A stretch of 64,000 nucleotides of DNA from an uncultured Bacteroides sp. (lineage in GTDB: Bacteria > Bacteroidota > Bacteroidia > Bacteroidales > Bacteroidaceae): assembly GCA_947646015.1 (NCBI GenBank), contig CANSEY010000008.1, forward strand, positions 1 to 64,000, read 5' to 3'. Within the stretch, counting starts at the first letter, position 1. The number at the start of each line of letters is the position of its first letter. This document shows, one piece after another, positions 1 to 64,000 of the stretch. The notes beneath the pieces are model-generated. The model was given only the letters and a program-made list of their open reading frames with translations. It searched no databases and was not told the origin of the DNA. Both the position numbers and the translations under genes were made by a program.

Positions 1-54
1 GAGAAGTTCAGCGGTGCGATGCAGAGGCTTGATGAATTAAGAAAAGGTAAATAA
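1..54 (+). CDS. 3-prime end of an upstream gene (partial)
   Basis: An open frame enters from the left edge and stops at TAA 52-54, giving the tail EKFSGAMQRLDELRKGK. It ends 3 bp before the next start codon, so the two genes are probably co-transcribed. RhuM-like genes in Bacteroides often sit inside type I restriction loci, so this could be the end of such a gene. The 17 residues are too few to assign a family. Confidence 0.5.
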   Translation, partial: EKFSGAMQRLDELRKGK

Positions 55-57
55 GCA

Positions 58-888
58 ATGGAACAGGGAGAAATCATATTATACCAGCCGGATGAAGCGG
101 TCAAGTTGGAAGTGAGGCTGGAAGATGAAACCGTTTGGCTGACACAAGAACAAATAGCCGACTTGTTCGGGACTAAAAGGCCAGCTATTACCAAACATTT
201 GAACAACATTTACAAAAGCGGCGAACTTGATGTAGATAGCACATGTTCCATTTTGGAACGTATGGGTAATGACGGCAAACAGAGATATACTACTAAATAT
301 TATAATCTTGATGCGATTCTGTCAATAGGATATCGGGTTAATAGCAAGAACGCAACCCTTTTTAGGAAATGGGTGAATAGTGTATTAAAGGATTATCTTT
401 TAAAGGGGTATTCCATTAATAAACGTTTGTCAGAACTTGAAAGGACTGTCGCTCAACATACCGAGAAGATAGATTTTTTTGTGCGTACTGCCTTGCCCCC
501 GGTCGAAGGCATTTTTTATAACGGCCAGATTTTCGATGCGTACAAGTTCGCTACCGATCTGGTAAAGTCGGCCAGGCGTTCGATCGTGCTTATCGACAAC
601 TATGTGGACGAAACGGTCTTGCTCATGTTGAGTAAACGCAGCGTCGGTGTCTCGGCCACCATTTACACCCAGCGTATCACGCAGCAACTCCAACTTGATC
701 TTGACAGGCATAACAGCCAGTACCCACCTATCGACATCAGGACGTACCGGGACAGTCACGACCGTTTCCTGATCGTTGATGAAACGGACGTGTACCATAT
801 CGGAGCCTCGTTAAAGGATCTGGGGAAAAAGATGTTCGCTTTCTCAAAGCTGGATATTCCGGCGGCTGTGATAACTGACCTGTTATAA
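58..888 (+). CDS. RhuM-like protein with a C-terminal PLD-like domain
   Basis: Residues 1-140 match the RhuM family pattern: an opening LEVRLEDETVWLTQEQIADLF, a winged-helix-like stretch and YYNLDAILSIGYRVNS. The rest, about 145-276, looks like a separate domain with HDRFLIVDE and YHIGASLKDLGKK, which resembles the histidine-containing half of phospholipase-D-like folds. RhuM proteins are often carried inside restriction loci and on mobile DNA; their biochemical role is not settled. The first half is AT-rich and the second clearly GC-richer, as if two sources were joined near codon 140. The start is 3 bp after the upstream stop. Confidence 0.75.
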   Translation: MEQGEIILYQPDEAVKLEVRLEDETVWLTQEQIADLFGTKRPAITKHLNNIYKSGELDVDSTCSILERMGNDGKQRYTTKYYNLDAILSIGYRVNSKNATLFRKWVNSVLKDYLLKGYSINKRLSELERTVAQHTEKIDFFVRTALPPVEGIFYNGQIFDAYKFATDLVKSARRSIVLIDNYVDETVLLMLSKRSVGVSATIYTQRITQQLQLDLDRHNSQYPPIDIRTYRDSHDRFLIVDETDVYHIGASLKDLGKKMFAFSKLDIPAAVITDLL

Positions 889-901
889 TATCCCTTGTCT
901 T

Positions 902-1540
902 ATGAATGTGGTTATCTATTCACGTGTAAGCTCGCAGTCGGCCAGGCAATCGACCGAACGGCAGGTTGTCGATCTGGAGAGGTTCGCAGCCGGACGGGGG
1001 TACGAGGTGACGGCGGTCTTTGAGGAAAAGATAAGCGGACGAAAGGCCAATATCGAACGCCCGGTTTTAAGCCGTTGCCTGGAATACTGCACAGATCCGC
1101 AGAACCGGGTGGATATGTTGTTGCTGACCGAGATCTCACGCCTGGGGCGTTCAACCCTGGAGATCCTAAAGTCACTCGATACGCTGCACACGCATAAAAT
1201 ATGCGTGTATATTCAAAACCTGAACCTGGAAACGTTACGGCCGGACAAGACGGTAAACCCCTTGTCCTCTCTGATCACTACCCTGTTGGGGGAACTGGCC
1301 GCGATCGAACGCCAGGGGATCATCGACCGCCTTAATAGCGGACGGGAGTTGTACATCCAGAAAGGGGGCAGGCTGGGACGGAAGCCGGGAAGCCGGAAAA
1401 CGGCCGAACAGAGGAAAGAGGAATACCGGGAGGCGATCGCCTTGTTAAAGAAAGGCTACTCGATCCGGAACGTGGCGAAGCTCACGGGAAAGGCCGTTTC
1501 GACGATACAACAAGTAAAAAAAGACTTCATTAGTAGCTGA
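902..1540 (+). CDS. Serine recombinase (resolvase family)
   Basis: A 212-residue resolvase/invertase-type site-specific recombinase. The N-terminal catalytic domain begins VIYSRVSSQS, with Arg8 and the likely nucleophile Ser10, followed by the family motif TEISRLGRS and the long E-helix around residues 110-140. A C-terminal helix-turn-helix (IALLKKGYSIRNVAKLTGKA) should bind DNA. It lies 13 bp after the RhuM-like gene and just before three 24-bp direct repeats, which could be its recombination site or an operator for the next gene. It is too small to be a large serine integrase, so it is unlikely to be the ICE integrase. Confidence 0.88.
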   Translation: MNVVIYSRVSSQSARQSTERQVVDLERFAAGRGYEVTAVFEEKISGRKANIERPVLSRCLEYCTDPQNRVDMLLLTEISRLGRSTLEILKSLDTLHTHKICVYIQNLNLETLRPDKTVNPLSSLITTLLGELAAIERQGIIDRLNSGRELYIQKGGRLGRKPGSRKTAEQRKEEYREAIALLKKGYSIRNVAKLTGKAVSTIQQVKKDFISS

Positions 1541-1558
1541 TTATCGGAACAAATATTG

Positions 1559-1566
1559 TATTTTTG
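1559..1566 (+). promoter_or_regulatory. Bacteroides -7 box upstream of the fic fragment
   Basis: TATTTTTG fits the Bacteroides -7 consensus TAnnTTTG. A clear -33 box is not visible. Transcription would start near 1573, inside the first 24-bp repeat, so a protein bound to the repeats would sit on the start site. Confidence 0.45.
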
Positions 1567-1569
1567 CAA

Positions 1570-1641
1570 CAAATACGAGTAAATGCACATAATTAAAAAC
1601 GAGTATTTACACGTGTCTAAAAACGAGTATTTGCACGAAAA
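1570..1641 (+). repeat. Three 24-bp direct repeats
   Basis: Three head-to-tail units at 1570-1593, 1594-1617 and 1618-1641 share the core ACGAGTATTTRCAC; the first unit has AAATGCAC in the second half. The period is exactly 24 bp. They lie between the recombinase stop and the fic-like start and overlap the predicted transcription start. They could be an operator array or the recombinase site; the sequence alone does not decide. Confidence 0.7.
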
Positions 1642-1667
1642 TAATCAGAATCTAAATAAAAACGGTT

Positions 1668-1978
1668 ATGGCAACAATGGCGGAGAAAATGGCGGCTTCA
1701 CTGGAGGAATTAAGAAAGCTCCAGGAGAAAGACCGCTGTGTCGTCCTGCAAGGGACGGCCGAGATAGGGAGGACGCATTTAACCCGGCTGTTGGATAACG
1801 GCTGGTTGCAGGAAGTAATGAAAGGCTGGTATATTGCGGCCAGGCCGGGAACAGAGGGGGACACGACGGTCTGGTACACCTCATTTTGGTATTTTATTGC
1901 GAAATATGCGGCCGTCCGGCTGGGGGAACAATGGTGCTTGACGGCCGACCAGTCGCTGGATCTGTATTCGGGGAAAGT
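1668..1978 (+). pseudogene. Fic-family N-terminal fragment, truncated
   Basis: About 103 codons resemble the N-terminal region of Bacteroides Fic-family proteins: SLEELRKLQE, then LTRLLDNGWLQEVMKGWYI, WYTSFWYFIAKY and WCLTADQSLDLYSGK. The catalytic Fic core with its HPFxxGNGR motif is absent. After about 1978 the frame runs backward through an IS66 transposase gene, giving a meaningless tail to 2120. The gene was therefore cut by the IS and associated deletion. The family call rests on remembered similarity of this N-terminal part; an AbiEi-like antitoxin N-domain is an alternative. Confidence 0.5.
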
Positions 1979-2353
1979 TACAACCGGAAGGTTATCCATG
2001 ACGACCCGGTTACGGCGTGGCGTTTTATTGGCGGCCCGGGACTTGGGGACGGTAATCTGTTCAGCCGCCCTGCTCCGGGCATCTTCGATTTCCGCCTCTA
2101 TCTGTTCCAGGTCGCCATAGTCAAAAGGGAGCTTCGGGTCTCCGTTATCGACAGGCTTGCATTTCTCACTCATCTTTCCGAACACCTTCCTCTTCAGCCA
2201 TGCCAGGGAGGCGTTCAACTCAACTATCGTACCCCGGAGTTCTTCTATGGTCCTTGCCTGGGCTGAGATGATCTCACTCTGTTTACGGTTGATATCCAGC
2301 AGCTGCTCCATTGAGGGTTCCACAGCTTGTCCGGTTGCATCTTCTTTTGCCAT
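1979..2353 (-). pseudogene. tnpC: IS66 transposase TnpC, N-terminal fragment
   Basis: The fragment begins MAKEDATGQAVEPSMEQLL and contains the IS66 N-terminal coiled coil (IEELRGTIVELNASLAWLKRK) and the signature VFGKMSEK. It continues to about RVVMDNLPVVT, where IS66 similarity ends. The zinc-finger and DDE catalytic parts are missing. The reading frame remains open to 1652 only because it runs antisense through the fic fragment. Confidence 0.85.
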
Positions 2354-2434
2354 TCAATATCTTTTTTTGATGATATAAAGATAGTCAAAAACAACAAGAA
2401 AAACAAGCCTTCAAGCTGTTTGTTTACAACTGTT

Positions 2435-2806
2435 TTACCAATGCTTTTTCAAATTGGAAAGCCGTCTTTGCCTGCCTTTGCTGACATCTTCATTGATGCC
2501 TTCCACCATAACGACCAGGTCACTCCAGGTCATGGGGTAAGAACGGGTGGCAGGATTATAGGCGGGTATCTTGAAGGTGCCTTCTTCAAGCAGTTTCTCA
2601 TAAAGGACCAGACCGCCCGGTTCGGCATGGAGCAATTTTATCTTGGTCCGGAAACGGTTGTAGAAAATGAATACCTCCCCACTTCTGATGTCGCCTCCCA
2701 TCCTCTCATGCACAAGGCCGCAAAGAGTGAACATACCTTTCCTCATGTCCGTATAACCGGGGCACAGGAAATATCTCATGCTGTCATTTAGGCAGAACAT
2801 TGGCAT
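2435..2806 (-). CDS. tnpB: IS66 accessory protein TnpB
   Basis: A 123-residue IS66 Orf2 protein. The family hallmarks are DMRKGMFTLCGLV near the N-terminus, then VFIFYNRFRTKIKLL and GGLVLYEKLLEEGTF. TnpB is needed for IS66 transposition but its reaction is unknown. It overlaps the end of tnpA by 23 bp, which suggests translational coupling. The gene looks intact although its element is not. Confidence 0.93.
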   Translation of the reverse strand: MPMFCLNDSMRYFLCPGYTDMRKGMFTLCGLVHERMGGDIRSGEVFIFYNRFRTKIKLLHAEPGGLVLYEKLLEEGTFKIPAYNPATRSYPMTWSDLVVMVEGINEDVSKGRQRRLSNLKKHW

Positions 2807-3218
2807 TATATATTTTAGAGATCAGATTCAGGGCAGCTTCACAGCCGGAAGACCCTTTAAACTTCAACTTCAATCCGTTGGGTAATTCCAAGGATATTTC
2901 AGAGCTGTCCTTTCCTTTCAAGGGAAAGGGGACGCTAGGCTGGGGAGATGGCAGGGGAGCCTCGTGAGATATACCGGGGGATGGCGTGTCGCCATTGATT
3001 ACTATGGGGACAAAGCTGTCTTTAACCCCTAAGCGGGAGGCTTCTGCCAATAACTCCCGCTCCGTTATACCGTATTTTTGTTTCCAAAGATAGAATCTAC
3101 TACGGCTATAACCTTCATTCTCACAAAAATCAGCAATGGACAAACCACTCTGCTGCTGACGGAAAAGAACGGAGATAAATTTTTCTCTGCTCATCATGTG
3201 TTTACGTCGCTGCATCAT
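2784..3218 (-). CDS. tnpA: IS66 accessory protein TnpA
   Basis: A 144-residue IS66 Orf1 protein with an N-terminal helix-turn-helix: SIADFCENEGYSRSRFYLWKQKYG. It ends in the conserved short motif ISLELPNGLKLKF. The first start codon is used here; a second ATG (MMSREKF) lies eight residues in and is closer to the usual family length. It is the first gene of the IS66 operon and starts about 75 bp inside the intact terminus. Confidence 0.88.
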   Translation of the reverse strand: MMQRRKHMMSREKFISVLFRQQQSGLSIADFCENEGYSRSRFYLWKQKYGITERELLAEASRLGVKDSFVPIVINGDTPSPGISHEAPLPSPQPSVPFPLKGKDSSEISLELPNGLKLKFKGSSGCEAALNLISKIYNANVLPK

Positions 3219-3293
3219 AGGATATTATTTTTTTTGCAGCAAAAGTAAGGAGGGAAAATGAACTGTAGAAGATGTACTTACTCAGGCGCTTAC

Positions 3294-3749
3294 AATTATG
3301 CAGAGTTGGGAGCGAGCTGCTTTTGTCCCCCTTGATGTGTCCTTTTGTGACAGGAAGCGGAATTCTGTTTACGGGAATAACCGGATGGCGTAATCCATTG
3401 GGACGGCATACGTGAGCATGGTTCTCCCGCCGGATTCTTTTTTATTTTGACCTGTATCTATGCGTCGTAGGTCGCTTCGCTTGCTAAGTCCCAGTACTTT
3501 CCCCAACTCGGACGGCAATACCGGAGCGTTTTTTCGGGCGGAAAATTACCGCAGGGAATTTTGTGTCCCGAAAACCGGAGGCTTGAACGTGGAGGTATTC
3601 GCCCTCCGAGTTAACTTCTCTGAAGGGACTTGTCAAGTGAAGCGTGGCTTATGGCGTAATTTTATGGAAGAATATGGATTAAAGCCTGTTATAAGATATG
3701 TTTTTATAAATCAATGCATACAGAAGGTGCTTGTTCCATATAAAAAAAG
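3294..3749. other. Non-coding stretch between IS66 and the Abi gene
   Basis: I see no convincing gene here. A 101-codon open frame (3460-3765) has no family features and no plausible upstream signal. The text around 3505-3550 (AATACCGGAGC, then a run of T) weakly recalls the apex of the five structured elements but lacks GAGGATGATT, so I do not count it as a copy. Confidence 0.5.
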
Positions 3750-3757
3750 TAACTTTG
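3750..3757 (+). promoter_or_regulatory. Promoter of the Abi_2 gene
   Basis: TAACTTTG matches the -7 consensus TAnnTTTG, 19 bp before the start codon. GCTTG at 3729-3733 is a possible -33 box with a slightly short spacer. Confidence 0.6.
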
Positions 3758-3776
3758 TCTTTTAATTAAGACCAAA

Positions 3777-4652
3777 ATGAAGAAAGCATATACGATAGAA
3801 CAGCAAATCGCCAGACTGAAATCAAACGGTATGACGTTTGACAATGAGGAGAAAGCAAAAGAAATTCTCCTTGATGTCGGTTATTACCGGCTTGGATTCT
3901 ATTCTTTTCCATACGAAATAAAATTCCCATGTCTGGAACACCGTGACCATAAACTAAAGCCGGGTACAACATTCAAGAGTGTCTATGATCTTTATGAATT
4001 TGATACCAGACTCCGAAGAATACTGCTTAATGCCCTTGACCGTATCGAGGTCAATATCCGTACAAAACTTATCTATAATATATCGCTCCGGTATATTGAT
4101 GACCCCTGTTGGTTTGTCAACCGCAAGTATGTAACTTCCAAATTTGTGAATGACTTTGAGGAACAGGTTTATTCCGCCTTGCGTAAAAATCCCATAATAC
4201 AGCACCATCATGCAAACCATTCCGGAATATATGCTCCTGCATGGAAGACCATAGAGTTCATGACAATCGGTAATATCATAACATTATATGATTCATTGAA
4301 AGAACCGGAAGCAAAAGATCTGGTTGCCAATGCATATGGTTGTTCAAGAGGTGTTTTTTTCAATTATCTGGAAACCATCCGAGTCCTTCGCAACAAGTGT
4401 GCTCACGGGGGATGCATTTACCGTATGGATTTCCCAAAAGGCATCAAACGCTTGCCTGCTGACATTTCTGCTGATTGCAGACACAATATCAAAGGTAGCA
4501 TAGATGTTGTAAGATATATGCTGGGGTGTATCTCTCAAAACCGGAAAACGGATTTGGAAAACGAGATTTATAATCTTGTCAGTTCCATTCAGACGACTGA
4601 GGCCAAGAACGTCATAGCACAAACCTCCAAACTTCACGGCTCTTTCATTTAA
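3777..4652 (+). CDS. Abi_2 (AbiD/AbiF-like) abortive infection protein
   Basis: A 291-residue protein of the Abi_2 family. The N-terminal block KKAYTIEQQIARLKSNGM followed by LLDVGYYRLGFYSFPYE is typical, as are LYEFDTRLRRILLNALDRIEV and RVLRNKCAHG near residue 205. The last is an R-N-x3-H HEPN-type motif, suggesting RNA cleavage. Family members block phage growth by suicide or dormancy. The gene stands alone behind its own promoter and is AT-rich, typical of ICE defence cargo. The target is unknown. Confidence 0.85.
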   Translation: MKKAYTIEQQIARLKSNGMTFDNEEKAKEILLDVGYYRLGFYSFPYEIKFPCLEHRDHKLKPGTTFKSVYDLYEFDTRLRRILLNALDRIEVNIRTKLIYNISLRYIDDPCWFVNRKYVTSKFVNDFEEQVYSALRKNPIIQHHHANHSGIYAPAWKTIEFMTIGNIITLYDSLKEPEAKDLVANAYGCSRGVFFNYLETIRVLRNKCAHGGCIYRMDFPKGIKRLPADISADCRHNIKGSIDVVRYMLGCISQNRKTDLENEIYNLVSSIQTTEAKNVIAQTSKLHGSFI

Positions 4653-4875
4653 ACTCGGAACAAACTGATAACCACTGATTATGTTGATTTTACATCAACA
4701 GAGACAGATGGCATTTAGTCTATGTTGTGTCAATAGCGACGTTTGGCTGCTCCTAAATGCCTATCAGCCACAGACATTGAAATTTCAAAGCATTTTTAAA
4801 TGAAAGAGCCGTGTCCAAACTTGAATATTGAAGCCATATTATTTGGCGGCATAAAAAATAATACTTACCTTTGCA

Positions 4876-4972
4876 ACACTGAAAGTGCCCGTGCGAGCAT
4901 AGTCGTCGCATCTGCACTATAAAAAGGAAGTAGAGAAGTCCCGGTCATTACGATTGGGATTTCTTGTTTTTT
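4876..4972 (+). ncRNA. Candidate small RNA, about 97 nt
   Basis: TACCTTTG at 4866-4873 fits the Bacteroides -7 box, with TTTGG upstream near 4840 as a possible -33. Downstream come a stem-loop (AGTGC at 4884 with GCACT at 4914, and GCGA with TCGC inside it) and a terminator hairpin at 4934-4964 followed by T-rich sequence. No open frame longer than a few codons fits between promoter and terminator. The function and transcript ends are inferred from sequence only. Confidence 0.55.
4934..4972 (+). terminator. Rho-independent terminator of the candidate small RNA
   Basis: AGAAGTCCC pairs with GGGATTTCT across a 13-nt loop and is followed by TTGTTTTTT. Confidence 0.7.
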
Positions 4973-5071
4973 ATAGCTATGTATATTCCGAATAGAGTCT
5001 ATATAGAATAAGGAAAAGGACTAACAGAGCTTATAATTATCAGTACTTTAAAACCTTATTCTATATAATGC

Positions 5072-5548
5072 CTAATCTTCATACACTCCGAAGCCGAAAT
5101 ATCCGGCTATGACAAAATCTTCCCCGCTTTTGTCAGCAAGCGACAGCAGGCTGTCCAAAGTATCGCAGTAGAAAAAGATTTCATCATCCATTTCCGTATC
5201 GAAGTCCAGGGCGATTCTTGTCTCCAGCGTCTCCAAAGTGTCATTCCAGCGTATGGCACATTCGAGAAAATGCGGTTCATGTCCCTTTTCAGTACGGTAT
5301 TCCTGATATTTTTCACGGATTTCCTTCTTGATTTCCTCCGGCTTCTTCCAGGAACTGTCGTCCACGATTTCAAGACTCAGCCCCTCGACAAGCAGGCAAG
5401 TGCCTTTGTCATATACCATCAGGGTACGTTTTCCCATATATTTTTTTCTCAAGTTTTCCCAATCGGGAATGTCCCATCGTTCGGTAGTCCATACTCCCCG
5501 GTAATTTTCGGGAACAGCGAGGTATTCGCTCTGTGTCATTCTTTTCAT
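5072..5548 (-). CDS. Conserved ICE protein of unknown function (158 aa)
   Basis: I do not recognise a named family. The protein is acidic and soluble, with an opening MTQSEYLAVPENYRGVW and a middle rich in charged residues (EEIKKEIREKYQEYRTEKG). There is no signal peptide or membrane segment. It is the last of three small leftward genes (6090 to 5072) whose first member lies directly behind structured element A. The shared control suggests an establishment or anti-defence role, but that is inference. Confidence 0.65.
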   Translation of the reverse strand: MKRMTQSEYLAVPENYRGVWTTERWDIPDWENLRKKYMGKRTLMVYDKGTCLLVEGLSLEIVDDSSWKKPEEIKKEIREKYQEYRTEKGHEPHFLECAIRWNDTLETLETRIALDFDTEMDDEIFFYCDTLDSLLSLADKSGEDFVIAGYFGFGVYED

Positions 5549-5560
5549 CTTTCCGTGTAT

Positions 5561-5812
5561 TTATGGTGAAACAAAAAGAACCTTGCAGGTCTTGCAAGGC
5601 TCTCCAAATGCTGGATAGCGGTCAAACTCGTTGCAGGCGTTCCAGTCCACGCTCATTGTGTATCCTTTCGGGAAATGTGTGCCGACAAATTTTTCAATCA
5701 TAGCCCGTTCCTCTTCGTTCAGGCTGCCGTCCTCTTCCGTTCCGTATTCCAGGGCATATATGGCCCATTCGGGAATGTTGTCCCATTCCGTCTTTTTCAT
5801 GTGCGCTGCCAT
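5561..5812 (-). CDS. Small conserved ICE protein (83 aa, DUF6926-like)
   Basis: An 83-residue acidic protein: EWAIYALEYGTEEDGSLNEEERAMIEKFV, then a C-terminal NEFDRYPAFGEPCKTCKV with a CxxC pair. It resembles short DUF6926-type proteins carried on Bacteroides mobile elements, by memory only. It lies 12 bp after the next gene upstream and 12 bp before the 158-aa gene, so the three form one operon. Confidence 0.65.
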   Translation of the reverse strand: MAAHMKKTEWDNIPEWAIYALEYGTEEDGSLNEEERAMIEKFVGTHFPKGYTMSVDWNACNEFDRYPAFGEPCKTCKVLFVSP

Positions 5813-5823
5813 AACTTACCGTT

Positions 5824-6090
5824 TTATGCGGCGGAAAGCCTACAGATTATCTCCTGAAGTTCCTGTTCCCATTTTCTATCAACATTGCCGAAGGATGGAT
5901 AGGTAAGCTGGTACCAGTTGTGGTAGTCGAAGAGTTTCATCCTCAGCGGATAGTAGTCGAACATTTTCCTGCCGTCCCTGAAGATGCGGATATGGTTTGT
6001 ACCTACGTTCATGGACTGTAGTCCGTGTCCGTTTAGAATCTCATGGAATCTTTCCATCGGAGTGAAGTTGCTTCTGCTCATATCTTTCAT
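5824..6090 (-). CDS. Small ICE protein of unknown function (88 aa)
   Basis: An 88-residue basic protein, MSRSNFTPMERFHEILNGHG to LQEIICRLSAA, with no recognised family. It is the first gene of the three-gene operon that starts 39 bp left of structured element A. The start could also be the internal ATG of MSRSNF, three codons in. Confidence 0.6.
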   Translation of the reverse strand: MKDMSRSNFTPMERFHEILNGHGLQSMNVGTNHIRIFRDGRKMFDYYPLRMKLFDYHNWYQLTYPSFGNVDRKWEQELQEIICRLSAA

Positions 6091-6128
6091 TTTTTTGAGT
6101 TAGACATCTGCGGCTTGTCAAGCCGGTA

Positions 6129-6291
6129 TTTTATTTCTTGCCTGCCTTTCTGTCCCGTGCCGGATTGCACAAGGCTTTGCGAAAAAATACCGGAGCCCCC
6201 GGGCGAGGATGATTTTTTCAGCAAACCACGGAGGGGCCCGGCCTTGCACAATCCAGCGGGCACGGGACGACCTTTGCAGGCGGAAATAAAA
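6129..6291 (-). promoter_or_regulatory. Structured element A (candidate single-strand promoter)
   Basis: The outer stem TTTTATTTC..GCCTGC (6129-6145) pairs with GCAGGC..GAAATAAAA (6276-6291). A middle stem pairs GTCCCGTGCC with GGCACGGGAC, and GGATTG / CAAGGC with GCCTTG / CAATCC. An inner arm GAAAAAAT pairs with ATTTTTTC. The apex AATACCG..GGCGAGGATGATT lies at 6186-6214. The 3-prime arm carries CCTTG, 22 nt, then GACCTTTG (6269-6276), the only copy whose -7 box starts with G. It sits just upstream of the 5824-6090 gene and downstream of mobC. Confidence 0.7.
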
Positions 6292-6316
6292 CAGCGGTCT
6301 CCCTTTTTCTCTATTT

Positions 6317-8344
6317 TCAGTCATTGTTTTCTTCTCCCTCCTGCTGCGGGATGAGGTATCTCAGCTCCGGATCATTTTTTATTCTTTCCATCTCTTCTTC
6401 TATTATCTGCAACACGTCCGCCTTTATCTGCGAGTAGTTGCGGTCAATCTGCTGCTGCATGATATCGTTTCCGTCCGCGTCCCTGAACTCGTTGATGACA
6501 GGAATTTTCTTGTAGGCTTTCATTTCTTCCGATACCTTTGCGCTGTCCACGATGATGCGGGCATGGAAAATTTTCTGGTCTATCTCTTCTCCGAAATTGT
6601 CTGCCACGCTGCCAACGAATGTACCTTGCGAAAGATTGGCTATCTTGGAGGCGGGTATCAGGGAATCAAGCTGCGTGTTGATGGAAGTCGAAGTATCCTG
6701 ACGGTTGATGGATATGGACTGCCGCTGCTGGAGTATCTTGCCGAACCGTTCCGACAGTGATTTTGCCGTTTCTCCTACAACTTGCCCGCTGAAGATATTG
6801 CCCACTGTATTTTGGATTACCTTTGCCTCCTTGTCTCCGTAGTCGCGTGCAAGCTGCGAGAAGTCCTGGAAGCCGAGACAGACGGCCACCTTGTTGCTTC
6901 GGGCGGTCGCAATCAGGTTGTCGATACCACGGAAATAGATGGTCGGAAGCTCGTCAATGATGATGGAACTTTTCAGTTGTCCTTTCTTGTTTACCAATTT
7001 GACGATGCGCGAATTGTACAGGCCGAGAGCCGCCGAATAGATATTCTGTCTGTCCGGATTATTGCCCACGCAGAGGATTTTTGGATGTTCGGGATTGTTC
7101 AGATCCAAAGTAAAATCATCCCCTGTCATCACCCAGTAAAGCTGTGGCGAGATCATTCGCGAAAGCGGAATTTTCGCACTTGCTATCTGGCCCTGGAGCT
7201 GGTCTTGAGCTCCGCCTTGCCATGCATCCATAAAGGGGGAAAGATAGTTTTCGAGGGACGGATAAGAGGTAAGAATCGTGAAGATATCGGCATATGGCTT
7301 GTTAAGAAATTCAATTGCATGAGGGAACGTGCAATACTTTCCGTCCTTGTAAATCCGCAAATACCAGATGATTGCGGCAAGCAGGATAATCGGTGACTCC
7401 ACGAAAAAATCACCCTGTTTCTGTATCCAGGTCTTGTTCAAATTGAGCATTATGGTATAGGCACTTTCGTAGGCATCGCTGATGTCTGCCATGAATCTCG
7501 GATTGATGGGATTGCAGCGGTGGCTGCGTCTGGGGTCGTCAAAATTGATGACGTAGAATTCCGGCTTGACCTTGTAATGTTGTCTGTGCTTGAGCAGATG
7601 GTTGTAGGCTATCTCCGAGAGGTCCGGAAATTTGTAGTCGTAGATATACATGGCAAAGGATTTCTCGATCTGCTGTTTGATGTAGTTGTTCACCACGGCA
7701 TAGCTCTTTCCGGAGCCGGGTGTTCCCAGTACGATAGAGGCTCGGAACGGGTTCACGATGTTGATCCAGCCGTCCCATTCCTTACCCTGATAGACAAATT
7801 TCGTGGGCAGGTTTACGGAATACTCGTTTTCCATAAGCCTTGTTTCCTGCATGAAACTTTCGTTGGCGGTGTTGAATACGTCTTCCATAAGGTTGTGCTT
7901 CAGCATACGGCTGATCCATATTCCCGACATAAGCAGGAGAATGTAGCCCGTGGTAAGCGTCAGCGTATATACGGTAGCATTCACTGTCGTACTGAACGGC
8001 AGGTCAAGCATCCACCAGTTCATGAAGAACAAGACAATGCCGCCGAGGAAGGCGGCGTATATTTTCCGCCACGTCATCTTCTGGTTCTTGACACCTTTCG
8101 TACCCAGACACGAAAGTCCCAGAAATATGAAGGCGAACACTTTCGTCACGAGCAGGTTGCTGAACAGTCCTGCCGTCTTCTGGAAGTTCAGCAGAATCCT
8201 GTCCACGACTCCAATGTTGATGCCCATATCCACGAATGCGCTGTAGCAGAACCAGTAGACATGGATTACAATAAACACGATGGAAATGGCACGCATGAAC
8301 TCCATGACCTTGGCCAGTCCTCTCAAATCATCTTCTTGTTGCAT
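6317..8344 (-). CDS. mobC: MobC/TraG-type coupling ATPase (type IV coupling protein)
   Basis: A VirD4-like ATPase of 675 residues that links the relaxosome to the secretion channel. N-terminal membrane segments (SIVFIVIHVYWFCYSAF and others, to about residue 150) precede Walker A LGTPGSGKS near residue 207 and Walker B IIIDELP near 460. The open frame extends 103 codons further upstream, but that part is antisense-like and overlaps mobB. The start MQQEDDLRGLAKVMEFMR at 8344, 34 bp after mobB, fits family members. It is the last gene of the mobABC operon. Confidence 0.93.
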   Translation of the reverse strand: MQQEDDLRGLAKVMEFMRAISIVFIVIHVYWFCYSAFVDMGINIGVVDRILLNFQKTAGLFSNLLVTKVFAFIFLGLSCLGTKGVKNQKMTWRKIYAAFLGGIVLFFMNWWMLDLPFSTTVNATVYTLTLTTGYILLLMSGIWISRMLKHNLMEDVFNTANESFMQETRLMENEYSVNLPTKFVYQGKEWDGWINIVNPFRASIVLGTPGSGKSYAVVNNYIKQQIEKSFAMYIYDYKFPDLSEIAYNHLLKHRQHYKVKPEFYVINFDDPRRSHRCNPINPRFMADISDAYESAYTIMLNLNKTWIQKQGDFFVESPIILLAAIIWYLRIYKDGKYCTFPHAIEFLNKPYADIFTILTSYPSLENYLSPFMDAWQGGAQDQLQGQIASAKIPLSRMISPQLYWVMTGDDFTLDLNNPEHPKILCVGNNPDRQNIYSAALGLYNSRIVKLVNKKGQLKSSIIIDELPTIYFRGIDNLIATARSNKVAVCLGFQDFSQLARDYGDKEAKVIQNTVGNIFSGQVVGETAKSLSERFGKILQQRQSISINRQDTSTSINTQLDSLIPASKIANLSQGTFVGSVADNFGEEIDQKIFHARIIVDSAKVSEEMKAYKKIPVINEFRDADGNDIMQQQIDRNYSQIKADVLQIIEEEMERIKNDPELRYLIPQQEGEENND

Positions 8345-8378
8345 AACTGTAAAAATTTTGATGGTTGGTAATTGACAA

Positions 8379-9632
8379 TCAGGATATGCCGCGTGAACGG
8401 CGTTTCTTCTTTTTTTTGCGTTGCAGTCTGCGGGCGAGTGCCTCCTCCTGTGGGTCCGGTCCGTTGATGTCGGGACTGAATATTCCGAAAGTCTGCTCGA
8501 TGGCGCTTTCCATGTTGTCGGAAAGGCTCTCCCGTGTGGAGGTATATTGTCCGGGGAATTCCGGCTCCGGAAATTCCTGCGGCCTGTTAAAAAGCTGTTC
8601 GAAGGCGTTGGCGGAAAACTCCTTGCCCAGACGGGAACCGTTATATACCTCACGGTTCCTGTGGTCTATGAAGGTCACGCCGTAGATGCGGCCTTCCTCG
8701 TTTTCCCTGAACACCACATCAATGCCCTTTTCCCCGAGCAGCCGGATGAAATCTTCCCGGTTTCCACGGCAGCCGTGCATGGCCAGCGTGACGGCATCAT
8801 GGATTTTCGGCTGCCACTTCCGGTTTCTGAAGTCACGGACATTGACGGCAATCCTTTTTTCTATCCCTTCGTAGCCGAAGCGCTTGCCGATGAGCGAAGA
8901 CTTGATGGGCGTACATACCGGCCTGCCCGCATCGTCCGTCAGGGTATATACGATGCCGTTGTAAGGTGAGCCTTCAAATTCTCCCCGAACCTGTTTGGCC
9001 TCGATGTTGAAGCATGAGAGCATGGCACTGAACTCCCCGAATGTCTGGAAGCGGTAGGCGGTGAAAATGCTCTTTAGGATATTGCCGACCTGACGTTTTA
9101 CGCCCCCGTCCCGGTAGTCCGCCTTCTTGAGATACGGTTCCAGCAGTTCGTTCCGCTTGTCGGCCACAGGCTTGAGCCCGAATCTGTTTTCCAGTTCCCG
9201 GCAGGCTTTCATCGAACGGTTCCATTCGTATGCGTCACTGATTTTTTCGCCGTTCTCCTTCACGCAGGTGGAGACAATATGGACATGCCTGCGGTCGATG
9301 TCCTCGTGCAGATAGACGATGTAGGGCTGGTCGCCGTAGCCCATCTTCTGCATATACTCGCGTGCCAGTTCTGCGAACTGCCCGTCCGTGAGGCGGTCGT
9401 CCACCGATGGGTTCAGGGAGATATGCAGTACCGGCTTCTCCGTGTTCCTGTTGGCGGCGAGATAGCTCTCGAAAGCCCACAGCGTCTGCTGCATGACATT
9501 GTGGGGATTTCCGGTGAGGTCGGTAATCATGCGGTTGCCCGCGATGATACGGGCGGTTGCCTCGTCCACTTTACGCTGGTTGTAGATGACCGCCCCGTAG
9601 AGCGATACACCCCTGTTGATCTTAGCCACCAT
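8379..9632 (-). CDS. mobB: MobB relaxase
   Basis: The DNA-nicking transesterase that starts conjugal transfer. The N-terminal relaxase domain has a likely catalytic tyrosine (SLYGAVIYNQRKV, residues 10-22), and the metal-binding histidine motif HEDIDRRHVHIVST near residue 105-118. The tail is strongly basic (RRLQRKKKKKRRSRG), as expected of a DNA-bound protein. Length is 417 residues. It overlaps mobA by 11 bp and is followed by mobC. Its target, oriT, is expected in the stretch right of mobA. Confidence 0.93.
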   Translation of the reverse strand: MVAKINRGVSLYGAVIYNQRKVDEATARIIAGNRMITDLTGNPHNVMQQTLWAFESYLAANRNTEKPVLHISLNPSVDDRLTDGQFAELAREYMQKMGYGDQPYIVYLHEDIDRRHVHIVSTCVKENGEKISDAYEWNRSMKACRELENRFGLKPVADKRNELLEPYLKKADYRDGGVKRQVGNILKSIFTAYRFQTFGEFSAMLSCFNIEAKQVRGEFEGSPYNGIVYTLTDDAGRPVCTPIKSSLIGKRFGYEGIEKRIAVNVRDFRNRKWQPKIHDAVTLAMHGCRGNREDFIRLLGEKGIDVVFRENEEGRIYGVTFIDHRNREVYNGSRLGKEFSANAFEQLFNRPQEFPEPEFPGQYTSTRESLSDNMESAIEQTFGIFSPDINGPDPQEEALARRLQRKKKKKRRSRGIS

Positions 9633-10122
9633 TCTGCTGTTCCTCCTTCTTTCTTTTTATAAGGTATTCCTCCTCGAACTCCCGTGTAAGCATGATGATC
9701 CGCTTGCTCAGCACCACCAGGTCGATGGTAGCCTTCTCCAGATTACGGAGCAGGGCGAACGCCCGTTTCTCGCCGAAATTGGACTTGACTGCCTTCACTG
9801 TCTGGTTGTAGTTGTTGCCGATGGCCTGAAACTGGTGATAGAAATTTGTAAGTCTGATGTAGTAGTCCATCGCAGCCTTGTCGATTCTGACGACCTTCAT
9901 TTCACGTCCGAAAATCATCGCTTTGATGAACTTGGAATGCTGTTTCAGTCCAGATTTCTGGAACAGGATTTCAAAGTGGCCGTTCTCTTCCGAGTTCAGC
10001 CGTACCACATAGCGGTGTACCGCCGGGTCTGTTTTCGGCTTCCGTCCCGCACCTTTTCTTGTCTTTCTTTTACTGTTTTCTTCCATACGCATTGAGATTT
10101 TCTGTTCTGTTTCTTCCGTCAT
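9622..10122 (-). CDS. mobA: MobA relaxosome accessory protein
   Basis: A small basic oriT-binding protein (166 aa) that helps the MobB relaxase, matching the mobA-mobB pair of Bacteroides conjugative transposons. The basic N-terminus KRKTRKGAGRKPKTD is followed by RYVVRLNSEENGHFEILF, a ribbon-helix-helix-like start, then the MobC-type helical region FYHQFQAIGNNYNQTVKAV. It overlaps mobB by 11 bp. A shorter start at MEENSKRK (10086) is possible. Confidence 0.85.
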   Translation of the reverse strand: MTEETEQKISMRMEENSKRKTRKGAGRKPKTDPAVHRYVVRLNSEENGHFEILFQKSGLKQHSKFIKAMIFGREMKVVRIDKAAMDYYIRLTNFYHQFQAIGNNYNQTVKAVKSNFGEKRAFALLRNLEKATIDLVVLSKRIIMLTREFEEEYLIKRKKEEQQNGG

Positions 10123-10169
10123 GGATTTCCGACTTTGGAGGAAATCCCTCCCGAGCCTTCAGGCGAGCG

Positions 10170-10224
10170 GCAAGTTTGTTTTGAGTGCCCGAATTTATTT
10201 CGGGTGCCTCAAAACACAACTTGC
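10170..10224. repeat. Long inverted repeat beside mobA
   Basis: Arms of about 24 bp, GCAAGTTTGTTTTGAG plus TGCCCGAA, pair with TTCGGG plus CTCAAAACACAACTTGC with few mismatches. This is the strongest palindrome in the mob region and a candidate relaxosome structure. Confidence 0.75.
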
Positions 10225-10332
10225 TATTACCGCTTGGTAATGAATTTTCCTTCGTCAAATTAAATTTTGACCTTCAGCCTCATTCTTCGGCTTCGGGAAA
10301 CCTCCGCAGCGGTATCCGTTCCGTTGTCGGTG

Positions 10333-10340
10333 CAAAGTTA
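10333..10340 (-). promoter_or_regulatory. Promoter of the mobABC operon
   Basis: On the minus strand TAACTTTG fits the -7 box TAnnTTTG. It would produce a leader of about 200 nt that includes the inverted repeats, ahead of mobA. The -33 box is weak. Confidence 0.5.
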
Positions 10341-10374
10341 TGGCGGTTTATCCTGTTGTAAAATAGCGGGTTAT

Positions 10375-10408
10375 ATGTAACGTGATGACATATGGTGACA
10401 CAGGTCGT
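10375..10408. promoter_or_regulatory. 34-bp motif, copy 1
   Basis: ATGTAACGTGATGACATA followed by TGGTGACACAGGTCGT is 29/34 identical to a site at 18090-18123. It has inner dyad symmetry (GTGATGAC with GGTGACAC). This copy lies between the divergent mob and traA units, just upstream of the mob promoter. It is a candidate regulator-binding site. Confidence 0.6.
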
Positions 10409-10701
10409 CACCTCCCTTGAAACATAGTGATGATATGAAAAAATACCTTTTTATTTGCAACATAAACGGTAAAACAAACCAATAGTCAAGTAACTGTCCG
10501 TTGTATTGCTGGTTAGCGAAAACACTTGTTGCAACAGGTGGGCAGTGATTGTTTACTTGCTTTGTTAGGGCAGATAACTATCGGTTGGTCGGTTTGCCGA
10601 TTGGTGAGCACAAAGTAACCATATCACTAACAAACCTTGTCACAAAGTAAACAACAGACAAGTAAAACAATAGTGTAATAAACCATTAAAAAAGTTCAGT
10701 T
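10409..10701. other. AT-rich control region before traA
   Basis: About 290 bp without a gene. It holds several related short blocks (TTGTTTACTTG near 10550, AAGTAAACAACAGACAAGTAAAAC near 10640 in direct and inverted forms), suggesting protein binding. No clean TAnnTTTG box was found close to traA. Confidence 0.45.
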
Positions 10702-11454
10702 ATGAAGAAGAATCCGTTATTCGTTGCGGTCAGCAACCAGAAAGGTGGGGTCGGCAAAAGTACCATGCTGGTAACGCTTGCCAGTCTCCTGAATTATTCG
10801 ATGGATAAGAGTGTGGCCATCGTTGATTGTGACTCCACCCAGCGCAGCCTGTTCAATCTGAGGGAACGGGACATGGAGATGGTGGAGAAGAACAAGAAGT
10901 ACATGGTGCTGTTGGAAGAGCAGAGGCTTAGGGGGTGCAGGATTTATCCTATCAGGCAGGCAAAGCCGGAGAATGCACGCCAGGTGGCCGGAGAGTTGGC
11001 GGCAAAAGCAGATTTTGATATCGTTTTCATAGATTTGCCAGGGTCTATGGACATATCCGGTGTGTTGCAGACCATTTTCAATGTGGATTATGTATTGACC
11101 CCCATTGCCGCTGACAATTTCGTTATGGACAGCAGTTTTGTCTTTGCCAAAAGCGTCATGAAGTTTTTGGAAAACCGGAAGAATATTCCTTTGAAAGACG
11201 TGTTCCTGTTCTGGACCAAGGTAAAGAAAAGAAGCAATACTGAAGTGCTTGACAACTATATGGCACTGATGAAGAAACAGGGGCTGAAAATTCTGGATTC
11301 AGCCATTCCGGACCTCTGCCGTTATGACAAGGAACTCTCATCCCGGACCCGCACCTATTTCCGCTGTTCACTCCTTCCACCGCCGGCAGGACAACTTAAA
11401 GGCAGCGGATTGCAGGAACTGGCAAATGAACTGATTGTAAAATTTAACCTGTAA
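10702..11454 (+). CDS. traA: TraA, ParA-like ATPase
   Basis: A 250-residue ParA/MinD-type ATPase. The deviant Walker A is VSNQKGGVGKST (residues 10-21), VAIVDCDSTQRS follows, and Walker B is IVFIDLPGS. This is the first tra gene in CTnDOT-type elements, where it is annotated TraA; a role in positioning or partitioning DNA or the transfer machine is likely but not shown. It is followed after 7 bp by the DUF3408 gene. No ParB partner is seen. Confidence 0.88.
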   Translation: MKKNPLFVAVSNQKGGVGKSTMLVTLASLLNYSMDKSVAIVDCDSTQRSLFNLRERDMEMVEKNKKYMVLLEEQRLRGCRIYPIRQAKPENARQVAGELAAKADFDIVFIDLPGSMDISGVLQTIFNVDYVLTPIAADNFVMDSSFVFAKSVMKFLENRKNIPLKDVFLFWTKVKKRSNTEVLDNYMALMKKQGLKILDSAIPDLCRYDKELSSRTRTYFRCSLLPPPAGQLKGSGLQELANELIVKFNL

Positions 11455-11461
11455 TTGAGGT

Positions 11462-11881
11462 ATGGCAAAGAATATAGTAAAAGTAAATGAAGAGGAAATC
11501 AGGGGGTATATGGTCGGTAACATTCCTGATGCCATTGAGAAAGAGGATGTCATCGTGGTAGAAGTTCCAGCAGAGGAAACCGATAAAAGGCCGGATAAGG
11601 AAAAGGAAACAGCCTCGGAAAATCCCGAACCTCACCCAAAGCGTAAAAGTGAAAGCGGTTTCCGTCAGAAGTATCTGGTGAATACCCCCATGCCCGGACG
11701 TATCCAGGTGTACCTGAACCGCAAGCTGTACGACGAGATAAAGAATTATCTCAATGTGATAGCTCCCGAAGTAAGTATCGCGAGCTATATCAGTAACATC
11801 ATAGCCGAGCATATAGAACTCAACATCGAGGAAATCACCCGAATGTATAAAGACCGTTTTTCACCCCCTAAAATTCAATAG
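11462..11881 (+). CDS. DUF3408 protein (TraB-like)
   Basis: A 139-residue protein with a variable acidic N-terminus rich in Glu, Lys and Pro and a conserved C-terminal half: RIQVYLNRKLYDEIKNYLNVI and ASYISNIIAEHIEL. That half looks like a ribbon-helix-helix DNA-binding fold, as in DUF3408 proteins next to TraA in Bacteroides conjugative transposons. It may be the DNA-binding partner of the ParA-like TraA. It is 2 bp from the next gene. Confidence 0.8.
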   Translation: MAKNIVKVNEEEIRGYMVGNIPDAIEKEDVIVVEVPAEETDKRPDKEKETASENPEPHPKRKSESGFRQKYLVNTPMPGRIQVYLNRKLYDEIKNYLNVIAPEVSIASYISNIIAEHIELNIEEITRMYKDRFSPPKIQ

Positions 11882-11883
11882 TC

Positions 11884-12672
11884 ATGGAAACAACATTAAT
11901 TTATTTTTCAGTAAAAGCCATGTCGGCAACCTATATATTATATAAGGTATGGATGTTTATATTCAGTCCGAAAGTTTATAAATTCTGGGACAATCAGCTT
12001 CGTTATATGCGTATGGCACGTATCCGGTTATGGAAATCACGTAAAAAACGAATGGTGGAAAAAGCAAGGAAAGCCCGGTATAGGGCAAGACTGGACAAGG
12101 CTGAAGCATGGATCGCACAAGCGGAGAACGATATCCTAAAAGTCGGGCATGAAAAGAAAACCGAAACGCAGCCGAATCCCCTGGACGAGTACAATGAAGT
12201 AATCGGCAAGACGAAGATAGTCTATCTTGAAGACCCGGAAGTGGCGAGAAAAACTCCCACACGTTCTGAACCTATGAAAAAGGAACCCATAGAGGAGGAT
12301 AAGGATATAAATACGGATGACGTGATTGATGACTTTACTCCCAAAAAAGGACTGACTGAATCAGAAAAACGGGAACTCATGTCAAATGACGGGTGCGTTC
12401 CTGACCCGGATTTTTCAAGGGCATTGACTTTTGAAGAACTGAACAATGTCGCTGATGTGCTTATTTCGGGAACGGATGACAGAAAGAAAATCCGAAATGC
12501 TGCCGAAACCCTGTACCAACTTCAGGATACAGACCTGTTCAGTTTTTTTTCAACCGAACTGAGTACTCAAAGCCAATTGGAAAAACTGCTCAAAGAAAAT
12601 ATGCCAAATGGAAAAGAGACATCAAAACAGTCTTTGGAACAGATTGGAATTGATTGGAATAAATACATGTAA
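11884..12672 (+). CDS. DUF4122 (TraD-like) conjugation protein
   Basis: A 262-residue protein with an N-terminal hydrophobic stretch (STLIYFSVKAMSATYILYKVWMFIF type, residues 4-28), a basic helical segment (RLWKSRKKRMVEKARKARYR) and an acidic C-terminal half. This fits the DUF4122/TraD group found after DUF3408 genes. Its function in transfer is unknown. It is coupled to its neighbours by 2-bp gaps on both sides. Confidence 0.72.
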   Translation: METTLIYFSVKAMSATYILYKVWMFIFSPKVYKFWDNQLRYMRMARIRLWKSRKKRMVEKARKARYRARLDKAEAWIAQAENDILKVGHEKKTETQPNPLDEYNEVIGKTKIVYLEDPEVARKTPTRSEPMKKEPIEEDKDINTDDVIDDFTPKKGLTESEKRELMSNDGCVPDPDFSRALTFEELNNVADVLISGTDDRKKIRNAAETLYQLQDTDLFSFFSTELSTQSQLEKLLKENMPNGKETSKQSLEQIGIDWNKYM

Positions 12673-12674
12673 AT

Positions 12675-12941
12675 ATGGAATCGAATATGAAGGACAAAAA
12701 ACAACAAGCAGTACCGCAGTCAGAAGCAGAATCTTTTGGCATAAAAAGAAATCCTGCAGTTCGTGCCCCACGCATCTGTCTATCTGAAGAAGAAGTCATC
12801 AGAATTATGCGGAATGAAGACGCTATCAAAAAGAAGATAGGAAATCTTATTGATAGTATGCTTTGTGATGACTCGCAAATTTCAGAAATGGATAATACAA
12901 AAAATAAGACAGAGGCATTCGATATAGATGAATTCGTTTAA
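12675..12941 (+). CDS. Small conserved tra-region protein (88 aa)
   Basis: An 88-residue charged protein, KDKKQQAVPQSEAESFGIKR to TEAFDIDEFV, starting 2 bp after the DUF4122 stop. I recognise no family with confidence. It contains a helical middle EEEVIRIMRNEDAIKKKIGNL and ends the first tra unit, right before a terminator. Confidence 0.65.
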   Translation: MESNMKDKKQQAVPQSEAESFGIKRNPAVRAPRICLSEEEVIRIMRNEDAIKKKIGNLIDSMLCDDSQISEMDNTKNKTEAFDIDEFV

Positions 12942-12969
12942 TTGTTTCTTTTTGCTGTCATAGTTTCAG

Positions 12970-13008
12970 AAGGCATGTCGATGTGATATCGGCCTGCCTT
13001 TGATTTTT
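12970..13008 (+). terminator. Terminator of the traA unit
   Basis: AAGGCA..CGAT pairs with ATCG..TGCCTT, then TTGATTTTT. It separates traA-D from the leftward defence island and may serve both directions. Confidence 0.6.
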
Positions 13009-13013
13009 AAGTA

Positions 13014-13817
13014 TTATTCAACTCTTTTGGCATTATCTAATCTCCTATGACAGTAAGAAATCAAAGACAAAATTTCTAAAGCATCTTGTTCACTCACTGG
13101 CCACTCAATTTTTGGTTGATGAGCTTCTGGATTCCTAAACATATTGCACAAACCTTCTAAGATTGCCTCGAAACCTTTCTGTTCATCTTTTTCCTGTTTG
13201 GATTTATACGAATTGATTACCAATATAGGATGATTAAACACATATTCCACTAACCGTATTCCATCAGTATTAATTAATGACAGTTGCCGTATTCTTGCAA
13301 ATAACCCTTTGCAAGCTTCAAATACAGCATGAAAGTAGTTCTTATCAACTAGTTCTGTTGTGCAATATTTGAATATTTCTTGATGTGCATTCCTCATCTG
13401 AAGATTTACTAAAAGGTCATTTGCACGTTGTTGGGCTTCACTAATAGTTTTTGCAGTAGTAACGACCCTAAAACGGCCGTTTGATTGTAATTCATAACCT
13501 ACATAAGATAGGCATTCATTAATCGCCTTTCTTTTTGTCTCAAAAATTTGATTATCTGTAAAACGCGCAGGGTTCAATACAATTTGGATGAATCTCAATA
13601 TTTTGTTTGAACATTTATCAAAGTTCTGAACGGATGCAAGTGCACTGTAAAGCCTTTTCCATTTCGTTATTTCAGGAGTCACATCTTTAATATTACACTG
13701 CTGAAGGAAATAAGATATTTCAGATCCAGTAAGTCCATTCGATGTATCTCCTAGTATTTTTGAAATACGTTCCAATATACCTTGGTTTAAGCAATATCTT
13801 AGTTCCATAACTGTCAA
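13014..13817 (-). CDS. TIGR02391 (Ymh-like) protein with HEPN motif
   Basis: A 267-residue protein whose C-terminal half matches the TIGR02391/Ymh pattern: HAVFEACKGLFARIRQLS, TDGIRLVEYVFNHPILVI, KGFEAILEGLCNMFRNPEAH. RNPEAH (Arg228 to His233) is an R-x4-H HEPN ribonuclease motif. It lies 15 bp after the reverse transcriptase gene on the same strand, so the two are almost surely one operon. A toxin or effector role for the pair is inferred. The region is far more AT-rich than the tra genes, so it was acquired separately. Confidence 0.78.
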   Translation of the reverse strand: MTVMELRYCLNQGILERISKILGDTSNGLTGSEISYFLQQCNIKDVTPEITKWKRLYSALASVQNFDKCSNKILRFIQIVLNPARFTDNQIFETKRKAINECLSYVGYELQSNGRFRVVTTAKTISEAQQRANDLLVNLQMRNAHQEIFKYCTTELVDKNYFHAVFEACKGLFARIRQLSLINTDGIRLVEYVFNHPILVINSYKSKQEKDEQKGFEAILEGLCNMFRNPEAHQPKIEWPVSEQDALEILSLISYCHRRLDNAKRVE

Positions 13818-13832
13818 TATATATAAGTGTTA

Positions 13833-15362
13833 TCAATAAATGTTGAACAAACTAATTTCATCAATGTCTATTACTGGAGTGTAACTATCCCTTACCCATT
13901 CAGTGCAAATTTTATATTGAGGAAACGCACCCTTATAGGGTTCATCTACCCAATCATTATTCCATAAATTAACGCCAGTCTCACCATTTACGATTTTACA
14001 TATATTTTCAGTATATGTAACAGGGTGAGGCAAATTAAATGCTATACGTTGAATCCATATTTGAATTTCGCCAATATTCGGAAACCTCTGAAACTTCGCA
14101 TAAACATTATTAACAATTCGCTCTCTTTCATCTGTCGAAGGAATTTTACTAAGGAGTTTACTGATGATAGAAAGAATTACCTTGTACGTTTTCGGACTAT
14201 ATAGTGCTATTTCTGTGAAAATTGATATCATCACAAGGTAATCGCCACAAATCGCAATTTTTTTGTTCAATCTTTGGGCAAAAGTTGTTAAAAGTTTTAT
14301 TAGTGTACCGCTGTTTGGATGTTTTTTGGAAAATTGGTATATAAAAAGAGCCTCCTGCTGAAGATTGGACATTGTAGAGTATATCCTTTTCTGCGTTTTC
14401 CTATAAATTGGACCTTCTGAAATATATGCTTTCTTATCAGGTTTTATAGAATCACTGATGACATCTTCTGTCAGATATGTCTTTTTCCCATTCAATTGAA
14501 AATTGAGTTCTGCAAGAACTTCTTGAAGAAAGAATGCTATTCGTTCTGTATCCTCTTTTGAATTGCAAAAAATACGATAGTCATCTCGGTATCTTACTAT
14601 ATGATAGTTAGATATTCCATTTGTATTTAGTCTTTCGCTAAGTAGCTTATCTGCATACGCAAGTACTATTTCTGCAATAAAGTCAGATAACGTACTTCCC
14701 TGAGGTATACCATTTGTTTGACCATATTGCATACCTTGCATATAGTTGTCAATAATATTTCCCAATAGTCCTGACTTATTGCGTTTTTCTTTAGCTTGTT
14801 CTTTTCCCATCAATGCCCACGCAATGGTATGAGTATATATAGCACAGTAACAATTCGTAATATCGGTAACAAACATATATCTATAAGACAAAGCTAACTC
14901 AAGGCTTCTTTGTTCAACATTTTCCCACCAAGAACTTACTGATGCTGACATATGTGATTTGTCTGTGTCTCCTTTAACTTTAGGAATACTCGCAACTTCT
15001 ATGTTTGGTACTTTCAGCTCAGCAAAGCGATCTTTTATCTCCTTCCAACTACTCTTATTTGTCATAGCCTTGACAAGCAGATAATAAAGGTATGGATTAA
15101 TTAACTGAATAGGCCTATATGAATACTGTGCATCCTTCTTGACTAACATCTTATGATTTACGTTTTCATAATCAGAAGGCATTCTCTTAGGATCTTTTAG
15201 AATGTCTCTCAATTCTTTATTTCCGACAGAATTTTGGACATATTCTATCACGGGCTTAAAATCTATGTATTTGGGAAACTGCATATTACAATAGTTTTGC
15301 GATTCCAAGAAATACTGTCTTGCTTTTATATGCGAAAGTTCAAGAATGGTCTTCATCGACAA
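13833..15362 (-). CDS. Reverse transcriptase, likely defence-associated
   Basis: A 509-residue RNA-directed DNA polymerase. The RT motifs are in order: FVTDITNCYCAIYTHTIAWAL (motif A Asp near 166), NGIPQGSTLSDF near 215, catalytic VRYRDDYRIF near 260, then LNGKKTY. There is no maturase or endonuclease domain of a group II intron, and no obvious msr-msd region of a retron. The C-terminal 200 residues are unassigned. Pairing with a HEPN-motif gene and location on an ICE fit the UG/Abi-type defence RTs; I cannot assign a DRT class. Confidence 0.85.
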   Translation of the reverse strand: MSMKTILELSHIKARQYFLESQNYCNMQFPKYIDFKPVIEYVQNSVGNKELRDILKDPKRMPSDYENVNHKMLVKKDAQYSYRPIQLINPYLYYLLVKAMTNKSSWKEIKDRFAELKVPNIEVASIPKVKGDTDKSHMSASVSSWWENVEQRSLELALSYRYMFVTDITNCYCAIYTHTIAWALMGKEQAKEKRNKSGLLGNIIDNYMQGMQYGQTNGIPQGSTLSDFIAEIVLAYADKLLSERLNTNGISNYHIVRYRDDYRIFCNSKEDTERIAFFLQEVLAELNFQLNGKKTYLTEDVISDSIKPDKKAYISEGPIYRKTQKRIYSTMSNLQQEALFIYQFSKKHPNSGTLIKLLTTFAQRLNKKIAICGDYLVMISIFTEIALYSPKTYKVILSIISKLLSKIPSTDERERIVNNVYAKFQRFPNIGEIQIWIQRIAFNLPHPVTYTENICKIVNGETGVNLWNNDWVDEPYKGAFPQYKICTEWVRDSYTPVIDIDEISLFNIY

Positions 15363-15414
15363 TATTTTACTATATTTTTCTGATTGACTTTTATTATTGA
15401 CGACACTTATGTGT

Positions 15415-16674
15415 TTATATATCTAAACTATCTTCTTTGAGTAAGAAATCAAATAACCCGACTGTGAGAATCCCTTCCTCATTTCGGCGAGGCATAATGT
15501 GATCTTTGACAACAATGATTTTCTTGAATGAATCATTGATATTCGTCAACGAACGGGATTCCTGTATTTCTTTCTCTCTATCCGGTATAGACAATGCCGA
15601 CTGTATATAGTACTTCTTGCTGCCAAGAGTCGCTATAAAATCCACTTCAAGGTGGATGCGAGTCCACTTCCCGTCCTTATCCGGCTTCTTTATCTCCACC
15701 ATTCCAACATCGACACTATAACCACGGACAATCAATTCATTGTAAATGATGTTTTCCATGATATGCGTTTCCTCTTGTTGGCGCATATCAAGAATGGCAT
15801 TTCTTAAGCCAATGTCCGTAAAATAATACTTGGAAAGCGTATTGATGTACTTCTTTCCTTTAACGTCGTAACGTACAGCCCTATTCAAGAGGAACGATTC
15901 TGACAAGTAGTTCAGATATTTGGAAATAGTTTGACTGCCAATTTTCACATTTTTCAAACTTTTGAAAGTATTCGACAATTTTGTAGGGTTGCATGGAGCA
16001 CCTATAGATGATGCCATAATGAGAAGTAATTCACGCATTTCATTCTCATTCTTGATTTTGTGCCTCTCGATAATATCTGCCAAATAAACAGTCTCAAATA
16101 GATTTTTCAGATAGTTTATCTTCTTTTGTTCGGTTTCAAATGACTGGACAAGAGGTAAACCACCGTAGGTGAAGTATTCGCGCCACGCATCTTGTTTGTC
16201 TCCACCTTTAGCCAAATAAAATTCAGAAAAAGACAGAGGATTTACATGAATCGTCTCTCCCCGGCCTCTAAACTCCGTTGGAATATCGGATGACAGGAAA
16301 TGGGAATTGCTTCCTGTTACATACGTATCGGCATTTTCGATATGGCGGAAACTGTTCAATACATCGACAAATTCATCCATCAGCTGTACCTCATCAATAA
16401 TGATATAGTAAAGTTCCTTGTCCTTGATTCTGTCGTGAACATAGTGAAGCATCATATCCGGATTCCTTAAATCCTTGTTCATCCGATCTTCAAGGTCAAT
16501 CCGGATAATGTGATCATCTGCAATTCCATTTTCCAACAAATAGTGGTAGAATAAAACATTCAGCAGGTATGACTTGCCGCATCTGCGGATTCCTGTCACT
16601 ACCTTGATAAAACCATCTTGACGGCTTTCTATCAGTTGCTGAAGATATCTGTCTCTTTTTATTTCCATCATCAC
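15415..16674 (-). CDS. ATP-binding protein, AAA_14 plus DUF4143
   Basis: A 419-residue AAA protein with Walker A VTGIRRCGKSY (residues 26-36), Walker B IIIDEVQ (91-97), sensor-like VTGSNSHFLS, then the DUF4143 domain (LFETVYLADIIERHKIKN, ... YYFTDIGLRNAIL, LEVDFIATLGSKKYYIQ). The last motif resembles a restriction-like nuclease fold, though its catalytic set is incomplete to my eye. Such ATPases are common on Bacteroides mobile DNA and their role is unknown. The start is one of three ATGs in a row. It is flanked by two perfect palindromes and its own promoter. Confidence 0.85.
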   Translation of the reverse strand: MMMEIKRDRYLQQLIESRQDGFIKVVTGIRRCGKSYLLNVLFYHYLLENGIADDHIIRIDLEDRMNKDLRNPDMMLHYVHDRIKDKELYYIIIDEVQLMDEFVDVLNSFRHIENADTYVTGSNSHFLSSDIPTEFRGRGETIHVNPLSFSEFYLAKGGDKQDAWREYFTYGGLPLVQSFETEQKKINYLKNLFETVYLADIIERHKIKNENEMRELLLIMASSIGAPCNPTKLSNTFKSLKNVKIGSQTISKYLNYLSESFLLNRAVRYDVKGKKYINTLSKYYFTDIGLRNAILDMRQQEETHIMENIIYNELIVRGYSVDVGMVEIKKPDKDGKWTRIHLEVDFIATLGSKKYYIQSALSIPDREKEIQESRSLTNINDSFKKIIVVKDHIMPRRNEEGILTVGLFDFLLKEDSLDI

Positions 16675-16684
16675 ATTAAATTTC

Positions 16685-16773
16685 TGCCAATATTGGCATT
16701 TTTTTACAATACAAAGGTAATGACTATAATCCGTCCATGCAAGGATTATATTATTTTTTTGCCAATATTGGCA
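16685..16773 (-). promoter_or_regulatory. Promoter flanked by two identical 14-bp palindromes
   Basis: TGCCAATATTGGCA occurs at 16685-16698 and 16760-16773. Between them, on the minus strand, TACCTTTG (16712-16719) is a -7 box with TTGC upstream near -33. One palindrome lies just after the predicted start site, the other about 40 bp upstream of the -7 box. This arrangement suggests looping repression of the ATPase gene. Confidence 0.7.
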
Positions 16774-16841
16774 CTTATATATTATGGACTATAAGATAAT
16801 GCTGACAAACAAGTATTTAAGAGAAATCAATGCAAAAATTC

Positions 16842-16849
16842 TATCTTTG
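16842..16849 (+). promoter_or_regulatory. Promoter of the 109-aa gene
   Basis: TATCTTTG fits TAnnTTTG, 15 bp before the start codon at 16865. The leader would be very short. Confidence 0.6.
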
Positions 16850-16864
16850 CAAAAAAAATGAACG

Positions 16865-17194
16865 ATGGCAATGACAAAAGCGATATTGGAAAAATGGATG
16901 GTGGCGCAGAAGCGTCACCGCCTTTCGGACAAGCAGGTACAGATGGCCCGTGAACTGGGTCTGAACCCCGACAAGCTCGGCAAGATAGACAACCACAAGC
17001 AGGAGGCATGGAAAGCCCCGCTTCCGCAGTTCATTGAAAGTATCTATTTCAAACGATTCAAGCGTGAAAACCCGGAAACGGTCAAGCCCTTAAAGCAGAT
17101 TATGGCTGAAATGGAGGTCAAGAAGAAGCAACAGAAAGCGAAGAAGGAGGAACGGAGGAAACAGCGTGCCCTCTCTTCCGGTTCTGAGGAATAG
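16865..17194 (+). CDS. Conserved ICE protein of unknown function (109 aa)
   Basis: A 109-residue basic protein. Its N-terminal half reads like a small helical domain (MARELGLNPDKLGKIDNHKQ; PLPQFIESIYFKRF), and its C-terminus is a Lys/Arg-rich helix (EVKKKQQKAKKEERRKQR), so nucleic-acid binding is plausible. It has its own promoter and a strong terminator. I do not recognise the family. An alternative start is MTKAILEKW two codons in. Confidence 0.65.
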   Translation: MAMTKAILEKWMVAQKRHRLSDKQVQMARELGLNPDKLGKIDNHKQEAWKAPLPQFIESIYFKRFKRENPETVKPLKQIMAEMEVKKKQQKAKKEERRKQRALSSGSEE

Positions 17195-17208
17195 GTAATG
17201 TATATATG

Positions 17209-17256
17209 AAAAGAAGCGAAGTGTGAAGGCCGACCGGCTTTCACACTTCGCTTTTC
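17209..17256. terminator. Strong bidirectional terminator
   Basis: AAGCGAAGTGTGAA plus GCC pairs with GGC plus TTCACACTTCGCTT, flanked by AAAA and TTTT. It serves the rightward 109-aa gene and the leftward SLOG gene, which converge here. Confidence 0.88.
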
Positions 17257-17276
17257 CATTCCAATACAGACAGCCG

Positions 17277-17792
17277 CTATTTCATCCTTTCATAAAGATT
17301 GATGACCGACTTTCCGCTTTCCAACGCCTTGTTCACCGTGTAGAATGTTCCCCCTTTCGGTACAAGATCCCAATAGGCTATGACTGTATCCGCTTTACGC
17401 ACCATGTATTCATCCCTGCGAAGGTAGCAGCCCTTGTGGTAATTCTCGGAAACCATGACCACCCGGTCCATCCTTTCCAACAGACGGGCATACAACAGCT
17501 GGTCTTCCGCTTCAAACCACAAGGGCTGTTTCCGAAAAGGTACTGCCGCTATGAGCTTGATATCTTCGTATCTCTCCCTGACCTGCAAGACCGCCTCCGC
17601 AGCAGTCATATCAAATCCGCTGGCCATCCCGGTGTAGTATTCCTTGTATCCCTGCCCGTACAGTTCTGTTACCACTCCGGTCACAGCTTCCCTGATTTGT
17701 GCAAGTATCCGGGAATCGTTTCCGGACCCTTGCAGAATACGTTCCTTACGGTGTCCCGTGAAAGCCACTGTCTGATTGTTTCTTGTTTCCAT
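17277..17792 (-). CDS. DUF1273 / SLOG-family nucleotide-binding protein
   Basis: A 171-residue Rossmann-like protein of the YspA/DUF1273 type. It opens with VAFTGHRKERI, has TGMASGFDMTAAEAVL around residue 55, and ends with DTVIAYWDLVPKGGTFYTVNKALESGKSVINLY. SLOG domains bind nucleotides or nucleotide-derived signals; the ligand here is unknown. It is a single leftward gene with structured element B directly upstream, placing it in the same presumed regulon as the other accessory operons. Confidence 0.8.
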   Translation of the reverse strand: METRNNQTVAFTGHRKERILQGSGNDSRILAQIREAVTGVVTELYGQGYKEYYTGMASGFDMTAAEAVLQVRERYEDIKLIAAVPFRKQPLWFEAEDQLLYARLLERMDRVVMVSENYHKGCYLRRDEYMVRKADTVIAYWDLVPKGGTFYTVNKALESGKSVINLYERMK

Positions 17793-17838
17793 GTTATCTT
17801 CTGTTTTTTGTTTTTACATATATCCATTCAAACCGAAC

Positions 17839-18012
17839 GGTATTTTATTTCCTGAAGGCTTTTCCGCCCCGGTCCGGAATCCCGCAAGGCTTGCCGTGAA
17901 AAAATACCGCAAGCGCAGCGAGGATGATTATTTCACGGCAACCAGCCCGCAGGGCCGCCTTGCCGGGTTTCCCGGGACACGGGGCTACCTTTGCCGGAAG
18001 AAATGAAATGCC
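17839..18012 (-). promoter_or_regulatory. Structured element B (candidate single-strand promoter)
   Basis: The outer stem GGTATTTTATTTC..GGC pairs with GCC..GAAATGAAATGCC. The middle stem pairs GCCCC with GGGGC and CCCG / CAAGGC with GCCTTG / CGGG. The inner arm TTGCCGTGAAA pairs perfectly with TTTCACGGCAA. The apex is at 17903-17929. The 3-prime arm holds CCTTG, 23 nt, TACCTTTG (17986-17993). It sits 46 bp upstream of the leftward SLOG gene. As duplex DNA the same box could also fire rightward toward traE. Confidence 0.7.
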
Positions 18013-18089
18013 GCTTTCTCCTTATCCCTGTTTTTACTGTTTCATATTGCCGGGAAAACCCTTTTTGAATGCTTGAAAACCCCTTGCCG

Positions 18090-18123
18090 ATGTAACGTGA
18101 CGTCATAAGGTGTCACAAGTCGT
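18090..18123. promoter_or_regulatory. 34-bp motif, copy 2, upstream of traE
   Basis: ATGTAACGTGACGTCATA followed by AGGTGTCACAAGTCGT matches the copy at 10375-10408 at 29 of 34 positions. Its inner dyad is GTGAC..GTCAC. It lies 82 bp before traE, so the two tra units may share a regulator. Confidence 0.6.
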
Positions 18124-18204
18124 ACAGTTTGTAAATCAATGGATTAAGCACTATATATTCGCAGTCGAAATCATTTTTGTCTCACCAATTAAAAGTTTCG
18201 ACAC

Positions 18205-18501
18205 ATGAAAAAAAGATTCTTTTTGGCAGCCATGACGCTGCTGGTTTCAATGGGGGCTTTCGCCCAAGGCAACGGTATCGCCGGTATCTCGGAAGCGACC
18301 AACATGGTCACTTCGTATTTCGATCCCGGAACCAAGTTGATTTACGCCATCGGCGCCGTTATCGGCCTTATCGGGGGCGTGAAGGTATATTCCAAGTTCT
18401 CGTCGGGTGACCCGGACACTTCAAAGACCGCCGCCAGCTGGTTCGGTGCGTGTATCTTCCTGATTGTGGCTGCCACCATCTTACGTTCATTCTTCCTGTA
18501 A
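18205..18501 (+). CDS. traE: TraE (DUF4134), VirB2-like subunit
   Basis: A 98-residue small membrane protein. A signal peptide (KKRFFLAAMTLLVSMGAFAQ) is followed by two hydrophobic helices (LIYAIGAVIGLIGGVKVY and WFGACIFLIVAATILRSFF). Its size, topology and position before traF and traG match TraE of CTnDOT-type elements, the proposed VirB2 pilin counterpart. It begins the long operon that runs to the lysozyme gene. Confidence 0.92.
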   Translation: MKKRFFLAAMTLLVSMGAFAQGNGIAGISEATNMVTSYFDPGTKLIYAIGAVIGLIGGVKVYSKFSSGDPDTSKTAASWFGACIFLIVAATILRSFFL

Positions 18502-18502
18502 T

Positions 18503-18835
18503 ATGGCGAAGTATCCTGTCAACAAGGGAATCGGTCGCAGCCCGGAGTTCAAGGGACTCAAGAGCCAGTACCTGTTCATCTTTGCCGGAGGGTTGCTCGC
18601 CCTGTTCGTGGTGTTCGTCATCATGTACATGGCAGGCATAGGCCAGTGGGTCTGCATCGGTTTCGGGGTCATCTCCGCATTGGTGCTGGTCTGGGCGACC
18701 TTCAGCATGAACACGAAATACGGCGAATGGGGGCTTATGAAACTCCATGCGCTGCGCAGCCATCCCCGCTACATCATCAGCCGGAGAAAGTTCCTCCGGT
18801 TGTTTTCTTCAACTATTAAAAACAGAAAGGCATGA
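18503..18835 (+). CDS. traF: TraF (DUF4133), VirB3-like subunit
   Basis: A 110-residue inner-membrane protein starting MAKYPVNKGIGRSPEFKGLK one base after the traE stop. Two adjacent transmembrane segments (YLFIFAGGLLALFVVFVIMY; WVCIGFGVISALVLVWATF) precede a cytoplasmic tail. This is the VirB3-like layout. The open frame extends 13 codons further upstream into traE, but the ATG at 18503 is the natural start. It overlaps traG by 4 bp (ATGA). Confidence 0.92.
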   Translation: MAKYPVNKGIGRSPEFKGLKSQYLFIFAGGLLALFVVFVIMYMAGIGQWVCIGFGVISALVLVWATFSMNTKYGEWGLMKLHALRSHPRYIISRRKFLRLFSSTIKNRKA

Positions 18836-21330
18836 AAAACGTAATGAAAACAGCCACGCTGGAAAGCAAGTTCCCGTTATTGGCCGTGGAGAACGGCTGC
18901 ATCATCAGCAAGGATGCGGACATCACCGTGGCATACCGGGTGGAACTGCCGGAACTCTTCACGCTGACACGGGCCGAGTACGAGTCCATGTACTCCACCT
19001 GGGCGAAGGCGGTCAAGGTATTGCCGAACTACAGCATCGTGCATAAGCAGGACTTCTTCATCGAAGAGGGTTACAGGCCGGACATCTGCAAGGAAGACCT
19101 GAGTTTTCTGAGCCGCAGTTTCGAGCGGCATTTCAACGAACGGCCGTACTTGCAGCACACCTGTTACCTTTTCCTGACGAAGACCACGAAAGAGCACAGC
19201 CGGACAACCAGCAGTTTCAACGCGCTTACACGGGGATTCATCATTCCCAAAGAGATGCAGGACAAGGAAACCGTTACCCGTTTTATGGAAAGTTGCGGGC
19301 AGTTCGAGCGCATCGTGAACGACAGCGGTCTGATCCGTATCATCCGCCTGACGGATGAGGAAATTATCGGAACCAAGAATTCAGCCGGCATCATAGAGAA
19401 ATATTTTTCCATGTCCCAGGAAGACACCACCTGCTTGCAGGATCTGTCTCTCGGTGCAGGGGAAATGAAGGTCGGGGACAATTACCTTTGCCTTCATACG
19501 CTTTCCGATCCGGAAGACCTGCCGTCAAACGTATCCACCGACTGCCGGTATGAACGGCTTTCGACAGACCGGAGCGACTGCCGCCTGTCCTTTGCCGCAC
19601 CGATAGGCATCCTGCTCACGTGCAACCATATCGTGAACCAGTACCTCTTCATCGACGATTCGGCGGAGATTCTCAGGAAGTTCGAGCAGACCGCCCGGAA
19701 CATGCACTCGCTTTCCCGTTACAGCCGTTCCAACCAGATCAACCGCGAATGGATTGAGGAGTATCTGAACGAGGCGCACAGCAAGGGGCTGGTTTCCATC
19801 CGTGCGCACTGCAATGTCATGGCATGGAGCGATGACCGGGAAAAGCTCAAGCGCATCAAGAACGATGTGGGCAGCCAACTGGCGTTGATGGAAGCCAAAC
19901 CGCGCCACAACACGGTGGATGTGCCGACCCTGTTCTGGGCGGCGATACCCGGCAATGCCGGAGATTTCCCGTCCGAGGAGAGTTTCCACACCTTTATCGA
20001 GCAGGCCCTGTGCCTGTTCATCGGGGAAACCTCCTACAAGGACTCGCTCTCTCCGTTTGGCATCCGCATGGTGGACCGCCTGACCGGAAAACCCGTCCAT
20101 CTGGATATTTCCGACCTGCCGATGAAGAACGGCACAATCACCAACCGGAACAAATTCATCCTCGGCCCTTCGGGCAGCGGGAAATCTTTTTTCACCAACC
20201 ACATGGTACGCCAGTATTACGAGCAGGGTGCGCATGTGCTGTTAGTGGATACCGGAAACTCCTATCAGGGACTGTGCAGCCTTATCCATGCGCGTACACA
20301 CGGCGAGGACGGGATTTATTTCACTTATGAAGAAAAAGACCCGATAGCTTTCAATCCTTTTTACGTGGAAGACGGGATTTTCGATATCGAGAAGAAAGAA
20401 TCCGTCAAGACGCTTATCCTTACCCTGTGGAAGCGTGACGACGAGCCGCCGACACGTGCCGAGGAAGTGGCGCTATCCAATGCGGTCAATCTCTTTCTGG
20501 AGAAAATCCGCAGGGACAGCAGCATAAAACCCTCCTTCAATACCTTCTATGAATTTATCCGTGACGAGTATCAGGATATCCTGAAAGAGAAGCGAACCCG
20601 TGAGAAGGATTTTGATGTATGGGGATTCCTGAATGTGCTGGAACCCTATTACCGTGGCGGTGAATATGACTTCCTGCTCAACTCCGACAAGCAGTTGGAC
20701 TTGCTGAACAGACGCTTCATCGTTTTTGAGCTGGACAACATTCGCGATAACAAAGTGCTGCTTCCGATTGTCACCATCATCATCATGGAGACTTTTATCA
20801 CCAAGATGCGCAAGTTGAAAGGTATCCGGAAAATAATCCTTATCGAAGAGTGCTGGAAGGCATTGGCATCCGCCAATATGAGCAATTACATCCGCTATCT
20901 TTTCAAGACCGTCAGAAAATTTTTCGGCGAGGCCGTGGTCGTGACCCAGGAAGTGGAGGACATCATTTCTTCTCCGATTGTCAAGGGTACCATCATTAAT
21001 AATAGTGACTGTAAGATTCTGCTTGACCAGCGCAAGTATATGAACAAGTTCGATGAGATCCAAGCGTTGCTCGGTCTGACCGACAAGGAGCGGGCACAGA
21101 TACTTTCCATCAATATGGCGAACAATCCGTCCAGAAAGTACAAGGAAGTCTGGATTGGTCTGGGCGGTACGCAGTCGGCGGTCTATGCCACGGAAGTCTC
21201 ACTTGAGGAGTACATATGCTACACTACTGAAGAAACCGAGAAACTTGAACTTATGCGGCTTACGGAAAGAATCGGTGGCAACATCGAACTTGCCATCAAG
21301 CAGTTGGCAGAAAGCAAGCGAAACAAGTGA
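18832..21330 (+). CDS. traG: TraG, VirB4-type secretion ATPase
   Basis: The 832-residue motor ATPase of the conjugative type IV secretion system. The N-terminal VirB4-like region (about 1-430) is followed by Walker A GPSGSGKSFFTNH near residue 444 and Walker B IILIEECWKAL near 669. The motif VVTQEVEDIISSPIV and IINNSDCKILLDQ are typical of Bacteroidetes TraG. It should assemble at the inner membrane with TraF and TraJ. Translation is coupled to traF by a 4-bp overlap. Confidence 0.95.
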   Translation: MKNVMKTATLESKFPLLAVENGCIISKDADITVAYRVELPELFTLTRAEYESMYSTWAKAVKVLPNYSIVHKQDFFIEEGYRPDICKEDLSFLSRSFERHFNERPYLQHTCYLFLTKTTKEHSRTTSSFNALTRGFIIPKEMQDKETVTRFMESCGQFERIVNDSGLIRIIRLTDEEIIGTKNSAGIIEKYFSMSQEDTTCLQDLSLGAGEMKVGDNYLCLHTLSDPEDLPSNVSTDCRYERLSTDRSDCRLSFAAPIGILLTCNHIVNQYLFIDDSAEILRKFEQTARNMHSLSRYSRSNQINREWIEEYLNEAHSKGLVSIRAHCNVMAWSDDREKLKRIKNDVGSQLALMEAKPRHNTVDVPTLFWAAIPGNAGDFPSEESFHTFIEQALCLFIGETSYKDSLSPFGIRMVDRLTGKPVHLDISDLPMKNGTITNRNKFILGPSGSGKSFFTNHMVRQYYEQGAHVLLVDTGNSYQGLCSLIHARTHGEDGIYFTYEEKDPIAFNPFYVEDGIFDIEKKESVKTLILTLWKRDDEPPTRAEEVALSNAVNLFLEKIRRDSSIKPSFNTFYEFIRDEYQDILKEKRTREKDFDVWGFLNVLEPYYRGGEYDFLLNSDKQLDLLNRRFIVFELDNIRDNKVLLPIVTIIIMETFITKMRKLKGIRKIILIEECWKALASANMSNYIRYLFKTVRKFFGEAVVVTQEVEDIISSPIVKGTIINNSDCKILLDQRKYMNKFDEIQALLGLTDKERAQILSINMANNPSRKYKEVWIGLGGTQSAVYATEVSLEEYICYTTEETEKLELMRLTERIGGNIELAIKQLAESKRNK

Positions 21331-21373
21331 TAGGGATTGAAATCATATGGAAACCGAAAAACAATCATGAATC

Positions 21374-22399
21374 ATGGGAATGGAAGAATGGATAAAAGAA
21401 CAGCAACGCCGCTATCTGGACGAGCCACGCCTCAAGGAGTTGACGGAAGTGATGAAACAGATAAGAAAGTTCGTCCGGGAAAAGGAGTACCGGAAGCTGA
21501 CGGAACTGGTCAGGCGGTACAGGAAGTCCGAGGATGTGATTACCCAAGTTGCCTGCCTGTTGTCAAACTCGCACCTGTTCCCGACACCGGAAAAAACGGT
21601 GGAAACGGACAGGTCAGAATTGATGACGGCATTGAAAAACACGTATTTCATGGAGAAGAACGGTTGCCGGCTTGCGGATGTCAATCCCGAAAAAGCCGAT
21701 TCCGTCCACGGAATGCTCGCCATGCACACGTTCATGCGGGATGCTTACTTGAAGGTATATCCTGAAAGCAAGCAGGAACGGCCGTCACCGGAAGAAGTAC
21801 GGTCATCTGTACGGATTCTGGATTTCCATCGGAAAGAGAGTGACGTGTGGGAACTCTGCAACCTGGCTGTGTATCTTATGCCGCCCTCACGGTATGTGGC
21901 ACTCAGGTACGGGCTTGCGGATGATTATGACAGGCTTGACAGACTGCACCGTTCCGGACCGGAACCGGCATATGACGAGGGGGTGGCATTGGAAAGCCGC
22001 CTGTGCAGGAATGCGGAAAAGGCAGCGGAAAGCATCGGGGATGTCCGTCTGCCGGATTTCTACCTGGAAAAGCTGAATGGGGAACTGGAGAATTTGGGAC
22101 GGATTGCGGCCTCGCCGGATGCCGTCCACGACATACTGCATATCAGTCCTGACTTTCTCACCAAGTACGGCATAGACAAGAACGCTTCCGCGACGGAACG
22201 CTCGTGCCAGGCGGAGAAAGCCTACCGGGAGCTGGACGCCCGTTTCGTCAGAATGACCGGACGCAGGCCGTATGCAGACGAATTCTTCGCATTCCTCAGA
22301 CACGGGAAAGAAAAAGTGGCAGAGGTAGACCGTCCGAGACCGGTACACAAGCCTATCCTCCGGAACCCGCCGTCCAAAGGACGGAAAATGGGAATCTGA
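21374..22399 (+). CDS. Unknown protein in the traG-traI interval (341 aa)
   Basis: A 341-residue charged soluble protein, without signal peptide or membrane segment. It lies where traH is placed in CTnDOT, but it is larger than I would expect for TraH and I recognise no domain. The helical N-terminus (KELTEVMKQIRKFVREKEYR) and Arg-rich middle could mediate contacts with the TraG ATPase. The 43-bp gap after traG is the largest so far in the operon. The second ATG (MEEWIKE) is another possible start. Confidence 0.7.
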   Translation: MGMEEWIKEQQRRYLDEPRLKELTEVMKQIRKFVREKEYRKLTELVRRYRKSEDVITQVACLLSNSHLFPTPEKTVETDRSELMTALKNTYFMEKNGCRLADVNPEKADSVHGMLAMHTFMRDAYLKVYPESKQERPSPEEVRSSVRILDFHRKESDVWELCNLAVYLMPPSRYVALRYGLADDYDRLDRLHRSGPEPAYDEGVALESRLCRNAEKAAESIGDVRLPDFYLEKLNGELENLGRIAASPDAVHDILHISPDFLTKYGIDKNASATERSCQAEKAYRELDARFVRMTGRRPYADEFFAFLRHGKEKVAEVDRPRPVHKPILRNPPSKGRKMGI

Positions 22400-22438
22400 C
22401 TTTTAACAGAATTATTCACAATTAAAAACAGGAACATC

Positions 22439-23068
22439 ATGAAAAAGAAAATTCTTATGCTGTGCATGGGCTGTTTCCTTGTCAGCCTCACAGCGAAAGC
22501 CCAATGGGTAGTGAGCGACCCGGGCAATCTGGCGCAGGGAATCATCAATGCCGCCAAGAACATCGTTCACACGTCCTCCACTGCCACCAATATGGCGAAT
22601 AGTTTTCAGGAAACCGTGAAAATCTACCGGCAGGGCAAGGAGTATTACGACGGGCTTCGCAAGGTCAAGAACCTTGTCCGGGATGCCCGCAAGGTTCAGC
22701 AGACCATCCTGATGGTGGGCGATATCACGGACATCTATGTCACCAGCTTCGAGCGTATGCTCAGCGACCCGTATTTTACGCCGGAAGAACTGAGCGCGAT
22801 TGCTTTGGGGTACACCAAACTGCTGGAAGAAAGTGCCCATCTGCTGAACGATTTGAAGACGGTGGTCAACGAGAACGGGCTTTCCATGAACGACAAGGAA
22901 AGGATGGATATCATCGACCGCTGCTACAACGACATGTTGCAAAACCGCAGTCTGGTACAGTATTACACCAACAAGAACATCGGGGTGTCCTACCTGCGCG
23001 CCAAGAAACGGAACGACCTGGACCGCGTGATGGCACTCTACGGCTCACCGAACGAACGTTATTGGTAA
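22439..23068 (+). CDS. traI: TraI (DUF4141), periplasmic VirB5-like protein
   Basis: A 209-residue secreted protein with a clean signal peptide (KKKILMLCMGCFLVSLTAKA, cut before QWVVSD). The mature part is mostly helical, with the DUF4141 traits WVVSDPGNLAQGIINA and NKNIGVSYLRAKKRND near the C-terminus. It is the TraI protein of Bacteroides conjugative transposons and corresponds in position to VirB5. Confidence 0.9.
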   Translation: MKKKILMLCMGCFLVSLTAKAQWVVSDPGNLAQGIINAAKNIVHTSSTATNMANSFQETVKIYRQGKEYYDGLRKVKNLVRDARKVQQTILMVGDITDIYVTSFERMLSDPYFTPEELSAIALGYTKLLEESAHLLNDLKTVVNENGLSMNDKERMDIIDRCYNDMLQNRSLVQYYTNKNIGVSYLRAKKRNDLDRVMALYGSPNERYW

Positions 23069-23090
23069 TTATTCCTAATCCGCTTTCATT

Positions 23091-24095
23091 ATGTTATTGT
23101 TGGCTATAGATTTTGACAACCTGCATCAGATTTTACAGAATCTGTATGTGGAAATGATGCCGCTCTGCTCAAAGATGACCGGTGTGGCAAGAGGCCTTGC
23201 CGGTTTGGGAGCGCTTTTCTATGTGGCGTATCGTGTATGGCAGGCTCTGGTCCGTGCCGAGCCTGTGGATGTCTTTCCGCTTTTGCGTCCGTTCGCCTTG
23301 GGGCTTTGTATCATGTTCTTTCCGACACTCGTTCTGGGTACGCTGAACAGCATCCTCTCGCCCGTCGTGAAAGGGACCCATACCATATTGGAGTCGCAGA
23401 CCTTTGACATGAACGAGTACAGGGCGCAGAAGGACAAGCTGGAGACTGAGGCGATGAAACGGAATCCCGAGACAGCCTATCTGGTCGACAAGGAGACTTT
23501 TGACAACAGGCTGGACGAGCTGGGCGCGTTTGACGCTATAGAAGCCTGCGGAATGTATGTGGACCGTGCCATGTACAACATGAAAAGGGCCGTGCAGAAT
23601 TTCTTCCGCGAACTGCTGGAACTCCTGTTCAATGCGGCGGCGCTGGTCATCGACACGCTGAGGACATTCTTCCTGATCGTGCTTTCGATACTCGGTCCCG
23701 TTTCCTTTGCCATCTCCTGCTGGGACGGTTTCCAGGCTTCTCTCAGCCAGTGGTTCGTCCGCTACATCAGTATCTACCTGTGGCTTCCCGTAAGCGACCT
23801 GTTCAGCAGCGTGCTGGCGAGAATCCAGATATTGATGCTGCAGAGGGACATCGAACAGCTTTCCGACCCGGATTTCATCCCCGACAGCTCAAACGGGGTT
23901 TACATCACTTTCCTCATTATCGGCATCATCGGGTATTTCACCATCCCGACCGTATCGAACTGGATTGTGCAGGCCGGAGGCGGTGCGGGCAATTATGGAA
24001 AGAACGTGAACCAGGCGGCATCCAAGACAGGCTCCGTGGTGGCCGGGACTGCCGGAGCGGCGGTGGGAAACATTGCCGGCAGGCTTATCAAGTAA
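23091..24095 (+). CDS. traJ: TraJ, VirB6-like polytopic membrane protein
   Basis: A 334-residue inner-membrane protein with about five to six hydrophobic segments, for example LRPFALGLCIMFFPTLVLG, VIDTLRTFFLIVLSILGPV and ITFLIIGIIGYFTIPTVSNW. It ends in a Gly/Ala-rich tail (QAGGGAGNYGKNV). The family motif ILGPVSFAISCWDGF and WFVRYISIYLWLPVSD identifies CtnDOT-type TraJ. It should form part of the inner-membrane channel with TraF and TraG. Confidence 0.93.
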   Translation: MLLLAIDFDNLHQILQNLYVEMMPLCSKMTGVARGLAGLGALFYVAYRVWQALVRAEPVDVFPLLRPFALGLCIMFFPTLVLGTLNSILSPVVKGTHTILESQTFDMNEYRAQKDKLETEAMKRNPETAYLVDKETFDNRLDELGAFDAIEACGMYVDRAMYNMKRAVQNFFRELLELLFNAAALVIDTLRTFFLIVLSILGPVSFAISCWDGFQASLSQWFVRYISIYLWLPVSDLFSSVLARIQILMLQRDIEQLSDPDFIPDSSNGVYITFLIIGIIGYFTIPTVSNWIVQAGGGAGNYGKNVNQAASKTGSVVAGTAGAAVGNIAGRLIK

Positions 24096-24118
24096 TAACA
24101 GTATAAAACATTTACAGA

Positions 24119-24742
24119 ATGGAATTCAAATCATTGAAAAATATCGAGAGCAGCTTCCGACACCTGCGTCTGTTCGGAATCGTCTATCTGTGTGTATGCA
24201 CCCTGCTTGTGGGATTTTCCGTATGGAAGGCTTACAGTTTCGCGGAAGCGCAACGGGAGAAGATCTATGTGCTGGATGAAGGCAAGTCACTGATGCTGGC
24301 CCTTTCACAAGACCTGGAGCAGAACCGCCCGGTGGAAGCAAGGGAGCATGTCAGACGGTTCCACGAACTGTTCTTTACGCTCTCGCCCGACAAGAATGCG
24401 ATTGAAGGCAATATCCGGAGGGCCATGTTCCTCAGTGACCGTTCCGCCTATGCCCATTATGTGGATCTGGCAGAGCAGGGATATTACAACCGGATAATTT
24501 CGGGTAACGTGAACCAGCGTGTAGGGATTGACAGCGTCAAGTGCGATTTCCATACCTATCCGTATGAGGTCGTGACCTACGCGAAACTCTCCATTATCAG
24601 GGAGAAGAGCGTGACCGAGCGCAGCCTCGTCACGCGTGGCAGGCTGCTGAACTCCACCCGCAGCGACAATAATCCGCACGGCTTCATCCTCGAAGCCTTC
24701 CGTGTGGTGGAGAACAGGGATATAAGAGTGTATGACCGTTAA
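24119..24742 (+). CDS. traK: TraK, VirB8-like protein
   Basis: A 207-residue bitopic protein with one N-terminal membrane anchor (LFGIVYLCVCTLLVGFSVW, residues 18-36) and a periplasmic domain of about 165 residues. Motifs SLMLALSQDLEQNRPVEARE, DRSAYAHYVDLAEQGYYNRI and GRLLNSTRSDNNPHGFILE are characteristic of Bacteroidetes TraK. It is predicted to scaffold the complex as VirB8 does. Confidence 0.93.
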   Translation: MEFKSLKNIESSFRHLRLFGIVYLCVCTLLVGFSVWKAYSFAEAQREKIYVLDEGKSLMLALSQDLEQNRPVEAREHVRRFHELFFTLSPDKNAIEGNIRRAMFLSDRSAYAHYVDLAEQGYYNRIISGNVNQRVGIDSVKCDFHTYPYEVVTYAKLSIIREKSVTERSLVTRGRLLNSTRSDNNPHGFILEAFRVVENRDIRVYDR

Positions 24743-24754
24743 AATTCAGAATGT

Positions 24755-25060
24755 ATGAAAAAGATGTTTGTAAAAATCAAGGAATCCGTGGAAGAAAAGC
24801 TGCGGAAGCTGTGTGCCGGGCTTAGCCCGGAAAAGAGAGTGCCGGCAATTGTCATGCTGGCTGCCCTGTTTGCCATCGGAAATTTCTATATGATTTTCCG
24901 TGCCATCCATGACATCGGACGGGAGGATGTACGGCCGGAAATCATAGAGATACCCCCGATAGAAATTCCGGATGTCGTTCCTGCCGATACACTCCCGGAT
25001 AAAAGGGTGCAGGAAATGGAAGAGTTTTTTAACCGATTCAATCAGAAAGAAAATGAGTAA
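24755..25060 (+). CDS. traL: TraL (DUF3989) small membrane protein
   Basis: A 101-residue protein with a cytoplasmic basic start, one membrane segment (VPAIVMLAALFAIGNFYMIF, about residues 28-47) and a Pro/Glu/Ile-rich periplasmic tail (EIIEIPPIEIPDVVPADT). This is the DUF3989/TraL pattern. It overlaps the start of traM by 8 bp, indicating coupled translation. Confidence 0.88.
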   Translation: MKKMFVKIKESVEEKLRKLCAGLSPEKRVPAIVMLAALFAIGNFYMIFRAIHDIGREDVRPEIIEIPPIEIPDVVPADTLPDKRVQEMEEFFNRFNQKENE

Positions 25061-26321
25061 TGACGTCAATAAATTGAAACAGAGGCTGGAAATCAGGAAA
25101 TACCTGGTTTTTGCCGGGATGTTCCTCCTGTTCCTCGGAGCGATGTGGCTCATTTTCGCACCGTCCGAAGAGGAAAAAAAGAAAGAGAAAAAAAATGCGG
25201 GATTCAACACCGAGCTTCCCGATCCGAGGGAAGCGGGCATAGAAGGGGACAAGATTGCCGCCTATGAGCAGGCTGACATGAAACGCAAACAGACGGAAAA
25301 ACTGCGTACGCTGGAGGATTTCTCCGGGATGGCAGACGGGAACTCCGGGACTGTCGTGGAATTGTCACCGGATGCGGATGCCAAGGATGGCAGTTCTCGT
25401 GAAGGTGACAGAAGGAATGAAGCCTGTTCTTCATCCGTCTCCGCCTACAATGACATCAACAGGACGCTCGGCAACTTTTACGAGTCACCGCAGGAAGATC
25501 CGGAGAAGGAGGCGTTGAAAGCCGAGGTGGAACAACTCAAGCAGGCGGTCGCCGCACAGAACGCGCAGCCGGGTTACGAGGAGCAGGTAGCTCTCCTGGA
25601 AAAATCCTATGAGCTTGCGGCCAGGTATATGCCGGGCAATGGCAGTGTGAATACGGACAGCCGTTCCGATAATGAAAGTCCCGGGCGGAACGGAAAGGCG
25701 AAAGCCGTTCCCGTGGGGCTGGTTTCCACACCGGTGGTATCATCGTTGCCGCAGCCTGTCAGTGATTCTATACAGCTTACAGGAATGGCACAACCGGAAA
25801 GATTCCACACGCCAATCGGTCATAAAGAAGAGAGAAATGTGAGGAATACCATCCGGGCCTGCATCCACGGGGACCAGACCGTCATCAGCGGTCAGGGAGT
25901 GAGGATGAGACTGCTGGAGCCAATGCGTGTAGGGAAGCATATCCTGCCCAAAAACTCCCTGCTTACCGGAGAAGGGCGCATACAGGGTGAAAGGCTTCAC
26001 GTCAATATCCTTCAGGTGGAATATGGCGGTACCATCATCCCCGTGGAACTTGCCGTGTATGACAATGACGGACAGGGCGGCATCTTCATTCCGGGGTCAA
26101 TGGAGGCTAACGCCGTCAGGGAGGTTGCCGCCAATCTGGGGCAGAATCTCGGCACGAGCATCTCCATCACCAACCAGTCGGCAGGTGACCAGCTGCTTTC
26201 CGAACTCGGAAAGGGTGCCATACAAGGTGTCTCGCAGTACATATCCCGGAAGATGCGTGAAGAGAAGGCGCATCTCAAGTCAGGCTATACCCTGATGCTT
26301 TATCAAGACAACGATCAATAA
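25053..26321 (+). CDS. traM: TraM, VirB10-like protein
   Basis: A 422-residue bitopic protein. The short cytoplasmic start MSNDVNKLKQRLEIRKYL and membrane anchor VFAGMFLLFLGAMWLIFA are followed by a long variable linker and a conserved C-terminal domain (residues about 250-420) with TIRACIHGDQTVISGQGVRMRLLEP and PKNSLLTGEGRIQGERL. It likely spans the periplasm as VirB10 does. The open frame reaches 27 codons further upstream inside traL; the ATG at 25053 fits the family. Confidence 0.92.
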   Translation: MSNDVNKLKQRLEIRKYLVFAGMFLLFLGAMWLIFAPSEEEKKKEKKNAGFNTELPDPREAGIEGDKIAAYEQADMKRKQTEKLRTLEDFSGMADGNSGTVVELSPDADAKDGSSREGDRRNEACSSSVSAYNDINRTLGNFYESPQEDPEKEALKAEVEQLKQAVAAQNAQPGYEEQVALLEKSYELAARYMPGNGSVNTDSRSDNESPGRNGKAKAVPVGLVSTPVVSSLPQPVSDSIQLTGMAQPERFHTPIGHKEERNVRNTIRACIHGDQTVISGQGVRMRLLEPMRVGKHILPKNSLLTGEGRIQGERLHVNILQVEYGGTIIPVELAVYDNDGQGGIFIPGSMEANAVREVAANLGQNLGTSISITNQSAGDQLLSELGKGAIQGVSQYISRKMREEKAHLKSGYTLMLYQDNDQ

Positions 26322-26344
26322 CAATCCATTAAAATTCAATCGAC

Positions 26345-27328
26345 ATGAAAAAGTTTTTTGTAATGCTTGCCCTTGCATGGGGCACTGTGGGCGCTTTCGC
26401 CCAAAATGAAGCCGACAGCGTAGCGGCGGTAAACAATGCCGTCACACTGGCCAAGGAAGTGTATCCTCAAAAAGAGGAGGACGGAGACCTCTATCACGGT
26501 CTGACCCGTAAACTCACCTTTGACAGGATGATACCTCCATACGGGCTGGAAGTGACCTATGGAAAGACCACGCACATCATTTTCCCGTCATCGGTGCGTT
26601 ATGTGGATCTCGGTTCTCCGAACCTCATTGCAGGCAAGGCGGACGGTGCGGAGAATGTCATCCGTGTAAAGACCACCGTGAAGGACTTCCGTGAGGAGAC
26701 CAACATGTCCGTGATTACCGAAAGCGGAAGTTTTTACACCTTCAATGTGAAGTATGCGGAAGAGCCGCTGCTGCTGAATATCGAGATGAAGGATTTCATT
26801 CATGACGGAAGTGAGGTGAACCGCCCCAACAACGCCCTTGACATCTACCTGAAGGAATTGGGCTGTGAATCGCCTAAATTGGTACACCTTATCTCGAAGT
26901 CCATCCACAAGGACAACAGACGGCACATCAAGCATATCGGAAGCAAGGCGTTCGGCATCCAGTACCTGCTCCGCGGACTCTATACGCACAACGGCTTGCT
27001 TTATTTTCATACACAGATAAAGAACCGGTCCAACGTGCCTTATGAGGTGGATTTCGTGACTTTTAAAATTGTGGACAAGAAGCTGATGAAACGTACCGCC
27101 ATTCAGGAACAGGTGATATTCCCACTGCGTGCTTACGACTATGTAACGTCCGTCGCGGGGAAAAAGGACGGGCGCACCGTTTTCGTCTTCGACAAATTCA
27201 CCATCCCCTCGGACAAGGTGCTGATGGTGGAGATGCACGAGAAAGGCGGTGGCAGACACCAGACCTTCACCGTGGAAAGTGAGGACATCGTGAGAGCCGG
27301 GGTTATCAACGAACTTAAAGTGAAGTAG
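26345..27328 (+). CDS. traN: TraN (DUF4138), VirB9-like protein
   Basis: A 327-residue exported protein with signal peptide KKFFVMLALAWGTVGAFAQ. A beta-rich N-terminal domain contains THIIFPSSVRYVDLGSPNLIAGKADGAENVIRVK-type sequence, the hallmark of TraN, and the C-terminal half has GLLYFHTQIKNRSNVPYEVDF. VirB9-like proteins build the outer-membrane core with VirB10. It starts 23 bp after traM and is separated from traO by 2 bp. Confidence 0.93.
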   Translation: MKKFFVMLALAWGTVGAFAQNEADSVAAVNNAVTLAKEVYPQKEEDGDLYHGLTRKLTFDRMIPPYGLEVTYGKTTHIIFPSSVRYVDLGSPNLIAGKADGAENVIRVKTTVKDFREETNMSVITESGSFYTFNVKYAEEPLLLNIEMKDFIHDGSEVNRPNNALDIYLKELGCESPKLVHLISKSIHKDNRRHIKHIGSKAFGIQYLLRGLYTHNGLLYFHTQIKNRSNVPYEVDFVTFKIVDKKLMKRTAIQEQVIFPLRAYDYVTSVAGKKDGRTVFVFDKFTIPSDKVLMVEMHEKGGGRHQTFTVESEDIVRAGVINELKVK

Positions 27329-27330
27329 CC

Positions 27331-27903
27331 ATGAAGAAGTATCTGTTCCTTTTTGTTACAGCCGTGTCGCTTGCCCTGTTTTCAGGGCGGGCGCACGCCC
27401 AGCGGTACCTGCCCGGGATGAAGGGCGTGGAACTGCGCGGAGGATTTGCGAACGGCTCAAAGTCCCCCTTGAATTATTATACCGGATTTGCCGTTTCCGG
27501 ATACACCCCAAAAGCCAACCGCTGGGTCATAGGCGCCGAGTATCTGATGAAGAATTATGGGTATCGGGATGCGAGCGTACCCCGTGCGCAGTTCACGGCA
27601 GAAGGCGGCTATTATCTGAAATTCCTGTCTGATCCGACAAAGACGGTCTTCCTCTCGGTCGGCGGTTCCGCACTGGCCGGCTATGAGACCGTGAACTGGG
27701 GCGAGAGGATACTGTATGACGGTTCGAGGCTGCTCGCCAAGGATGCGTTTGTCTATGGCGGCGCGATAACCCTGGAACTTGAGGCATACGTGACAGACCG
27801 CATCGTCCTTCTTGCCGCTATCCGGGAACGTGTATTGTGGGGAAGCTCGCTGGACCTGTTCACGACACAATTCGGTCTGGGTGTCAAATTCATAATCCAT
27901 TAG
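27331..27903 (+). CDS. traO: TraO, outer-membrane-associated conjugation protein
   Basis: A 190-residue protein with a signal peptide (YLFLFVTAVSLALFSGRAHA) and a beta-rich mature part with many aromatic and Gly residues: GVELRGGFANGS, YYLKFLSDPTKTVFLSVGGSA, QFGLGVKFIIH. The C-terminal aromatic-rich strand suggests a small outer-membrane beta-barrel. It matches TraO of CTnDOT-type elements in size and place. The exact role is not known. Confidence 0.9.
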   Translation: MKKYLFLFVTAVSLALFSGRAHAQRYLPGMKGVELRGGFANGSKSPLNYYTGFAVSGYTPKANRWVIGAEYLMKNYGYRDASVPRAQFTAEGGYYLKFLSDPTKTVFLSVGGSALAGYETVNWGERILYDGSRLLAKDAFVYGGAITLELEAYVTDRIVLLAAIRERVLWGSSLDLFTTQFGLGVKFIIH

Positions 27904-27916
27904 AACCGTATCGCTT

Positions 27917-28783
27917 ATGACTATAGAAGAGATAAGAGACATTCCAATCGCCGTTTTTCTGGCACGGATGGGATATGAACCGGCAAGAAGACGGGGGGAT
28001 GAATATTGGTATCTGGCCCCGTACCGGGAGGAGCGCACCGCCTCGTTCCAGTTGAATGTCCGTAAGGATATATGGCATGACTTCGGTACCGGACAGGGAG
28101 GCGACATATTCACCCTTGCGGGGGAGTTTATCGGCAGCGGGGATTTCAAGGCGCAGGCCAGGTTCATCACAGGGATATGGGGCGGTCTTGCTCCCGAACA
28201 CAAGACCGTTTCCCGTTCCGGGGAAAATGACAGGGAAGATTCCCATAGGCAGGAAAGTTTCACGAAGGTACAGTCCGGACCGCTGCACAACAGCGTCCTG
28301 CTCCGTTATCTGGCGGAACGTGGCATTAGCGGTGATGTGGCTATGCCGAACTGCAAGGAGATCAGGTACACCTTGCACGGGAAGCGGTATTTCGCCATCG
28401 GTTTCAGGAATGTCAGCGGTGGGTACGAGGTGCGCAACCGCTTTTTTAAGGCCAGTCTCTCTCCGAAAGACATTTCGCTGATGGACAACGGTTCGGATAC
28501 TTGCAATCTCTTCGAGGGGTTTATCGACTGCCTCTCGTGGATGCAACTCGAATTGGGATGTGGCGACGACTATCTCGTACTGAACTCGGTGGCATTGCTG
28601 GAACGCTCGTTCCCCGTTCTTGACAGATATGAGAGAGTCAACTGTTACCTGGACCGGGACGAAGCCGGACGGCGCACGCTGGAGGCGCTCCGCAAACGCT
28701 ATGCGGATAAAATAGTGGACTGTTCCTCTTTGTACAAAGGATACAAGGATCTGAACGAATACCTGCAGAACAAGTTTCTGTAA
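27917..28783 (+). CDS. traP: TraP, Toprim-type DNA primase
   Basis: A 288-residue primase-like protein. The N-terminal part keeps the CHC2-like context (APYREERTASFQLN, DFGTGQGGDIFTL) but lacks the usual zinc-binding cysteines. The C-terminal Toprim domain has NLFEGFIDCLSWM (catalytic Glu) and VNCYLDRDEAGRRTL (acidic D-x-D). It probably primes the complementary strand after transfer. It is the only cytoplasmic replication-type gene inside the tra operon. Confidence 0.88.
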   Translation: MTIEEIRDIPIAVFLARMGYEPARRRGDEYWYLAPYREERTASFQLNVRKDIWHDFGTGQGGDIFTLAGEFIGSGDFKAQARFITGIWGGLAPEHKTVSRSGENDREDSHRQESFTKVQSGPLHNSVLLRYLAERGISGDVAMPNCKEIRYTLHGKRYFAIGFRNVSGGYEVRNRFFKASLSPKDISLMDNGSDTCNLFEGFIDCLSWMQLELGCGDDYLVLNSVALLERSFPVLDRYERVNCYLDRDEAGRRTLEALRKRYADKIVDCSSLYKGYKDLNEYLQNKFL

Positions 28784-28822
28784 AAATAGAATTAAGTATA
28801 ACGTATTAAAATCTGATTGAAT

Positions 28823-29329
28823 ATGAATGCATTGAATAAAAAAAGAGAATTGGCCGGAATGATGGCAATCCTGTTCCTGGGTCTGGCGGCTTGTCTGTTG
28901 TCCGCCTGCAATGATGAAATGGATGTACAGCAGTCCTATCCGTTCAAGGTGGAGACCCTGCCTGTCCCCACACGTATTGTGAAAGGTGAGACGGTGGAAA
29001 TACGGTGTGAACTCAAACGTGAAGGACGGTTTTCCGATGCCCGCTACACCATCCGATATTTCCAGCCGGACGGCAAGGGTACACTCCGTATGGATGACGG
29101 GATAGTGTTGCTGCCCAATGACCGCTATCCCCTTGACAGGGAGGTGTTCAGGCTATACTACACTTCTGAAAGCGAGAACCAGCAGACGATAGACATCTAT
29201 TTCGAGGACAACAGCGAACCGGCACAGATTTGCCAATTGACTTTTGATTTCAACAACGAGGCGGAGGACGAGGATTCCGTCGTGACTGCGGATAGCAAGG
29301 AATTGCCGGTCACAATTGTCGGACACTAA
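28823..29329 (+). CDS. traQ: TraQ (DUF3872) lipoprotein
   Basis: A 168-residue protein. A hydrophobic signal sequence (MMAILFLGLAACLLSACNDE) ends in a lipobox, so Cys is probably lipidated. The mature part is beta-rich (TRIVKGETVEIRCELKREG, DARYTIRYFQPDGKG), fitting DUF3872/TraQ. The ATG at 28823 is preferred over a TTG two codons upstream. It is the last classical tra gene, followed after 13 bp by a lysozyme gene. Confidence 0.9.
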   Translation: MNALNKKRELAGMMAILFLGLAACLLSACNDEMDVQQSYPFKVETLPVPTRIVKGETVEIRCELKREGRFSDARYTIRYFQPDGKGTLRMDDGIVLLPNDRYPLDREVFRLYYTSESENQQTIDIYFEDNSEPAQICQLTFDFNNEAEDEDSVVTADSKELPVTIVGH

Positions 29330-29342
29330 GCCGGTCCTGCCT

Positions 29343-29858
29343 ATGATGAAGTTAAAAGCAATATGGTTTGCGGTGCTTTCCATCACGGTCTTTTTTCCGG
29401 GTATGCCGTCGAGGGCGGAGAATCCGATAAAGGCAAGTCCGGACAGGTTCAGTATTGCGGTCGAGTGTGTCAAGCGATTCGAGGGTTGGCATGGAGAGAA
29501 AAAGCATTGGCCTTATGTCGGGTGGGGGCACAAAGTTCTTCCCGGGGAGAGGTTTACCAACAGTATTACAAAAGCACAAGGTGATTCCATTCTGAGAGCA
29601 GACCTCCGTAAGTTGTGCCGTATGTTCAGTTATCTGGGACGTGATTCTTTGATCGTTAGTGTTCTTGCGTATAATGTGGGCTGTTCCCGTATCAAAGGGT
29701 ATGGAAAAATACCCAAGAGCCGGCTGTTGAAAAAACTGGAGTCGGGTGACCGCGATATCTATAAGGAATATGTCTCCTTCAGATGCTACAAGGGGAAAGT
29801 GGTTCCGAGCATCGAACGGAGAAGGAAAGTGGAATATATGCTGCTTTTTGAGAAGTAA
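29343..29858 (+). CDS. Secreted GH24-type lysozyme
   Basis: A 171-residue phage-type lysozyme (muramidase). The signal sequence (KAIWFAVLSITVFFPGMPSRA) is followed by CVKRFEGWHGEKKHWPYVGWGHKV, the GH24 catalytic Glu and Thr/Gly-Gly-His-like region, and later VLAYNVGCSRIKGYGKIPKS. It should locally open peptidoglycan so the secretion complex can be assembled, as VirB1-type enzymes do. It ends the traE operon. The start is chosen at the first ATG giving a proper signal peptide. Confidence 0.9.
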   Translation: MMKLKAIWFAVLSITVFFPGMPSRAENPIKASPDRFSIAVECVKRFEGWHGEKKHWPYVGWGHKVLPGERFTNSITKAQGDSILRADLRKLCRMFSYLGRDSLIVSVLAYNVGCSRIKGYGKIPKSRLLKKLESGDRDIYKEYVSFRCYKGKVVPSIERRRKVEYMLLFEK

Positions 29859-29865
29859 ATGAAAA

Positions 29866-29908
29866 AGGGAGAATCTTTCAGTTGTTTTCGACTGTCAGGT
29901 TCTCCCTT
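29866..29908. terminator. Bidirectional terminator after the tra operon
   Basis: AAGGGAGAA pairs with TTCTCCCTT, with AGT/ACT extending the stem near the loop. It lies between the rightward lysozyme and the leftward DUF3871-like gene. Confidence 0.8.
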
Positions 29909-29949
29909 ATGCGTATTGTCGGAATCAGGCCATTTGTGCGGCTTGTATG

Positions 29950-30876
29950 TCAGCTTACCGGAACGGCATCCTGTACTTCAGCTGCTTCCGGCAGATGGGA
30001 AAGCAGTAGTTCCGCCATTGCTCCGTTTTGTGGAATCAGTGCCGGGAAGTCCGTTTTTCCGGGCTTGTATATCTCTGTGGCTATATTGTATAGCTCCCAA
30101 GCGGTAATCTGCCCTTTGGTCATAGCCAGTTTAAGCACCTCTTCCGTGAATATAGAAATTTGCCCTTGGTTCAGAGGATAGGTTTCCACGGAGGATGACA
30201 GATTCCTGTCCGAACTGTCGTGGGAGACGCGCAACGCGGTCAACAGACCTATATACATATAGATTTCCTCCATAGATATAACCCGGCGTTTCAGCCGTTG
30301 TATGCGTTCGATGTCCTCGTTCATGTTCACCTCGAAATTGGCAAGCCAGCCGTCCACGGTTTCGAACAACTCTTCCGTCGAGACTTTCTTCTTGCCGTAA
30401 TTGCAGACACTTCGCTCGGGTGAAAGGATACACTGGTTATGACAGATTAGCACGCAGGGACCTATGGCTGCCTGTATGCCGTCCTGGTGGTAGGCGACGA
30501 CCAATGTTGTGGTCAGTTCGTCCGTCTCCCAGTCCTTGATCCGGATGGTGGCGAAGATACGGCGCAGGATGTGCGCTTCCACGGCTTTTTCGCCATGTGT
30601 CTGTTCCACCTGCGGAAGGATGCTTACTCCCGGCTGCGTCTTGTTCCTGTTCTGGGCCGCGAAGATTTCCTCCACCTCATAGTCGAGATTGTATTTCTCG
30701 CAGATGTCCATCATGCGCCGGATGACCTGGTAATGGTAGATACCTTGCACCGGGTTGTTGTAGATGTCGTTTTCCTTGTAGGTACGCTGAAGCGTCTCGA
30801 AGTTCATCACTTCAATTCCGTTTTTCTGGAAGTCAAACTGCTGTTGTCTTTCCATTACTGCCAATGTCGTTTCCAT
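29950..30876 (-). CDS. DUF3871/DUF932-like ICE protein
   Basis: A 308-residue soluble protein that resembles the DUF3871 (DUF932-related) proteins of Bacteroides conjugative transposons: VVAYHQDGIQAAIGPCVLICHNQCIL in the middle and GKTDFPALIPQNGAMAELLL near the end. DUF932 relatives are found on phages and plasmids; their activity is unknown. It is the second gene of the short operon headed by the DUF4120 gene and structured element C. It is a plausible anti-defence or establishment gene, by context only. Confidence 0.65.
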   Translation of the reverse strand: METTLAVMERQQQFDFQKNGIEVMNFETLQRTYKENDIYNNPVQGIYHYQVIRRMMDICEKYNLDYEVEEIFAAQNRNKTQPGVSILPQVEQTHGEKAVEAHILRRIFATIRIKDWETDELTTTLVVAYHQDGIQAAIGPCVLICHNQCILSPERSVCNYGKKKVSTEELFETVDGWLANFEVNMNEDIERIQRLKRRVISMEEIYMYIGLLTALRVSHDSSDRNLSSSVETYPLNQGQISIFTEEVLKLAMTKGQITAWELYNIATEIYKPGKTDFPALIPQNGAMAELLLSHLPEAAEVQDAVPVS

Positions 30877-30918
30877 AATCTTGAATTTTATGAAGTTAAT
30901 ACTGTCGTTTGTCTTTTA

Positions 30919-31209
30919 TCAGGTGTGTATCTGCCATCCGTGGAACGGTTGTAGTGTTACGGCAAAAGAGCGGTCCGGTATTCCGTGATAGAGCAGACCG
31001 CCCACGATGCCTGTCCTTCCGTCGGGATAACATTGTGTAAAGCCGAACGAGTACGGGGCATGGTCATAGTAGAGTGAGATTTCGCAGGGATGGTCGGGAT
31101 TTTCTTCCCAGCTCTTCAACCGCTCCAGGCATTTTTGGAGCGAGGTGTCACCGATGGATTCGGCATAACGCTTTACATTCTCGAAATGTTCTTCATTCAG
31201 GATTTTCAT
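30919..31209 (-). CDS. DUF4120 protein (96 aa)
   Basis: A 96-residue protein with the DUF4120 features: LNEEHFENVKRYAESIGDTSLQKCLERL at the start and the conserved end FAVTLQPFHGWQIHT. It is soluble and unassigned in function. It is the first gene behind structured element C, whose base is 48 bp upstream, and is followed by the DUF3871-like gene 42 bp on. Confidence 0.82.
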   Translation of the reverse strand: MKILNEEHFENVKRYAESIGDTSLQKCLERLKSWEENPDHPCEISLYYDHAPYSFGFTQCYPDGRTGIVGGLLYHGIPDRSFAVTLQPFHGWQIHT

Positions 31210-31256
31210 GACTTTTGAATTTTATCTGTTAAACACGTCCGGCTCCGGGAGCCGGT

Positions 31257-31430
31257 ATTTTTATTTCTCGCCTGCCAGACTGTCCCGTGATCGTACCCGC
31301 AAGGTTTGGCGAAAGAAAATACCGCAGCCGTCAGGCGAGGATGATTTTCTTTCAGCCAACCCCGCAAGGGGCCTGACCTTGACAGGGTACACCGGACACG
31401 GGACTACCTTTGCAGGGTGGGAAATAAAAT
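31257..31430 (-). promoter_or_regulatory. Structured element C (candidate single-strand promoter)
   Basis: The outer stem ATTTTTATTTC..GCCTGC pairs with GCAGG..GAAATAAAAT. The middle stem pairs GTCCCGTG with CACGGGAC, TACCC with GGGTA and CAAGGT with ACCTTG. The inner arm GAAAGAAAAT pairs exactly with ATTTTCTTTC. The apex is at 31318-31346. The 3-prime arm has CCTTG, 23 nt, TACCTTTG (31405-31412). A separate small hairpin GGCTCC/GGAGCC lies at 31240-31254 on the gene side. Confidence 0.72.
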
Positions 31431-31503
31431 ACACGGTAGTGTGCTTTGCATGGTCTGTGGCGATTCTCTTCCTGATTTGTTCGCCATTGCCGGACAAAAG
31501 ATG

Positions 31504-31511
31504 TATTTTTG
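31504..31511 (+). promoter_or_regulatory. Promoter of the 114-aa gene
   Basis: TATTTTTG fits TAnnTTTG, with TTGCC about 20 bp upstream as a -33 box. It lies 19 bp before the start codon. Confidence 0.65.
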
Positions 31512-31530
31512 CAATTCTAATTTCAGTTTT

Positions 31531-31875
31531 ATGGAAAACTATATAAAGAAAGCGGCGGATGCTTTCCTTGTGGAGCGTCCGTACGGTATGCGTGTGGATT
31601 ACAGGAAGAAAGGATTCGTGCTGTTTAACCGTAACCTCAATGTGTTGGGAAATGCGGAACAGACCCGTCTGGAAGAACTGCCTCTGGAGCGGTTCAATGT
31701 GGAGGAGATTCCGTTGGAGGGTGAAGTCGTGGAGGAACACTCAGGATTTACCGATGTATTCTTCTATACCGATCTGACCAATCCCTATGCCGGATATGTA
31801 CTGAATTTGCAAAAGCTTAAAGCCTATAACCGGTTGATGTTTCCGCTGGCAATGGCGCTGAACCGTGAATTGTGA
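31531..31875 (+). CDS. ICE protein of unknown function (114 aa)
   Basis: A 114-residue soluble acidic protein, KKAADAFLVERPYGMRVDYR to FPLAMALNREL. No family is recognised. The start at 31531 is set by the promoter box 20 bp upstream; the longer open frame to 31417 crosses the structured element and is rejected. It is a lone rightward gene among leftward ones, with its own promoter and terminator, which suggests an independent role such as regulation. Confidence 0.65.
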   Translation: MENYIKKAADAFLVERPYGMRVDYRKKGFVLFNRNLNVLGNAEQTRLEELPLERFNVEEIPLEGEVVEEHSGFTDVFFYTDLTNPYAGYVLNLQKLKAYNRLMFPLAMALNREL

Positions 31876-31884
31876 GGCCGGAAG

Positions 31885-31929
31885 CCGGTAGCGGTAACAG
31901 CTGCATGGAGCAGACCGTTACCGCCCCGG
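31885..31929. terminator. Bidirectional terminator
   Basis: CCGG plus GCGGTAAC pairs with GTTACCGC plus CCGG. It separates the rightward 114-aa gene from the convergent 236-aa gene. The U-tract is weak on both sides. Confidence 0.6.
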
Positions 31930-31935
31930 ATTTAA

Positions 31936-32646
31936 TTATTTGCCCTCTTTTTCTGTAATGAACGCCAGATAGGCGGACACGGCCTTATGGCATCCGGTAA
32001 AGTCCGGAGTCCGGCAGCCCTTGATTTTCCGGAAACTGACGGTGCCGTTCCTGTCAATGCCCCTCACATGCCTGTTGAATGTCCCTTTGGTTCTGATATG
32101 GATGTCAAAACCGTCCCTTCCGGTGATTTCAACGAACATTTCTCCCGTGATCCGTTCCCCGTCCAGGAATTTCTCTTTCTGTTCATTGAGTAGCCGCTGA
32201 TGTTGCTCTTCCTGCACTCTGCGCTCTTCCGCCTCTTTCTCCTTCTGCTCCCTGCGTTTCTGCTCCTGTATTCTTTTATATTCCTCACGGGCTTGCACCA
32301 GGGAAGTGGTGTCAAGTCCGAGAGCCTCGAACACGCGAACGGAGATCAAATTGACGAAGGCTCCTCTTTCCGCACTTTGAAGCGTATCCGCAATCCAGTT
32401 CCTGCAATAGGTGGCGGCTTCCTCTCTGCAATCTTCTCCCTTGAGAAACCGGCGTGAATACTGCCCGCTGGAAAAATAAACGTTTTCAATCCGGCAGACC
32501 ACATGGAAACAGTCATCGTCTTCATTCCCGTCTTCGTTCTTTCTTGACAGGGAGAGATATACATTCTTCGCATACGGCTCCAGTTCCATATAAGAAGCCA
32601 CGACGGTATTCCCGTCAGACTTGTACTTGAACACTTTTGCTTTCAT
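31936..32646 (-). CDS. Unknown ICE protein with a charged coiled coil (236 aa)
   Basis: A 236-residue protein with a folded N-terminal part (KAKVFKYKSDGNTVVASYMEL), a long charged coiled coil (YKRIQEQKRREQKEKEAEER and on, about residues 125-160) and a C-terminal domain (FVEITGRDGFDIHIRTKGTF). I know no family. It is the last gene of the long leftward operon that begins with the ArdA-like gene at 38078 and starts 2 bp after the 121-aa gene. Confidence 0.65.
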   Translation of the reverse strand: MKAKVFKYKSDGNTVVASYMELEPYAKNVYLSLSRKNEDGNEDDDCFHVVCRIENVYFSSGQYSRRFLKGEDCREEAATYCRNWIADTLQSAERGAFVNLISVRVFEALGLDTTSLVQAREEYKRIQEQKRREQKEKEAEERRVQEEQHQRLLNEQKEKFLDGERITGEMFVEITGRDGFDIHIRTKGTFNRHVRGIDRNGTVSFRKIKGCRTPDFTGCHKAVSAYLAFITEKEGK

Positions 32647-32648
32647 TG

Positions 32649-33014
32649 TTACATTTTTTTTGATTGTCCGTTCATATAATCCGTAATTCTCATTTCCAGT
32701 TCATCGTATATCCGGTTGAACAGTTCCTGGTACTCTTCCAGAAAAGCCCCGTCCGTATCGCACATGTCTTCGAGTGTCTTTCCATTTGCACGGCACAGCT
32801 CCGTATCGGCCAGCTCACAGACAATCTCGCTGAGCATCGAGCGGTCCTTGTCTTCGGGAAGCAGCCCTCCTTTTTTCAGAAGGCAGTAGTTACGGATATT
32901 GATTCGCAAATACAGGTCCGCCTCTTTCCACCGTCCATCGGGAAAAAGAGAGAATGCCTGTTTCAGTCCGTCGGGCTGTCCGCCCCACCATTCGTTCAAA
33001 TTGTTCGGTTCCAT
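32649..33014 (-). CDS. Unknown acidic ICE protein (121 aa)
   Basis: A 121-residue acidic, helical protein: LNEWWGGQPDGLKQAFSLFP at the start and YQELFNRIYDELEMRITDYM at the end. No domain is recognised. It sits between the J-domain gene (10 bp) and the 236-aa gene (2 bp) in one operon. Confidence 0.62.
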   Translation of the reverse strand: MEPNNLNEWWGGQPDGLKQAFSLFPDGRWKEADLYLRINIRNYCLLKKGGLLPEDKDRSMLSEIVCELADTELCRANGKTLEDMCDTDGAFLEEYQELFNRIYDELEMRITDYMNGQSKKM

Positions 33015-33024
33015 ATTGATAAGT

Positions 33025-34047
33025 TTAATTGATTACTGTCTGTTTGGTTTGCCATTGCCGATGGGCGGTGATGTATTCCTGTCGTTCCTTCTCCAGTAAC
33101 GCTTCTGCTTCGGGAGTGTAGCCGATAAAACGAATGTAACCGCCGTTATAGCCTGTAAGCTTGCACCGAATACCGGCTTTCTCCAATTTGTCGATCCGTT
33201 TCTGAGCCAGTTTCGCGCTTGAATAATCCTTCGGCCAGAAATAATGCTCTCCGTGTGAGCCGTAATGGTCTTCTCCGAATATCATTTCGCCGGAATGCCT
33301 CCTGTGCTCGATAAAATCAAAGCGGGCTGTGCCCAACGCCTGCCTGATGGCCTTGTGTGCCGGACCTTCGGGATGCTTGAACACTTCCGGCTTGTCCTTC
33401 CCCTTACAGTCAAGTTTCGGCAGTTCCACCTTGTAAGGCTTCCGGTAACTCCCTATAGCCAATGTCAGGTAGAAATTGGTATGGAAATAATCCGTCATCG
33501 CATCGCTGTCATCGAAGTTGTATGACATGACAAAGTCACAGACATTCAGCATCACCTCCTTGGCACGGTCTGTAAGATCGGGGTTTCGCTCTATGTTGTA
33601 GTGGTTGATATGATCCTGTACTTTGCCGGATTCCCTGGTGAACGCCTCAAAGTCCGCGCTCATCAGTTTGATGTAAATGGAATTGTAGTTCTCCCGTCTG
33701 ACGGAGAACTTATATCTCGGATAGATTTCCTTTAGCCAAGTTCTCACAAGTTCTACGATTTCAGGGGCATGTTGCCCTTTGTAGTTGCGACCTTTCCAAC
33801 GGTATTCATTATACACGTACTCGGTATATTCCTTTGCCGTGGCACCCGAATAGTCATGTTCATACCCGGTTGATGCGGCAGAGACATCCGGTTTGTCTTT
33901 CCAGACTTCAAAAAGCCTTTCAAACTCGGTGTTCACCTGTTGCATGATGGCAGTGTCGCCACCCTTGTCCGGGTGGTGCTGCAATGCCAGACGGCGGTAT
34001 TCCTTCTTCAGGTCCGCCAATGAATGTATGTTATGAAAATAAGCCAT
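33025..34047 (-). CDS. J-domain protein with LPD29-like region
   Basis: A 340-residue protein whose N-terminus is a clear J domain: LADLKKEYRRLALQHHPDKGGD, with the HPD motif near residue 25 that stimulates DnaK ATPase. A middle region (TWLKEIYPRYKFSVRRENYNS, then KVQDHINHYNIERNPDLTD) resembles the large polyvalent-protein domain LPD29 of phages and mobile elements. The C-terminus has a basic GYIRFIGYTPEAEALLEKER. It could recruit host DnaK to ICE proteins or incoming DNA complexes; this is inference. Confidence 0.8.
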   Translation of the reverse strand: MAYFHNIHSLADLKKEYRRLALQHHPDKGGDTAIMQQVNTEFERLFEVWKDKPDVSAASTGYEHDYSGATAKEYTEYVYNEYRWKGRNYKGQHAPEIVELVRTWLKEIYPRYKFSVRRENYNSIYIKLMSADFEAFTRESGKVQDHINHYNIERNPDLTDRAKEVMLNVCDFVMSYNFDDSDAMTDYFHTNFYLTLAIGSYRKPYKVELPKLDCKGKDKPEVFKHPEGPAHKAIRQALGTARFDFIEHRRHSGEMIFGEDHYGSHGEHYFWPKDYSSAKLAQKRIDKLEKAGIRCKLTGYNGGYIRFIGYTPEAEALLEKERQEYITAHRQWQTKQTVIN

Positions 34048-34059
34048 AGCTATAGGTAT

Positions 34060-34269
34060 TTATGCCCCTGCGAGGCGGTTGATAAAATATTCCTGGTTGT
34101 CAAGGTCAAGTCCGAGGTTGCTGCACGCCATTTCGATGTCATCTTCCCTCAGGTCGTCCGCCTCCTGCAACTCGCGCAGGTACCGGATTTCAGAATCCAA
34201 GTATTCCTGCGCTTCCATATGGCTGCAACTGCATGAGTTGCTAATCTGTTCAATGATGTTAATCTGCAT
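34060..34269 (-). CDS. Small unknown ICE protein (69 aa)
   Basis: The start MQINIIEQISNSCSCSHMEA lies 1 bp past the stop of the upstream 210-aa gene, so it is translationally linked. The open frame reaches 41 codons further, but only antisense-like sequence is added. The acidic helical body REDDIEMACSNLGLDLDNQE has no recognised family. Confidence 0.62.
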   Translation of the reverse strand: MQINIIEQISNSCSCSHMEAQEYLDSEIRYLRELQEADDLREDDIEMACSNLGLDLDNQEYFINRLAGA

Positions 34270-34270
34270 A

Positions 34271-34903
34271 TTATTCGTTTTTAGAATTATACCTGTTGTA
34301 AATTTCCCGTTTATGTTCGTAGTCCCGGCTGTTCCACCATTGGTCTGCCGCATCAATGAATGTCTGCGTGTTTTCGGAAGGCGGAGAGTCACAGACTTTC
34401 AACCCTGTGATTTGTTCCTTTGTTTCAAAACCGCACGACTCCCACCAGCCCTGCATCTTTTGTGTGAACTCCGCCTTAGTACAGAAAAAGACCTGAACGC
34501 CACATTCTTCGCACCATTTCCCATCGCACCACAGCCCGTTATTGTCATCATGCACATAGCTGATACGTTCATCCGTATTGGCGTTTATCCATGCTTGGAT
34601 TTCCAACTGCCGTGAACCGCATTCTTTACAGACAAGGATGTCGGAATCGTCCGGCTCTTTTCTGAAAGCCCTGCCGTCATAGAGTGTAACGGCACGTTCC
34701 ACGAGCAATTTCTGGTTGTTTTCCGATAACTCGGCAAAGAACCGTTCCGCCGCGCCGAATATGGACTTGTCCGCCAATGCGGACCATTTATCCCAGAAGT
34801 GCCGGTACATATCTCCAAATACGGCCTTGCATTCTTCCTTGCTCCAGGCGTTCCACATATAGTAGAAGAAGCTGGAGACTGCGTTTTCCGCTTGATATTT
34901 CAT
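34271..34903 (-). CDS. Unknown ICE protein with Cys pairs (210 aa)
   Basis: A 210-residue protein. Cysteine pairs CKECG (about residue 92) and CDGKWCEECG (about 125) suggest a zinc ribbon. The rest is helical, with many Trp. There is no membrane segment. It overlaps the 195-aa gene by 4 bp. Function unknown; membership in the element-D operon suggests an accessory role in transfer or defence evasion. Confidence 0.65.
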   Translation of the reverse strand: MKYQAENAVSSFFYYMWNAWSKEECKAVFGDMYRHFWDKWSALADKSIFGAAERFFAELSENNQKLLVERAVTLYDGRAFRKEPDDSDILVCKECGSRQLEIQAWINANTDERISYVHDDNNGLWCDGKWCEECGVQVFFCTKAEFTQKMQGWWESCGFETKEQITGLKVCDSPPSENTQTFIDAADQWWNSRDYEHKREIYNRYNSKNE

Positions 34904-35487
34904 TGTTCTTCAATTTGTGGTTCTACTTTTTTGCTCTCTTCCAGTTGCTGCCATACAGCCTCATACATTCCGGAAAGCCAGTCGATGTTACTGGCTCCGA
35001 GTTCGAACGGGCTGTAACATTCCACTTCATCACCGCTTTCTTTCTCTTCGGCAAGGACGGTCAGGCTGCTGTCCGTTACCCGGAGTCCTGTCACCCTGCA
35101 TTCGTAGGGGTCTCCGTTCTTGCCAAACCATATCACCCAGACCGGGTCATAATCCTCTTCCGGAAACCGTATCGCGTTCATGGCATGGTCATGGAGCAAC
35201 TGCCGTATCGCTTCGATGATGTCTTTTCGCAGTTCTTCGATCCTGTCTCCGAACACCGACATGGGGGATTTCCCGCCTCGCTGCCTTACGGAGAGAACCT
35301 GCAAGTCCGGATGACAACCGAACTTCCAGTCCGTCACTTCATCGTCATCCCGCGTTGTGTGGATGTTGCCGCCCAATACCAGACCGCAGTCTTCCGCCAC
35401 CATGCTTTCCGCTTCTTCACGGTCTTCCGCCACCACTGTGTAAGTACCCTCGAAGATGTACCTTACTTTTACATCGTATTTTTCCAT
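34900..35487 (-). CDS. Unknown acidic ICE protein (195 aa)
   Basis: A 195-residue acidic protein opening KYDVKVRYIFEGTYTVVAED, a beta-strand pattern like DpnD/PcfM-type small domains, followed by an acidic middle (DDDEVTDWKFGC) and a helical acidic C-terminus. The family is not certain. Its net negative charge is compatible with a DNA-mimic protein. It overlaps the next gene by 4 bp. Confidence 0.62.
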   Translation of the reverse strand: MEKYDVKVRYIFEGTYTVVAEDREEAESMVAEDCGLVLGGNIHTTRDDDEVTDWKFGCHPDLQVLSVRQRGGKSPMSVFGDRIEELRKDIIEAIRQLLHDHAMNAIRFPEEDYDPVWVIWFGKNGDPYECRVTGLRVTDSSLTVLAEEKESGDEVECYSPFELGASNIDWLSGMYEAVWQQLEESKKVEPQIEEQ

Positions 35488-35524
35488 AATCTTCTATGAT
35501 TTGATTGTTGATTAGTTGATTTTA

Positions 35525-36454
35525 TCAGGATACAATGCGAACCGCATCTCCGAAAAAGGAGTCGTCCACCCCATATACATGCCGGACCGAACAGTCATAT
35601 TTGGAACGTTCGTCATCCAGCCGGAAGCGGAAACCATGATAGTCCTTGACTTCCAATTTCAGCTTTACGTCCCGTTTCAGTTCCATTTCAAGCAGGCTTC
35701 CACCACCATACGTCGAACTGAAAAGTCCGCAACAGTTGCCTTTGGGGATAATGACCTCTTTCAATGAAAAGTCGGCTTCATACAGCTCTTTCAGGCTTAC
35801 CCTGCCGATGTAAGTCAGCAGGTTCGCCCCGCAGCAGGAATTGATAAGTTCCTCGTAGAATTGTTCGTAGGAAACCTGCTCCTTGCCGTTCCGGTTCTTA
35901 CGGTTCGGGAAACGCCCGTAAGCCCTGTAGCCGTGCTCTGTCAAGATTTTCTTTACTCTCGCCGGATTGAGGTTCAGGCTGTCCACCATGTCCCCGAAGT
36001 AGGATTCCTCGTACCTGTAACCGCCTTGCGATTCAAACCAGTTGGAGTTGATGCAGTCATAGTTGGAAAGCATCTCCACACGGATAGGAATGTCGTCCGT
36101 GTGCCTTACCAATTCCTTCACCACGTCCGAATCGTTGCGGCTGTAAATCTCGTCACGGATTTCATCTTCGTATTCATCGAAGAAGTCATCGACCGCTTCC
36201 CCGTCAAAGTCATGGAATACGGCACATTCCTCTTTCAGTTTCGCAATAATCTCACGGACAGCTTCCCATTCGGCATCGCTGTACCACTCGTCTGCCTTTT
36301 CCCACAAATGTTCGCGGCTCTTGCTGTCAAGGCATTTTTGAATCAGTCCGCAATGATTGTCAAGATTGTCATTGTAGTCCGTCCATATTAGTGTATAGGC
36401 CGGTTCCATCAGGGATTTGATGAAATCCAATGTCAATGTTTTCTGTTCATCCAT
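35525..36454 (-). CDS. Unknown acidic ICE protein (309 aa)
   Basis: A 309-residue protein. The first half is very acidic (FDGEAVDDFFDEYEDEIRDE around residues 80-100); the second half contains LIRHTDDIPIRVEM-like text and conserved PARVKKILTEHGYRAYGRFP. No enzyme motif is evident. The acidic half may mimic DNA, as in ArdA-type anti-restriction proteins; that is speculation from composition and operon context. It is 37 bp upstream of the 195-aa gene. Confidence 0.62.
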   Translation of the reverse strand: MDEQKTLTLDFIKSLMEPAYTLIWTDYNDNLDNHCGLIQKCLDSKSREHLWEKADEWYSDAEWEAVREIIAKLKEECAVFHDFDGEAVDDFFDEYEDEIRDEIYSRNDSDVVKELVRHTDDIPIRVEMLSNYDCINSNWFESQGGYRYEESYFGDMVDSLNLNPARVKKILTEHGYRAYGRFPNRKNRNGKEQVSYEQFYEELINSCCGANLLTYIGRVSLKELYEADFSLKEVIIPKGNCCGLFSSTYGGGSLLEMELKRDVKLKLEVKDYHGFRFRLDDERSKYDCSVRHVYGVDDSFFGDAVRIVS

Positions 36455-36544
36455 TTCTGTTACCTGTGTACGGCAGGATTCCTTTTCCCGTACATACCGT
36501 TATAAATGACGGAAGCGGCCTTCAAGCCGCCTCCGTGTTGTTTC

Positions 36545-36832
36545 CTAACCATACAGTTCCTTCACGATCTTGTCATATATTTCCTTTGCCATTTCCGTAT
36601 TCCGGTTGAAGTGGAAATAAGCCGTGTATCTGTATCCTGTTCTTGGCACTCCTCCGCACTGCTGTATTGCCCTGTCTATCTCCCAGTCGATATCACCTAT
36701 GCCAAGAGATATGCTTGTGCCATGCAGCATACACCGTGCGAGTTTCAATGCGGAATCTGTCTTGTCTTCCTTGCGCAACCGGTCGAAAGCCATCAGCGCG
36801 ATTTGTCTGTTTGAAATCTTTATCTCTTCCAT
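36545..36832 (-). CDS. Small unknown ICE protein (95 aa)
   Basis: A 95-residue helical protein: SNRQIALMAFDRLRKEDKTD to AKEIYDKIVKELYG. It lies between the nonsense-interrupted gene and the 309-aa gene in the element-D operon. No family is recognised. The gap of 90 bp to the 309-aa gene is the largest in this operon. Confidence 0.6.
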   Translation of the reverse strand: MEEIKISNRQIALMAFDRLRKEDKTDSALKLARCMLHGTSISLGIGDIDWEIDRAIQQCGGVPRTGYRYTAYFHFNRNTEMAKEIYDKIVKELYG

Positions 36833-36852
36833 ATATTTTGCATCTGTTTGGG

Positions 36853-37221
36853 TCAGACAATCCCGGTAAGTTGCCTGAATCGCGCAACTATTTCATTGCA
36901 TTTGCTTTGGGCAAGTTCCTCATATTTTTTGCAAATGGCACAGTATGCCTTCCAAGGTTGGCCTCTAAGCTCGTGCTCGTATGAGGACCTGACCAATTCC
37001 GGATATTCTTCAAAAAGTGTCTTGAATGCTTTACGCCATTTGCGCCCTTGCTACAATCCGTTTGCTATCAATGTTATGAATTCAAACATCTGTTCGTCTG
37101 TTTTCACATCCAATGCATAAAAATGGTCTGTTGTCGGCCACACGTTGTTGGAATGCTGCCAAGTTTCTATCTGCTTGGTTTTGGCATTGTATGCCATTCT
37201 TGTAATTACCTGGTGACTCAT
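36853..37221 (-). pseudogene. Small ICE gene interrupted by an in-frame amber codon
   Basis: The frame begins MSHQVITRMAYNAKTKQIE at 37221, runs 56 codons to a TAG at 37051-37053, then continues open for 65 more codons (QGRKWRKAFKTLFEEYPELV to RFRQLTGIV) to TGA. Both halves read like ordinary protein, so one point mutation (CAG or TGG to TAG) has split a 121-residue protein. The upstream half still has normal spacing in the operon. Sequencing error or suppression of TAG cannot be excluded. Confidence 0.7.
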
Positions 37222-37233
37222 ATTGATATGTTT

Positions 37234-37548
37234 TTAGTTCATTACCGTATTGTCTCTTTTCCTGTCACGGCTTGCCAGCATCCCGAAATGGATGCTGAAT
37301 ATGCGCCGGCTGAAGCAGAGCGGCGAGTTGTATTCCACCCGTTGCCACAGGGTAAAGTGGTTGTCGGAGAATGACCATCTGAAATATCCTGACAACGAGC
37401 CGAATAGCGGATTGGCATTCCTGTTTATCAGGAACCTGTTCACATCCACGATGTGCCCTGCCGTCAGGAGAATGTTCAGTATCTCCACAAACGCCATTTG
37501 CGAATAGGGGTCAACCGGCATTACCGGTCCTTTGAAGTTGATTTCCAT
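37234..37548 (-). CDS. Small unknown ICE protein (104 aa)
   Basis: A 104-residue protein, NFKGPVMPVDPYSQMAFVEI to MLASRDRKRDNTVMN. No family is recognised. It follows the ArdA-like gene by 20 bp and precedes the amber-interrupted gene by 12 bp in the element-D operon. Confidence 0.6.
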   Translation of the reverse strand: MEINFKGPVMPVDPYSQMAFVEILNILLTAGHIVDVNRFLINRNANPLFGSLSGYFRWSFSDNHFTLWQRVEYNSPLCFSRRIFSIHFGMLASRDRKRDNTVMN

Positions 37549-37568
37549 CTTGTATATGTTTATACGCT

Positions 37569-38078
37569 TTAATCGTAATTGTCATCGAATACCTCGAAGC
37601 GGGGAATACCCGTGTCGAAATAGTTGCTTGATATGCCCGGATAGTACAGCAGGCTGTCATCCCCGCTGTCCGGGCAAGGCTCATCGTCGATATAGGCCGC
37701 ATTTCCATAAAGTTCGATATAGTGCGCCACCAGCAGGTGCGGGTCTTCCGTACTGATGTCATGCCCGTAACGGTCACACCAGTCGAAGAAGCAATCCTTG
37801 TCGGGTTCCTCCAGCTGTTCCATCGCCTCCCTTATCTCGAAGAAGTTGGAACACAGCCATTCCCGGTTGATGAGCAGGTCCGGGATTTCCTCCCATCTCG
37901 TGTACCTGTATTCCGGAGTTTCCTCTTCGGGAAACAGTTCGGAGCAGGTGCACAGGAATTCCCCCATGTCGCCGAAGTCGGACATTTGCAGCAGGTTGTC
38001 TTTTTCCTGCCCCATGTCTATGAGATGCTGCGTGGTCACTGCCACTTCTGCCTGATTCAAGTCCATGATATTCTTCAT
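37569..38078 (-). CDS. ArdA-like anti-restriction protein
   Basis: A 169-residue, strongly acidic protein, the size and charge of ArdA. ArdA-like blocks are CSELFPEEETPEYRYTRWEEIPDLLI, then FFEIREAMEQLEEPDKDCFFDWC and HYIELYGNAAYIDDEPCPD. ArdA mimics bent B-DNA and inhibits type I restriction enzymes, protecting newly transferred DNA. It is the first gene behind structured element D, exactly the slot expected for a gene expressed on entry. The ArdA call is by pattern, not by a full alignment. Confidence 0.68.
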   Translation of the reverse strand: MKNIMDLNQAEVAVTTQHLIDMGQEKDNLLQMSDFGDMGEFLCTCSELFPEEETPEYRYTRWEEIPDLLINREWLCSNFFEIREAMEQLEEPDKDCFFDWCDRYGHDISTEDPHLLVAHYIELYGNAAYIDDEPCPDSGDDSLLYYPGISSNYFDTGIPRFEVFDDNYD

Positions 38079-38098
38079 TATAGTTTATGATTCGGAAC

Positions 38099-38270
38099 CG
38101 GGGATTTCATTCCACAGGCTCCAAAAGGTCCGCACCCCGGCAGTGCAGGGTTTTTCGGGATAATACCGGAGCCTCCGGCGAGGATGATTTTCCCGAAAAC
38201 CGCTTGCGGCATGACCTTGCCCTGCCGGTAAGGGGGCGGGCTACCTTTGCCTGTGGAATGGAATCTGCGG
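38099..38270 (-). promoter_or_regulatory. Structured element D (candidate single-strand promoter)
   Basis: The outer stem CATTCCACAGGC pairs exactly with GCCTGTGGAATG, with a sequence quite unlike elements A-C: compensatory change. The middle stem pairs CCGGCAG with CTGCCGG and CAGGGT with ACCTTG; the inner arm GTTTTTCGGGA pairs with TTCCCGAAAAC. The apex is at 38162-38189. The 3-prime arm has CCTTG, 22 nt, TACCTTTG (38242-38249). It lies 21 bp before the ArdA-like start. Confidence 0.72.
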
Positions 38271-38293
38271 TTTCTCATTTGTTTTTCCATTTT

Positions 38294-41200
38294 TCAGTTC
38301 ATGATGCGCTGGCTTCCCCAGCTGATGTGTATCTTGCCTTCGCTGTCCCGTTCCCTGACCAGCAGGCTCTCGATGACGGACATGGTGACGTCGAACTCCT
38401 CGAAGATTTCCGACTGTTCCTTTACTTCGCCCGTCTTGATGAACTCGTTCAGCCGCTCTTTGGTAAGCACCAGCGCCATCAGGTTCTGCTCCACGGAGTC
38501 CTTGTAGGTGACATAATGCACGTCCTTCAGCTCTTTGGAGTCGAGACGGATGAAACGGAAGTAGAACTGCTCCATCTTCGGGATGTTCCATTGCAGGGAT
38601 TCAAGTATCACGTCGTTGCAGGTGGGTATGTTCACCGAACTGCTCAGGCTCTGCTGCGTGCATACCAGTATGCCGTTGATGGTGGAATCGAACTCCGTCA
38701 CGATGCTTTGCCGTTTCTTGAACGCCACGTCGCCCTTGACCACAAATACGGGACGGTCAGGAAAACATTCGCGAAGACGGCTCTCGTAAAGGTCGAATGC
38801 GGCTATGGACGTGCAGCCGACAGCCACCTTGCCGGGTATCTTCCGTACCAGCCTTTCGATGTACCTTGTCTTGTTCGGAATCCCGTCTCCGGAATAGCCC
38901 TCTATCAGGTGTGGGACGGAGCAGGCCTTGATGAGCAGCTTGATCTGGCGCATAAGCCGGAGTCCGGCATCCTTCTTTGCATCCCCCGTGCTGTTGTAAT
39001 ACAGTTCGCAGATGCGGCAGAACTCCTCGATGATGACACGGTAAACCTCACGCTCGCCGTCGGACGGGCTGACGGTATGTGTCCGTATCTTGTATTTCTC
39101 TCCTGCAAAGTCCCTGAACTTGCGTGTAATGACGGTCTTCCCGATAAGGCCGGCCAGCTCCTCCTTGTTATAGACATCCTGGTTCTGCTTCTCAATGCCG
39201 AACACGGTGGATTTCCCCGGACAGTGGCAGGCACGGAAAAGCACATGCCCCCTGAAAGCGGGGAACGGCTCACCATAGTGCGGATTGTTATCTTCCTCTA
39301 TCTCCTTGTCCCTGTTCTCGTGGTACACACGACTGCTCCAACAGACCATGTTTATGGAATTGTTATATAACAGCTCAAACTGGCTGTACAGTTCGGCGAT
39401 GTTGTTGCGTGTGGTCGTACCGGTGTCGAGTATCTTGTATTTGAGGCGGCGGAAGAGACCGAGGATATGCCTTGTACGTTGTGACGACGGGTTGGTTATC
39501 TCGTCCGACTCGTCGAAAACAAGGCACAGTTTTCTTGAACTGCGTTTGACAAACCTTGCCATGCCCCGTTTCAGCTTGCCGAGCATGGAGGTGGATAGGA
39601 CGATGAACACGCCTTCCGGCACAGCTTCCAGGTCGGCATTGTTCCTTGCCACCCGGAACTGTTCCCTGTTTATCGAGAGGAAGGGTATCCATGTCATATT
39701 GGTGGCGATGGCAGGAGCCAGTATGATGACATTCCGTACTTTGCGGAATTTGAGCAGGTATTTGGCACGATGGTACACGGCGGCTGTCTTGCCAGAGCCT
39801 TGCTGCCAGTTCAGCAGCGCGTGGCGTTTCTGCAAGACGAGGTTCAGGTCGTGTTTCTGGAGCGTGGTAAACTCGCAGGTCTCGCCGTCCTTGTTGATGA
39901 ATGCACACCGGTCCAGGTATTCTTTCAGCCTGCCATCTTCCTCCATTTCCGGGAACTGCCGGTTCTGCATTTCGTACTCTCTCCGCTTGCGTCGGATCAG
40001 TTTCTCCGCCGCACGGATTTGGTGCATGTTCTTTTCTGTCGGCACTTCCGGCATGGGCAGTTCAGTACGTTCCAGCACGAGGTCGTTGATACTTGCCGCC
40101 TTGTGCGGAACTTTGTCAAGGAGTCGCGGAGCATATTGTTTCAGTTTGAAGCCGTATGAGGTCTTCACCAATGCCACTTCCTTGCGAGGTACGGTATTTT
40201 GCGAGGTGATGTACCTGCGGATGACGGCAAGCACTTTCTTCGGGGTCAGTTTGTTCTTCTCCCATTGCTCCACCTGCTCCCGCGTGGCGTTCTCAGGCGG
40301 TTTCTGGTTACGGAACTTCGTGACCAACGCTTCCGCCTTGTCTATATGTTTGTTCAACTTGGCGTGCGCCTTCAGCTCGTACATGTACTTGGCAAGTTTG
40401 TACTCGAACAGCTCAAGTTCTTCCTTGTTGATCCGGTTGGTTTCGCGCATCAGGTCGAAACGCAACCGGTGTTTCATCGCCCTTGCCTCGCCGATGCGCT
40501 TTTTCAGCTCGTCCGCCGTTATGAATTCTTCCGCGTTGTAAGCCTGCATCTTGATGTGGCCCGATTTACGGAGAAATACCATGATTTTCGTATTGAAGTC
40601 ATGGACTCCGACTGCGGCAAAGGCTGACGGGCCCAACTTCGTCTGACCGACAAATGAGAATCTGCCGTTTATACCGGCTATCCGTGTCTTCTCCCAGAAC
40701 CCGCTCTGCATGAAGGAACAGGGCACGATGACCATCAGGATTCCTGCCGGATTGAGCACATCGTAAGCCTTGTCCATATAGTATTCCTGCGACAGTTTGT
40801 AGTCGAACTTCAAGTTAAAAGGAGGATTGCCGATGATAACATCGAAACGTTGTTCCGGATAGTATTGCCGGATGTCGCATTTCTCGATATGGGCTTCCGG
40901 GTAGAGGTATCGTGCGACAGACACGGCCTTGCCGTCTATGTCGAAGCCGTAGGCATTATGCGGGTTGGGCAGATGGTTGAAGAAATTGCCCATACCGCAA
41001 CACATGTCAAGAACCATTTCGGATGAGACAGGACACAGCATATCCACCATGTCCCGGCATATTTCATGCGGGGTGAAGAACTGTCCCATCTCGAACTCCT
41101 TCTTCGCTTCGGCATACTCGTGGTAGCTGGCAAAGTCGGACTGTTTGAGGTTGTGCAGCCCTCCGATACCGGTATAGCAGTTGTAGATGCTCTCCGCCGG

Positions 41201-41296
41201 AATGAGGTTCTTGCCGGAGTCTATGGCGAAAAGTATCTTCTCGTTGACTTCGGCACGCATACCTTGCGGTATCTGTTGGGGGATGATGGTATACAT
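38294..41296 (-). CDS. DNA methyltransferase-helicase fusion (1000 aa)
   Basis: One 1000-residue protein. Residues about 70-260 form an adenine-type DNA methyltransferase (VLDMCCGMGNFFNHLP for SAM binding, catalytic NPPF near 153). Residues about 480-930 form a superfamily 2 helicase/translocase (Walker A QQGSGKTAAVYH near 500, LVFDESDE near 592, later CTQQSLSSSVNIP). Such fusions are known on Bacteroides conjugative elements. No nuclease motif is seen, so protective methylation of incoming DNA is more likely than restriction. It is the last gene of the element-E operon. Confidence 0.85.
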   Translation of the reverse strand: MYTIIPQQIPQGMRAEVNEKILFAIDSGKNLIPAESIYNCYTGIGGLHNLKQSDFASYHEYAEAKKEFEMGQFFTPHEICRDMVDMLCPVSSEMVLDMCCGMGNFFNHLPNPHNAYGFDIDGKAVSVARYLYPEAHIEKCDIRQYYPEQRFDVIIGNPPFNLKFDYKLSQEYYMDKAYDVLNPAGILMVIVPCSFMQSGFWEKTRIAGINGRFSFVGQTKLGPSAFAAVGVHDFNTKIMVFLRKSGHIKMQAYNAEEFITADELKKRIGEARAMKHRLRFDLMRETNRINKEELELFEYKLAKYMYELKAHAKLNKHIDKAEALVTKFRNQKPPENATREQVEQWEKNKLTPKKVLAVIRRYITSQNTVPRKEVALVKTSYGFKLKQYAPRLLDKVPHKAASINDLVLERTELPMPEVPTEKNMHQIRAAEKLIRRKRREYEMQNRQFPEMEEDGRLKEYLDRCAFINKDGETCEFTTLQKHDLNLVLQKRHALLNWQQGSGKTAAVYHRAKYLLKFRKVRNVIILAPAIATNMTWIPFLSINREQFRVARNNADLEAVPEGVFIVLSTSMLGKLKRGMARFVKRSSRKLCLVFDESDEITNPSSQRTRHILGLFRRLKYKILDTGTTTRNNIAELYSQFELLYNNSINMVCWSSRVYHENRDKEIEEDNNPHYGEPFPAFRGHVLFRACHCPGKSTVFGIEKQNQDVYNKEELAGLIGKTVITRKFRDFAGEKYKIRTHTVSPSDGEREVYRVIIEEFCRICELYYNSTGDAKKDAGLRLMRQIKLLIKACSVPHLIEGYSGDGIPNKTRYIERLVRKIPGKVAVGCTSIAAFDLYESRLRECFPDRPVFVVKGDVAFKKRQSIVTEFDSTINGILVCTQQSLSSSVNIPTCNDVILESLQWNIPKMEQFYFRFIRLDSKELKDVHYVTYKDSVEQNLMALVLTKERLNEFIKTGEVKEQSEIFEEFDVTMSVIESLLVRERDSEGKIHISWGSQRIMN

Positions 41297-41327
41297 GACT
41301 TTATCTGTTTATCGTTAAAAATGAAAA

Positions 41328-41355
41328 CACCCCGCAAGGATTGCCTTACGGGGTG
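41328..41355 (-). terminator. Intercistronic hairpin before the fusion gene
   Basis: CACCCCG plus AGG pairs with CCT plus CGGGGTG. It lies between the DUF4942-like stop and the methyltransferase-helicase start. Without a long U-run it may attenuate rather than stop transcription. Confidence 0.5.
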
Positions 41356-41375
41356 CTGTGTAAATCTTATCATGG

Positions 41376-42317
41376 TCAGTTTTCTCTTAGGGTGATTTCA
41401 TCCAGATGCAGACGCTTGAAACAACTTTCGGCTGCCGCACTGTCCTTGAACCGGACATCGATACGTCCGTTCTTGTAGAATCGGATTTGCTCGGCATTGG
41501 TGGTCGTAAGGTCGTACCAGTCTGTGACAGAAATGTCGTTGTCATCAAAACGGATAATCATCTTTGAATTTCCATTCAGTATGTCATCCGCACCGTAGGC
41601 AATGCCGGCACACAGGGTTTCCAGTTCTCCGCCGTAGTTGTAGGAGATTCTGTTCCTTTGGTTGTATTGCATGGAAAAATCGTCGAAACGGATGATTTCG
41701 GGAAAGATTATCTTGTCCTTCTTCAACTCCGTCTTGACTTTGCTCCAGTATGCCGGTCTGACAACTTTGCTCAGGCGTGCGAGCAGTTCTTCCACGGCCG
41801 TTTCCCGGAAACTCTTGCCGCCCAAGTGTTCGATGACTACATCTACATATGTGTCATAAACAGGACGGAAGCCCATCGGAAGGGTCTTTTCGTCTATTTT
41901 ATACTCAGGAACCGACACTTTGTAAGTCCTGTTGAAATAAGAAATGATGCGGTTCGCAAAATTCGCGTTGGCGTTTCGGTTCTTATCTACCAGATCGTTA
42001 ATCAGGTCAAACGGTTTGAACTCGTTGTGTGAATAGTCTTCCCTGTCGTTATGGTAAGTGTAGAAATCACGCATGGAAACCTTGCCGTTTTCTTCGTAAT
42101 GGAACTTACGTTCGGCTTGGTATTGTTCGGCTTCTTCCTTGAAGACGGCGTACCAGCGGTCAATCTGGTCGAGTGTCTTGTAAAGCAGGTTTTGCTGCGT
42201 CTGGCAATAGACACGGTCCTGTTCCGTAATCTTGTCCTCGTTTCTCACTTGTACGCTCAGAATGCCTTGAAGCAGGTCGGGAGCGTTGCCGGCCTTGGGT
42301 GCTGTTGTCGTTTGCAT
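41376..42317 (-). CDS. DUF4942-like ICE protein (313 aa)
   Basis: A 313-residue soluble protein resembling DUF4942 proteins of Bacteroides mobile elements: ANFANRIISYFNRTYKVSVPEYKID and MGFRPVYDTYVDVVIEHLGG, then NRISYNYGGELETLCAGIAYG. Related domains occur next to or fused with methyltransferases, which fits the fusion gene that follows. Catalytic residues are not obvious. It is the second gene of the element-E operon, 18 bp after the DUF4121-like gene. Confidence 0.68.
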   Translation of the reverse strand: MQTTTAPKAGNAPDLLQGILSVQVRNEDKITEQDRVYCQTQQNLLYKTLDQIDRWYAVFKEEAEQYQAERKFHYEENGKVSMRDFYTYHNDREDYSHNEFKPFDLINDLVDKNRNANANFANRIISYFNRTYKVSVPEYKIDEKTLPMGFRPVYDTYVDVVIEHLGGKSFRETAVEELLARLSKVVRPAYWSKVKTELKKDKIIFPEIIRFDDFSMQYNQRNRISYNYGGELETLCAGIAYGADDILNGNSKMIIRFDDNDISVTDWYDLTTTNAEQIRFYKNGRIDVRFKDSAAAESCFKRLHLDEITLREN

Positions 42318-42335
42318 ATCTGTTAGGGTTAAATG

Positions 42336-43163
42336 TTAAAAATTATCCGGTTTAATCCGGTAGAAATAAGTGATGTGCTTTTCCATGTCCTTGACTATCT
42401 TGACCTGCTCGGGATGGAAGTTGAGCTTTCGCTCTACGGCAGGGATTTTTATCTTTTCCCATTCGGCGGAAGGTAAGAACACATATTCCCGACGGAAACA
42501 CCATAACACGATTTGATTATCCCAATTTCCCTTGAACACCGTTCCTTCGTAGTCCTTCAGGAACTGCCGGAACTCGGCTTCGTCCCGAAAAGCGATGTCA
42601 AAGCCTTGATAGAGATTGCCGTTTTCCGATTCCTCCCTTTTGTGTAGGTAGAACTTCCGGTAGGTCTCGGTCGTGAAATCTCCATACCTGGGATTGGGTT
42701 CGGCATAAAACCATAACGGTACCTTAGCCAGAAATGACACCGAACCGTTGGCGCAAGCACCGCAATGCCCCCAGTCCTTGAACACCCCTTCCGTCCATTT
42801 CAGGAATTTCAGTTCCTCCGGATTCACGGAATGGAATGCGCCTCCGCTGACACTCAGACGGATATTGCCGTCCTCTTCCCACACGAAAGGCACATACGGC
42901 TGTTCGCATACGGAAAGATATCCTTCTTTTGCACTCCTGCTGTCAATAAGGGCGTTTCCGTAATAATCCCCGTGTTCGGTTACATATACCAGCCTGTCTC
43001 CGATTTGCGGTGTAATCTTAGAGCGTGTCCGCTCAATGAGTTCCACATAACTGTTGGCCATATCCACATCTTCCTGTGTCAGCCAATGCTGGTGGTCGTA
43101 TGAAACATTCCGCTCTCTGAGTGTTTCGATACTGTACTTTTCTTTTGTTACCTGCTGTGACAT
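42336..43163 (-). CDS. DUF4121-like ICE protein (275 aa)
   Basis: A 275-residue soluble protein: TRSKITPQIGDRLVYVTEHGDYYGNALID, GAFHSVNPEELKFLKWTEGVFKDWGHCGACANG, and a C-terminal KDMEKHITYFYRIKPDNF. This matches DUF4121 as I remember it. Function unknown. It is the first gene behind structured element E, 31 bp upstream, followed by the DUF4942-like and methyltransferase-helicase genes. Confidence 0.7.
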   Translation of the reverse strand: MSQQVTKEKYSIETLRERNVSYDHQHWLTQEDVDMANSYVELIERTRSKITPQIGDRLVYVTEHGDYYGNALIDSRSAKEGYLSVCEQPYVPFVWEEDGNIRLSVSGGAFHSVNPEELKFLKWTEGVFKDWGHCGACANGSVSFLAKVPLWFYAEPNPRYGDFTTETYRKFYLHKREESENGNLYQGFDIAFRDEAEFRQFLKDYEGTVFKGNWDNQIVLWCFRREYVFLPSAEWEKIKIPAVERKLNFHPEQVKIVKDMEKHITYFYRIKPDNF

Positions 43164-43193
43164 AACAATTTATTTTTAGTGATCCGGCTTTTC

Positions 43194-43380
43194 GGGGCCG
43201 GAGTTCCCGTAACTACAGGCCATAAAAGGTCGTGTCCCGTACATGCAAGGTTGGCGGGAAAAATACCGCAAGCCCTCCGGGCGAGGATGATTTTTCCACG
43301 ACACCCGGAGGGCTTGACCTTGCTTGTACGAGCAGGACACGGGTTACCTTTGCCTGTGAGTTACGGGGATTCGGCTACGG
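43194..43380 (-). promoter_or_regulatory. Structured element E (candidate single-strand promoter)
   Basis: The outer stem GCCGGAGTT and CCCGTAACT..CAGGC pairs with GCCTG..AGTTACGGG and GATTCGGC, again with a sequence unlike A-D. The middle stem pairs GTGTCC with GGACAC, CGTACA with TGTACG and GCAAGGT with ACCTTGC. The inner arm GGAAAAAT pairs with ATTTTTCC. The apex is at 43262-43292. The 3-prime arm has CCTTG, 22 nt, TACCTTTG (43345-43352). It is the last recognisable feature of the ICE. Confidence 0.72.
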
Positions 43381-43654
43381 TATGGCTGTCATGTCCGCTG
43401 TATATGTTTCTTGAAATGACCGTGATATTTTATGCCCGAAAATTACCGGCAATCACGAAAAAATGCTACCTTTGCATCAAGAAAAAAGAGTTATTTGAAA
43501 GCATGAGGAATATAGTGATTCTAAACAGCTTGGAATTTTCTTATCCGTTGCCCGTTCTCATGCGAGTTTTCTACAAAGCATTGATAATCAAATAAGATAC
43601 TTCAGATTACAACAAATATAGATATATTTTCTGATATTGAAACTTTAGTGAGTA
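43381..43654. other. ICE-chromosome junction region
   Basis: About 270 bp without a convincing gene. CTACCTTTGC at 43466-43475 differs in one base from the CTnDOT core pattern GTANNTTTGC, but it also reads as a -7 promoter box. A 30-codon frame (43504-43596, MRNIVILNSLEFSYPL) follows it and may be a gene remnant. Base composition falls to chromosome-like AT richness here. Confidence 0.4.
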
Positions 43655-44746
43655 CTATTTCGCCATCTGATTCAGATGAAATACCGCCATATCGCTGTTT
43701 GTTCCTATTCTGAAAGGAGGCCCCCAAAGAGATAATCCGCTGGAAACATAGATATGTGATTGACTCCATTTGCGATAGCCGTGACTCTGTTCATATATTC
43801 TGTCTGTAATCAGACTCATAGGCCATATCTGTCCATGATGCGTATGTCCGCTGAATTGCAGGTCTATTCCCAAAGAATCTGTTTTGGCCAGGTTGTAGGG
43901 TTGATGATCTAAAAGAATGATAGGTTTACTACGATCCGCTTGCTTTAATAAGGTAGGCAGGGAATGACGGGAACGGTTGGAACGGTCGTCACGTCCGATG
44001 ATCTGCACACCGTTAGGCAATGTTACTACGGAATCACGCAATAGTTGTATGGGAGTATCTTTCAAGAAGCGGACGCTTTCATCAATACCGCTGATGTATT
44101 CATGATTTCCCGGAACCATATAAATGCCCAAGGGAGCTTTCAGCCGTGCCAGTTCTTCCGCCATATTCTCCTTATATAATGGGGTAAGACTATTGTCTAT
44201 CAAATCTCCACCGATAAGTATAAGGTCGGGATGCTGCGCATTTATCATATCTACATATTCTTTCAGCATAGCTTTTCCCGTACCATACCCTAAATGGACG
44301 TCACTCACGGCTACGATATTGATTCCGTGACCTTCTATCGGCTTATCAAGGAAGACATCAATCTTATTGACCTGCGGATGACGGTAATTATAATAACCGT
44401 ACAGAAGCAGACAGCAAGTCGCTCCCAACGCATAATAGAAACCGTGATTCAGTGACGGCACAAATATTCTCGTCACATCCGCTATCAACAAAGCAAAAAT
44501 CATGTACAGTGTAAACACCAGCCATACCGAACCGATGTGAAACATGGATTTCGACAGGATGACAGGCATATCTATATGACGGGTCAGCATAGCTATCACC
44601 AACGAGAAAGCTACCAGCCAATAGACGACAGACAACAGAATCTTCATAGCCAGCGAGAAGCCGGAAAGCATCTGTAATGTACGGATAAAGATATAAACAT
44701 TACCACCTACATAAGCAAGCAGGAATATCAGGAAAAATATTCGCAT
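43655..44746 (-). CDS. Membrane-anchored metallophosphoesterase
   Basis: A 363-residue protein with four N-terminal membrane segments (to about residue 120) and a calcineurin-like phosphoesterase domain. The metal motifs are in order: AVSDVHLGYG, LIGGDLID, VPGNHEYI and FSGHTHHGQIWP. It resembles YkuE-like enzymes; the substrate is unknown. It is the first chromosomal gene beyond the ICE and is transcribed toward it. Confidence 0.9.
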   Translation of the reverse strand: MRIFFLIFLLAYVGGNVYIFIRTLQMLSGFSLAMKILLSVVYWLVAFSLVIAMLTRHIDMPVILSKSMFHIGSVWLVFTLYMIFALLIADVTRIFVPSLNHGFYYALGATCCLLLYGYYNYRHPQVNKIDVFLDKPIEGHGINIVAVSDVHLGYGTGKAMLKEYVDMINAQHPDLILIGGDLIDNSLTPLYKENMAEELARLKAPLGIYMVPGNHEYISGIDESVRFLKDTPIQLLRDSVVTLPNGVQIIGRDDRSNRSRHSLPTLLKQADRSKPIILLDHQPYNLAKTDSLGIDLQFSGHTHHGQIWPMSLITDRIYEQSHGYRKWSQSHIYVSSGLSLWGPPFRIGTNSDMAVFHLNQMAK

Positions 44747-44885
44747 AATCGTTATAAATTAAAATGGTTATCAAATATATTATCGCCCTTTTCCGTTGTC
44801 TGGTAGTGAGTGTCTGTATATCTTTGTGAGGAATAAAAAACAGGTATTATGTTACCGGATTTGTGTAAAGCATTCGACAAAACTT

Positions 44886-46055
44886 CTACCTATTGTTGAC
44901 AGCTTGTTCCAATTGCCTCAAAGCCTTCTCCAGCGTAGCACGCGGACAGGCTACATTCAACCGCATAAACCCTTCACCTTCTTTGCCGAACGTCGTTCCT
45001 TCATTCAAAGCCAAGTGGGCATCTTCTACAAACAGGCGATTCAGTTCCTCCTGACTTAATCCCAGCTCACGACAATCCAAAAAGATAAGGTAGGATGCTT
45101 GCGGACGAATCATTCTGATGGCAGGAATCCGCTCTTTCAGATAACTTTCCGTGAAGTCAATATTTCCTTTGATATAGGCAATGACCTGATCCAGCCATTC
45201 AGTACCATGACTGTAGGCTGCTGCTACGCTGAGATAAGCGAATAAGTGTCCTTCGGAGAACTCGCTCGCTTCCATATATACCTGAAACTGATGACGAAGT
45301 TCGTCATTCTCAATAATTGCATACGAACTTGCCAGTCCGGGCATATTAAACGCTTTGCTCGGAGACATAAAGACAAGGGAGTTCATCCGTGCTTTCTCCG
45401 AAATCAAAGCAAAGGTGGGATGTTTGTAAGGAGGCAGGGTCAAGTCGGCATGAATCTCGTCAGAGATTACTAATGTACCGTTCTCATAGCAGATGTCGGC
45501 AATCTGCGACAGTTCTTCTTTGGTCCATACACGTCCGCCCGGATTATGGGGATTACTCAGGATAAGCAGTTTACATCCCTGCACATCTTTGCGAAAACGG
45601 TCGAAATCAATATGATATTGCCCGTCTTTCAATACCAACGGACTGTAAACCACTTCACGTTCGTTCTTCTGTGTCACAAGAAAGAAAGGATGGTAGACAG
45701 GAGGCATGACCATCACCTTGTCTCCTTTCTCCGTGAAACAATGGATGGCAAATGCCAGTCCACGGACAATGCCGGGAGTAAACGTCAGCATTTCTTCACG
45801 AATCTCCCATCCATGCCGTTCTTTGAGCCAGTTAATAATGGATTCGGCCCATTCTTTGCAGGCAAATGTATAGCCCAGCACTTCATGTTCCAGACGTTTC
45901 TTCAAGGCATCGATTACAAAAGGGGCTGTGCGGAAATCCATATCAGCCACCCACATCGGAATCAAGTCATTACGCCCCCAACGGCGTTCTACAGCATCCC
46001 ATTTTACGGAGTCCGTACCGTTACGGTTTATTATTTCATCAAAATTATAGTTCAT
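44886..46055 (-). CDS. MalY/PatB-type aminotransferase (cystathionine beta-lyase)
   Basis: A 389-residue PLP enzyme. The MalY/PatB start NFDEIINRNGTDSVKWD and PMWVADMDF is clear. The PLP lysine lies in MSPSKAFNMPGLASSY near residue 233, and GRVWTKEELSQI with DEIHADLTL complete the site. It probably cleaves cystathionine or cysteine-type C-S bonds. It is divergent from the HAD gene with overlapping promoters at 46085-46101. Confidence 0.9.
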   Translation of the reverse strand: MNYNFDEIINRNGTDSVKWDAVERRWGRNDLIPMWVADMDFRTAPFVIDALKKRLEHEVLGYTFACKEWAESIINWLKERHGWEIREEMLTFTPGIVRGLAFAIHCFTEKGDKVMVMPPVYHPFFLVTQKNEREVVYSPLVLKDGQYHIDFDRFRKDVQGCKLLILSNPHNPGGRVWTKEELSQIADICYENGTLVISDEIHADLTLPPYKHPTFALISEKARMNSLVFMSPSKAFNMPGLASSYAIIENDELRHQFQVYMEASEFSEGHLFAYLSVAAAYSHGTEWLDQVIAYIKGNIDFTESYLKERIPAIRMIRPQASYLIFLDCRELGLSQEELNRLFVEDAHLALNEGTTFGKEGEGFMRLNVACPRATLEKALRQLEQAVNNR

Positions 46056-46084
46056 ACTGCATGAGGTTTTTATGTTATGTGAGA

Positions 46085-46101
46085 CAAAAGTAGTACATTT
46101 G
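46085..46101. promoter_or_regulatory. Overlapping divergent promoters
   Basis: On the minus strand TACTTTTG (46085-46092) serves the aminotransferase. On the plus strand TACATTTG (46094-46101) serves the HAD gene. Both fit TAnnTTTG. The plus box sits in a small palindrome, AGTACATTTGTACT. Confidence 0.6.
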
Positions 46102-46123
46102 TACTCAATTCAAAAAGGAATTT

Positions 46124-46909
46124 ATGACGAAAGCTTTATTTTTTGATATAGACGGAACGCTGGTTAGTTTCGAAACACACCGTATCCCGTCTTCTACCAT
46201 TGAGGCATTGGAAGCCGCCCACGCAAAAGGGCTTAAAATATTTATCGCTACCGGACGCCCGAAAGCCATTATCAACAATCTTTCCGAATTGCAGGACCGG
46301 AACCTGATCGATGGATATATAACCATGAACGGAGCCTATTGTTTTGTCGGAGAAGAAGTAATTTACAAAAGTGCCATCCCGCAGGAAGAAGTAAAAGCAA
46401 TGGCTGCTTTCTGCGAAAAGAAAGGAGTCCCCTGCATCTTCGTGGAGGAGCATAATATCTCTGTTTGCCAACCGAATGAGATGGTGAAGAAGATCTTTTA
46501 TGACTTCCTGCATGTAAATGTCATCCCGACAGTTTCCTTTGAAGAAGCAAGCAATAAGGAAGTGATCCAGATGACTCCCTTCATCACGGAGGAAGAAGAA
46601 AAAGAAGTGCTTCCATCCATCCCGACTTGCGAAATAGGCCGCTGGTATCCGGCTTTTGCGGATGTCACAGCCAAAGGCGATACCAAACAGAAAGGCATCG
46701 ATGAAATCATCCGGCACTTTGGCATCAAGCTGGAAGAAACGATGTCCTTCGGCGACGGAGGAAACGATATCAGCATGCTCCGCCACGCAGCTATCGGAGT
46801 CGCTATGGGGCAGGCCAAAGAGGATGTAAAAGCCGCAGCCGACTATGTGACAGCCCCCATTGATGAGGACGGCATCAGCAAGGCTATGAAACATTTCGGG
46901 ATTATCTAA
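46124..46909 (+). CDS. Cof-type HAD-IIB phosphatase
   Basis: A 261-residue haloacid dehalogenase-type phosphatase. Motif I is FFDIDGTLV (Asp8, Asp10), motif II FIATGRP, and motif III/IV MSFGDGGNDISML near residue 206. The IIB cap lies between about 85 and 185. Such Cof-like enzymes dephosphorylate sugar phosphates or cofactors; the substrate is unknown. It is followed by the helicase gene after 44 bp. Confidence 0.92.
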   Translation: MTKALFFDIDGTLVSFETHRIPSSTIEALEAAHAKGLKIFIATGRPKAIINNLSELQDRNLIDGYITMNGAYCFVGEEVIYKSAIPQEEVKAMAAFCEKKGVPCIFVEEHNISVCQPNEMVKKIFYDFLHVNVIPTVSFEEASNKEVIQMTPFITEEEEKEVLPSIPTCEIGRWYPAFADVTAKGDTKQKGIDEIIRHFGIKLEETMSFGDGGNDISMLRHAAIGVAMGQAKEDVKAAADYVTAPIDEDGISKAMKHFGII

Positions 46910-46953
46910 TTCATTTATCCGGTCAGCACATCTGCTTATCCGTCACTAACTTT

Positions 46954-48951
46954 ATGAGCGTAGACACTAATAACGCAGCTTTTCAGGACGCCCTGAATCT
47001 TATTCAGTATACCCGCCAGTCGGTTTTTCTGACCGGAAAAGCGGGTACAGGTAAATCTACATTCCTACGTTATGTCTGCGAACATACCAAGAAGAAACAT
47101 GTCGTTCTCGCACCTACCGGCATCGCAGCCATCAACGCCGGAGGAAGTACGATGCACAGTTTCTTCAAACTCCCCTTCTATCCGTTACTGCCGGACGATC
47201 CGAATTTAAGTCTCCAGAGAGGACGCATTCACGAGTTCTTCAAGTACACCAAACCGCACCGGAAATTACTGGAACAGATTGAACTGGTCATCATAGACGA
47301 AATCTCTATGGTACGGGCGGACCTCATTGATGCCATCGACCGCATCTTACGTGTATATTCGCATAACTTACGGGAACCTTTCGGTGGCAAACAGTTGTTA
47401 TTGGTAGGCGATGTTTTCCAGCTGGAACCTGTCGTGAAGAATGACGAGCGGGAGATTCTGAACCGTGCCTATCCTACTCCATACTTCTTTTCGGCAAGAG
47501 TATTCAGCCAGATCGATCTGGTATCCATCGAACTCCAAAAAGTATACCGGCAGACTGATTCCGTCTTTGTCAGCGTTCTCGACCATATCCGTACCAACAC
47601 CGCCGGAGCAGCCGACCTGCAACTGCTGAACACCCGATACGGAAGCCATATCGAAGAATCGGAAGCCGATATGTACATCACGCTTGCCACCCGAAGGGAC
47701 ACGGTTGACTCGATCAATGAGAAGAAACTGGCCGAGCTGGCAGGAGAACCGATCACCTTTGAAGGAAGCATTGAAGGGGATTTCCCCGAAAGCAGTCTGC
47801 CGACCTCACAGGAACTCGTTCTGAAACCGGGTGCTCAAATCATCTTTATCAAGAATGATTTCGACCGCCGGTGGGTAAACGGTACCATCGGAGTGATTGC
47901 CGGTATCGACGAGGAAGAAGAAACGATATACGTCATCACCGATGACGGCAAGGAATGCGATGTAAAACGGGAATCATGGCGTAACATCCGCTATCGCTAC
48001 AACGAAAAGACGAAAGAGATTGAAGAGGAAGTACTAGGCAGCTTCACCCAATATCCCATCCGGCTGGCCTGGGCCATTACCGTCCACAAGAGTCAGGGGC
48101 TGACTTTCAGCAGAGTAGTGATTGACTTCACGGGAGGTGTATTTGCCGGCGGACAGGCGTATGTAGCACTCAGCCGTTGTACCTCACTGGATGGCATCCA
48201 GCTCAAAAAACCGATCAACCGGGCGGATATCTTTGTGCGTCCCGAAATCGTAAACTTTGCCGGACGGTTCAACGACCGGCAAGCCATCGACAAGGCTCTG
48301 AAACAGGCGCAGGCCGATGTTCAGTATGCCGCTGCCGCACGTGCTTTCGACAAAGGGGATATGGAGGAATGTCTGGAACAATTTTTCCGTGCCATTCACT
48401 CCCGTTATGATATAGAGAAACCTGTTCCTCGCCGATTAATCCGCCGGAAACTGGGGATTATCAATACCTTGCAGGAGCAGAACAAAAAGCTCAAAGAGCA
48501 AATGCGGGAACAGCAGGAACGTCTGCGGCAATATGCCCATGAATATCTGTTAATGGGAAATGAATGTATCACCCAAGCCCACGACGCCCGTGCCGCCATT
48601 GCCAATTATGACAAAGCGCTCAGCCTCGACCCTAATTATATAGACGCCTGGATACGAAAAGGAATCACCTTGTTCAACAGCAAAGAGTATTTTGATGCGG
48701 AAAACTGTTTCAATACCGCTGTCAGCCTTCATCCTGCAAACTTTAAAGCTGTGTACAACCGTGGAAAACTGCGTCTGAAAATCGATAATACAGAAGGGGC
48801 AATTGCAGACCTGGACAAGGCTACAAGTCTGAAACCCGAGCATGCCGGCGCACACGAGCTCTTCGGAGATGCCCTGTTAAGAGTGGGGAAAGAAGTGGAA
48901 GCCGCCATACAATGGAGAATTGCCGAAGAACTCAGAAAGAAAAAATCATAA
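46954..48951 (+). CDS. Pif1/RecD-like helicase with C-terminal TPRs
   Basis: A 665-residue helicase: Walker A LTGKAGTGKST (26-36), Walker B VIIDEISMVRADLID near 110, and the late motif AITVHKSQGLTFSRVVIDF near 375. A coiled coil around 505-530 (KKLKEQMREQQERLRQ) leads to tetratricopeptide repeats from about 535 to 660 (AIANYDKALSLDPNYIDAW; KAVYNRGKLRLKID). The helicase-TPR fusion is common in Bacteroidetes; the TPR partner is unknown. Confidence 0.9.
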   Translation: MSVDTNNAAFQDALNLIQYTRQSVFLTGKAGTGKSTFLRYVCEHTKKKHVVLAPTGIAAINAGGSTMHSFFKLPFYPLLPDDPNLSLQRGRIHEFFKYTKPHRKLLEQIELVIIDEISMVRADLIDAIDRILRVYSHNLREPFGGKQLLLVGDVFQLEPVVKNDEREILNRAYPTPYFFSARVFSQIDLVSIELQKVYRQTDSVFVSVLDHIRTNTAGAADLQLLNTRYGSHIEESEADMYITLATRRDTVDSINEKKLAELAGEPITFEGSIEGDFPESSLPTSQELVLKPGAQIIFIKNDFDRRWVNGTIGVIAGIDEEEETIYVITDDGKECDVKRESWRNIRYRYNEKTKEIEEEVLGSFTQYPIRLAWAITVHKSQGLTFSRVVIDFTGGVFAGGQAYVALSRCTSLDGIQLKKPINRADIFVRPEIVNFAGRFNDRQAIDKALKQAQADVQYAAAARAFDKGDMEECLEQFFRAIHSRYDIEKPVPRRLIRRKLGIINTLQEQNKKLKEQMREQQERLRQYAHEYLLMGNECITQAHDARAAIANYDKALSLDPNYIDAWIRKGITLFNSKEYFDAENCFNTAVSLHPANFKAVYNRGKLRLKIDNTEGAIADLDKATSLKPEHAGAHELFGDALLRVGKEVEAAIQWRIAEELRKKKS

Positions 48952-49026
48952 ATAAGTTGGTAGTGTATCAGAAGTCTTCTGATTGTGAAAGTTATTGAAT
49001 ATCATCTTACATCAAAAACTTTTTAT

Positions 49027-49034
49027 TAACTTTG
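49027..49034 (+). promoter_or_regulatory. Promoter of the AsmA-like gene
   Basis: TAACTTTG fits TAnnTTTG. The predicted start of transcription near 49041 makes the ATG at 49042 almost leaderless and favours the ATG at 49072. Confidence 0.6.
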
Positions 49035-49071
49035 CCTTCGTATGTACGTCAAACTCTTAAAAGAAAAGCAA

Positions 49072-51588
49072 ATGAAAAAAGGTTTGAAAATCGCAGCTAT
49101 CGTTGTAGGGGTAATAATCATTCTGATGCTCCTCCTTCCTTTCGCCTTCCAAGGTAAGATAGCAGGTATTGTAAAAACAGAAGGCAACAAGATGCTCAAT
49201 GCACAATTTGATTTCAAGAAACTCAACATTAGCCTGTTCCGCAACTTTCCGCAGGCTTCTGTTACTCTCGAAGATTTCTGGCTGAAAGGCGCGGGAGAAT
49301 TCGCAAACGATACCCTTGTACAAGCCGGAGAGGTGACTGCCACCATCAATCTGTTCTCCCTTTTCGGAGACAGCGGTTATGACATTTCCAAAGTATTCAT
49401 AGAAGATACCCGCCTGCACGCCATCGTCCTGCCGGACGGTCATGTCAACTGGGATATCATGAAGCCCGACACGACAGACACGCAGGAAACGCCTGCCACG
49501 GAAGAAGAGTCATCTCCTTTCAAAGTCAAGCTGCAACGTTTCGTCATCAAGAACATGAATTTGATTTATGACGACCAGCAAGGTAAAATGTATGCCGACA
49601 TCCGTGATTTCAACGCCCTTTGTGCCGGTGACCTGGGCAGTGACCGCACTACGCTGAAACTGGAAGCGGAAACCAAATCACTGACTTACAAGATGAATGG
49701 CATTCCTTTCCTTGCAAACGCCAACATCTCCGCCAATATGGACGTAGACGCCGATCTTGCCAACAACAAGTATACACTGAAAGACAATACCATTCGCCTC
49801 AACGCCATTCAGGCAGGTATCGACGGTTGGGTGGAACTGAAAGATCCCGCTATCGACATGGATCTCAAACTCAACACCAATGATGTAGGCTTCAAGGAAA
49901 TACTTTCTTTGATTCCTGCCATTTACGCAACGGAATTCTCCAGTCTGAAAACAGACGGAACCGCTACTCTTGCCGCATCAGCCAAAGGTACGCTGCAAGG
50001 AGATACTGTCCCCGCATTCAACATCGATATGCAAGTCAAGAACGCTATGTTCCGCTATCCGGCATTGCCCGCAGGAGTCGATCAAATCAACATTAATGCC
50101 AACGTCCGGAATCCGGGAGGAAATATAGACCTGACCACCATCCAAATCAACCCGTTTAGCTTCCGTCTGGCAGGAAATCCTTTCAGTCTGACTGCGGACG
50201 TGAAAACACCGGTCAGCGACCCCGATTTCAAAGCTGAGGCAAAAGGTACGCTCGACCTGGGTATGATCAAACAGGTATATCCTTTGGGAGATATGGAACT
50301 GAACGGAACCATCAACGCCGATATGCAAATGTCAGGACGCCTTTCTTATATAGAGAAAGAACAGTACGACAACATGAAAGCCTCCGGAACCATCGGTCTG
50401 ACCAATATGAAACTGAAAATGCAGGATATGCCGGATGTAGACATCAAGAAATCACTCTTCACCTTCACCCCGAAATATCTGCAACTGAGCGAAACGACGG
50501 TCAATATCGGTAAGAACGATATTACTGCCGACAGCCGTTTCGAGAACTATATCGGCTACGCTCTGAAAGGTACTACACTGAAAGGAACGCTGAACATTCA
50601 TTCCAATTATTTCAATCTGAATGATTTCATGACAGCATCCGCAGACAGCGTGGCAACTACCGAAGCAGCTGCCACAGACTCCACGGCAATTGCCGGCGTG
50701 ATAGAAGTTCCGCGCAATATCGACTTCCAGATGGACGCCAATCTGAAACAGGTGCTGTTTGACAAGATGACATTCAACAACATGAACGGTAAACTTGTTG
50801 TCAAAGACGGAAAGGTAGATATGAAGAATCTTTCTATGGGTACTATGGGCGGCAACGTGGTGATGAATGGATATTACTCTACCGCCAATGCGAAGAAACC
50901 GGAAATGAAAGCCGGATTCAAACTGTCGGATATCAGCTTCTCACAGGCATACAAAGAACTGGATATGGTTCAGCAACTGGCTCCTATCTTTGAGAATCTG
51001 AAAGGAAACTTCTCCGGCAGCATCAATGTGCTGACCGACCTGGACGCAGCCATGAGCCCGGTACTGGAAACGATGCAAGGAGACGGCAGCTTGTCTACCC
51101 GCGACCTCAGTCTGAGTGGTGTGAAAGCAATCGACCAGATAGCCGACGCCATCAGCCAGCCGAGTCTGAAAGAAATGAAAGTGAAAGATATGACACTGGA
51201 TTTCACCATCAAAGACGGACGGGTGGAAACCAAACCGTTTGATATCAAAATGGGTGACTATAATCTGAATCTCTCCGGTAGCACAGGACTTGACCAGACC
51301 ATCGACTACTCCGGCAAGATCAAGCTTCCGGCATCCACCGGCATTTCCAAGCTAATGACGCTCGATCTGAAGATCGGAGGTTCATTCACTTCCCCGAAAG
51401 TCAGTGTCGATACAAAGAGTATGGCCAATCAGGCACTTGAATCCGTAGCCGACGAAGCAATCAGCAAACTGGGAGAAAAGCTCGGACTGGATTCTGCCAC
51501 GACTGCCAACAAAGATTCCATCAAACAGAAAGTGACGGAAAAAGCTACAGAGAAAGCACTTGATTTCTTAAAGAAGAAACTTAAATAA
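49072..51588 (+). CDS. AsmA-family envelope protein
   Basis: An 838-residue protein with one N-terminal membrane anchor (LKIAAIVVGVIIILMLLLPFAF) and a long periplasmic beta-rich body. The AsmA N-domain (GNKMLNAQFDFKKLNISLFRNFPQASVTLEDF) and C-terminal AsmA_2 region (LSGVKAIDQIADAISQPSLKEM, DGRVETKPFDIKMGDYNLNLSG) are typical. AsmA-like proteins are thought to bridge membranes for lipid transport. The start at 49072 is chosen over the in-frame ATG at 49042 because of the promoter position. Confidence 0.88.
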   Translation: MKKGLKIAAIVVGVIIILMLLLPFAFQGKIAGIVKTEGNKMLNAQFDFKKLNISLFRNFPQASVTLEDFWLKGAGEFANDTLVQAGEVTATINLFSLFGDSGYDISKVFIEDTRLHAIVLPDGHVNWDIMKPDTTDTQETPATEEESSPFKVKLQRFVIKNMNLIYDDQQGKMYADIRDFNALCAGDLGSDRTTLKLEAETKSLTYKMNGIPFLANANISANMDVDADLANNKYTLKDNTIRLNAIQAGIDGWVELKDPAIDMDLKLNTNDVGFKEILSLIPAIYATEFSSLKTDGTATLAASAKGTLQGDTVPAFNIDMQVKNAMFRYPALPAGVDQININANVRNPGGNIDLTTIQINPFSFRLAGNPFSLTADVKTPVSDPDFKAEAKGTLDLGMIKQVYPLGDMELNGTINADMQMSGRLSYIEKEQYDNMKASGTIGLTNMKLKMQDMPDVDIKKSLFTFTPKYLQLSETTVNIGKNDITADSRFENYIGYALKGTTLKGTLNIHSNYFNLNDFMTASADSVATTEAAATDSTAIAGVIEVPRNIDFQMDANLKQVLFDKMTFNNMNGKLVVKDGKVDMKNLSMGTMGGNVVMNGYYSTANAKKPEMKAGFKLSDISFSQAYKELDMVQQLAPIFENLKGNFSGSINVLTDLDAAMSPVLETMQGDGSLSTRDLSLSGVKAIDQIADAISQPSLKEMKVKDMTLDFTIKDGRVETKPFDIKMGDYNLNLSGSTGLDQTIDYSGKIKLPASTGISKLMTLDLKIGGSFTSPKVSVDTKSMANQALESVADEAISKLGEKLGLDSATTANKDSIKQKVTEKATEKALDFLKKKLK

Positions 51589-51605
51589 GAAAAGGAGAAG
51601 AGAGT

Positions 51606-52220
51606 ATGCTTCTGAAACTGTACGATAAAAACAATAACCCGCAGGACTTGCAACGGGTAACCGACATCCTGAACGACGGCGGACTGATCATCTATCCTAC
51701 GGATACGATGTACGCCATCGGATGCCACGGGCTGAAAGAACGTGCTATTGAACGGATTTGCCGGATCAAAGATATTGATCCGCGCAAAAACAACCTGTCT
51801 ATCATCTGCTACGATCTAAGCAGTATCAGCGAGTATGCCAAAGTGGGTAATAATGAGTTCAAGCTCATGAAGCATAATCTCCCCGGCCCGTTCACGTTTA
51901 TCCTGAATGGCACCAACCGGCTGCCCAAAATCTTCCGTAACCGAAAAGAGGTGGGTATCCGTATGCCGGACAACAATATCATCCGTGAAATCGCCCGCTT
52001 ACTGGATGCTCCTATTATGACCACCACACTGCCATACGATGAGCATGAAGATCTGGAATATATGACCGATCCCGAACTGATTGACGAAAAGTTCGGTGAT
52101 ATCGTGGATCTGGTAATCGACGGAGGAATAGGAGGCATAGAACCTTCTACAGTAGTGAAGTGCACAGAAGATGAACCGGAAATTGTCCGTCAGGGAAAAG
52201 GCTGGCTGGAAGGGATTTAA
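51606..52220 (+). CDS. Sua5/YciO/YrdC-family protein
   Basis: A 204-residue YrdC-fold protein: DGGLIIYPTDTMYAIGCHG, RICRIKDIDPRKNNLSIICYD, GPFTFILNGTNRLPK and EVGIRMPDNNIIREIARLL. The family makes threonylcarbamoyl-AMP for tRNA modification; this short YciO-like form may be a paralogue with a related or unknown task. It follows the AsmA gene by 17 bp. Confidence 0.88.
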   Translation: MLLKLYDKNNNPQDLQRVTDILNDGGLIIYPTDTMYAIGCHGLKERAIERICRIKDIDPRKNNLSIICYDLSSISEYAKVGNNEFKLMKHNLPGPFTFILNGTNRLPKIFRNRKEVGIRMPDNNIIREIARLLDAPIMTTTLPYDEHEDLEYMTDPELIDEKFGDIVDLVIDGGIGGIEPSTVVKCTEDEPEIVRQGKGWLEGI

Positions 52221-52253
52221 TCCCGAAGACTATTAACTTAGAGAATATATAAA

Positions 52254-52335
52254 TCAGGCACGGACTACACGGATTTCACGGTTTTAAAAGATTACATATC
52301 TAAAAAACGTGTTAATCCGTGAAATCCGTGCCTGA
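52254..52335. terminator. Large inverted repeat between convergent genes
   Basis: TCAGGCACGG plus CGGATTTCACGG pairs with CCGTGAAATCCGTGCCTGA across about 40 nt. It lies between the rightward YciO gene and leftward nagB and probably ends both transcripts. The repeated CACGGAT words recall a common Bacteroides intergenic repeat. Confidence 0.65.
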
Positions 52336-52342
52336 ATATTTC

Positions 52343-53155
52343 TTACTTGATCAATGATTCCGGGTCCAGATGACCTGCTTCGATATCCTTGAAGTAACGG
52401 TAAGTACCTACTTTCAACTCTTCCGTAGCAGCATCGTCACAAACGATAATACCCTTTTCGTGCATCTGCAAAGCACTGATAGTCCACATCTGAGTGATAG
52501 AACCTTCTACTGCATGATACAATGCGCGGGCCTTATTGTGACCATTTACGATAATCATCACTTCTTTGGCAGAAAGCACAGTGCCTACACCAACAGTCAG
52601 AGCTGTCTTCGGAACTTTGTTAATATCGTTGTCAAAGAAACGGGAGTTCGCAATGATTGTATCCGTAGTCAGCGTTTTCTGACGGGTACGGGAAGTCAGT
52701 GAAGAGCCCGGTTCGTTGAATGCGATGTGTCCGTCTGGACCAATGCCACCCATGAAAAGGTCGATGCCACCATAAGACTTAATCTTTTCCTCGTAGCGTG
52801 CACATTCTGCATCCAGGTCGGGAGCATTACCGTTCAGGATATTCGTATTTTCCTTTTTGATATCGATATGGCTGAAGAAGTTATTCCACATAAAAGAGTA
52901 ATAGCTTTCCGGATGTTCTTTCGGCAAGCCTACATATTCATCCATATTGAATGTTACGACGTTCTGGAAAGAAACGATTCCTTTCTTATTTAAATCGATC
53001 AAAGCTTTATACATACCCAGAGGTGAAGATCCCGTAGGACAGCCCAATACAAAAGGTTTTTCCGGAGTTGGGTTGGCAGCTTTTATTTTTGCGGCAACGT
53101 AATGTGCAGCCCACTGAGATACGGACTGATAGTCCGGCTGAATAATAAGTCTCAT
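52343..53155 (-). CDS. nagB: Glucosamine-6-phosphate deaminase
   Basis: A 270-residue NagB enzyme that converts glucosamine-6-phosphate to fructose-6-phosphate and ammonia. The motifs are [17 protein letters not shown] (phosphate loop), FNMDEYVGL (catalytic Asp), [18 protein letters not shown] and [15 protein letters not shown]. Length matches the family. It lies 45 bp after the flavodiiron gene on the same strand and may be co-transcribed with it. Confidence 0.96.
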
Positions 53156-53200
53156 AAGTCGATTGTTTTATAGGTTAGTAAATAATTGTTCATTCTTTAT

Positions 53201-54397
53201 TTAGCGGTCTTTTTTCAAGCGGTCCGCCATCGCACGTGCCAGGTTCTCACACTGGGTATAGGTAATATCCTGCATCGCCTGTTTCATCTCTACCGGATCG
53301 CCTACCAGCTCGAACTTACTCTTTTCCGCAAATTCAGCCATACGCTTCACAGCAGCTCCTGCCCAGGTGAAGGAACCGAAGTATCCCAAATAACGTCCTT
53401 TGAGTTCGCGAACCAGAATCTTAGACAATAACGATTCCACTTCCGGGAATATCTGATTACTGTATGTCGGAGAACCGACAATCAATCCTTTATAACGGAA
53501 AATATCTGCAAGGATATAAGAAGGATGACTCTTCGTCACATTGTGCATCACAATATTCCTGATTCCCTGTGCTGAGAGTTCCGCAGCAATAGCTTCCGCC
53601 ATCTGTTCCGTATTTCCATACATACTGCCATATACGATAACCACACCTTCGTCCGCATCATAACGGCTCAGACGGTCATAGATACCGATCACCCTGGAAA
53701 TATTCTCTGTCCATACCGGTCCGTGTGTAGAGCAAATGGTAGTGATAGGCAGTCCTCCCAATTTTTGCAGGGCTTTCTGTACCGGACTACCGTATTTGCC
53801 AACGATATTGGAGTAGTAACGCACCATTTCACCCCAGTACTTATCTACATTGATACGGGTATCCAGAAATCCTCCGTCTACAGTGCCAAAGCATCCGAAT
53901 CCGTCACCTGAGAAAAGGATTCCGTCCGTTTCATCAAATGTCATCATCGTTTCGGGCCAGTGCACCATCGGAGTCATATAGAAACGAAGCATATGCTTGC
54001 CTAATGCAAGGAAGTCTCCGTCTTTCACCAGATATTGCTCGCCGGTAACACCGTAGAATCCTTCAATCATACCGAAGGTTTGCTTATTGCCGACAATAAT
54101 AATATCCGGATAGTGTTGTTTAATCAATCGGATGGAGCCCGAATGATCCGGTTCCATGTGATTTATAATCAAATAGTTAATAGGACGTTCGCCGATTACT
54201 TGCTTGATCTTGCGCAAGTAGACTTCAAAATAACAGATATCTACAGTATCCACCAACGCCACCATTTCATCATCAATCAAATAAGAGTTATACGAAACTC
54301 CATAGGGCAACGGCCATAACGCCTCAAAACGGTGTTTATTACGGTCATTTACTCCCACATAGTGGACATTTCCTTTAATTCTTGTTTTCTGTTCCAT
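53201..54397 (-). CDS. A-type flavodiiron protein
   Basis: A 398-residue flavoprotein with a metallo-beta-lactamase-like diiron domain (INHMEPDHSGSIRL near residue 79, GDGFGCFG, TICSTHGPVW) and a flavodoxin domain from about 250 (VIVYGSMYGNTEQMAEAIA). It reduces oxygen or nitric oxide and protects anaerobes from both. It is probably in one operon with the radical SAM gene upstream. Confidence 0.95.
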   Translation of the reverse strand: MEQKTRIKGNVHYVGVNDRNKHRFEALWPLPYGVSYNSYLIDDEMVALVDTVDICYFEVYLRKIKQVIGERPINYLIINHMEPDHSGSIRLIKQHYPDIIIVGNKQTFGMIEGFYGVTGEQYLVKDGDFLALGKHMLRFYMTPMVHWPETMMTFDETDGILFSGDGFGCFGTVDGGFLDTRINVDKYWGEMVRYYSNIVGKYGSPVQKALQKLGGLPITTICSTHGPVWTENISRVIGIYDRLSRYDADEGVVIVYGSMYGNTEQMAEAIAAELSAQGIRNIVMHNVTKSHPSYILADIFRYKGLIVGSPTYSNQIFPEVESLLSKILVRELKGRYLGYFGSFTWAGAAVKRMAEFAEKSKFELVGDPVEMKQAMQDITYTQCENLARAMADRLKKDR

Positions 54398-54452
54398 TCT
54401 TCAACTTTAATTAATTTCTGCTCACCAGCTATGATCCTCTGAGGACAGAGAT

Positions 54453-55427
54453 TTATTCTGTGGTGAAGTTATCTTCCGCAAAAATAACTCTTTTTTCTGA
54501 ATCCCTGTACTTCTTACCTTGATAAGCTCCCCTTTCTTTCATTCTTTTTTGCAAACGAGTTACAAATTCATAATTCTTCAGTCCCCAGTCCGGAGCAATC
54601 AGCAATTCTTTGGGAGACTGCGAAACAAAACGTTCCAATACCAGATCCGGGCGGAGATGCTCTACATAGTCAATCACCAGGTCAATATATTCGTCCACTT
54701 CCGTAAACAGATGAAAACCTTCCGGATTCTCTTCGTATTCATGCGCCATGCGAGTACCACGAATCAACTGTAACTGATGAATTTTGAGTGTGGACAAAGG
54801 AAGCGCGGAAAGGATTCCTGCCTGCTCTACCATTGTATCATGTGTCTCTCCCGGAAGACCGAGGATGACGTGCCCGCCCGTCAGTATGCCACAGGCGGCG
54901 GTACGCTGAACAGCCTCTACCGTATCCGCATACGTATGTCCGCGATTGATACGCCGCAATGTCTCATCACTGGCACTCTCAATGCCATATTCCACCATCA
55001 GGAATGTATGGCGGTTCAGTTCTTCCAGATACTGAAGCAGTTCTTCCGGCATACAATCCGGACGCGTACCGATCACCAATCCTACTACCCCGTCTACCTG
55101 CAACGCCTCTTCATATTTACGTTTCAGTCCTTCCAGTTCTGCATAAGTATTGGTATATGCCTGGAAATACGCCAGATATTTCATCTCCGGATATTTATGG
55201 GCAAAGAAACATTTCCCCTCCTCCAGTTGGGTAGCAATCGACTTTTCCGTCCGGCAATAGTCCGGGTTGAAAGTCTGGTTATTGCAATACGTACAACCGC
55301 CCCATCCCTTCGTCCCATCCCGATTAGGACAAGTAAAACCGGCATTTAATGATATTTTCTGCACTTTGTAAGGAAAATGTTTTCGCAGAAAGGTTGGGAA
55401 ATCATTATATTGTATTTGATAAGACAT
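54453..55427 (-). CDS. TIGR01212-type radical SAM protein (YhcC-like)
   Basis: A 324-residue radical SAM enzyme with the unusual long cluster motif C33-x11-C45-x2-C48 (GFTCPNRDGTKGWGGCTYCN), typical of the TIGR01212/YhcC group. Other family blocks are YFQAYTNTYA, IGTRPDCMPEELL and GLPGETHDTMVEQ. The substrate is unknown. A -7 box TATGTTTG on the minus strand (55458-55465) lies 31 bp before the start. Confidence 0.92.
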   Translation of the reverse strand: MSYQIQYNDFPTFLRKHFPYKVQKISLNAGFTCPNRDGTKGWGGCTYCNNQTFNPDYCRTEKSIATQLEEGKCFFAHKYPEMKYLAYFQAYTNTYAELEGLKRKYEEALQVDGVVGLVIGTRPDCMPEELLQYLEELNRHTFLMVEYGIESASDETLRRINRGHTYADTVEAVQRTAACGILTGGHVILGLPGETHDTMVEQAGILSALPLSTLKIHQLQLIRGTRMAHEYEENPEGFHLFTEVDEYIDLVIDYVEHLRPDLVLERFVSQSPKELLIAPDWGLKNYEFVTRLQKRMKERGAYQGKKYRDSEKRVIFAEDNFTTE

Positions 55428-55457
55428 ATCTATTTAATTCATTTGTTATTTGTGTGG

Positions 55458-55465
55458 CAAACATA
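55458..55465 (-). promoter_or_regulatory. Promoter of the radical SAM gene
   Basis: On the minus strand TATGTTTG fits TAnnTTTG. It may drive the three-gene run radical SAM, flavodiiron protein, nagB. Confidence 0.55.
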
Positions 55466-55592
55466 AGAAAAAACAGCGAGTTACGGAAAGATGCCCCAAA
55501 ATATCTTCAATATATTAAAAAAAACATAAAGTGCATAAGATAAATTAATATTTATTGCGAAAGCAGAAACTATTTAGTTAGTTTTGTGTGAT

Positions 55593-55734
55593 TTTAAGCA
55601 TTGACGGGAGGATACTTGTGAAAGTCTTGTGCAATTATTCCCCAATTATGATTTCATCTCACCATACCCCATGCGACTCTCGTCAATAAACTATCCTCTT
55701 TATGTTCTAAAAACAGAATATAAAGAGGATTTTT
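55593..55734 (+). ncRNA. Candidate small RNA, about 142 nt
   Basis: TAGTTTTG at 55579-55586 is a -7 box, and TTG at 55555-55557, 21 bp upstream, fits -33. The transcript would run to a strong terminator at 55693-55734. There is no open frame of convincing size between them and no downstream gene in range. Function unknown. Confidence 0.5.
55693..55734 (+). terminator. Strong rho-independent terminator
   Basis: ATCCTCTTTATGTTCT pairs with AGAATATAAAGAGGAT, followed by TTTTT. It has no coding gene upstream on the plus strand. Confidence 0.85.
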
Positions 55735-55841
55735 AGCATAAGCAGGCAGACAAGACAGCGAAAGGGAGGAAAAAATAGGCAAACTTTCGTATTATCCGTT
55801 CAATGTAGCGTCCGGGCTTCTTGTTTTCCATCCTTTTATTT

Positions 55842-55849
55842 ATTTTTGT
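55842..55849 (+). promoter_or_regulatory. Promoter of the hybrid sensor gene
   Basis: TATTTTTG fits TAnnTTTG. A start of transcription near 55856 supports the ATG at 55872 rather than the upstream ATG at 55821. Confidence 0.6.
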
Positions 55850-55871
55850 TCTAACAAAAAACACCGATATT

Positions 55872-58800
55872 ATGAAACGCGCCCGGCTCCTTCTTATTTC
55901 TCTTTTTAACTATTGCATATTAGTGGCCCAGCCTACCTATCAGATCAAGCATTATTCCGTCAATGACGGAATGTCTCAAGGAATAGTACAGACGATCATA
56001 CAAGACAAAAAAGGATTTCTATGGTTCGGCACATGGAACGGGCTGAATAAATTCGACGGATATACATTCAAAAACTATAAGACATCTTACAAAGACGGCT
56101 ATATTCTGAATACCAACCGGATCAGTCAGATAGCGGAAACGAAATATGGGGATATCTGGTGCCAAGCCTATGACGGACGGGTGTATATGTTCGACAATCA
56201 GACAGAGAAGTTCATCGACATTTTAGGTTCAGTAGCAGAAACGATGATAACGAATAATTATGCCGACCATATTTATACCCTTTCCAAAGGAATCTCATGG
56301 ATCACCTTTCAAAACGAATGTGCCGCCATCCGCATAGATGACCAACTTTGCAAACAGGGGAAAGGAATCACTCTGTACAGTTCCTTCAAACAAAACTTGA
56401 AGGGAGACAAGATATATACCGTTTTCGAAGATTCCGAAGGAGATGAATGGATACTGACCAACAAAGGAATTTCTATCATAGGAAAGAAGCAGGTAGACAG
56501 CGATTTCCCGTTCCAATATATTAAAGAAGCGGATGGAATTATTTATCTGGTTTCCCAATCGGACAAATTGGCCTCTTACAACTTTAAGACCAGACAATTC
56601 AAATTCATAGAGATTCCTTATCATGTTTCGATGATTAACGAAGTCAAGAAGTTTGACTCCAATACACTTTTGCTGGCTACAGATAACGGACTGATTATTT
56701 ATAAGATAAAAGAAAAAGAATTCCAGTTGATTGATATACGCACATCAACGCAACCTTCCAACGTCGTACAGTCAGTTTATCAAGACCATTACAAGGAACT
56801 ATGGATATTCCCCCAAACGACAGGAGTGATCCGTTATAATCCATCCACCAAGGAAATGCAGCATTTGTTCACACCGGCCGACGAAGTGATCAGATATGAA
56901 CGGAAAAATAAGAATGTGATCTTTGAAGACCGGCAACACACGTTATGGGTTCTCCCCCCGGAAGGGAATCTGTCTTATTATGACCGTGAAAACAAAGAAC
57001 TGAAACCCATGCTGAAGGACAGCAACAATCCGAAGTCTGTTTTCAGTCCGCTCGTCCGCTTTTACACACTGGACAATCAGGGTAACTGCTGGCTGACCAG
57101 TACACGTGGCATTTACAAATTGTCCTTCTTTCCACATACCTATAATCTGGTGCATATTGACAATGGATTCGAGACCCGCGCTTTTTTATGCGACAATGAA
57201 AAGAGGCTGTGGGTTTCTTCGAAGGCACAGATGATCAGAGTGTACCAACCGGACGGACAGTTGGAAGGCTATCTGACGCCACAAGGAAAAATAAGCAAAG
57301 ATAAACAGAGTTTTACAAGCGTATATTGCTTTCTTGAAGACCATGAAGGCAATATCTGGATAGGAACAAAGGAAAACGGCATTTATCTGTTAAAGAAAAA
57401 GTCGCCGGATTCCTATTCCGTACAACAATTCACTCATCAACCGAATATGCCATACAGCTTGAGTGGCAACAGTGTATATTCCATTTTTCAAGATAGCCAT
57501 AAACGTATCTGGATAGGCTGCTATGGCGGAGGAATCAATTTGCTAACCTACAATAAGGACGGTAAGACAGAATTTATACACAGCGATAATGAGTTGAAGA
57601 ATTACCCGACCGGCTACGCTTCGAAAGTCCGCCACATATCCGAAGCGCCGGGCGGTGTGCTGTTAATAGGAACCACCAACGGATTACTGACTTTCTCCAA
57701 TCAATTTGAGAGACCGGAAGAAATCAAGTTTTATCGTAATTGTTGCGAGTCAGGAATAAGTACCAGCCTGAGCGGAAATGATGTGATGCATACATACACC
57801 GACAAGCAAAAACGAACCTATATAGCCAGCTTTACGGGAGGCATCAGCCAAATCGTATCCAAGAACCTGCTCAGCAACAAGATTGAGTTCAAGACATATA
57901 CAACGGATGACGGACTGGCTTCGGACTTGGTACAAGCCATGCAGGAAGATCAACAAGGCAACTTATGGATTCTTTCGGAAAATGCCATTTCTAAATTCGA
58001 CGCTCAAAGAAAGACTTTCGAGAATTACGGGCTTAACTCTCTGCACCAGGAATTTAGCTTCTCAGAAGCGGCACCGGTGATCAACGCTCGAAATCAAATC
58101 GTATTCGGTACAGACAAGGGATTCATTGAGATTTCTTCCAAAGAGATGCAGAAAAGTTCCTATGTCCCTCCCATTGTCTTTACCGGTTTGAAAGTGCAGG
58201 GACAATCTTCTGTCATCGCCATTGACGATCTGGAAGAATTACGCCTCACCCCCTCTCAGCGTAATGTTACTTTCCAGTTTGCGGCACTCGATTATGTCGA
58301 TTCCAAAGAAATCCGTTACGCATACCGACTGAAAGGACTGGAAGAAGAGTGGCACGACGGGGACAAGAACCGTTCTGCCAGCTACATCAACTTGCCGAAT
58401 GGCAAATATAAACTGCAAATCAAATCCACCAACAGCGACGGAGTATGGATGGACAATATCCGCACTTTATCCATCAACGTACTGCCCACTTTCTGGGAGA
58501 CGGGCTGGGCATGGCTGCTCTACGTTATTCTCTTCGTTCTCTTTACGGGCAGTATCGTATATGTACTTTTTTATATTTATCGGTTGCGCCACCAAGTGGA
58601 TATCGAGCAACAACTATCCAATATCAAGCTCCGTTTCTTTACTGACATATCTCATGAACTCCGGACACCGCTGACTCTGATCAGCAGTCCGGTCAATGAA
58701 GTTCTGGAAAATGAAGACTTATCCGCCACAGCCCGTGAGCACTTGACTGTGGTACAAAAGAATGCCGAACGTATGCTACGTCTCATGAATCAGATTCTGG

Positions 58801-60224
58801 ACTTCCGTAAGATACAGAATCAGAAGATGAAAGTGCTGGTGGAGAAGACAGACCTGATTCCACTTCTTGAAAAAGTAATGATCAACTTCCGCTTGATTGC
58901 AGAAGAAAAGAAGATTAATTTCCGGTTGGCAAGCGAACTTAAATCAATATATGCATGGATAGACCGCGATAAGTTTGAAAAGATATTCTTTAATCTGATA
59001 TCCAACGCATTCAAATATACACCGGCTGAGAAGGCGATTACAATAGAAGTGACAAAACAGACAGATAAAGTGACAATCTCTGTGGTGGATGAAGGCATCG
59101 GAATTGAACCGACTAAACTGCGTACTTTGTTCCAGCGCTTCGAAACACTGGCACAGCAGAATATGCTCCAACCGTCTTCCGGCATCGGCCTGTCATTGGT
59201 AAAAGAAATGGTCGACATGCATCACGGTACAATCAAAGTAACGAGCGAACCAGAAGCAGGAAGCCGTTTCATGGTAACTCTGCCTCTTCAAAAAGAAGTC
59301 TTCGAACAAGACAGTCAGGTGGAATTTATTCTGAATGACAGTCAAAGTCCGACTACCCATCCGGACAGCAGCCTCCAGACTGAGAAAAGACCAGAAGCGG
59401 AAGACAAAGAAGATATGGAGAATAATGCGGCTCCGGATACGTTTACTATATTGGTGGTTGAGGACAATGAAGAACTGAAAGCTTTCTTAAAAAACATCTT
59501 GTCTGAGAATTATACTGTTATCACCGCTCCGAACGGAAAAGAAGGATTGCAACACGCAGTTGATAATATCCCCGATCTTATCATCAGTGACGTAATGATG
59601 CCGGTTATGGACGGCTTGGAGATGATTCGGAAAATCAAAGAAAACAATAACATCTGTCACATTCCCATTATTGTATTATCGGCAAAAGCCTCTTTGGATG
59701 ACAGGATTGCCGGACTGGAGCAAGGTATAGATGACTATATCACAAAACCTTTCAGCGCCACATATCTGAAAACACGTATCGCTTCACTGCTCCGCCAACG
59801 CAAATCCTTGCAGGAAATCTATATGGCCAAACTGACGGAAGGGAAAGAAATAGCTGTCGCAGAAGCTCTTACCCCGTCGCAACCGCAGATTACTCCCTAC
59901 GACGAGCAATTCATGCAAAAGGTAATGGAGTTCATAGAAGAACAGATGGATAATGCCGAACTGACCATCGACGAATTTGCAGAGCATCTGATGCTCAGCC
60001 GCACCATCTTCTATCGGAAACTGAAGTCCATCATCGGACTGACTCCTGTAGACTTCATACGTGAAGTACGCATCAAACGTGCAGCACAGCTAATAGACAG
60101 CGGGGAATATAATTTCTCACAGGTAGCCTATATGACCGGTTTCAATGACCCGAAGTATTTCAGTAAATGCTTCAAGAAGGTAGTAGGTATCACGCCTTCC
60201 GAATATAAAGAGAAGAATAAATAA
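55872..60224 (+). CDS. Hybrid two-component system sensor-regulator
   Basis: A 1450-residue one-protein signalling system. The signal peptide is followed by a periplasmic beta-propeller sensor (residues about 20-760, many WFGTWNGLNKFDGYTF-type repeats) and a Y_Y_Y domain. The membrane helix is near 880-900, the kinase H-box DISHELRTPLTLI near 925, the ATP site NLISNAFKYTP near 1042, the receiver ILVVEDNEELKAF with Asp in IISDVMMPVMDG near 1240, and a C-terminal AraC-type DNA-binding domain (VAYMTGFNDPKYFSKCFKK). It should activate the adjacent pectin-use genes on binding an oligosaccharide. Confidence 0.96.
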   Translation: MKRARLLLISLFNYCILVAQPTYQIKHYSVNDGMSQGIVQTIIQDKKGFLWFGTWNGLNKFDGYTFKNYKTSYKDGYILNTNRISQIAETKYGDIWCQAYDGRVYMFDNQTEKFIDILGSVAETMITNNYADHIYTLSKGISWITFQNECAAIRIDDQLCKQGKGITLYSSFKQNLKGDKIYTVFEDSEGDEWILTNKGISIIGKKQVDSDFPFQYIKEADGIIYLVSQSDKLASYNFKTRQFKFIEIPYHVSMINEVKKFDSNTLLLATDNGLIIYKIKEKEFQLIDIRTSTQPSNVVQSVYQDHYKELWIFPQTTGVIRYNPSTKEMQHLFTPADEVIRYERKNKNVIFEDRQHTLWVLPPEGNLSYYDRENKELKPMLKDSNNPKSVFSPLVRFYTLDNQGNCWLTSTRGIYKLSFFPHTYNLVHIDNGFETRAFLCDNEKRLWVSSKAQMIRVYQPDGQLEGYLTPQGKISKDKQSFTSVYCFLEDHEGNIWIGTKENGIYLLKKKSPDSYSVQQFTHQPNMPYSLSGNSVYSIFQDSHKRIWIGCYGGGINLLTYNKDGKTEFIHSDNELKNYPTGYASKVRHISEAPGGVLLIGTTNGLLTFSNQFERPEEIKFYRNCCESGISTSLSGNDVMHTYTDKQKRTYIASFTGGISQIVSKNLLSNKIEFKTYTTDDGLASDLVQAMQEDQQGNLWILSENAISKFDAQRKTFENYGLNSLHQEFSFSEAAPVINARNQIVFGTDKGFIEISSKEMQKSSYVPPIVFTGLKVQGQSSVIAIDDLEELRLTPSQRNVTFQFAALDYVDSKEIRYAYRLKGLEEEWHDGDKNRSASYINLPNGKYKLQIKSTNSDGVWMDNIRTLSINVLPTFWETGWAWLLYVILFVLFTGSIVYVLFYIYRLRHQVDIEQQLSNIKLRFFTDISHELRTPLTLISSPVNEVLENEDLSATAREHLTVVQKNAERMLRLMNQILDFRKIQNQKMKVLVEKTDLIPLLEKVMINFRLIAEEKKINFRLASELKSIYAWIDRDKFEKIFFNLISNAFKYTPAEKAITIEVTKQTDKVTISVVDEGIGIEPTKLRTLFQRFETLAQQNMLQPSSGIGLSLVKEMVDMHHGTIKVTSEPEAGSRFMVTLPLQKEVFEQDSQVEFILNDSQSPTTHPDSSLQTEKRPEAEDKEDMENNAAPDTFTILVVEDNEELKAFLKNILSENYTVITAPNGKEGLQHAVDNIPDLIISDVMMPVMDGLEMIRKIKENNNICHIPIIVLSAKASLDDRIAGLEQGIDDYITKPFSATYLKTRIASLLRQRKSLQEIYMAKLTEGKEIAVAEALTPSQPQITPYDEQFMQKVMEFIEEQMDNAELTIDEFAEHLMLSRTIFYRKLKSIIGLTPVDFIREVRIKRAAQLIDSGEYNFSQVAYMTGFNDPKYFSKCFKKVVGITPSEYKEKNK

Positions 60225-60229
60225 AAAAA

Positions 60230-60279
60230 GAAGCCGACCGTACGCATTCATTAATCACCATAACCGGCTATTTTCTTTC
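60230..60279. terminator. Terminator after the hybrid sensor gene
   Basis: AAAAGAAGCCG pairs loosely with CGGCT..TTTTCTTT across about 30 nt. A weak call. Confidence 0.45.
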
Positions 60280-60367
60280 GTAGCACTTAGGTCAGACAAT
60301 TGTAGCACCCAGGTCAGATAACTGAAGCACCTAGGTAACACATTCGTCTCACCTAGGTGCAACGAAA
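60280..60367 (+). repeat. Four degenerate 22-bp tandem repeats
   Basis: Units start at 60280, 60302, 60324 and 60346 and share the core CACCTAGGT (CACTTAGGT and CACCCAGGT in the first two). The last unit is the most divergent at its ends. CCTAGG is palindromic within each unit. Confidence 0.75.
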
Positions 60368-60456
60368 GAAAAACGACTAAAGACATAAAAGATTTTGGCT
60401 AGCAGGATACTTATTTATCCCTATGTTCCAATAAGTTAGCAACAGTTCCGTATCTG

Positions 60457-62043
60457 TTAATTCCGCTGATTTCCGGAAAGCAGCATTTTTCCGGAATCCT
60501 TTTTATATTCTTTCCCGTTAATAATAATGCCTGTAGCATTTTTTATCTGTATGCCCGGAGCCTCGGGATCCTCCACTTTGATATTCTCCATATTCACCTG
60601 AGAAGCCTGATTGATTACAATACCTTTCTTGGCATTAGTTACAGTCATGTTCTTGATAAAGATATTCTTAAGAGGCATTTCCGGCAGCCCGTTGAAATAT
60701 ACTGCCCGTCCCGCACCTCTACAAAGAACATTTGAAATATAAATGTTCCTGAAAACAGGAGTTTCCTCATTCACATCCGGTATCGGAGTTTCCGGAAAGT
60801 CATTGACAGCATAATACAAATCCATCGTCAGAGCATCATTGGGAATATCAATCATGTTGATATTATCTATGAAAATGTTCTCCACTACGCCACCACGTCC
60901 GCGGGTACTCTTAAACCGCAAACCGACATCTGTGCCCACGAAAGAACAGCCCGATACGTATACATTCCGGACACCACCGGACATTTCGCTGCCGATTACA
61001 AATCCGCCATGCCCATGCAAAACCGTATTATTCTTAATAATCACATTCTCACAAGATTCTCCCCGCCTGCGTCCATCCTCATCTTTACCCGATTTCAGAC
61101 AGATAGCATCATCCCCCGCATCAAAAAAACAATTAGTGACCAGTACGTTTTTACACGACTCCACATCCAGCGCATCGCCATTTTGCGAATACCAGGGATT
61201 GAACACCTTCACATCATTCAAAATCAAAGATTCGCAGGACAAAGGATGGATACACCAGCCCGGTGAGTTCTTGAAAGTCACCCCTTCCAGCAGAATCCGT
61301 TTGCTCTTTACTATACTCAGCATGACAGGGCGCAACCAGCTTTTCATGTAAGTCCACTCTTCATCGGTTATTTCTTTCTGCCCGTTATTTTGTCCGGTCA
61401 TAAGTACAGAAGCTTTCAAAGCACCCGCATCAGGATACCATACTTTTCCGTTCTCATCCACTTTACCACCCGAACTCACCAGATTTTTCCATTGCCGTTC
61501 CGTCATCTTGTCTTTCTTGACCGGACGCCATCTATCTCCTGCCCCATCGAAAACACCATTGCCGGTGATGGCTATATTTTCAGCATTCATTGCCGAAATC
61601 GGCGATTGGCAGCGCTTAGTGTCCAGCCCTTCGAAAGAAGTGTCGATAATGGGATATAGAGATGTATCGCTGCTAAATACAATGAGAGCATTCTTCTCGG
61701 CATATAGATTAACGTTACTCAAAAGTACGACGGGCCCCGTCAACCATAATCCTTCGGGTATGATAACTTTCCCCCCTCCTTTGGAACTTACCGCCTTGAT
61801 TGCATTGTTTATCGCCTCTGTGTTCAAGGTCACACCATCGCTGAGTGCGCCGAAATCACGGATATTAACCTCATAATCGGGAAAGGAAGGTTGGCTCACT
61901 TCAGGCATTGAAAACGGAAGATTCCTGTATACGTCTCCCTGTTCTTTTGTTCCACTTTCCGGATTTGAATAAACCTGATATGATATAAATATCATAACGC
62001 CTGTCAGCACAACTCTCAAATCCTTTTTCAAAATTCCATTCAT
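60457..62043 (-). CDS. GH28 polygalacturonase-like enzyme
   Basis: A 528-residue secreted glycoside hydrolase family 28 protein. A signal region (VVLTGVMIFISYQVYS) is followed by DFGALSDGVTLNTEAINNAI, then the catalytic set: NGDALDVES near 287, GDDAICLKSG near 308 (two Asp), GHGGFVIGSEMSG near 345 and RFKSTRGRGG near 373. The family hydrolyses polygalacturonan or related pectin chains in the periplasm. It is transcribed away from SusD and lies beside the hybrid sensor, as in a polysaccharide utilization locus. Confidence 0.93.
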   Translation of the reverse strand: MNGILKKDLRVVLTGVMIFISYQVYSNPESGTKEQGDVYRNLPFSMPEVSQPSFPDYEVNIRDFGALSDGVTLNTEAINNAIKAVSSKGGGKVIIPEGLWLTGPVVLLSNVNLYAEKNALIVFSSDTSLYPIIDTSFEGLDTKRCQSPISAMNAENIAITGNGVFDGAGDRWRPVKKDKMTERQWKNLVSSGGKVDENGKVWYPDAGALKASVLMTGQNNGQKEITDEEWTYMKSWLRPVMLSIVKSKRILLEGVTFKNSPGWCIHPLSCESLILNDVKVFNPWYSQNGDALDVESCKNVLVTNCFFDAGDDAICLKSGKDEDGRRRGESCENVIIKNNTVLHGHGGFVIGSEMSGGVRNVYVSGCSFVGTDVGLRFKSTRGRGGVVENIFIDNINMIDIPNDALTMDLYYAVNDFPETPIPDVNEETPVFRNIYISNVLCRGAGRAVYFNGLPEMPLKNIFIKNMTVTNAKKGIVINQASQVNMENIKVEDPEAPGIQIKNATGIIINGKEYKKDSGKMLLSGNQRN

Positions 62044-62133
62044 CTCTTTTTAATTTATTTTATCGGGTTCCTATTGATAACTACTTACAGAAATATCCAT
62101 ATCTTCATTGATATGTTTTTCCCATTTCACAAG

Positions 62134-62141
62134 CAAAAGTA
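62134..62141 (-). promoter_or_regulatory. Promoter of the GH28 gene
   Basis: On the minus strand TACTTTTG fits TAnnTTTG. It would give a leader of about 85 nt before the GH28 start. The -33 box is unclear. Confidence 0.5.
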
Positions 62142-62260
62142 ATGGAAGTCTACTCCCCCTAAGTTCAATTATTGACAGATTAGGAGTAAAAAATAGTCAT
62201 TTACCTGTTCGTCTATTAAAATTGTACTCAAACAAAGTATATCTCCGGAAAATAATTCAT

Positions 62261-62308
62261 AAAAAAGCCATAGTAGAAAAGTATTATAAAATTCTTCCTT
62301 ACTATGGC
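62261..62308 (-). terminator. Terminator of the susD operon
   Basis: On the minus strand GCCATAGTA pairs with TACTATGGC and is followed by TTTTTT. It lies 25 bp after the SusD-like stop. Confidence 0.85.
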
Positions 62309-62333
62309 CCTTAATCTAATCCTGAAAACAGTT

Positions 62334-64000
62334 TTAATCTATGGTCAGAGTTTCATCATCTTGCCAATCTATAGTTCCGGCAGCACCATTTTGGTCTGTC
62401 CAGCCTTTGGTCTGTCCGAGCCAGGAGTTATTGTCCAAAATATCTTTTGACAGACCCATTATATAATAATTAGATCGCCATCCGATCTTAATCCATTCAT
62501 TGCTGTTGTTCTTATCAGGTTGCACATTGGGCTCCCCGTACTGGAAATTAGACTCCCAAAAATCAGCCACTTCTTTAAGTTGCTTCTGGAAATCGGCAGA
62601 TTCAGGGTCTGCAAATATATTCTTACGCAGTTCCGACAACACATCTTTACTGCCTGGAGTATATCCATCTTTTACATCCACATATTTAGCTGTACGATAT
62701 CTTTCGGTCAACGGAGTTACTCTCAGGAATGAACAGGTATTAGTGGTACTCAACTGCATAGCTTCTCCCCGTCCTCCATCATAAAGCATCCAACGCCAAA
62801 TATCCCAATATCTTTTGCCTTCATATGCCAGTTCGACCTGACGTTCACGCAAACAGGCAGCCAACGCCGATGCCCGGTCAAACACATAAGTATCCAAACC
62901 GTAATTATTAGTGGAAGGAATCCCAACCCGCGCACGCAATTTCCCGATTGCCAGTTTACATAAATCAATCTGATTGGTTGCCGCATAACACTCGGCAAGA
63001 TTCAATTGCAATTCCGCATAACGGAAATCATAGATATGCACTCCCGAAGCTTCGTAGTTGTTGGCAGAAGCAGTATTGAGTCCACTCATCTTACGTACGA
63101 ATACCGGACTGGTTATATTTACTCCTTCACTATAGGCAAAGCCGCTGGTAGTTGACTCCGAAGTTCGCCAACGATAAGCCCAGACCGTATCATTGGTGAC
63201 ATCTTTATGTCCCCACTTCAAACCATTAAAGGCAAATGTCTGGTAGAAACGCGGATCACGGTTTTCCATAAAGCGCAAACTACCTTCGGTAACCTGATGA
63301 GCGGCATCGGGAAGTGTACCGTCAGCCATAGGGAATACATCGATCAACTCAATAGGAGCACCTTTTCCACCGCTTCCTCCTTGAGAACTCAAACGGATAT
63401 TCTTCTCCCAGCGATTATTCTTGTAACCTAATGACGAGTTGCTTTCCTTAGCCAATAGTCGGACAACTAATGTTTCTCTGTTAGAATGTTCATTATCGTC
63501 ATCCGCCAATATTTTACTCCAGCTTGCAGCATCCGTCACACCGTCCAATCCACTGGCAGTAATACCGGAAATAGCGTTCTGAGTAGCTTCCAGGGCTTTT
63601 TGCCAACGAAGGTTGCCCGGATCATTCCAATTCTTATTAAAGATGGGGCTGGCATAGAATAATAACACACGGCTCTTGTATGCCAATGCTCCGCCACGTG
63701 TGAGACGTCCGTAATCGTTTGTTCCCCATTCATCCGGCAGCAAAGCGGCCGCATCGGTCAAGTCTTTCACAATCTGTTCCACACATTGGGTCACAGAGGC
63801 TCTTGGCAGTCCTGCATCGGTCACCTCAGCATTCAGCACTGTTGTCACAATAGGTACGCAACCATACATACGAACCAAATCAAACAACTGCATGGCACGT
63901 AGAAAGAGGGCCTGCCCTTTTGCCTTATCTTTGGTATCCTGCGAAACCGAGGAAGCATCAATGTCACGAAGCAGGATATTGCAGTTACGTATACGCGTAT
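62334..64000 (-). CDS. SusD/RagB-family nutrient-binding lipoprotein (5-prime partial)
   Basis: The open frame continues to the right edge, so the N-terminus, with its lipobox, lies outside. SusD traits seen are NCNILLRDID, KGQALFLRAMQLFDLVRMYG near the edge, GRLTRGGALAYKSRVLLFYASPIF, LNLAECYAAT and ERQVELAYEGKRYWDIWRWM. SusD-like proteins sit on the outer membrane with a SusC transporter and bind glycans. With the neighbouring GH28 gene the likely ligand is a pectic oligosaccharide. Confidence 0.94.
   Translation of the reverse strand, partial: TRIRNCNILLRDIDASSVSQDTKDKAKGQALFLRAMQLFDLVRMYGCVPIVTTVLNAEVTDAGLPRASVTQCVEQIVKDLTDAAALLPDEWGTNDYGRLTRGGALAYKSRVLLFYASPIFNKNWNDPGNLRWQKALEATQNAISGITASGLDGVTDAASWSKILADDDNEHSNRETLVVRLLAKESNSSLGYKNNRWEKNIRLSSQGGSGGKGAPIELIDVFPMADGTLPDAAHQVTEGSLRFMENRDPRFYQTFAFNGLKWGHKDVTNDTVWAYRWRTSESTTSGFAYSEGVNITSPVFVRKMSGLNTASANNYEASGVHIYDFRYAELQLNLAECYAATNQIDLCKLAIGKLRARVGIPSTNNYGLDTYVFDRASALAACLRERQVELAYEGKRYWDIWRWMLYDGGRGEAMQLSTTNTCSFLRVTPLTERYRTAKYVDVKDGYTPGSKDVLSELRKNIFADPESADFQKQLKEVADFWESNFQYGEPNVQPDKNNSNEWIKIGWRSNYYIMGLSKDILDNNSWLGQTKGWTDQNGAAGTIDWQDDETLTID

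Follow-up and report, generated by a model that had tools for sequence, protein, structure and literature searches.

Five hairpins on the plus strand of a CTnDOT-type element, each immediately upstream of a leftward operon, are best read as single-stranded DNA promoters that would work like the Frpo promoters of plasmid F, to which they are unrelated in sequence as far as tested. We give a probability of about 0.65 to this reading, in which the promoter is made by folding of the single plus strand and serves the leftward operon. Read from sequence, the case is built on the structure, the folding strand, the conservation of the promoter boxes, their spacing, the adjacency to genes and a rule relating hairpin strand to relaxase strand.

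Hairpins A to E in the window

The window, meaning the whole stretch of 64,000 nucleotides that was analysed, holds a CTnDOT-like element in which T4CP, relaxase and mob accessory gene are all on the minus strand and the tra genes on the plus strand. The core GCGAGGATGATT occurs five times in the window, on the plus strand only, while 0.36 occurrences are expected by chance with one mismatch allowed. All five copies, A to E, were found where the initial annotation had placed them. Its description of the 3' arm, as CCTTG followed after 22-23 nt by a -7 box, also holds, the distance being 22 nt in A, D and E and 23 nt in B and C. The -7 box ([T/G]ACCTTTG) is TACCTTTG in B to E and GACCTTTG in A.

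The whole predicted fold of hairpin A covers 6102..6300 on the plus strand (-55.6 kcal/mol as DNA). Gene 5824-6090 starts 11 nt to its left, and the covariance model matches the hairpin at 6156-6277 (E 1.3e-20). Its -33 box CCTTG (6242..6246, +) has a pairing probability of 0.99-1.0, and the ACCTTT of its -7 box GACCTTTG (6269..6276, +) is mostly unpaired (0.00-0.39), with a spacer of 22 in sequence and 18 folded. The other four hairpins, also on the plus strand and matched by the model, are arranged in the same way in their DNA folds. Hairpin B (17838..18013, fold -48.5) lies 45 nt from gene 17277-17792, with CCTTG at 17958..17962 and TACCTTTG at 17986..17993 (spacer 23 in sequence, 19 folded). 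For hairpin C (31259..31429, fold -57.3), 49 nt from gene 30919-31209, the boxes are at 31377..31381 and 31405..31412 (23 and 18). Hairpin D (38087..38278, fold -59.7) is 8 nt from gene 37569-38078, with boxes at 38215..38219 and 38242..38249 (22 and 18), and hairpin E (43206..43367, fold -68.6) is 42 nt from gene 42336-43163, with boxes at 43318..43322 and 43345..43352 (22 and 18).

As proposed in the initial annotation, CCTTG pairs with CAAGG; in D the partner is CAGGG, reached through a G.T pair, and the first three bases of the box are only about 0.5 paired. An internal loop at the -7 box had been described for A to C and pairing for D and E, which is broadly so. The box is mostly open except at its ends in A and B, two inner bases are paired at about 0.6 in C, and every base but the first pairs with AAAGGT in D and E. 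The outer stem, thought to supply the downstream duplex, is real: beyond the box, 70 of 73 relatives have at least 8 pairs, against 21 of 73 after shuffling that stretch.

The hairpin family

From 149 core hits we kept 133 distinct copies, the window's five included, of which 75 are below 90% identity in an ungapped comparison. Each of the 16 discarded hits is without CCTT, CAAGG or an exact AATACCG (15 without CCTT, none with both CAAGG and AATACCG), and 7 truncated copies were also left out. The conservation of core and AATACCG is partly built in, because copies were collected by them. The same applies in part to the apical module, which was used in collecting the copies and is nearly invariant across them; a promoter alone leaves this near-invariance unexplained. 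Of 199 genomes sampled from the window's family, 91 have matches to the covariance model. Outside the order there were 18 matches, 16 with loci, and 14 were used, the two weakest being left out. A phage origin was considered for the single match in a viral collection and rejected: its contig has ORFs of 313 and 275 aa ordered as in this ICE, compared by ORF length and order.

Promoter boxes and their spacing

Promoters of sigma-ABfr are described in PMC7366714 as having TAnnTTTG at -7 and TTTG near -33. The hairpins carry boxes of this type, a TAnnTTTG-type -7 box and a TTG-type -33 box, so that the boxes first noticed in the 3' arm of the window's copies prove to be conserved across relatives. 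CCTT is present in 133 of 133 hits with AATACCG and CAAGG (one mismatch). Of 73 copies (two of the 75, without a box, were dropped), 42 have an exact TAnnTTTG as the -7 box, and the rest have variants such as CAACTTTG (10) and GACCTTTG (9). Unlike usual sigma-ABfr promoters, the boxes lie in a hairpin arm and are about 22 nt apart in sequence.

A bulge of 3-4 nt lies between the boxes in the fold, which is new relative to the initial annotation. The box distance is mostly 22 nt in sequence and 18-19 bp in 62 of 71 folds (two more copies, with an unpaired -33 box, were left out here). As a linear duplex, few copies have the 18-20 bp of sigma-ABfr promoters: a spacer of 18-20 is present in 9 of 71 in sequence, against 64 of 71 in the fold. 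Another TTG stands 18-20 nt away in sequence in 6 further copies of 73, beyond the 9 with CCTTG there. Among members of other orders, the folded spacer is 18-20 in 11 of 14, the other 3 being unresolved or aberrant.

Ordinary TTG-N-TAnnTTTG sites near ORF starts gave 10, 16 and 6 matches at spacings of 18, 19 and 20, and about 5.6 per other spacing, with 10 at 22 and 9 at 24. Away from ORF starts the peak is at 19-20, and also at 12. The contrast in spacing between hairpins and ordinary promoters is not clean-cut. Since the folded distance of 18-19 bp falls within the 18-20 peak of ordinary promoters in this DNA, the promoter may be built by folding.

In the proposed mechanism the 3' arm would act as the non-template strand, with CCTTG at -33 and a TAnnTTTG-like box at -7, of the Bacteroides housekeeping sigma type, and the 5' arm as the template. 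Extrusion of the 3-4 nt bulge would bring the boxes from about 22 nt to 18-19 bp, and because the bulge shortens this distance the promoter would be best spaced in the fold. RNA polymerase would start in the 3' arm, follow the outer stem and exit the hairpin. It would then copy the plus strand leftwards, giving the operon mRNA; in the window the start codon is 8-49 nt away from the hairpin. RNA from the hairpin could also prime second-strand synthesis. The hairpin would in this scheme be active as a promoter for the sigma-ABfr polymerase, silent as a duplex, and carried on the transferred strand.

The folding strand

The plus strand had been proposed to fold, and the excess of G.T over A.C mismatches backs this. 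Going outward from CAAGG/CCTTG, each of the positions 3-7 shows the four possible Watson-Crick pair types, and covariation is seen in the offset helix too. In Watson-Crick-only folds of the 75 copies, 1x1 mismatches comprise 56 G.T and 13 A.C, the G.T share expected from composition being 0.545. For the 35 copies below 80% identity, G.T is 22 versus 4 for A.C, and G/T-type mismatches outnumber A/C-type by 83 to 9. Because the helices covary and G.T mismatches far outnumber A.C, we take the plus strand to be the folding strand.

This test is weaker in thinned sets, with 11 G.T and 3 A.C in 18 copies (p 0.06) and 10 to 1 in 11 copies, both from clustering that counted gaps; clustering that ignored gaps gave 4 and 2 in 11 representatives. 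It is also weaker in the copies from other orders, where the ratio is 11 to 6. The Frpo of plasmid F, run as a control, has too few mismatches to be informative. RNAalifold without G.U pairs found the apical stem alone, because the alignment is not structural.

Adjacency to leftward operons

The initial annotation had the hairpins aimed into leftward operons, and the operons do begin beside the 5' arm. At a distance of 60-160 nt from the core, 95 of 123 copies have the start of a leftward ORF and 18 of 123 that of a rightward one (10 of the 133 copies, without 600 nt flanks, were dropped). At random positions the corresponding counts are 306 of 1480 leftward and 332 of 1480 rightward. A wider gene window gives 107 of 111 on the left and 63 of 111 on the right. 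In members of other orders, a leftward ORF start lies within 200 nt in 9 of 14 and a rightward one in 0 of 14, and a narrower gene window gives 4 of 14 and 0.

This adjacency would be incidental if the hairpin were a single-strand initiation site only, at which polymerase or primase makes the primer for the complementary strand. Such a site agrees with a folded plus strand and many copies per element, and the apical module could bind a replication protein. However, priming needs neither a start codon beside the 5' arm, as found in 95 of 123 copies, nor sigma-type boxes with kept spacing, and we consider this explanation unlikely.

Relaxase, oriT and the transferred strand

The relaxase gene (MobB, 8379..9632, -; PF03432, E 2e-27) is on the strand opposite the hairpins. 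Among the matches listed, 111 of 115 hairpins are on the other strand from the nearest large relaxase gene, and 41 of 43 elements have a uniform hairpin strand. This set left out coding-like core-pattern matches and the weakest relaxase rows; 92 of 207 hairpins are without a relaxase of at least 380 aa within 60 kb, smaller relaxases being unused. The four exceptions are two hairpins in G168:C80 and two in G711:C16. The first of these contigs matches the mob-distal region of other elements in inverted orientation, so the relaxase belonging to it is expected in the direction of the contig end or past it. On a further contig, G647:C13, which is without a large relaxase, both strands carry hairpins. 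As for position relative to the relaxase gene, 72 hairpins are on the oriT side and 39 on the far side, and 15 elements have them on both sides, again among the matches listed.

A putative oriT, proposed from conservation across relaxase classes, lies at 10172..10249 on the plus strand, where a small hairpin, CTTGC-TATTACCGCTTGGTAATG, follows a large inverted repeat (10172-10226). Across relaxase classes, identity is 0.65 in the right flank versus 0.32 in the left, in 11 of 12 sequences, one without the left arm, and with an anchor on the right motif that favours the right side. A tolerant search of both flanks, in 12 loci with other relaxases and one B. fragilis record, found the right motif in 7 of 13 and the left motif beside it in 0 of 7; the remaining 6 of 13 showed neither clearly. 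A right motif common to relaxase classes fits a nic on the plus strand, with the mob genes lagging, and relaxase genes are stated in PMC11541004 to lag typically. Judging from this oriT layout, the plus strand is most likely the transferred strand, so transcription of the operons could precede synthesis of the second strand. Hairpin A would enter last if the plus strand is transferred.

A second-hand report may point to minus-strand transfer. PMC5729914 cites a non-excising CTnERL, the transfer of which was scored with a marker situated 20 kb away from oriT. The distance between tet(Q) and oriT is 10-12 kb in a B. fragilis relative, where tet(Q) is on the mob side. If the CTnERL marker is tetQ, the mob side would enter first and the transferred strand would be the minus strand.

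The plus strand would in that case be the one retained by the donor, and the hairpins might fire while it is briefly single, switching accessory operons on in donors. The strand rule and the fold are equally true of a retained strand, and the tet(Q) position together with the CTnERL remark could mean that the mob side goes first. Against this, the motif right of the oriT repeat is common to relaxase classes and the left flank is not (0.65 versus 0.32, right-anchored), and relaxase genes typically lag according to PMC11541004. We judge expression in donors improbable.

Readings as RNA or as a duplex promoter

The hairpin could also be an RNA element, either in the leader of the leftward mRNA or in a plus-sense antisense RNA, and its place in the 5' region of leftward operons and its covariation would suit this. 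A leader would require folding of the minus strand, and the mismatches are of the wrong kind for that. On the minus strand, 3 of 73 copies have a complete duplex promoter directed at the leftward gene, and 15 of 73 have a -7-like box or more. As to a plus-sense RNA, a complete promoter on the plus strand lies to the left of the hairpin in 1 of 74. Rfam gave nothing at gathering score in the window, with one chance-level match near E. Leader and antisense RNA were rejected on mismatch type, promoter counts and Rfam, and seem very unlikely. The initial annotation had named ordinary duplex promoters for the leftward operons as a finding that would speak against its proposal; these were looked for and are rare (3 of 73).

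Finally, an ordinary rightward duplex promoter, within an inverted repeat serving as its operator, was rejected on ORF direction and spacing and is barely plausible: the boxes fit the Bacteroides consensus as a duplex too and some ordinary sites are spaced 22 nt, but rightward ORFs start no more often than expected by chance (18 of 123, and 0 of 14 in other orders), the spacing in sequence is mostly outside 18-20, and a duplex repeat would give no G.T excess.

Comparison with known single-stranded promoters

The single-stranded promoter reading began from a likeness to the Frpo and ssi hairpins of plasmid F. The folded strand, the boxes and the adjacency stand, and confinement to the leading region near oriT does not, as hairpins also occur on the side of the relaxase gene away from oriT. 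Like Frpo1 and Frpo2 (plasmid F, ssi), the family consists of one-strand hairpins with promoter boxes beside genes templated by that strand. One strand folds, the boxes are in the 3' arm over a paired partner, the -7 box is often open, and the hairpin is directly upstream of genes using the folded strand as template. One and the same strand of plasmid F carries ssb, psiB, traM, traJ and traY. Early expression in recipients is reported to depend on Frpo (PMC9849209), and the title of the Frpo paper states that its RNA primes second-strand synthesis.

No sequence similarity to Frpo was found with E and B as the blastn queries; E had no plasmid match, and B matched 7 records, all Parabacteroides or Phocaeicola. 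The Bacteroides hairpins also differ from Frpo in their sigma-ABfr-type boxes, bulge-set spacing and conserved apical module, and in having copies on both sides of one relaxase, with up to 7 around one among the matches listed (G149, G245).

Frpo-like candidates in leading regions have been proposed to give early expression of anti-defence genes from single-stranded DNA (PMC11541004). The search described there used known Frpo sequences and TTGACA/TATAAT boxes, so the boxes of the Bacteroides hairpins were not its target. The single-stranded promoter of ColIb-P9, an IncI1 plasmid, is alike by its title description, in which activity depends on secondary structure. In the sources consulted, single-stranded promoters rest on experiment for plasmid F and, by title, for ColIb-P9, and on likeness for other candidates.

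The chances seem evenly balanced for a broader reading: a family of single-stranded promoters in several orders of the class, unrelated to Frpo by sequence as tested, in which folding makes the promoter and the bulge mends an over-long spacing, leaving it weak or off as a duplex and on as a folded strand. It would serve several operons along the whole ICE, and a nested mobilizable element apparently has its own copy. If true, a widespread and independent family in gut Bacteroidota would suggest a second origin of single-stranded promoters, and bulge-set spacing would give a simple physical reason for strand specificity. Genes of the element could turn on upon entry into a new cell, and the hairpin would serve as a sequence test for the strand that an element transfers.

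Genes behind the hairpins

If the reading is right, the hairpins mark the genes on which these elements may depend earliest after reaching a new host. The function of most of these genes is unknown, and they include DUF4120, DUF4121, a very acidic protein and a methyltransferase-helicase. An ArdA-like gene had been suggested, and ArdA by homology was rejected, as Pfam has an ArdA match in none of the scanned leftward genes. All of the genes given here are on the minus strand. Behind A the first gene is 5824..6090, then 5561-5812 (DUF6926) and 5072-5548. Hairpin B is followed by a gene of the YpsA/SLOG family (17277..17792; PF06908, E 7e-18), and C by DUF4120 (30919..31209; PF13496, E 5e-60). 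The first gene behind D (37569..38078) encodes a very acidic protein of 169 aa (pI 4.1, net charge about -32) without a Pfam match. Its acidity resembles that of a DNA mimic; the structure prediction, from 5 sequences, was too poor to use (mean pLDDT 41, pTM 0.30). Behind E, DUF4121 (42336..43163; PF13497, E 5e-63) comes first, then 41376-42317 and the methyltransferase-helicase at 38294-41296, where PF02384 and Helicase_C bear out the methyltransferase gene of the initial annotation.

Hairpins of the window element

The window contains an ICE of the CTnDOT type, with the coupling protein gene, the relaxase gene and a mob accessory gene on the minus strand at 6317-10122, and the tra genes starting at 10702 on the plus strand. 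It has five hairpins, A to E (6102..6300, 17838..18013, 31259..31429, 38087..38278 and 43206..43367), every one on the plus strand and sharing the core GCGAGGATGATT. The 5' arm has CAAGG (CAGGG in D), paired with CCTTG of the 3' arm; 22 or 23 nt after CCTTG comes TACCTTTG (GACCTTTG in A), followed by a long outer stem. The initial annotation had described these five plus-strand copies with the same pairing and spacing, and had placed them before leftward operons. Both observations are borne out, and each hairpin has a leftward gene whose start codon lies 8-49 nt to its left.

Defence cargo occupies 13014-16674, with the tra genes on one side and the SLOG gene adjoining hairpin B on the other. 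It comprises an AbiP2-type reverse transcriptase, a PD-Lambda-3_B-like protein and a PDC-S01-like ATPase.

Putative promoter boxes and their spacing

Scanning named genomes with the core pattern returned 66 stretches from records named as Bacteroidia or MAGs, at least two of which (L060 and L063) are coding matches. With further stretches added we obtained 149 distinct core matches. The full architecture is present in 133, the window's five included, and 75 of these copies are below 90% identity. The best explanation for them is a family of single-stranded promoters, a reading that, in its full statement, we hold from the sequences at a probability of about 0.65.

CCTT, the start of the -33 box, is present in all 133 matches having AATACCG and CAAGG. 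Located through the TTT, the -7 box is an exact TAnnTTTG in 42/73, with variants that include CAACTTTG and GACCTTTG. TAnnTTTG is the Bacteroides promoter consensus according to PMC7366714.

The distance between the boxes along the sequence is 19-24 nt, and 40/75 copies have 22. In the folds, the 3' arm bulges about 9 nt past CCTTG, with an excess of at least 3 in 53/71, and the bulge is also evident without folding, as complementarity counted at fixed offsets peaks at offset 4. Most copies with a sequence spacing of 20 nt have little excess. Measured on the template side of the fold, the distance is 18-19 in 62/71 copies, in 59/70 when G.T pairs are forbidden and in 63/71 when the box is kept open. 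In the same DNA, ordinary TTG-N-TAnnTTTG sites close to ORF starts number 10, 16 and 6 at spacings 18, 19 and 20, and about 5.6 per other spacing, yet 10 at 22. We infer that folding would bring the promoter boxes to a working distance. The -33 box is paired (0.96-0.97); the -7 box, apart from its last G, tends to be open.

At 6187-6214 of the window, and at the equivalent place in B-E, the aligned copies retain an apical module (AAATACCG / GCGAGGATGATT). These were collected with the module, which bears on its conservation, a conservation that is more than a promoter needs.

Folded strand

The helices covary: going outward from CAAGG/CCTTG, each position from 3 to 7 shows all four Watson-Crick pairs, and the inner neighbour of this pairing is C-G or T-A in 37/75 copies each. 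Single mismatches within the helices were counted in folds limited to Watson-Crick pairs, which treat the two strands almost alike. In plus-strand letters there are 56 G.T and 13 A.C, against a G.T share of 0.545 predicted by composition alone. The 35 copies below 80% identity have 22 G.T vs 4 A.C and, over all mismatches, 83 mild on plus vs 9 mild on minus. Thinning to 18 copies leaves 11 and 3 (p 0.06), and to 11 copies, 10 vs 1. This preference for mismatches that are mild on plus, G.T over A.C, indicates that selection for the structure acts on the plus strand.

It is very improbable that the hairpin acts as RNA, either as leader of the leftward mRNA or within a plus-sense RNA. The leader would be the minus strand, whereas selection is on plus, and a plus RNA needs a promoter on the left of the hairpin, which is complete in 1/74 copies and has a -7-like box in 4/74.

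Genes next to the hairpins

The putative single-stranded promoters would act leftward. In 95/123 copies an ORF of at least 80 aa that reads leftward has its start 60-160 nt from the core, and in 18/123 one that reads rightward does, compared with 306/1480 and 332/1480 for random points. Clustering splits the led proteins into many groups. A full duplex promoter able to drive the leftward gene is found in 3/73 copies. Near A-D the minus strand has not even a -7-like box, and near E it has one at 43620.

Three matches occur in Parabacteroides distasonis TSDC17.2-1.1, and all share the strand of its tra genes. Two are directly right of leftward genes, one of them encoding DUF4120, and the third overlaps a small annotated ORF.

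Hairpin strand within elements

Genomes with listed relaxases hold 207 hairpins, 115 of them with a large relaxase gene within 60 kb, and 111 of these 115 lie on the strand opposite that gene. Hairpin strand is uniform in 41/43 elements, and 15 elements have hairpins flanking the relaxase on both sides. Four hairpins break this rule: two apparently come from an element truncated by the contig end, and the other two are in G711:C16, a single contig. The sole match in B. fragilis record L238 is weak (37 bits, 7542-7663); it falls inside a nested mobilizable element, where it is upstream of a putative abortive-infection gene and opposite the nested element's own mobilization genes. Such a rule, nested element included, would be expected if the hairpin must sit on the strand that becomes single.

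The nested element of L238 (3629-10238; two integrases, DUF5712, BfmA/BtgA) is inserted in a tra operon. One contig, G647:C13 (L201, L202), bears hairpins on plus as well as minus and lacks a large relaxase; it is perhaps a rearranged element.

Transferred strand and relation to Frpo

In plasmid F, leading genes including ssb and psiB lie on one strand together with the first tra genes. Two papers state that its early leading-gene expression depends on Frpo, the single-stranded promoter (PMC9849209), and that relaxase genes typically lag (PMC11541004). The window ICE has the same geometry, its mob genes being on the strand of the leftward operons. A large inverted repeat adjoins mobA; its right flank is common to other relaxase classes and its left flank is not, which fits a nic on plus, beyond the repeat. 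Right of this putative oriT repeat, a small hairpin (10227-10244) keeps its pairing through two-sided changes (ATGTTC..GAACAT vs ATTACC..GGTAAT).

Two points may count against plus-strand transfer. PMC5729914 cites partial transfer of a CTnERL that does not excise, assessed with a marker 20 kb from oriT, and tet(Q) is located on the mob side in the B. fragilis record. If that marker is tetQ, the minus strand would be transferred, and a promoter read on the entering plus strand would fail as a model.

The hairpin family resembles Frpo by anatomy, with a putatively Frpo-like mode of action. The sequence searches made do not place it as a member, and it is not confined to the leading region. A literature search, with subscription papers and preprints mostly outside its reach, listed no paper on such promoters in Bacteroides.

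Spread of the family

A covariance model built from 34 copies recovers all five window copies (E 2e-22 to 6e-20). It has matches in 91/199 genomes sampled from the window's family and in 15/296 of a phylum sample, 13 of these 15 outside the window's genus and order.

We compared 14 matches from other orders. Their apex is different, and they retain boxes that are CCTTG-like and, mostly, TAnnTTTG; the model itself seeks such boxes, so these are partly built in, and the spacing is not. The folded spacer is 18-20 in 11/14 and aberrant in one, with no value for two. A leftward ORF starts within 200 nt in 9/14 and a rightward one in 0/14. The strand test is weak here (G.T 11 vs A.C 6). The apices are AAATAC..CC or GGAGATTTT-like in place of the window's apical module.

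A viral collection searched with the core pattern gave one stretch, L205, from an IMG/VR contig called viral. It has a hairpin and ORFs with the same lengths and order as those of the window ICE, and is for this reason probably such an ICE-type element. Hairpin pairs with a separation of about 560-600 nt are seen repeatedly, in several elements (L103, L124, L131).
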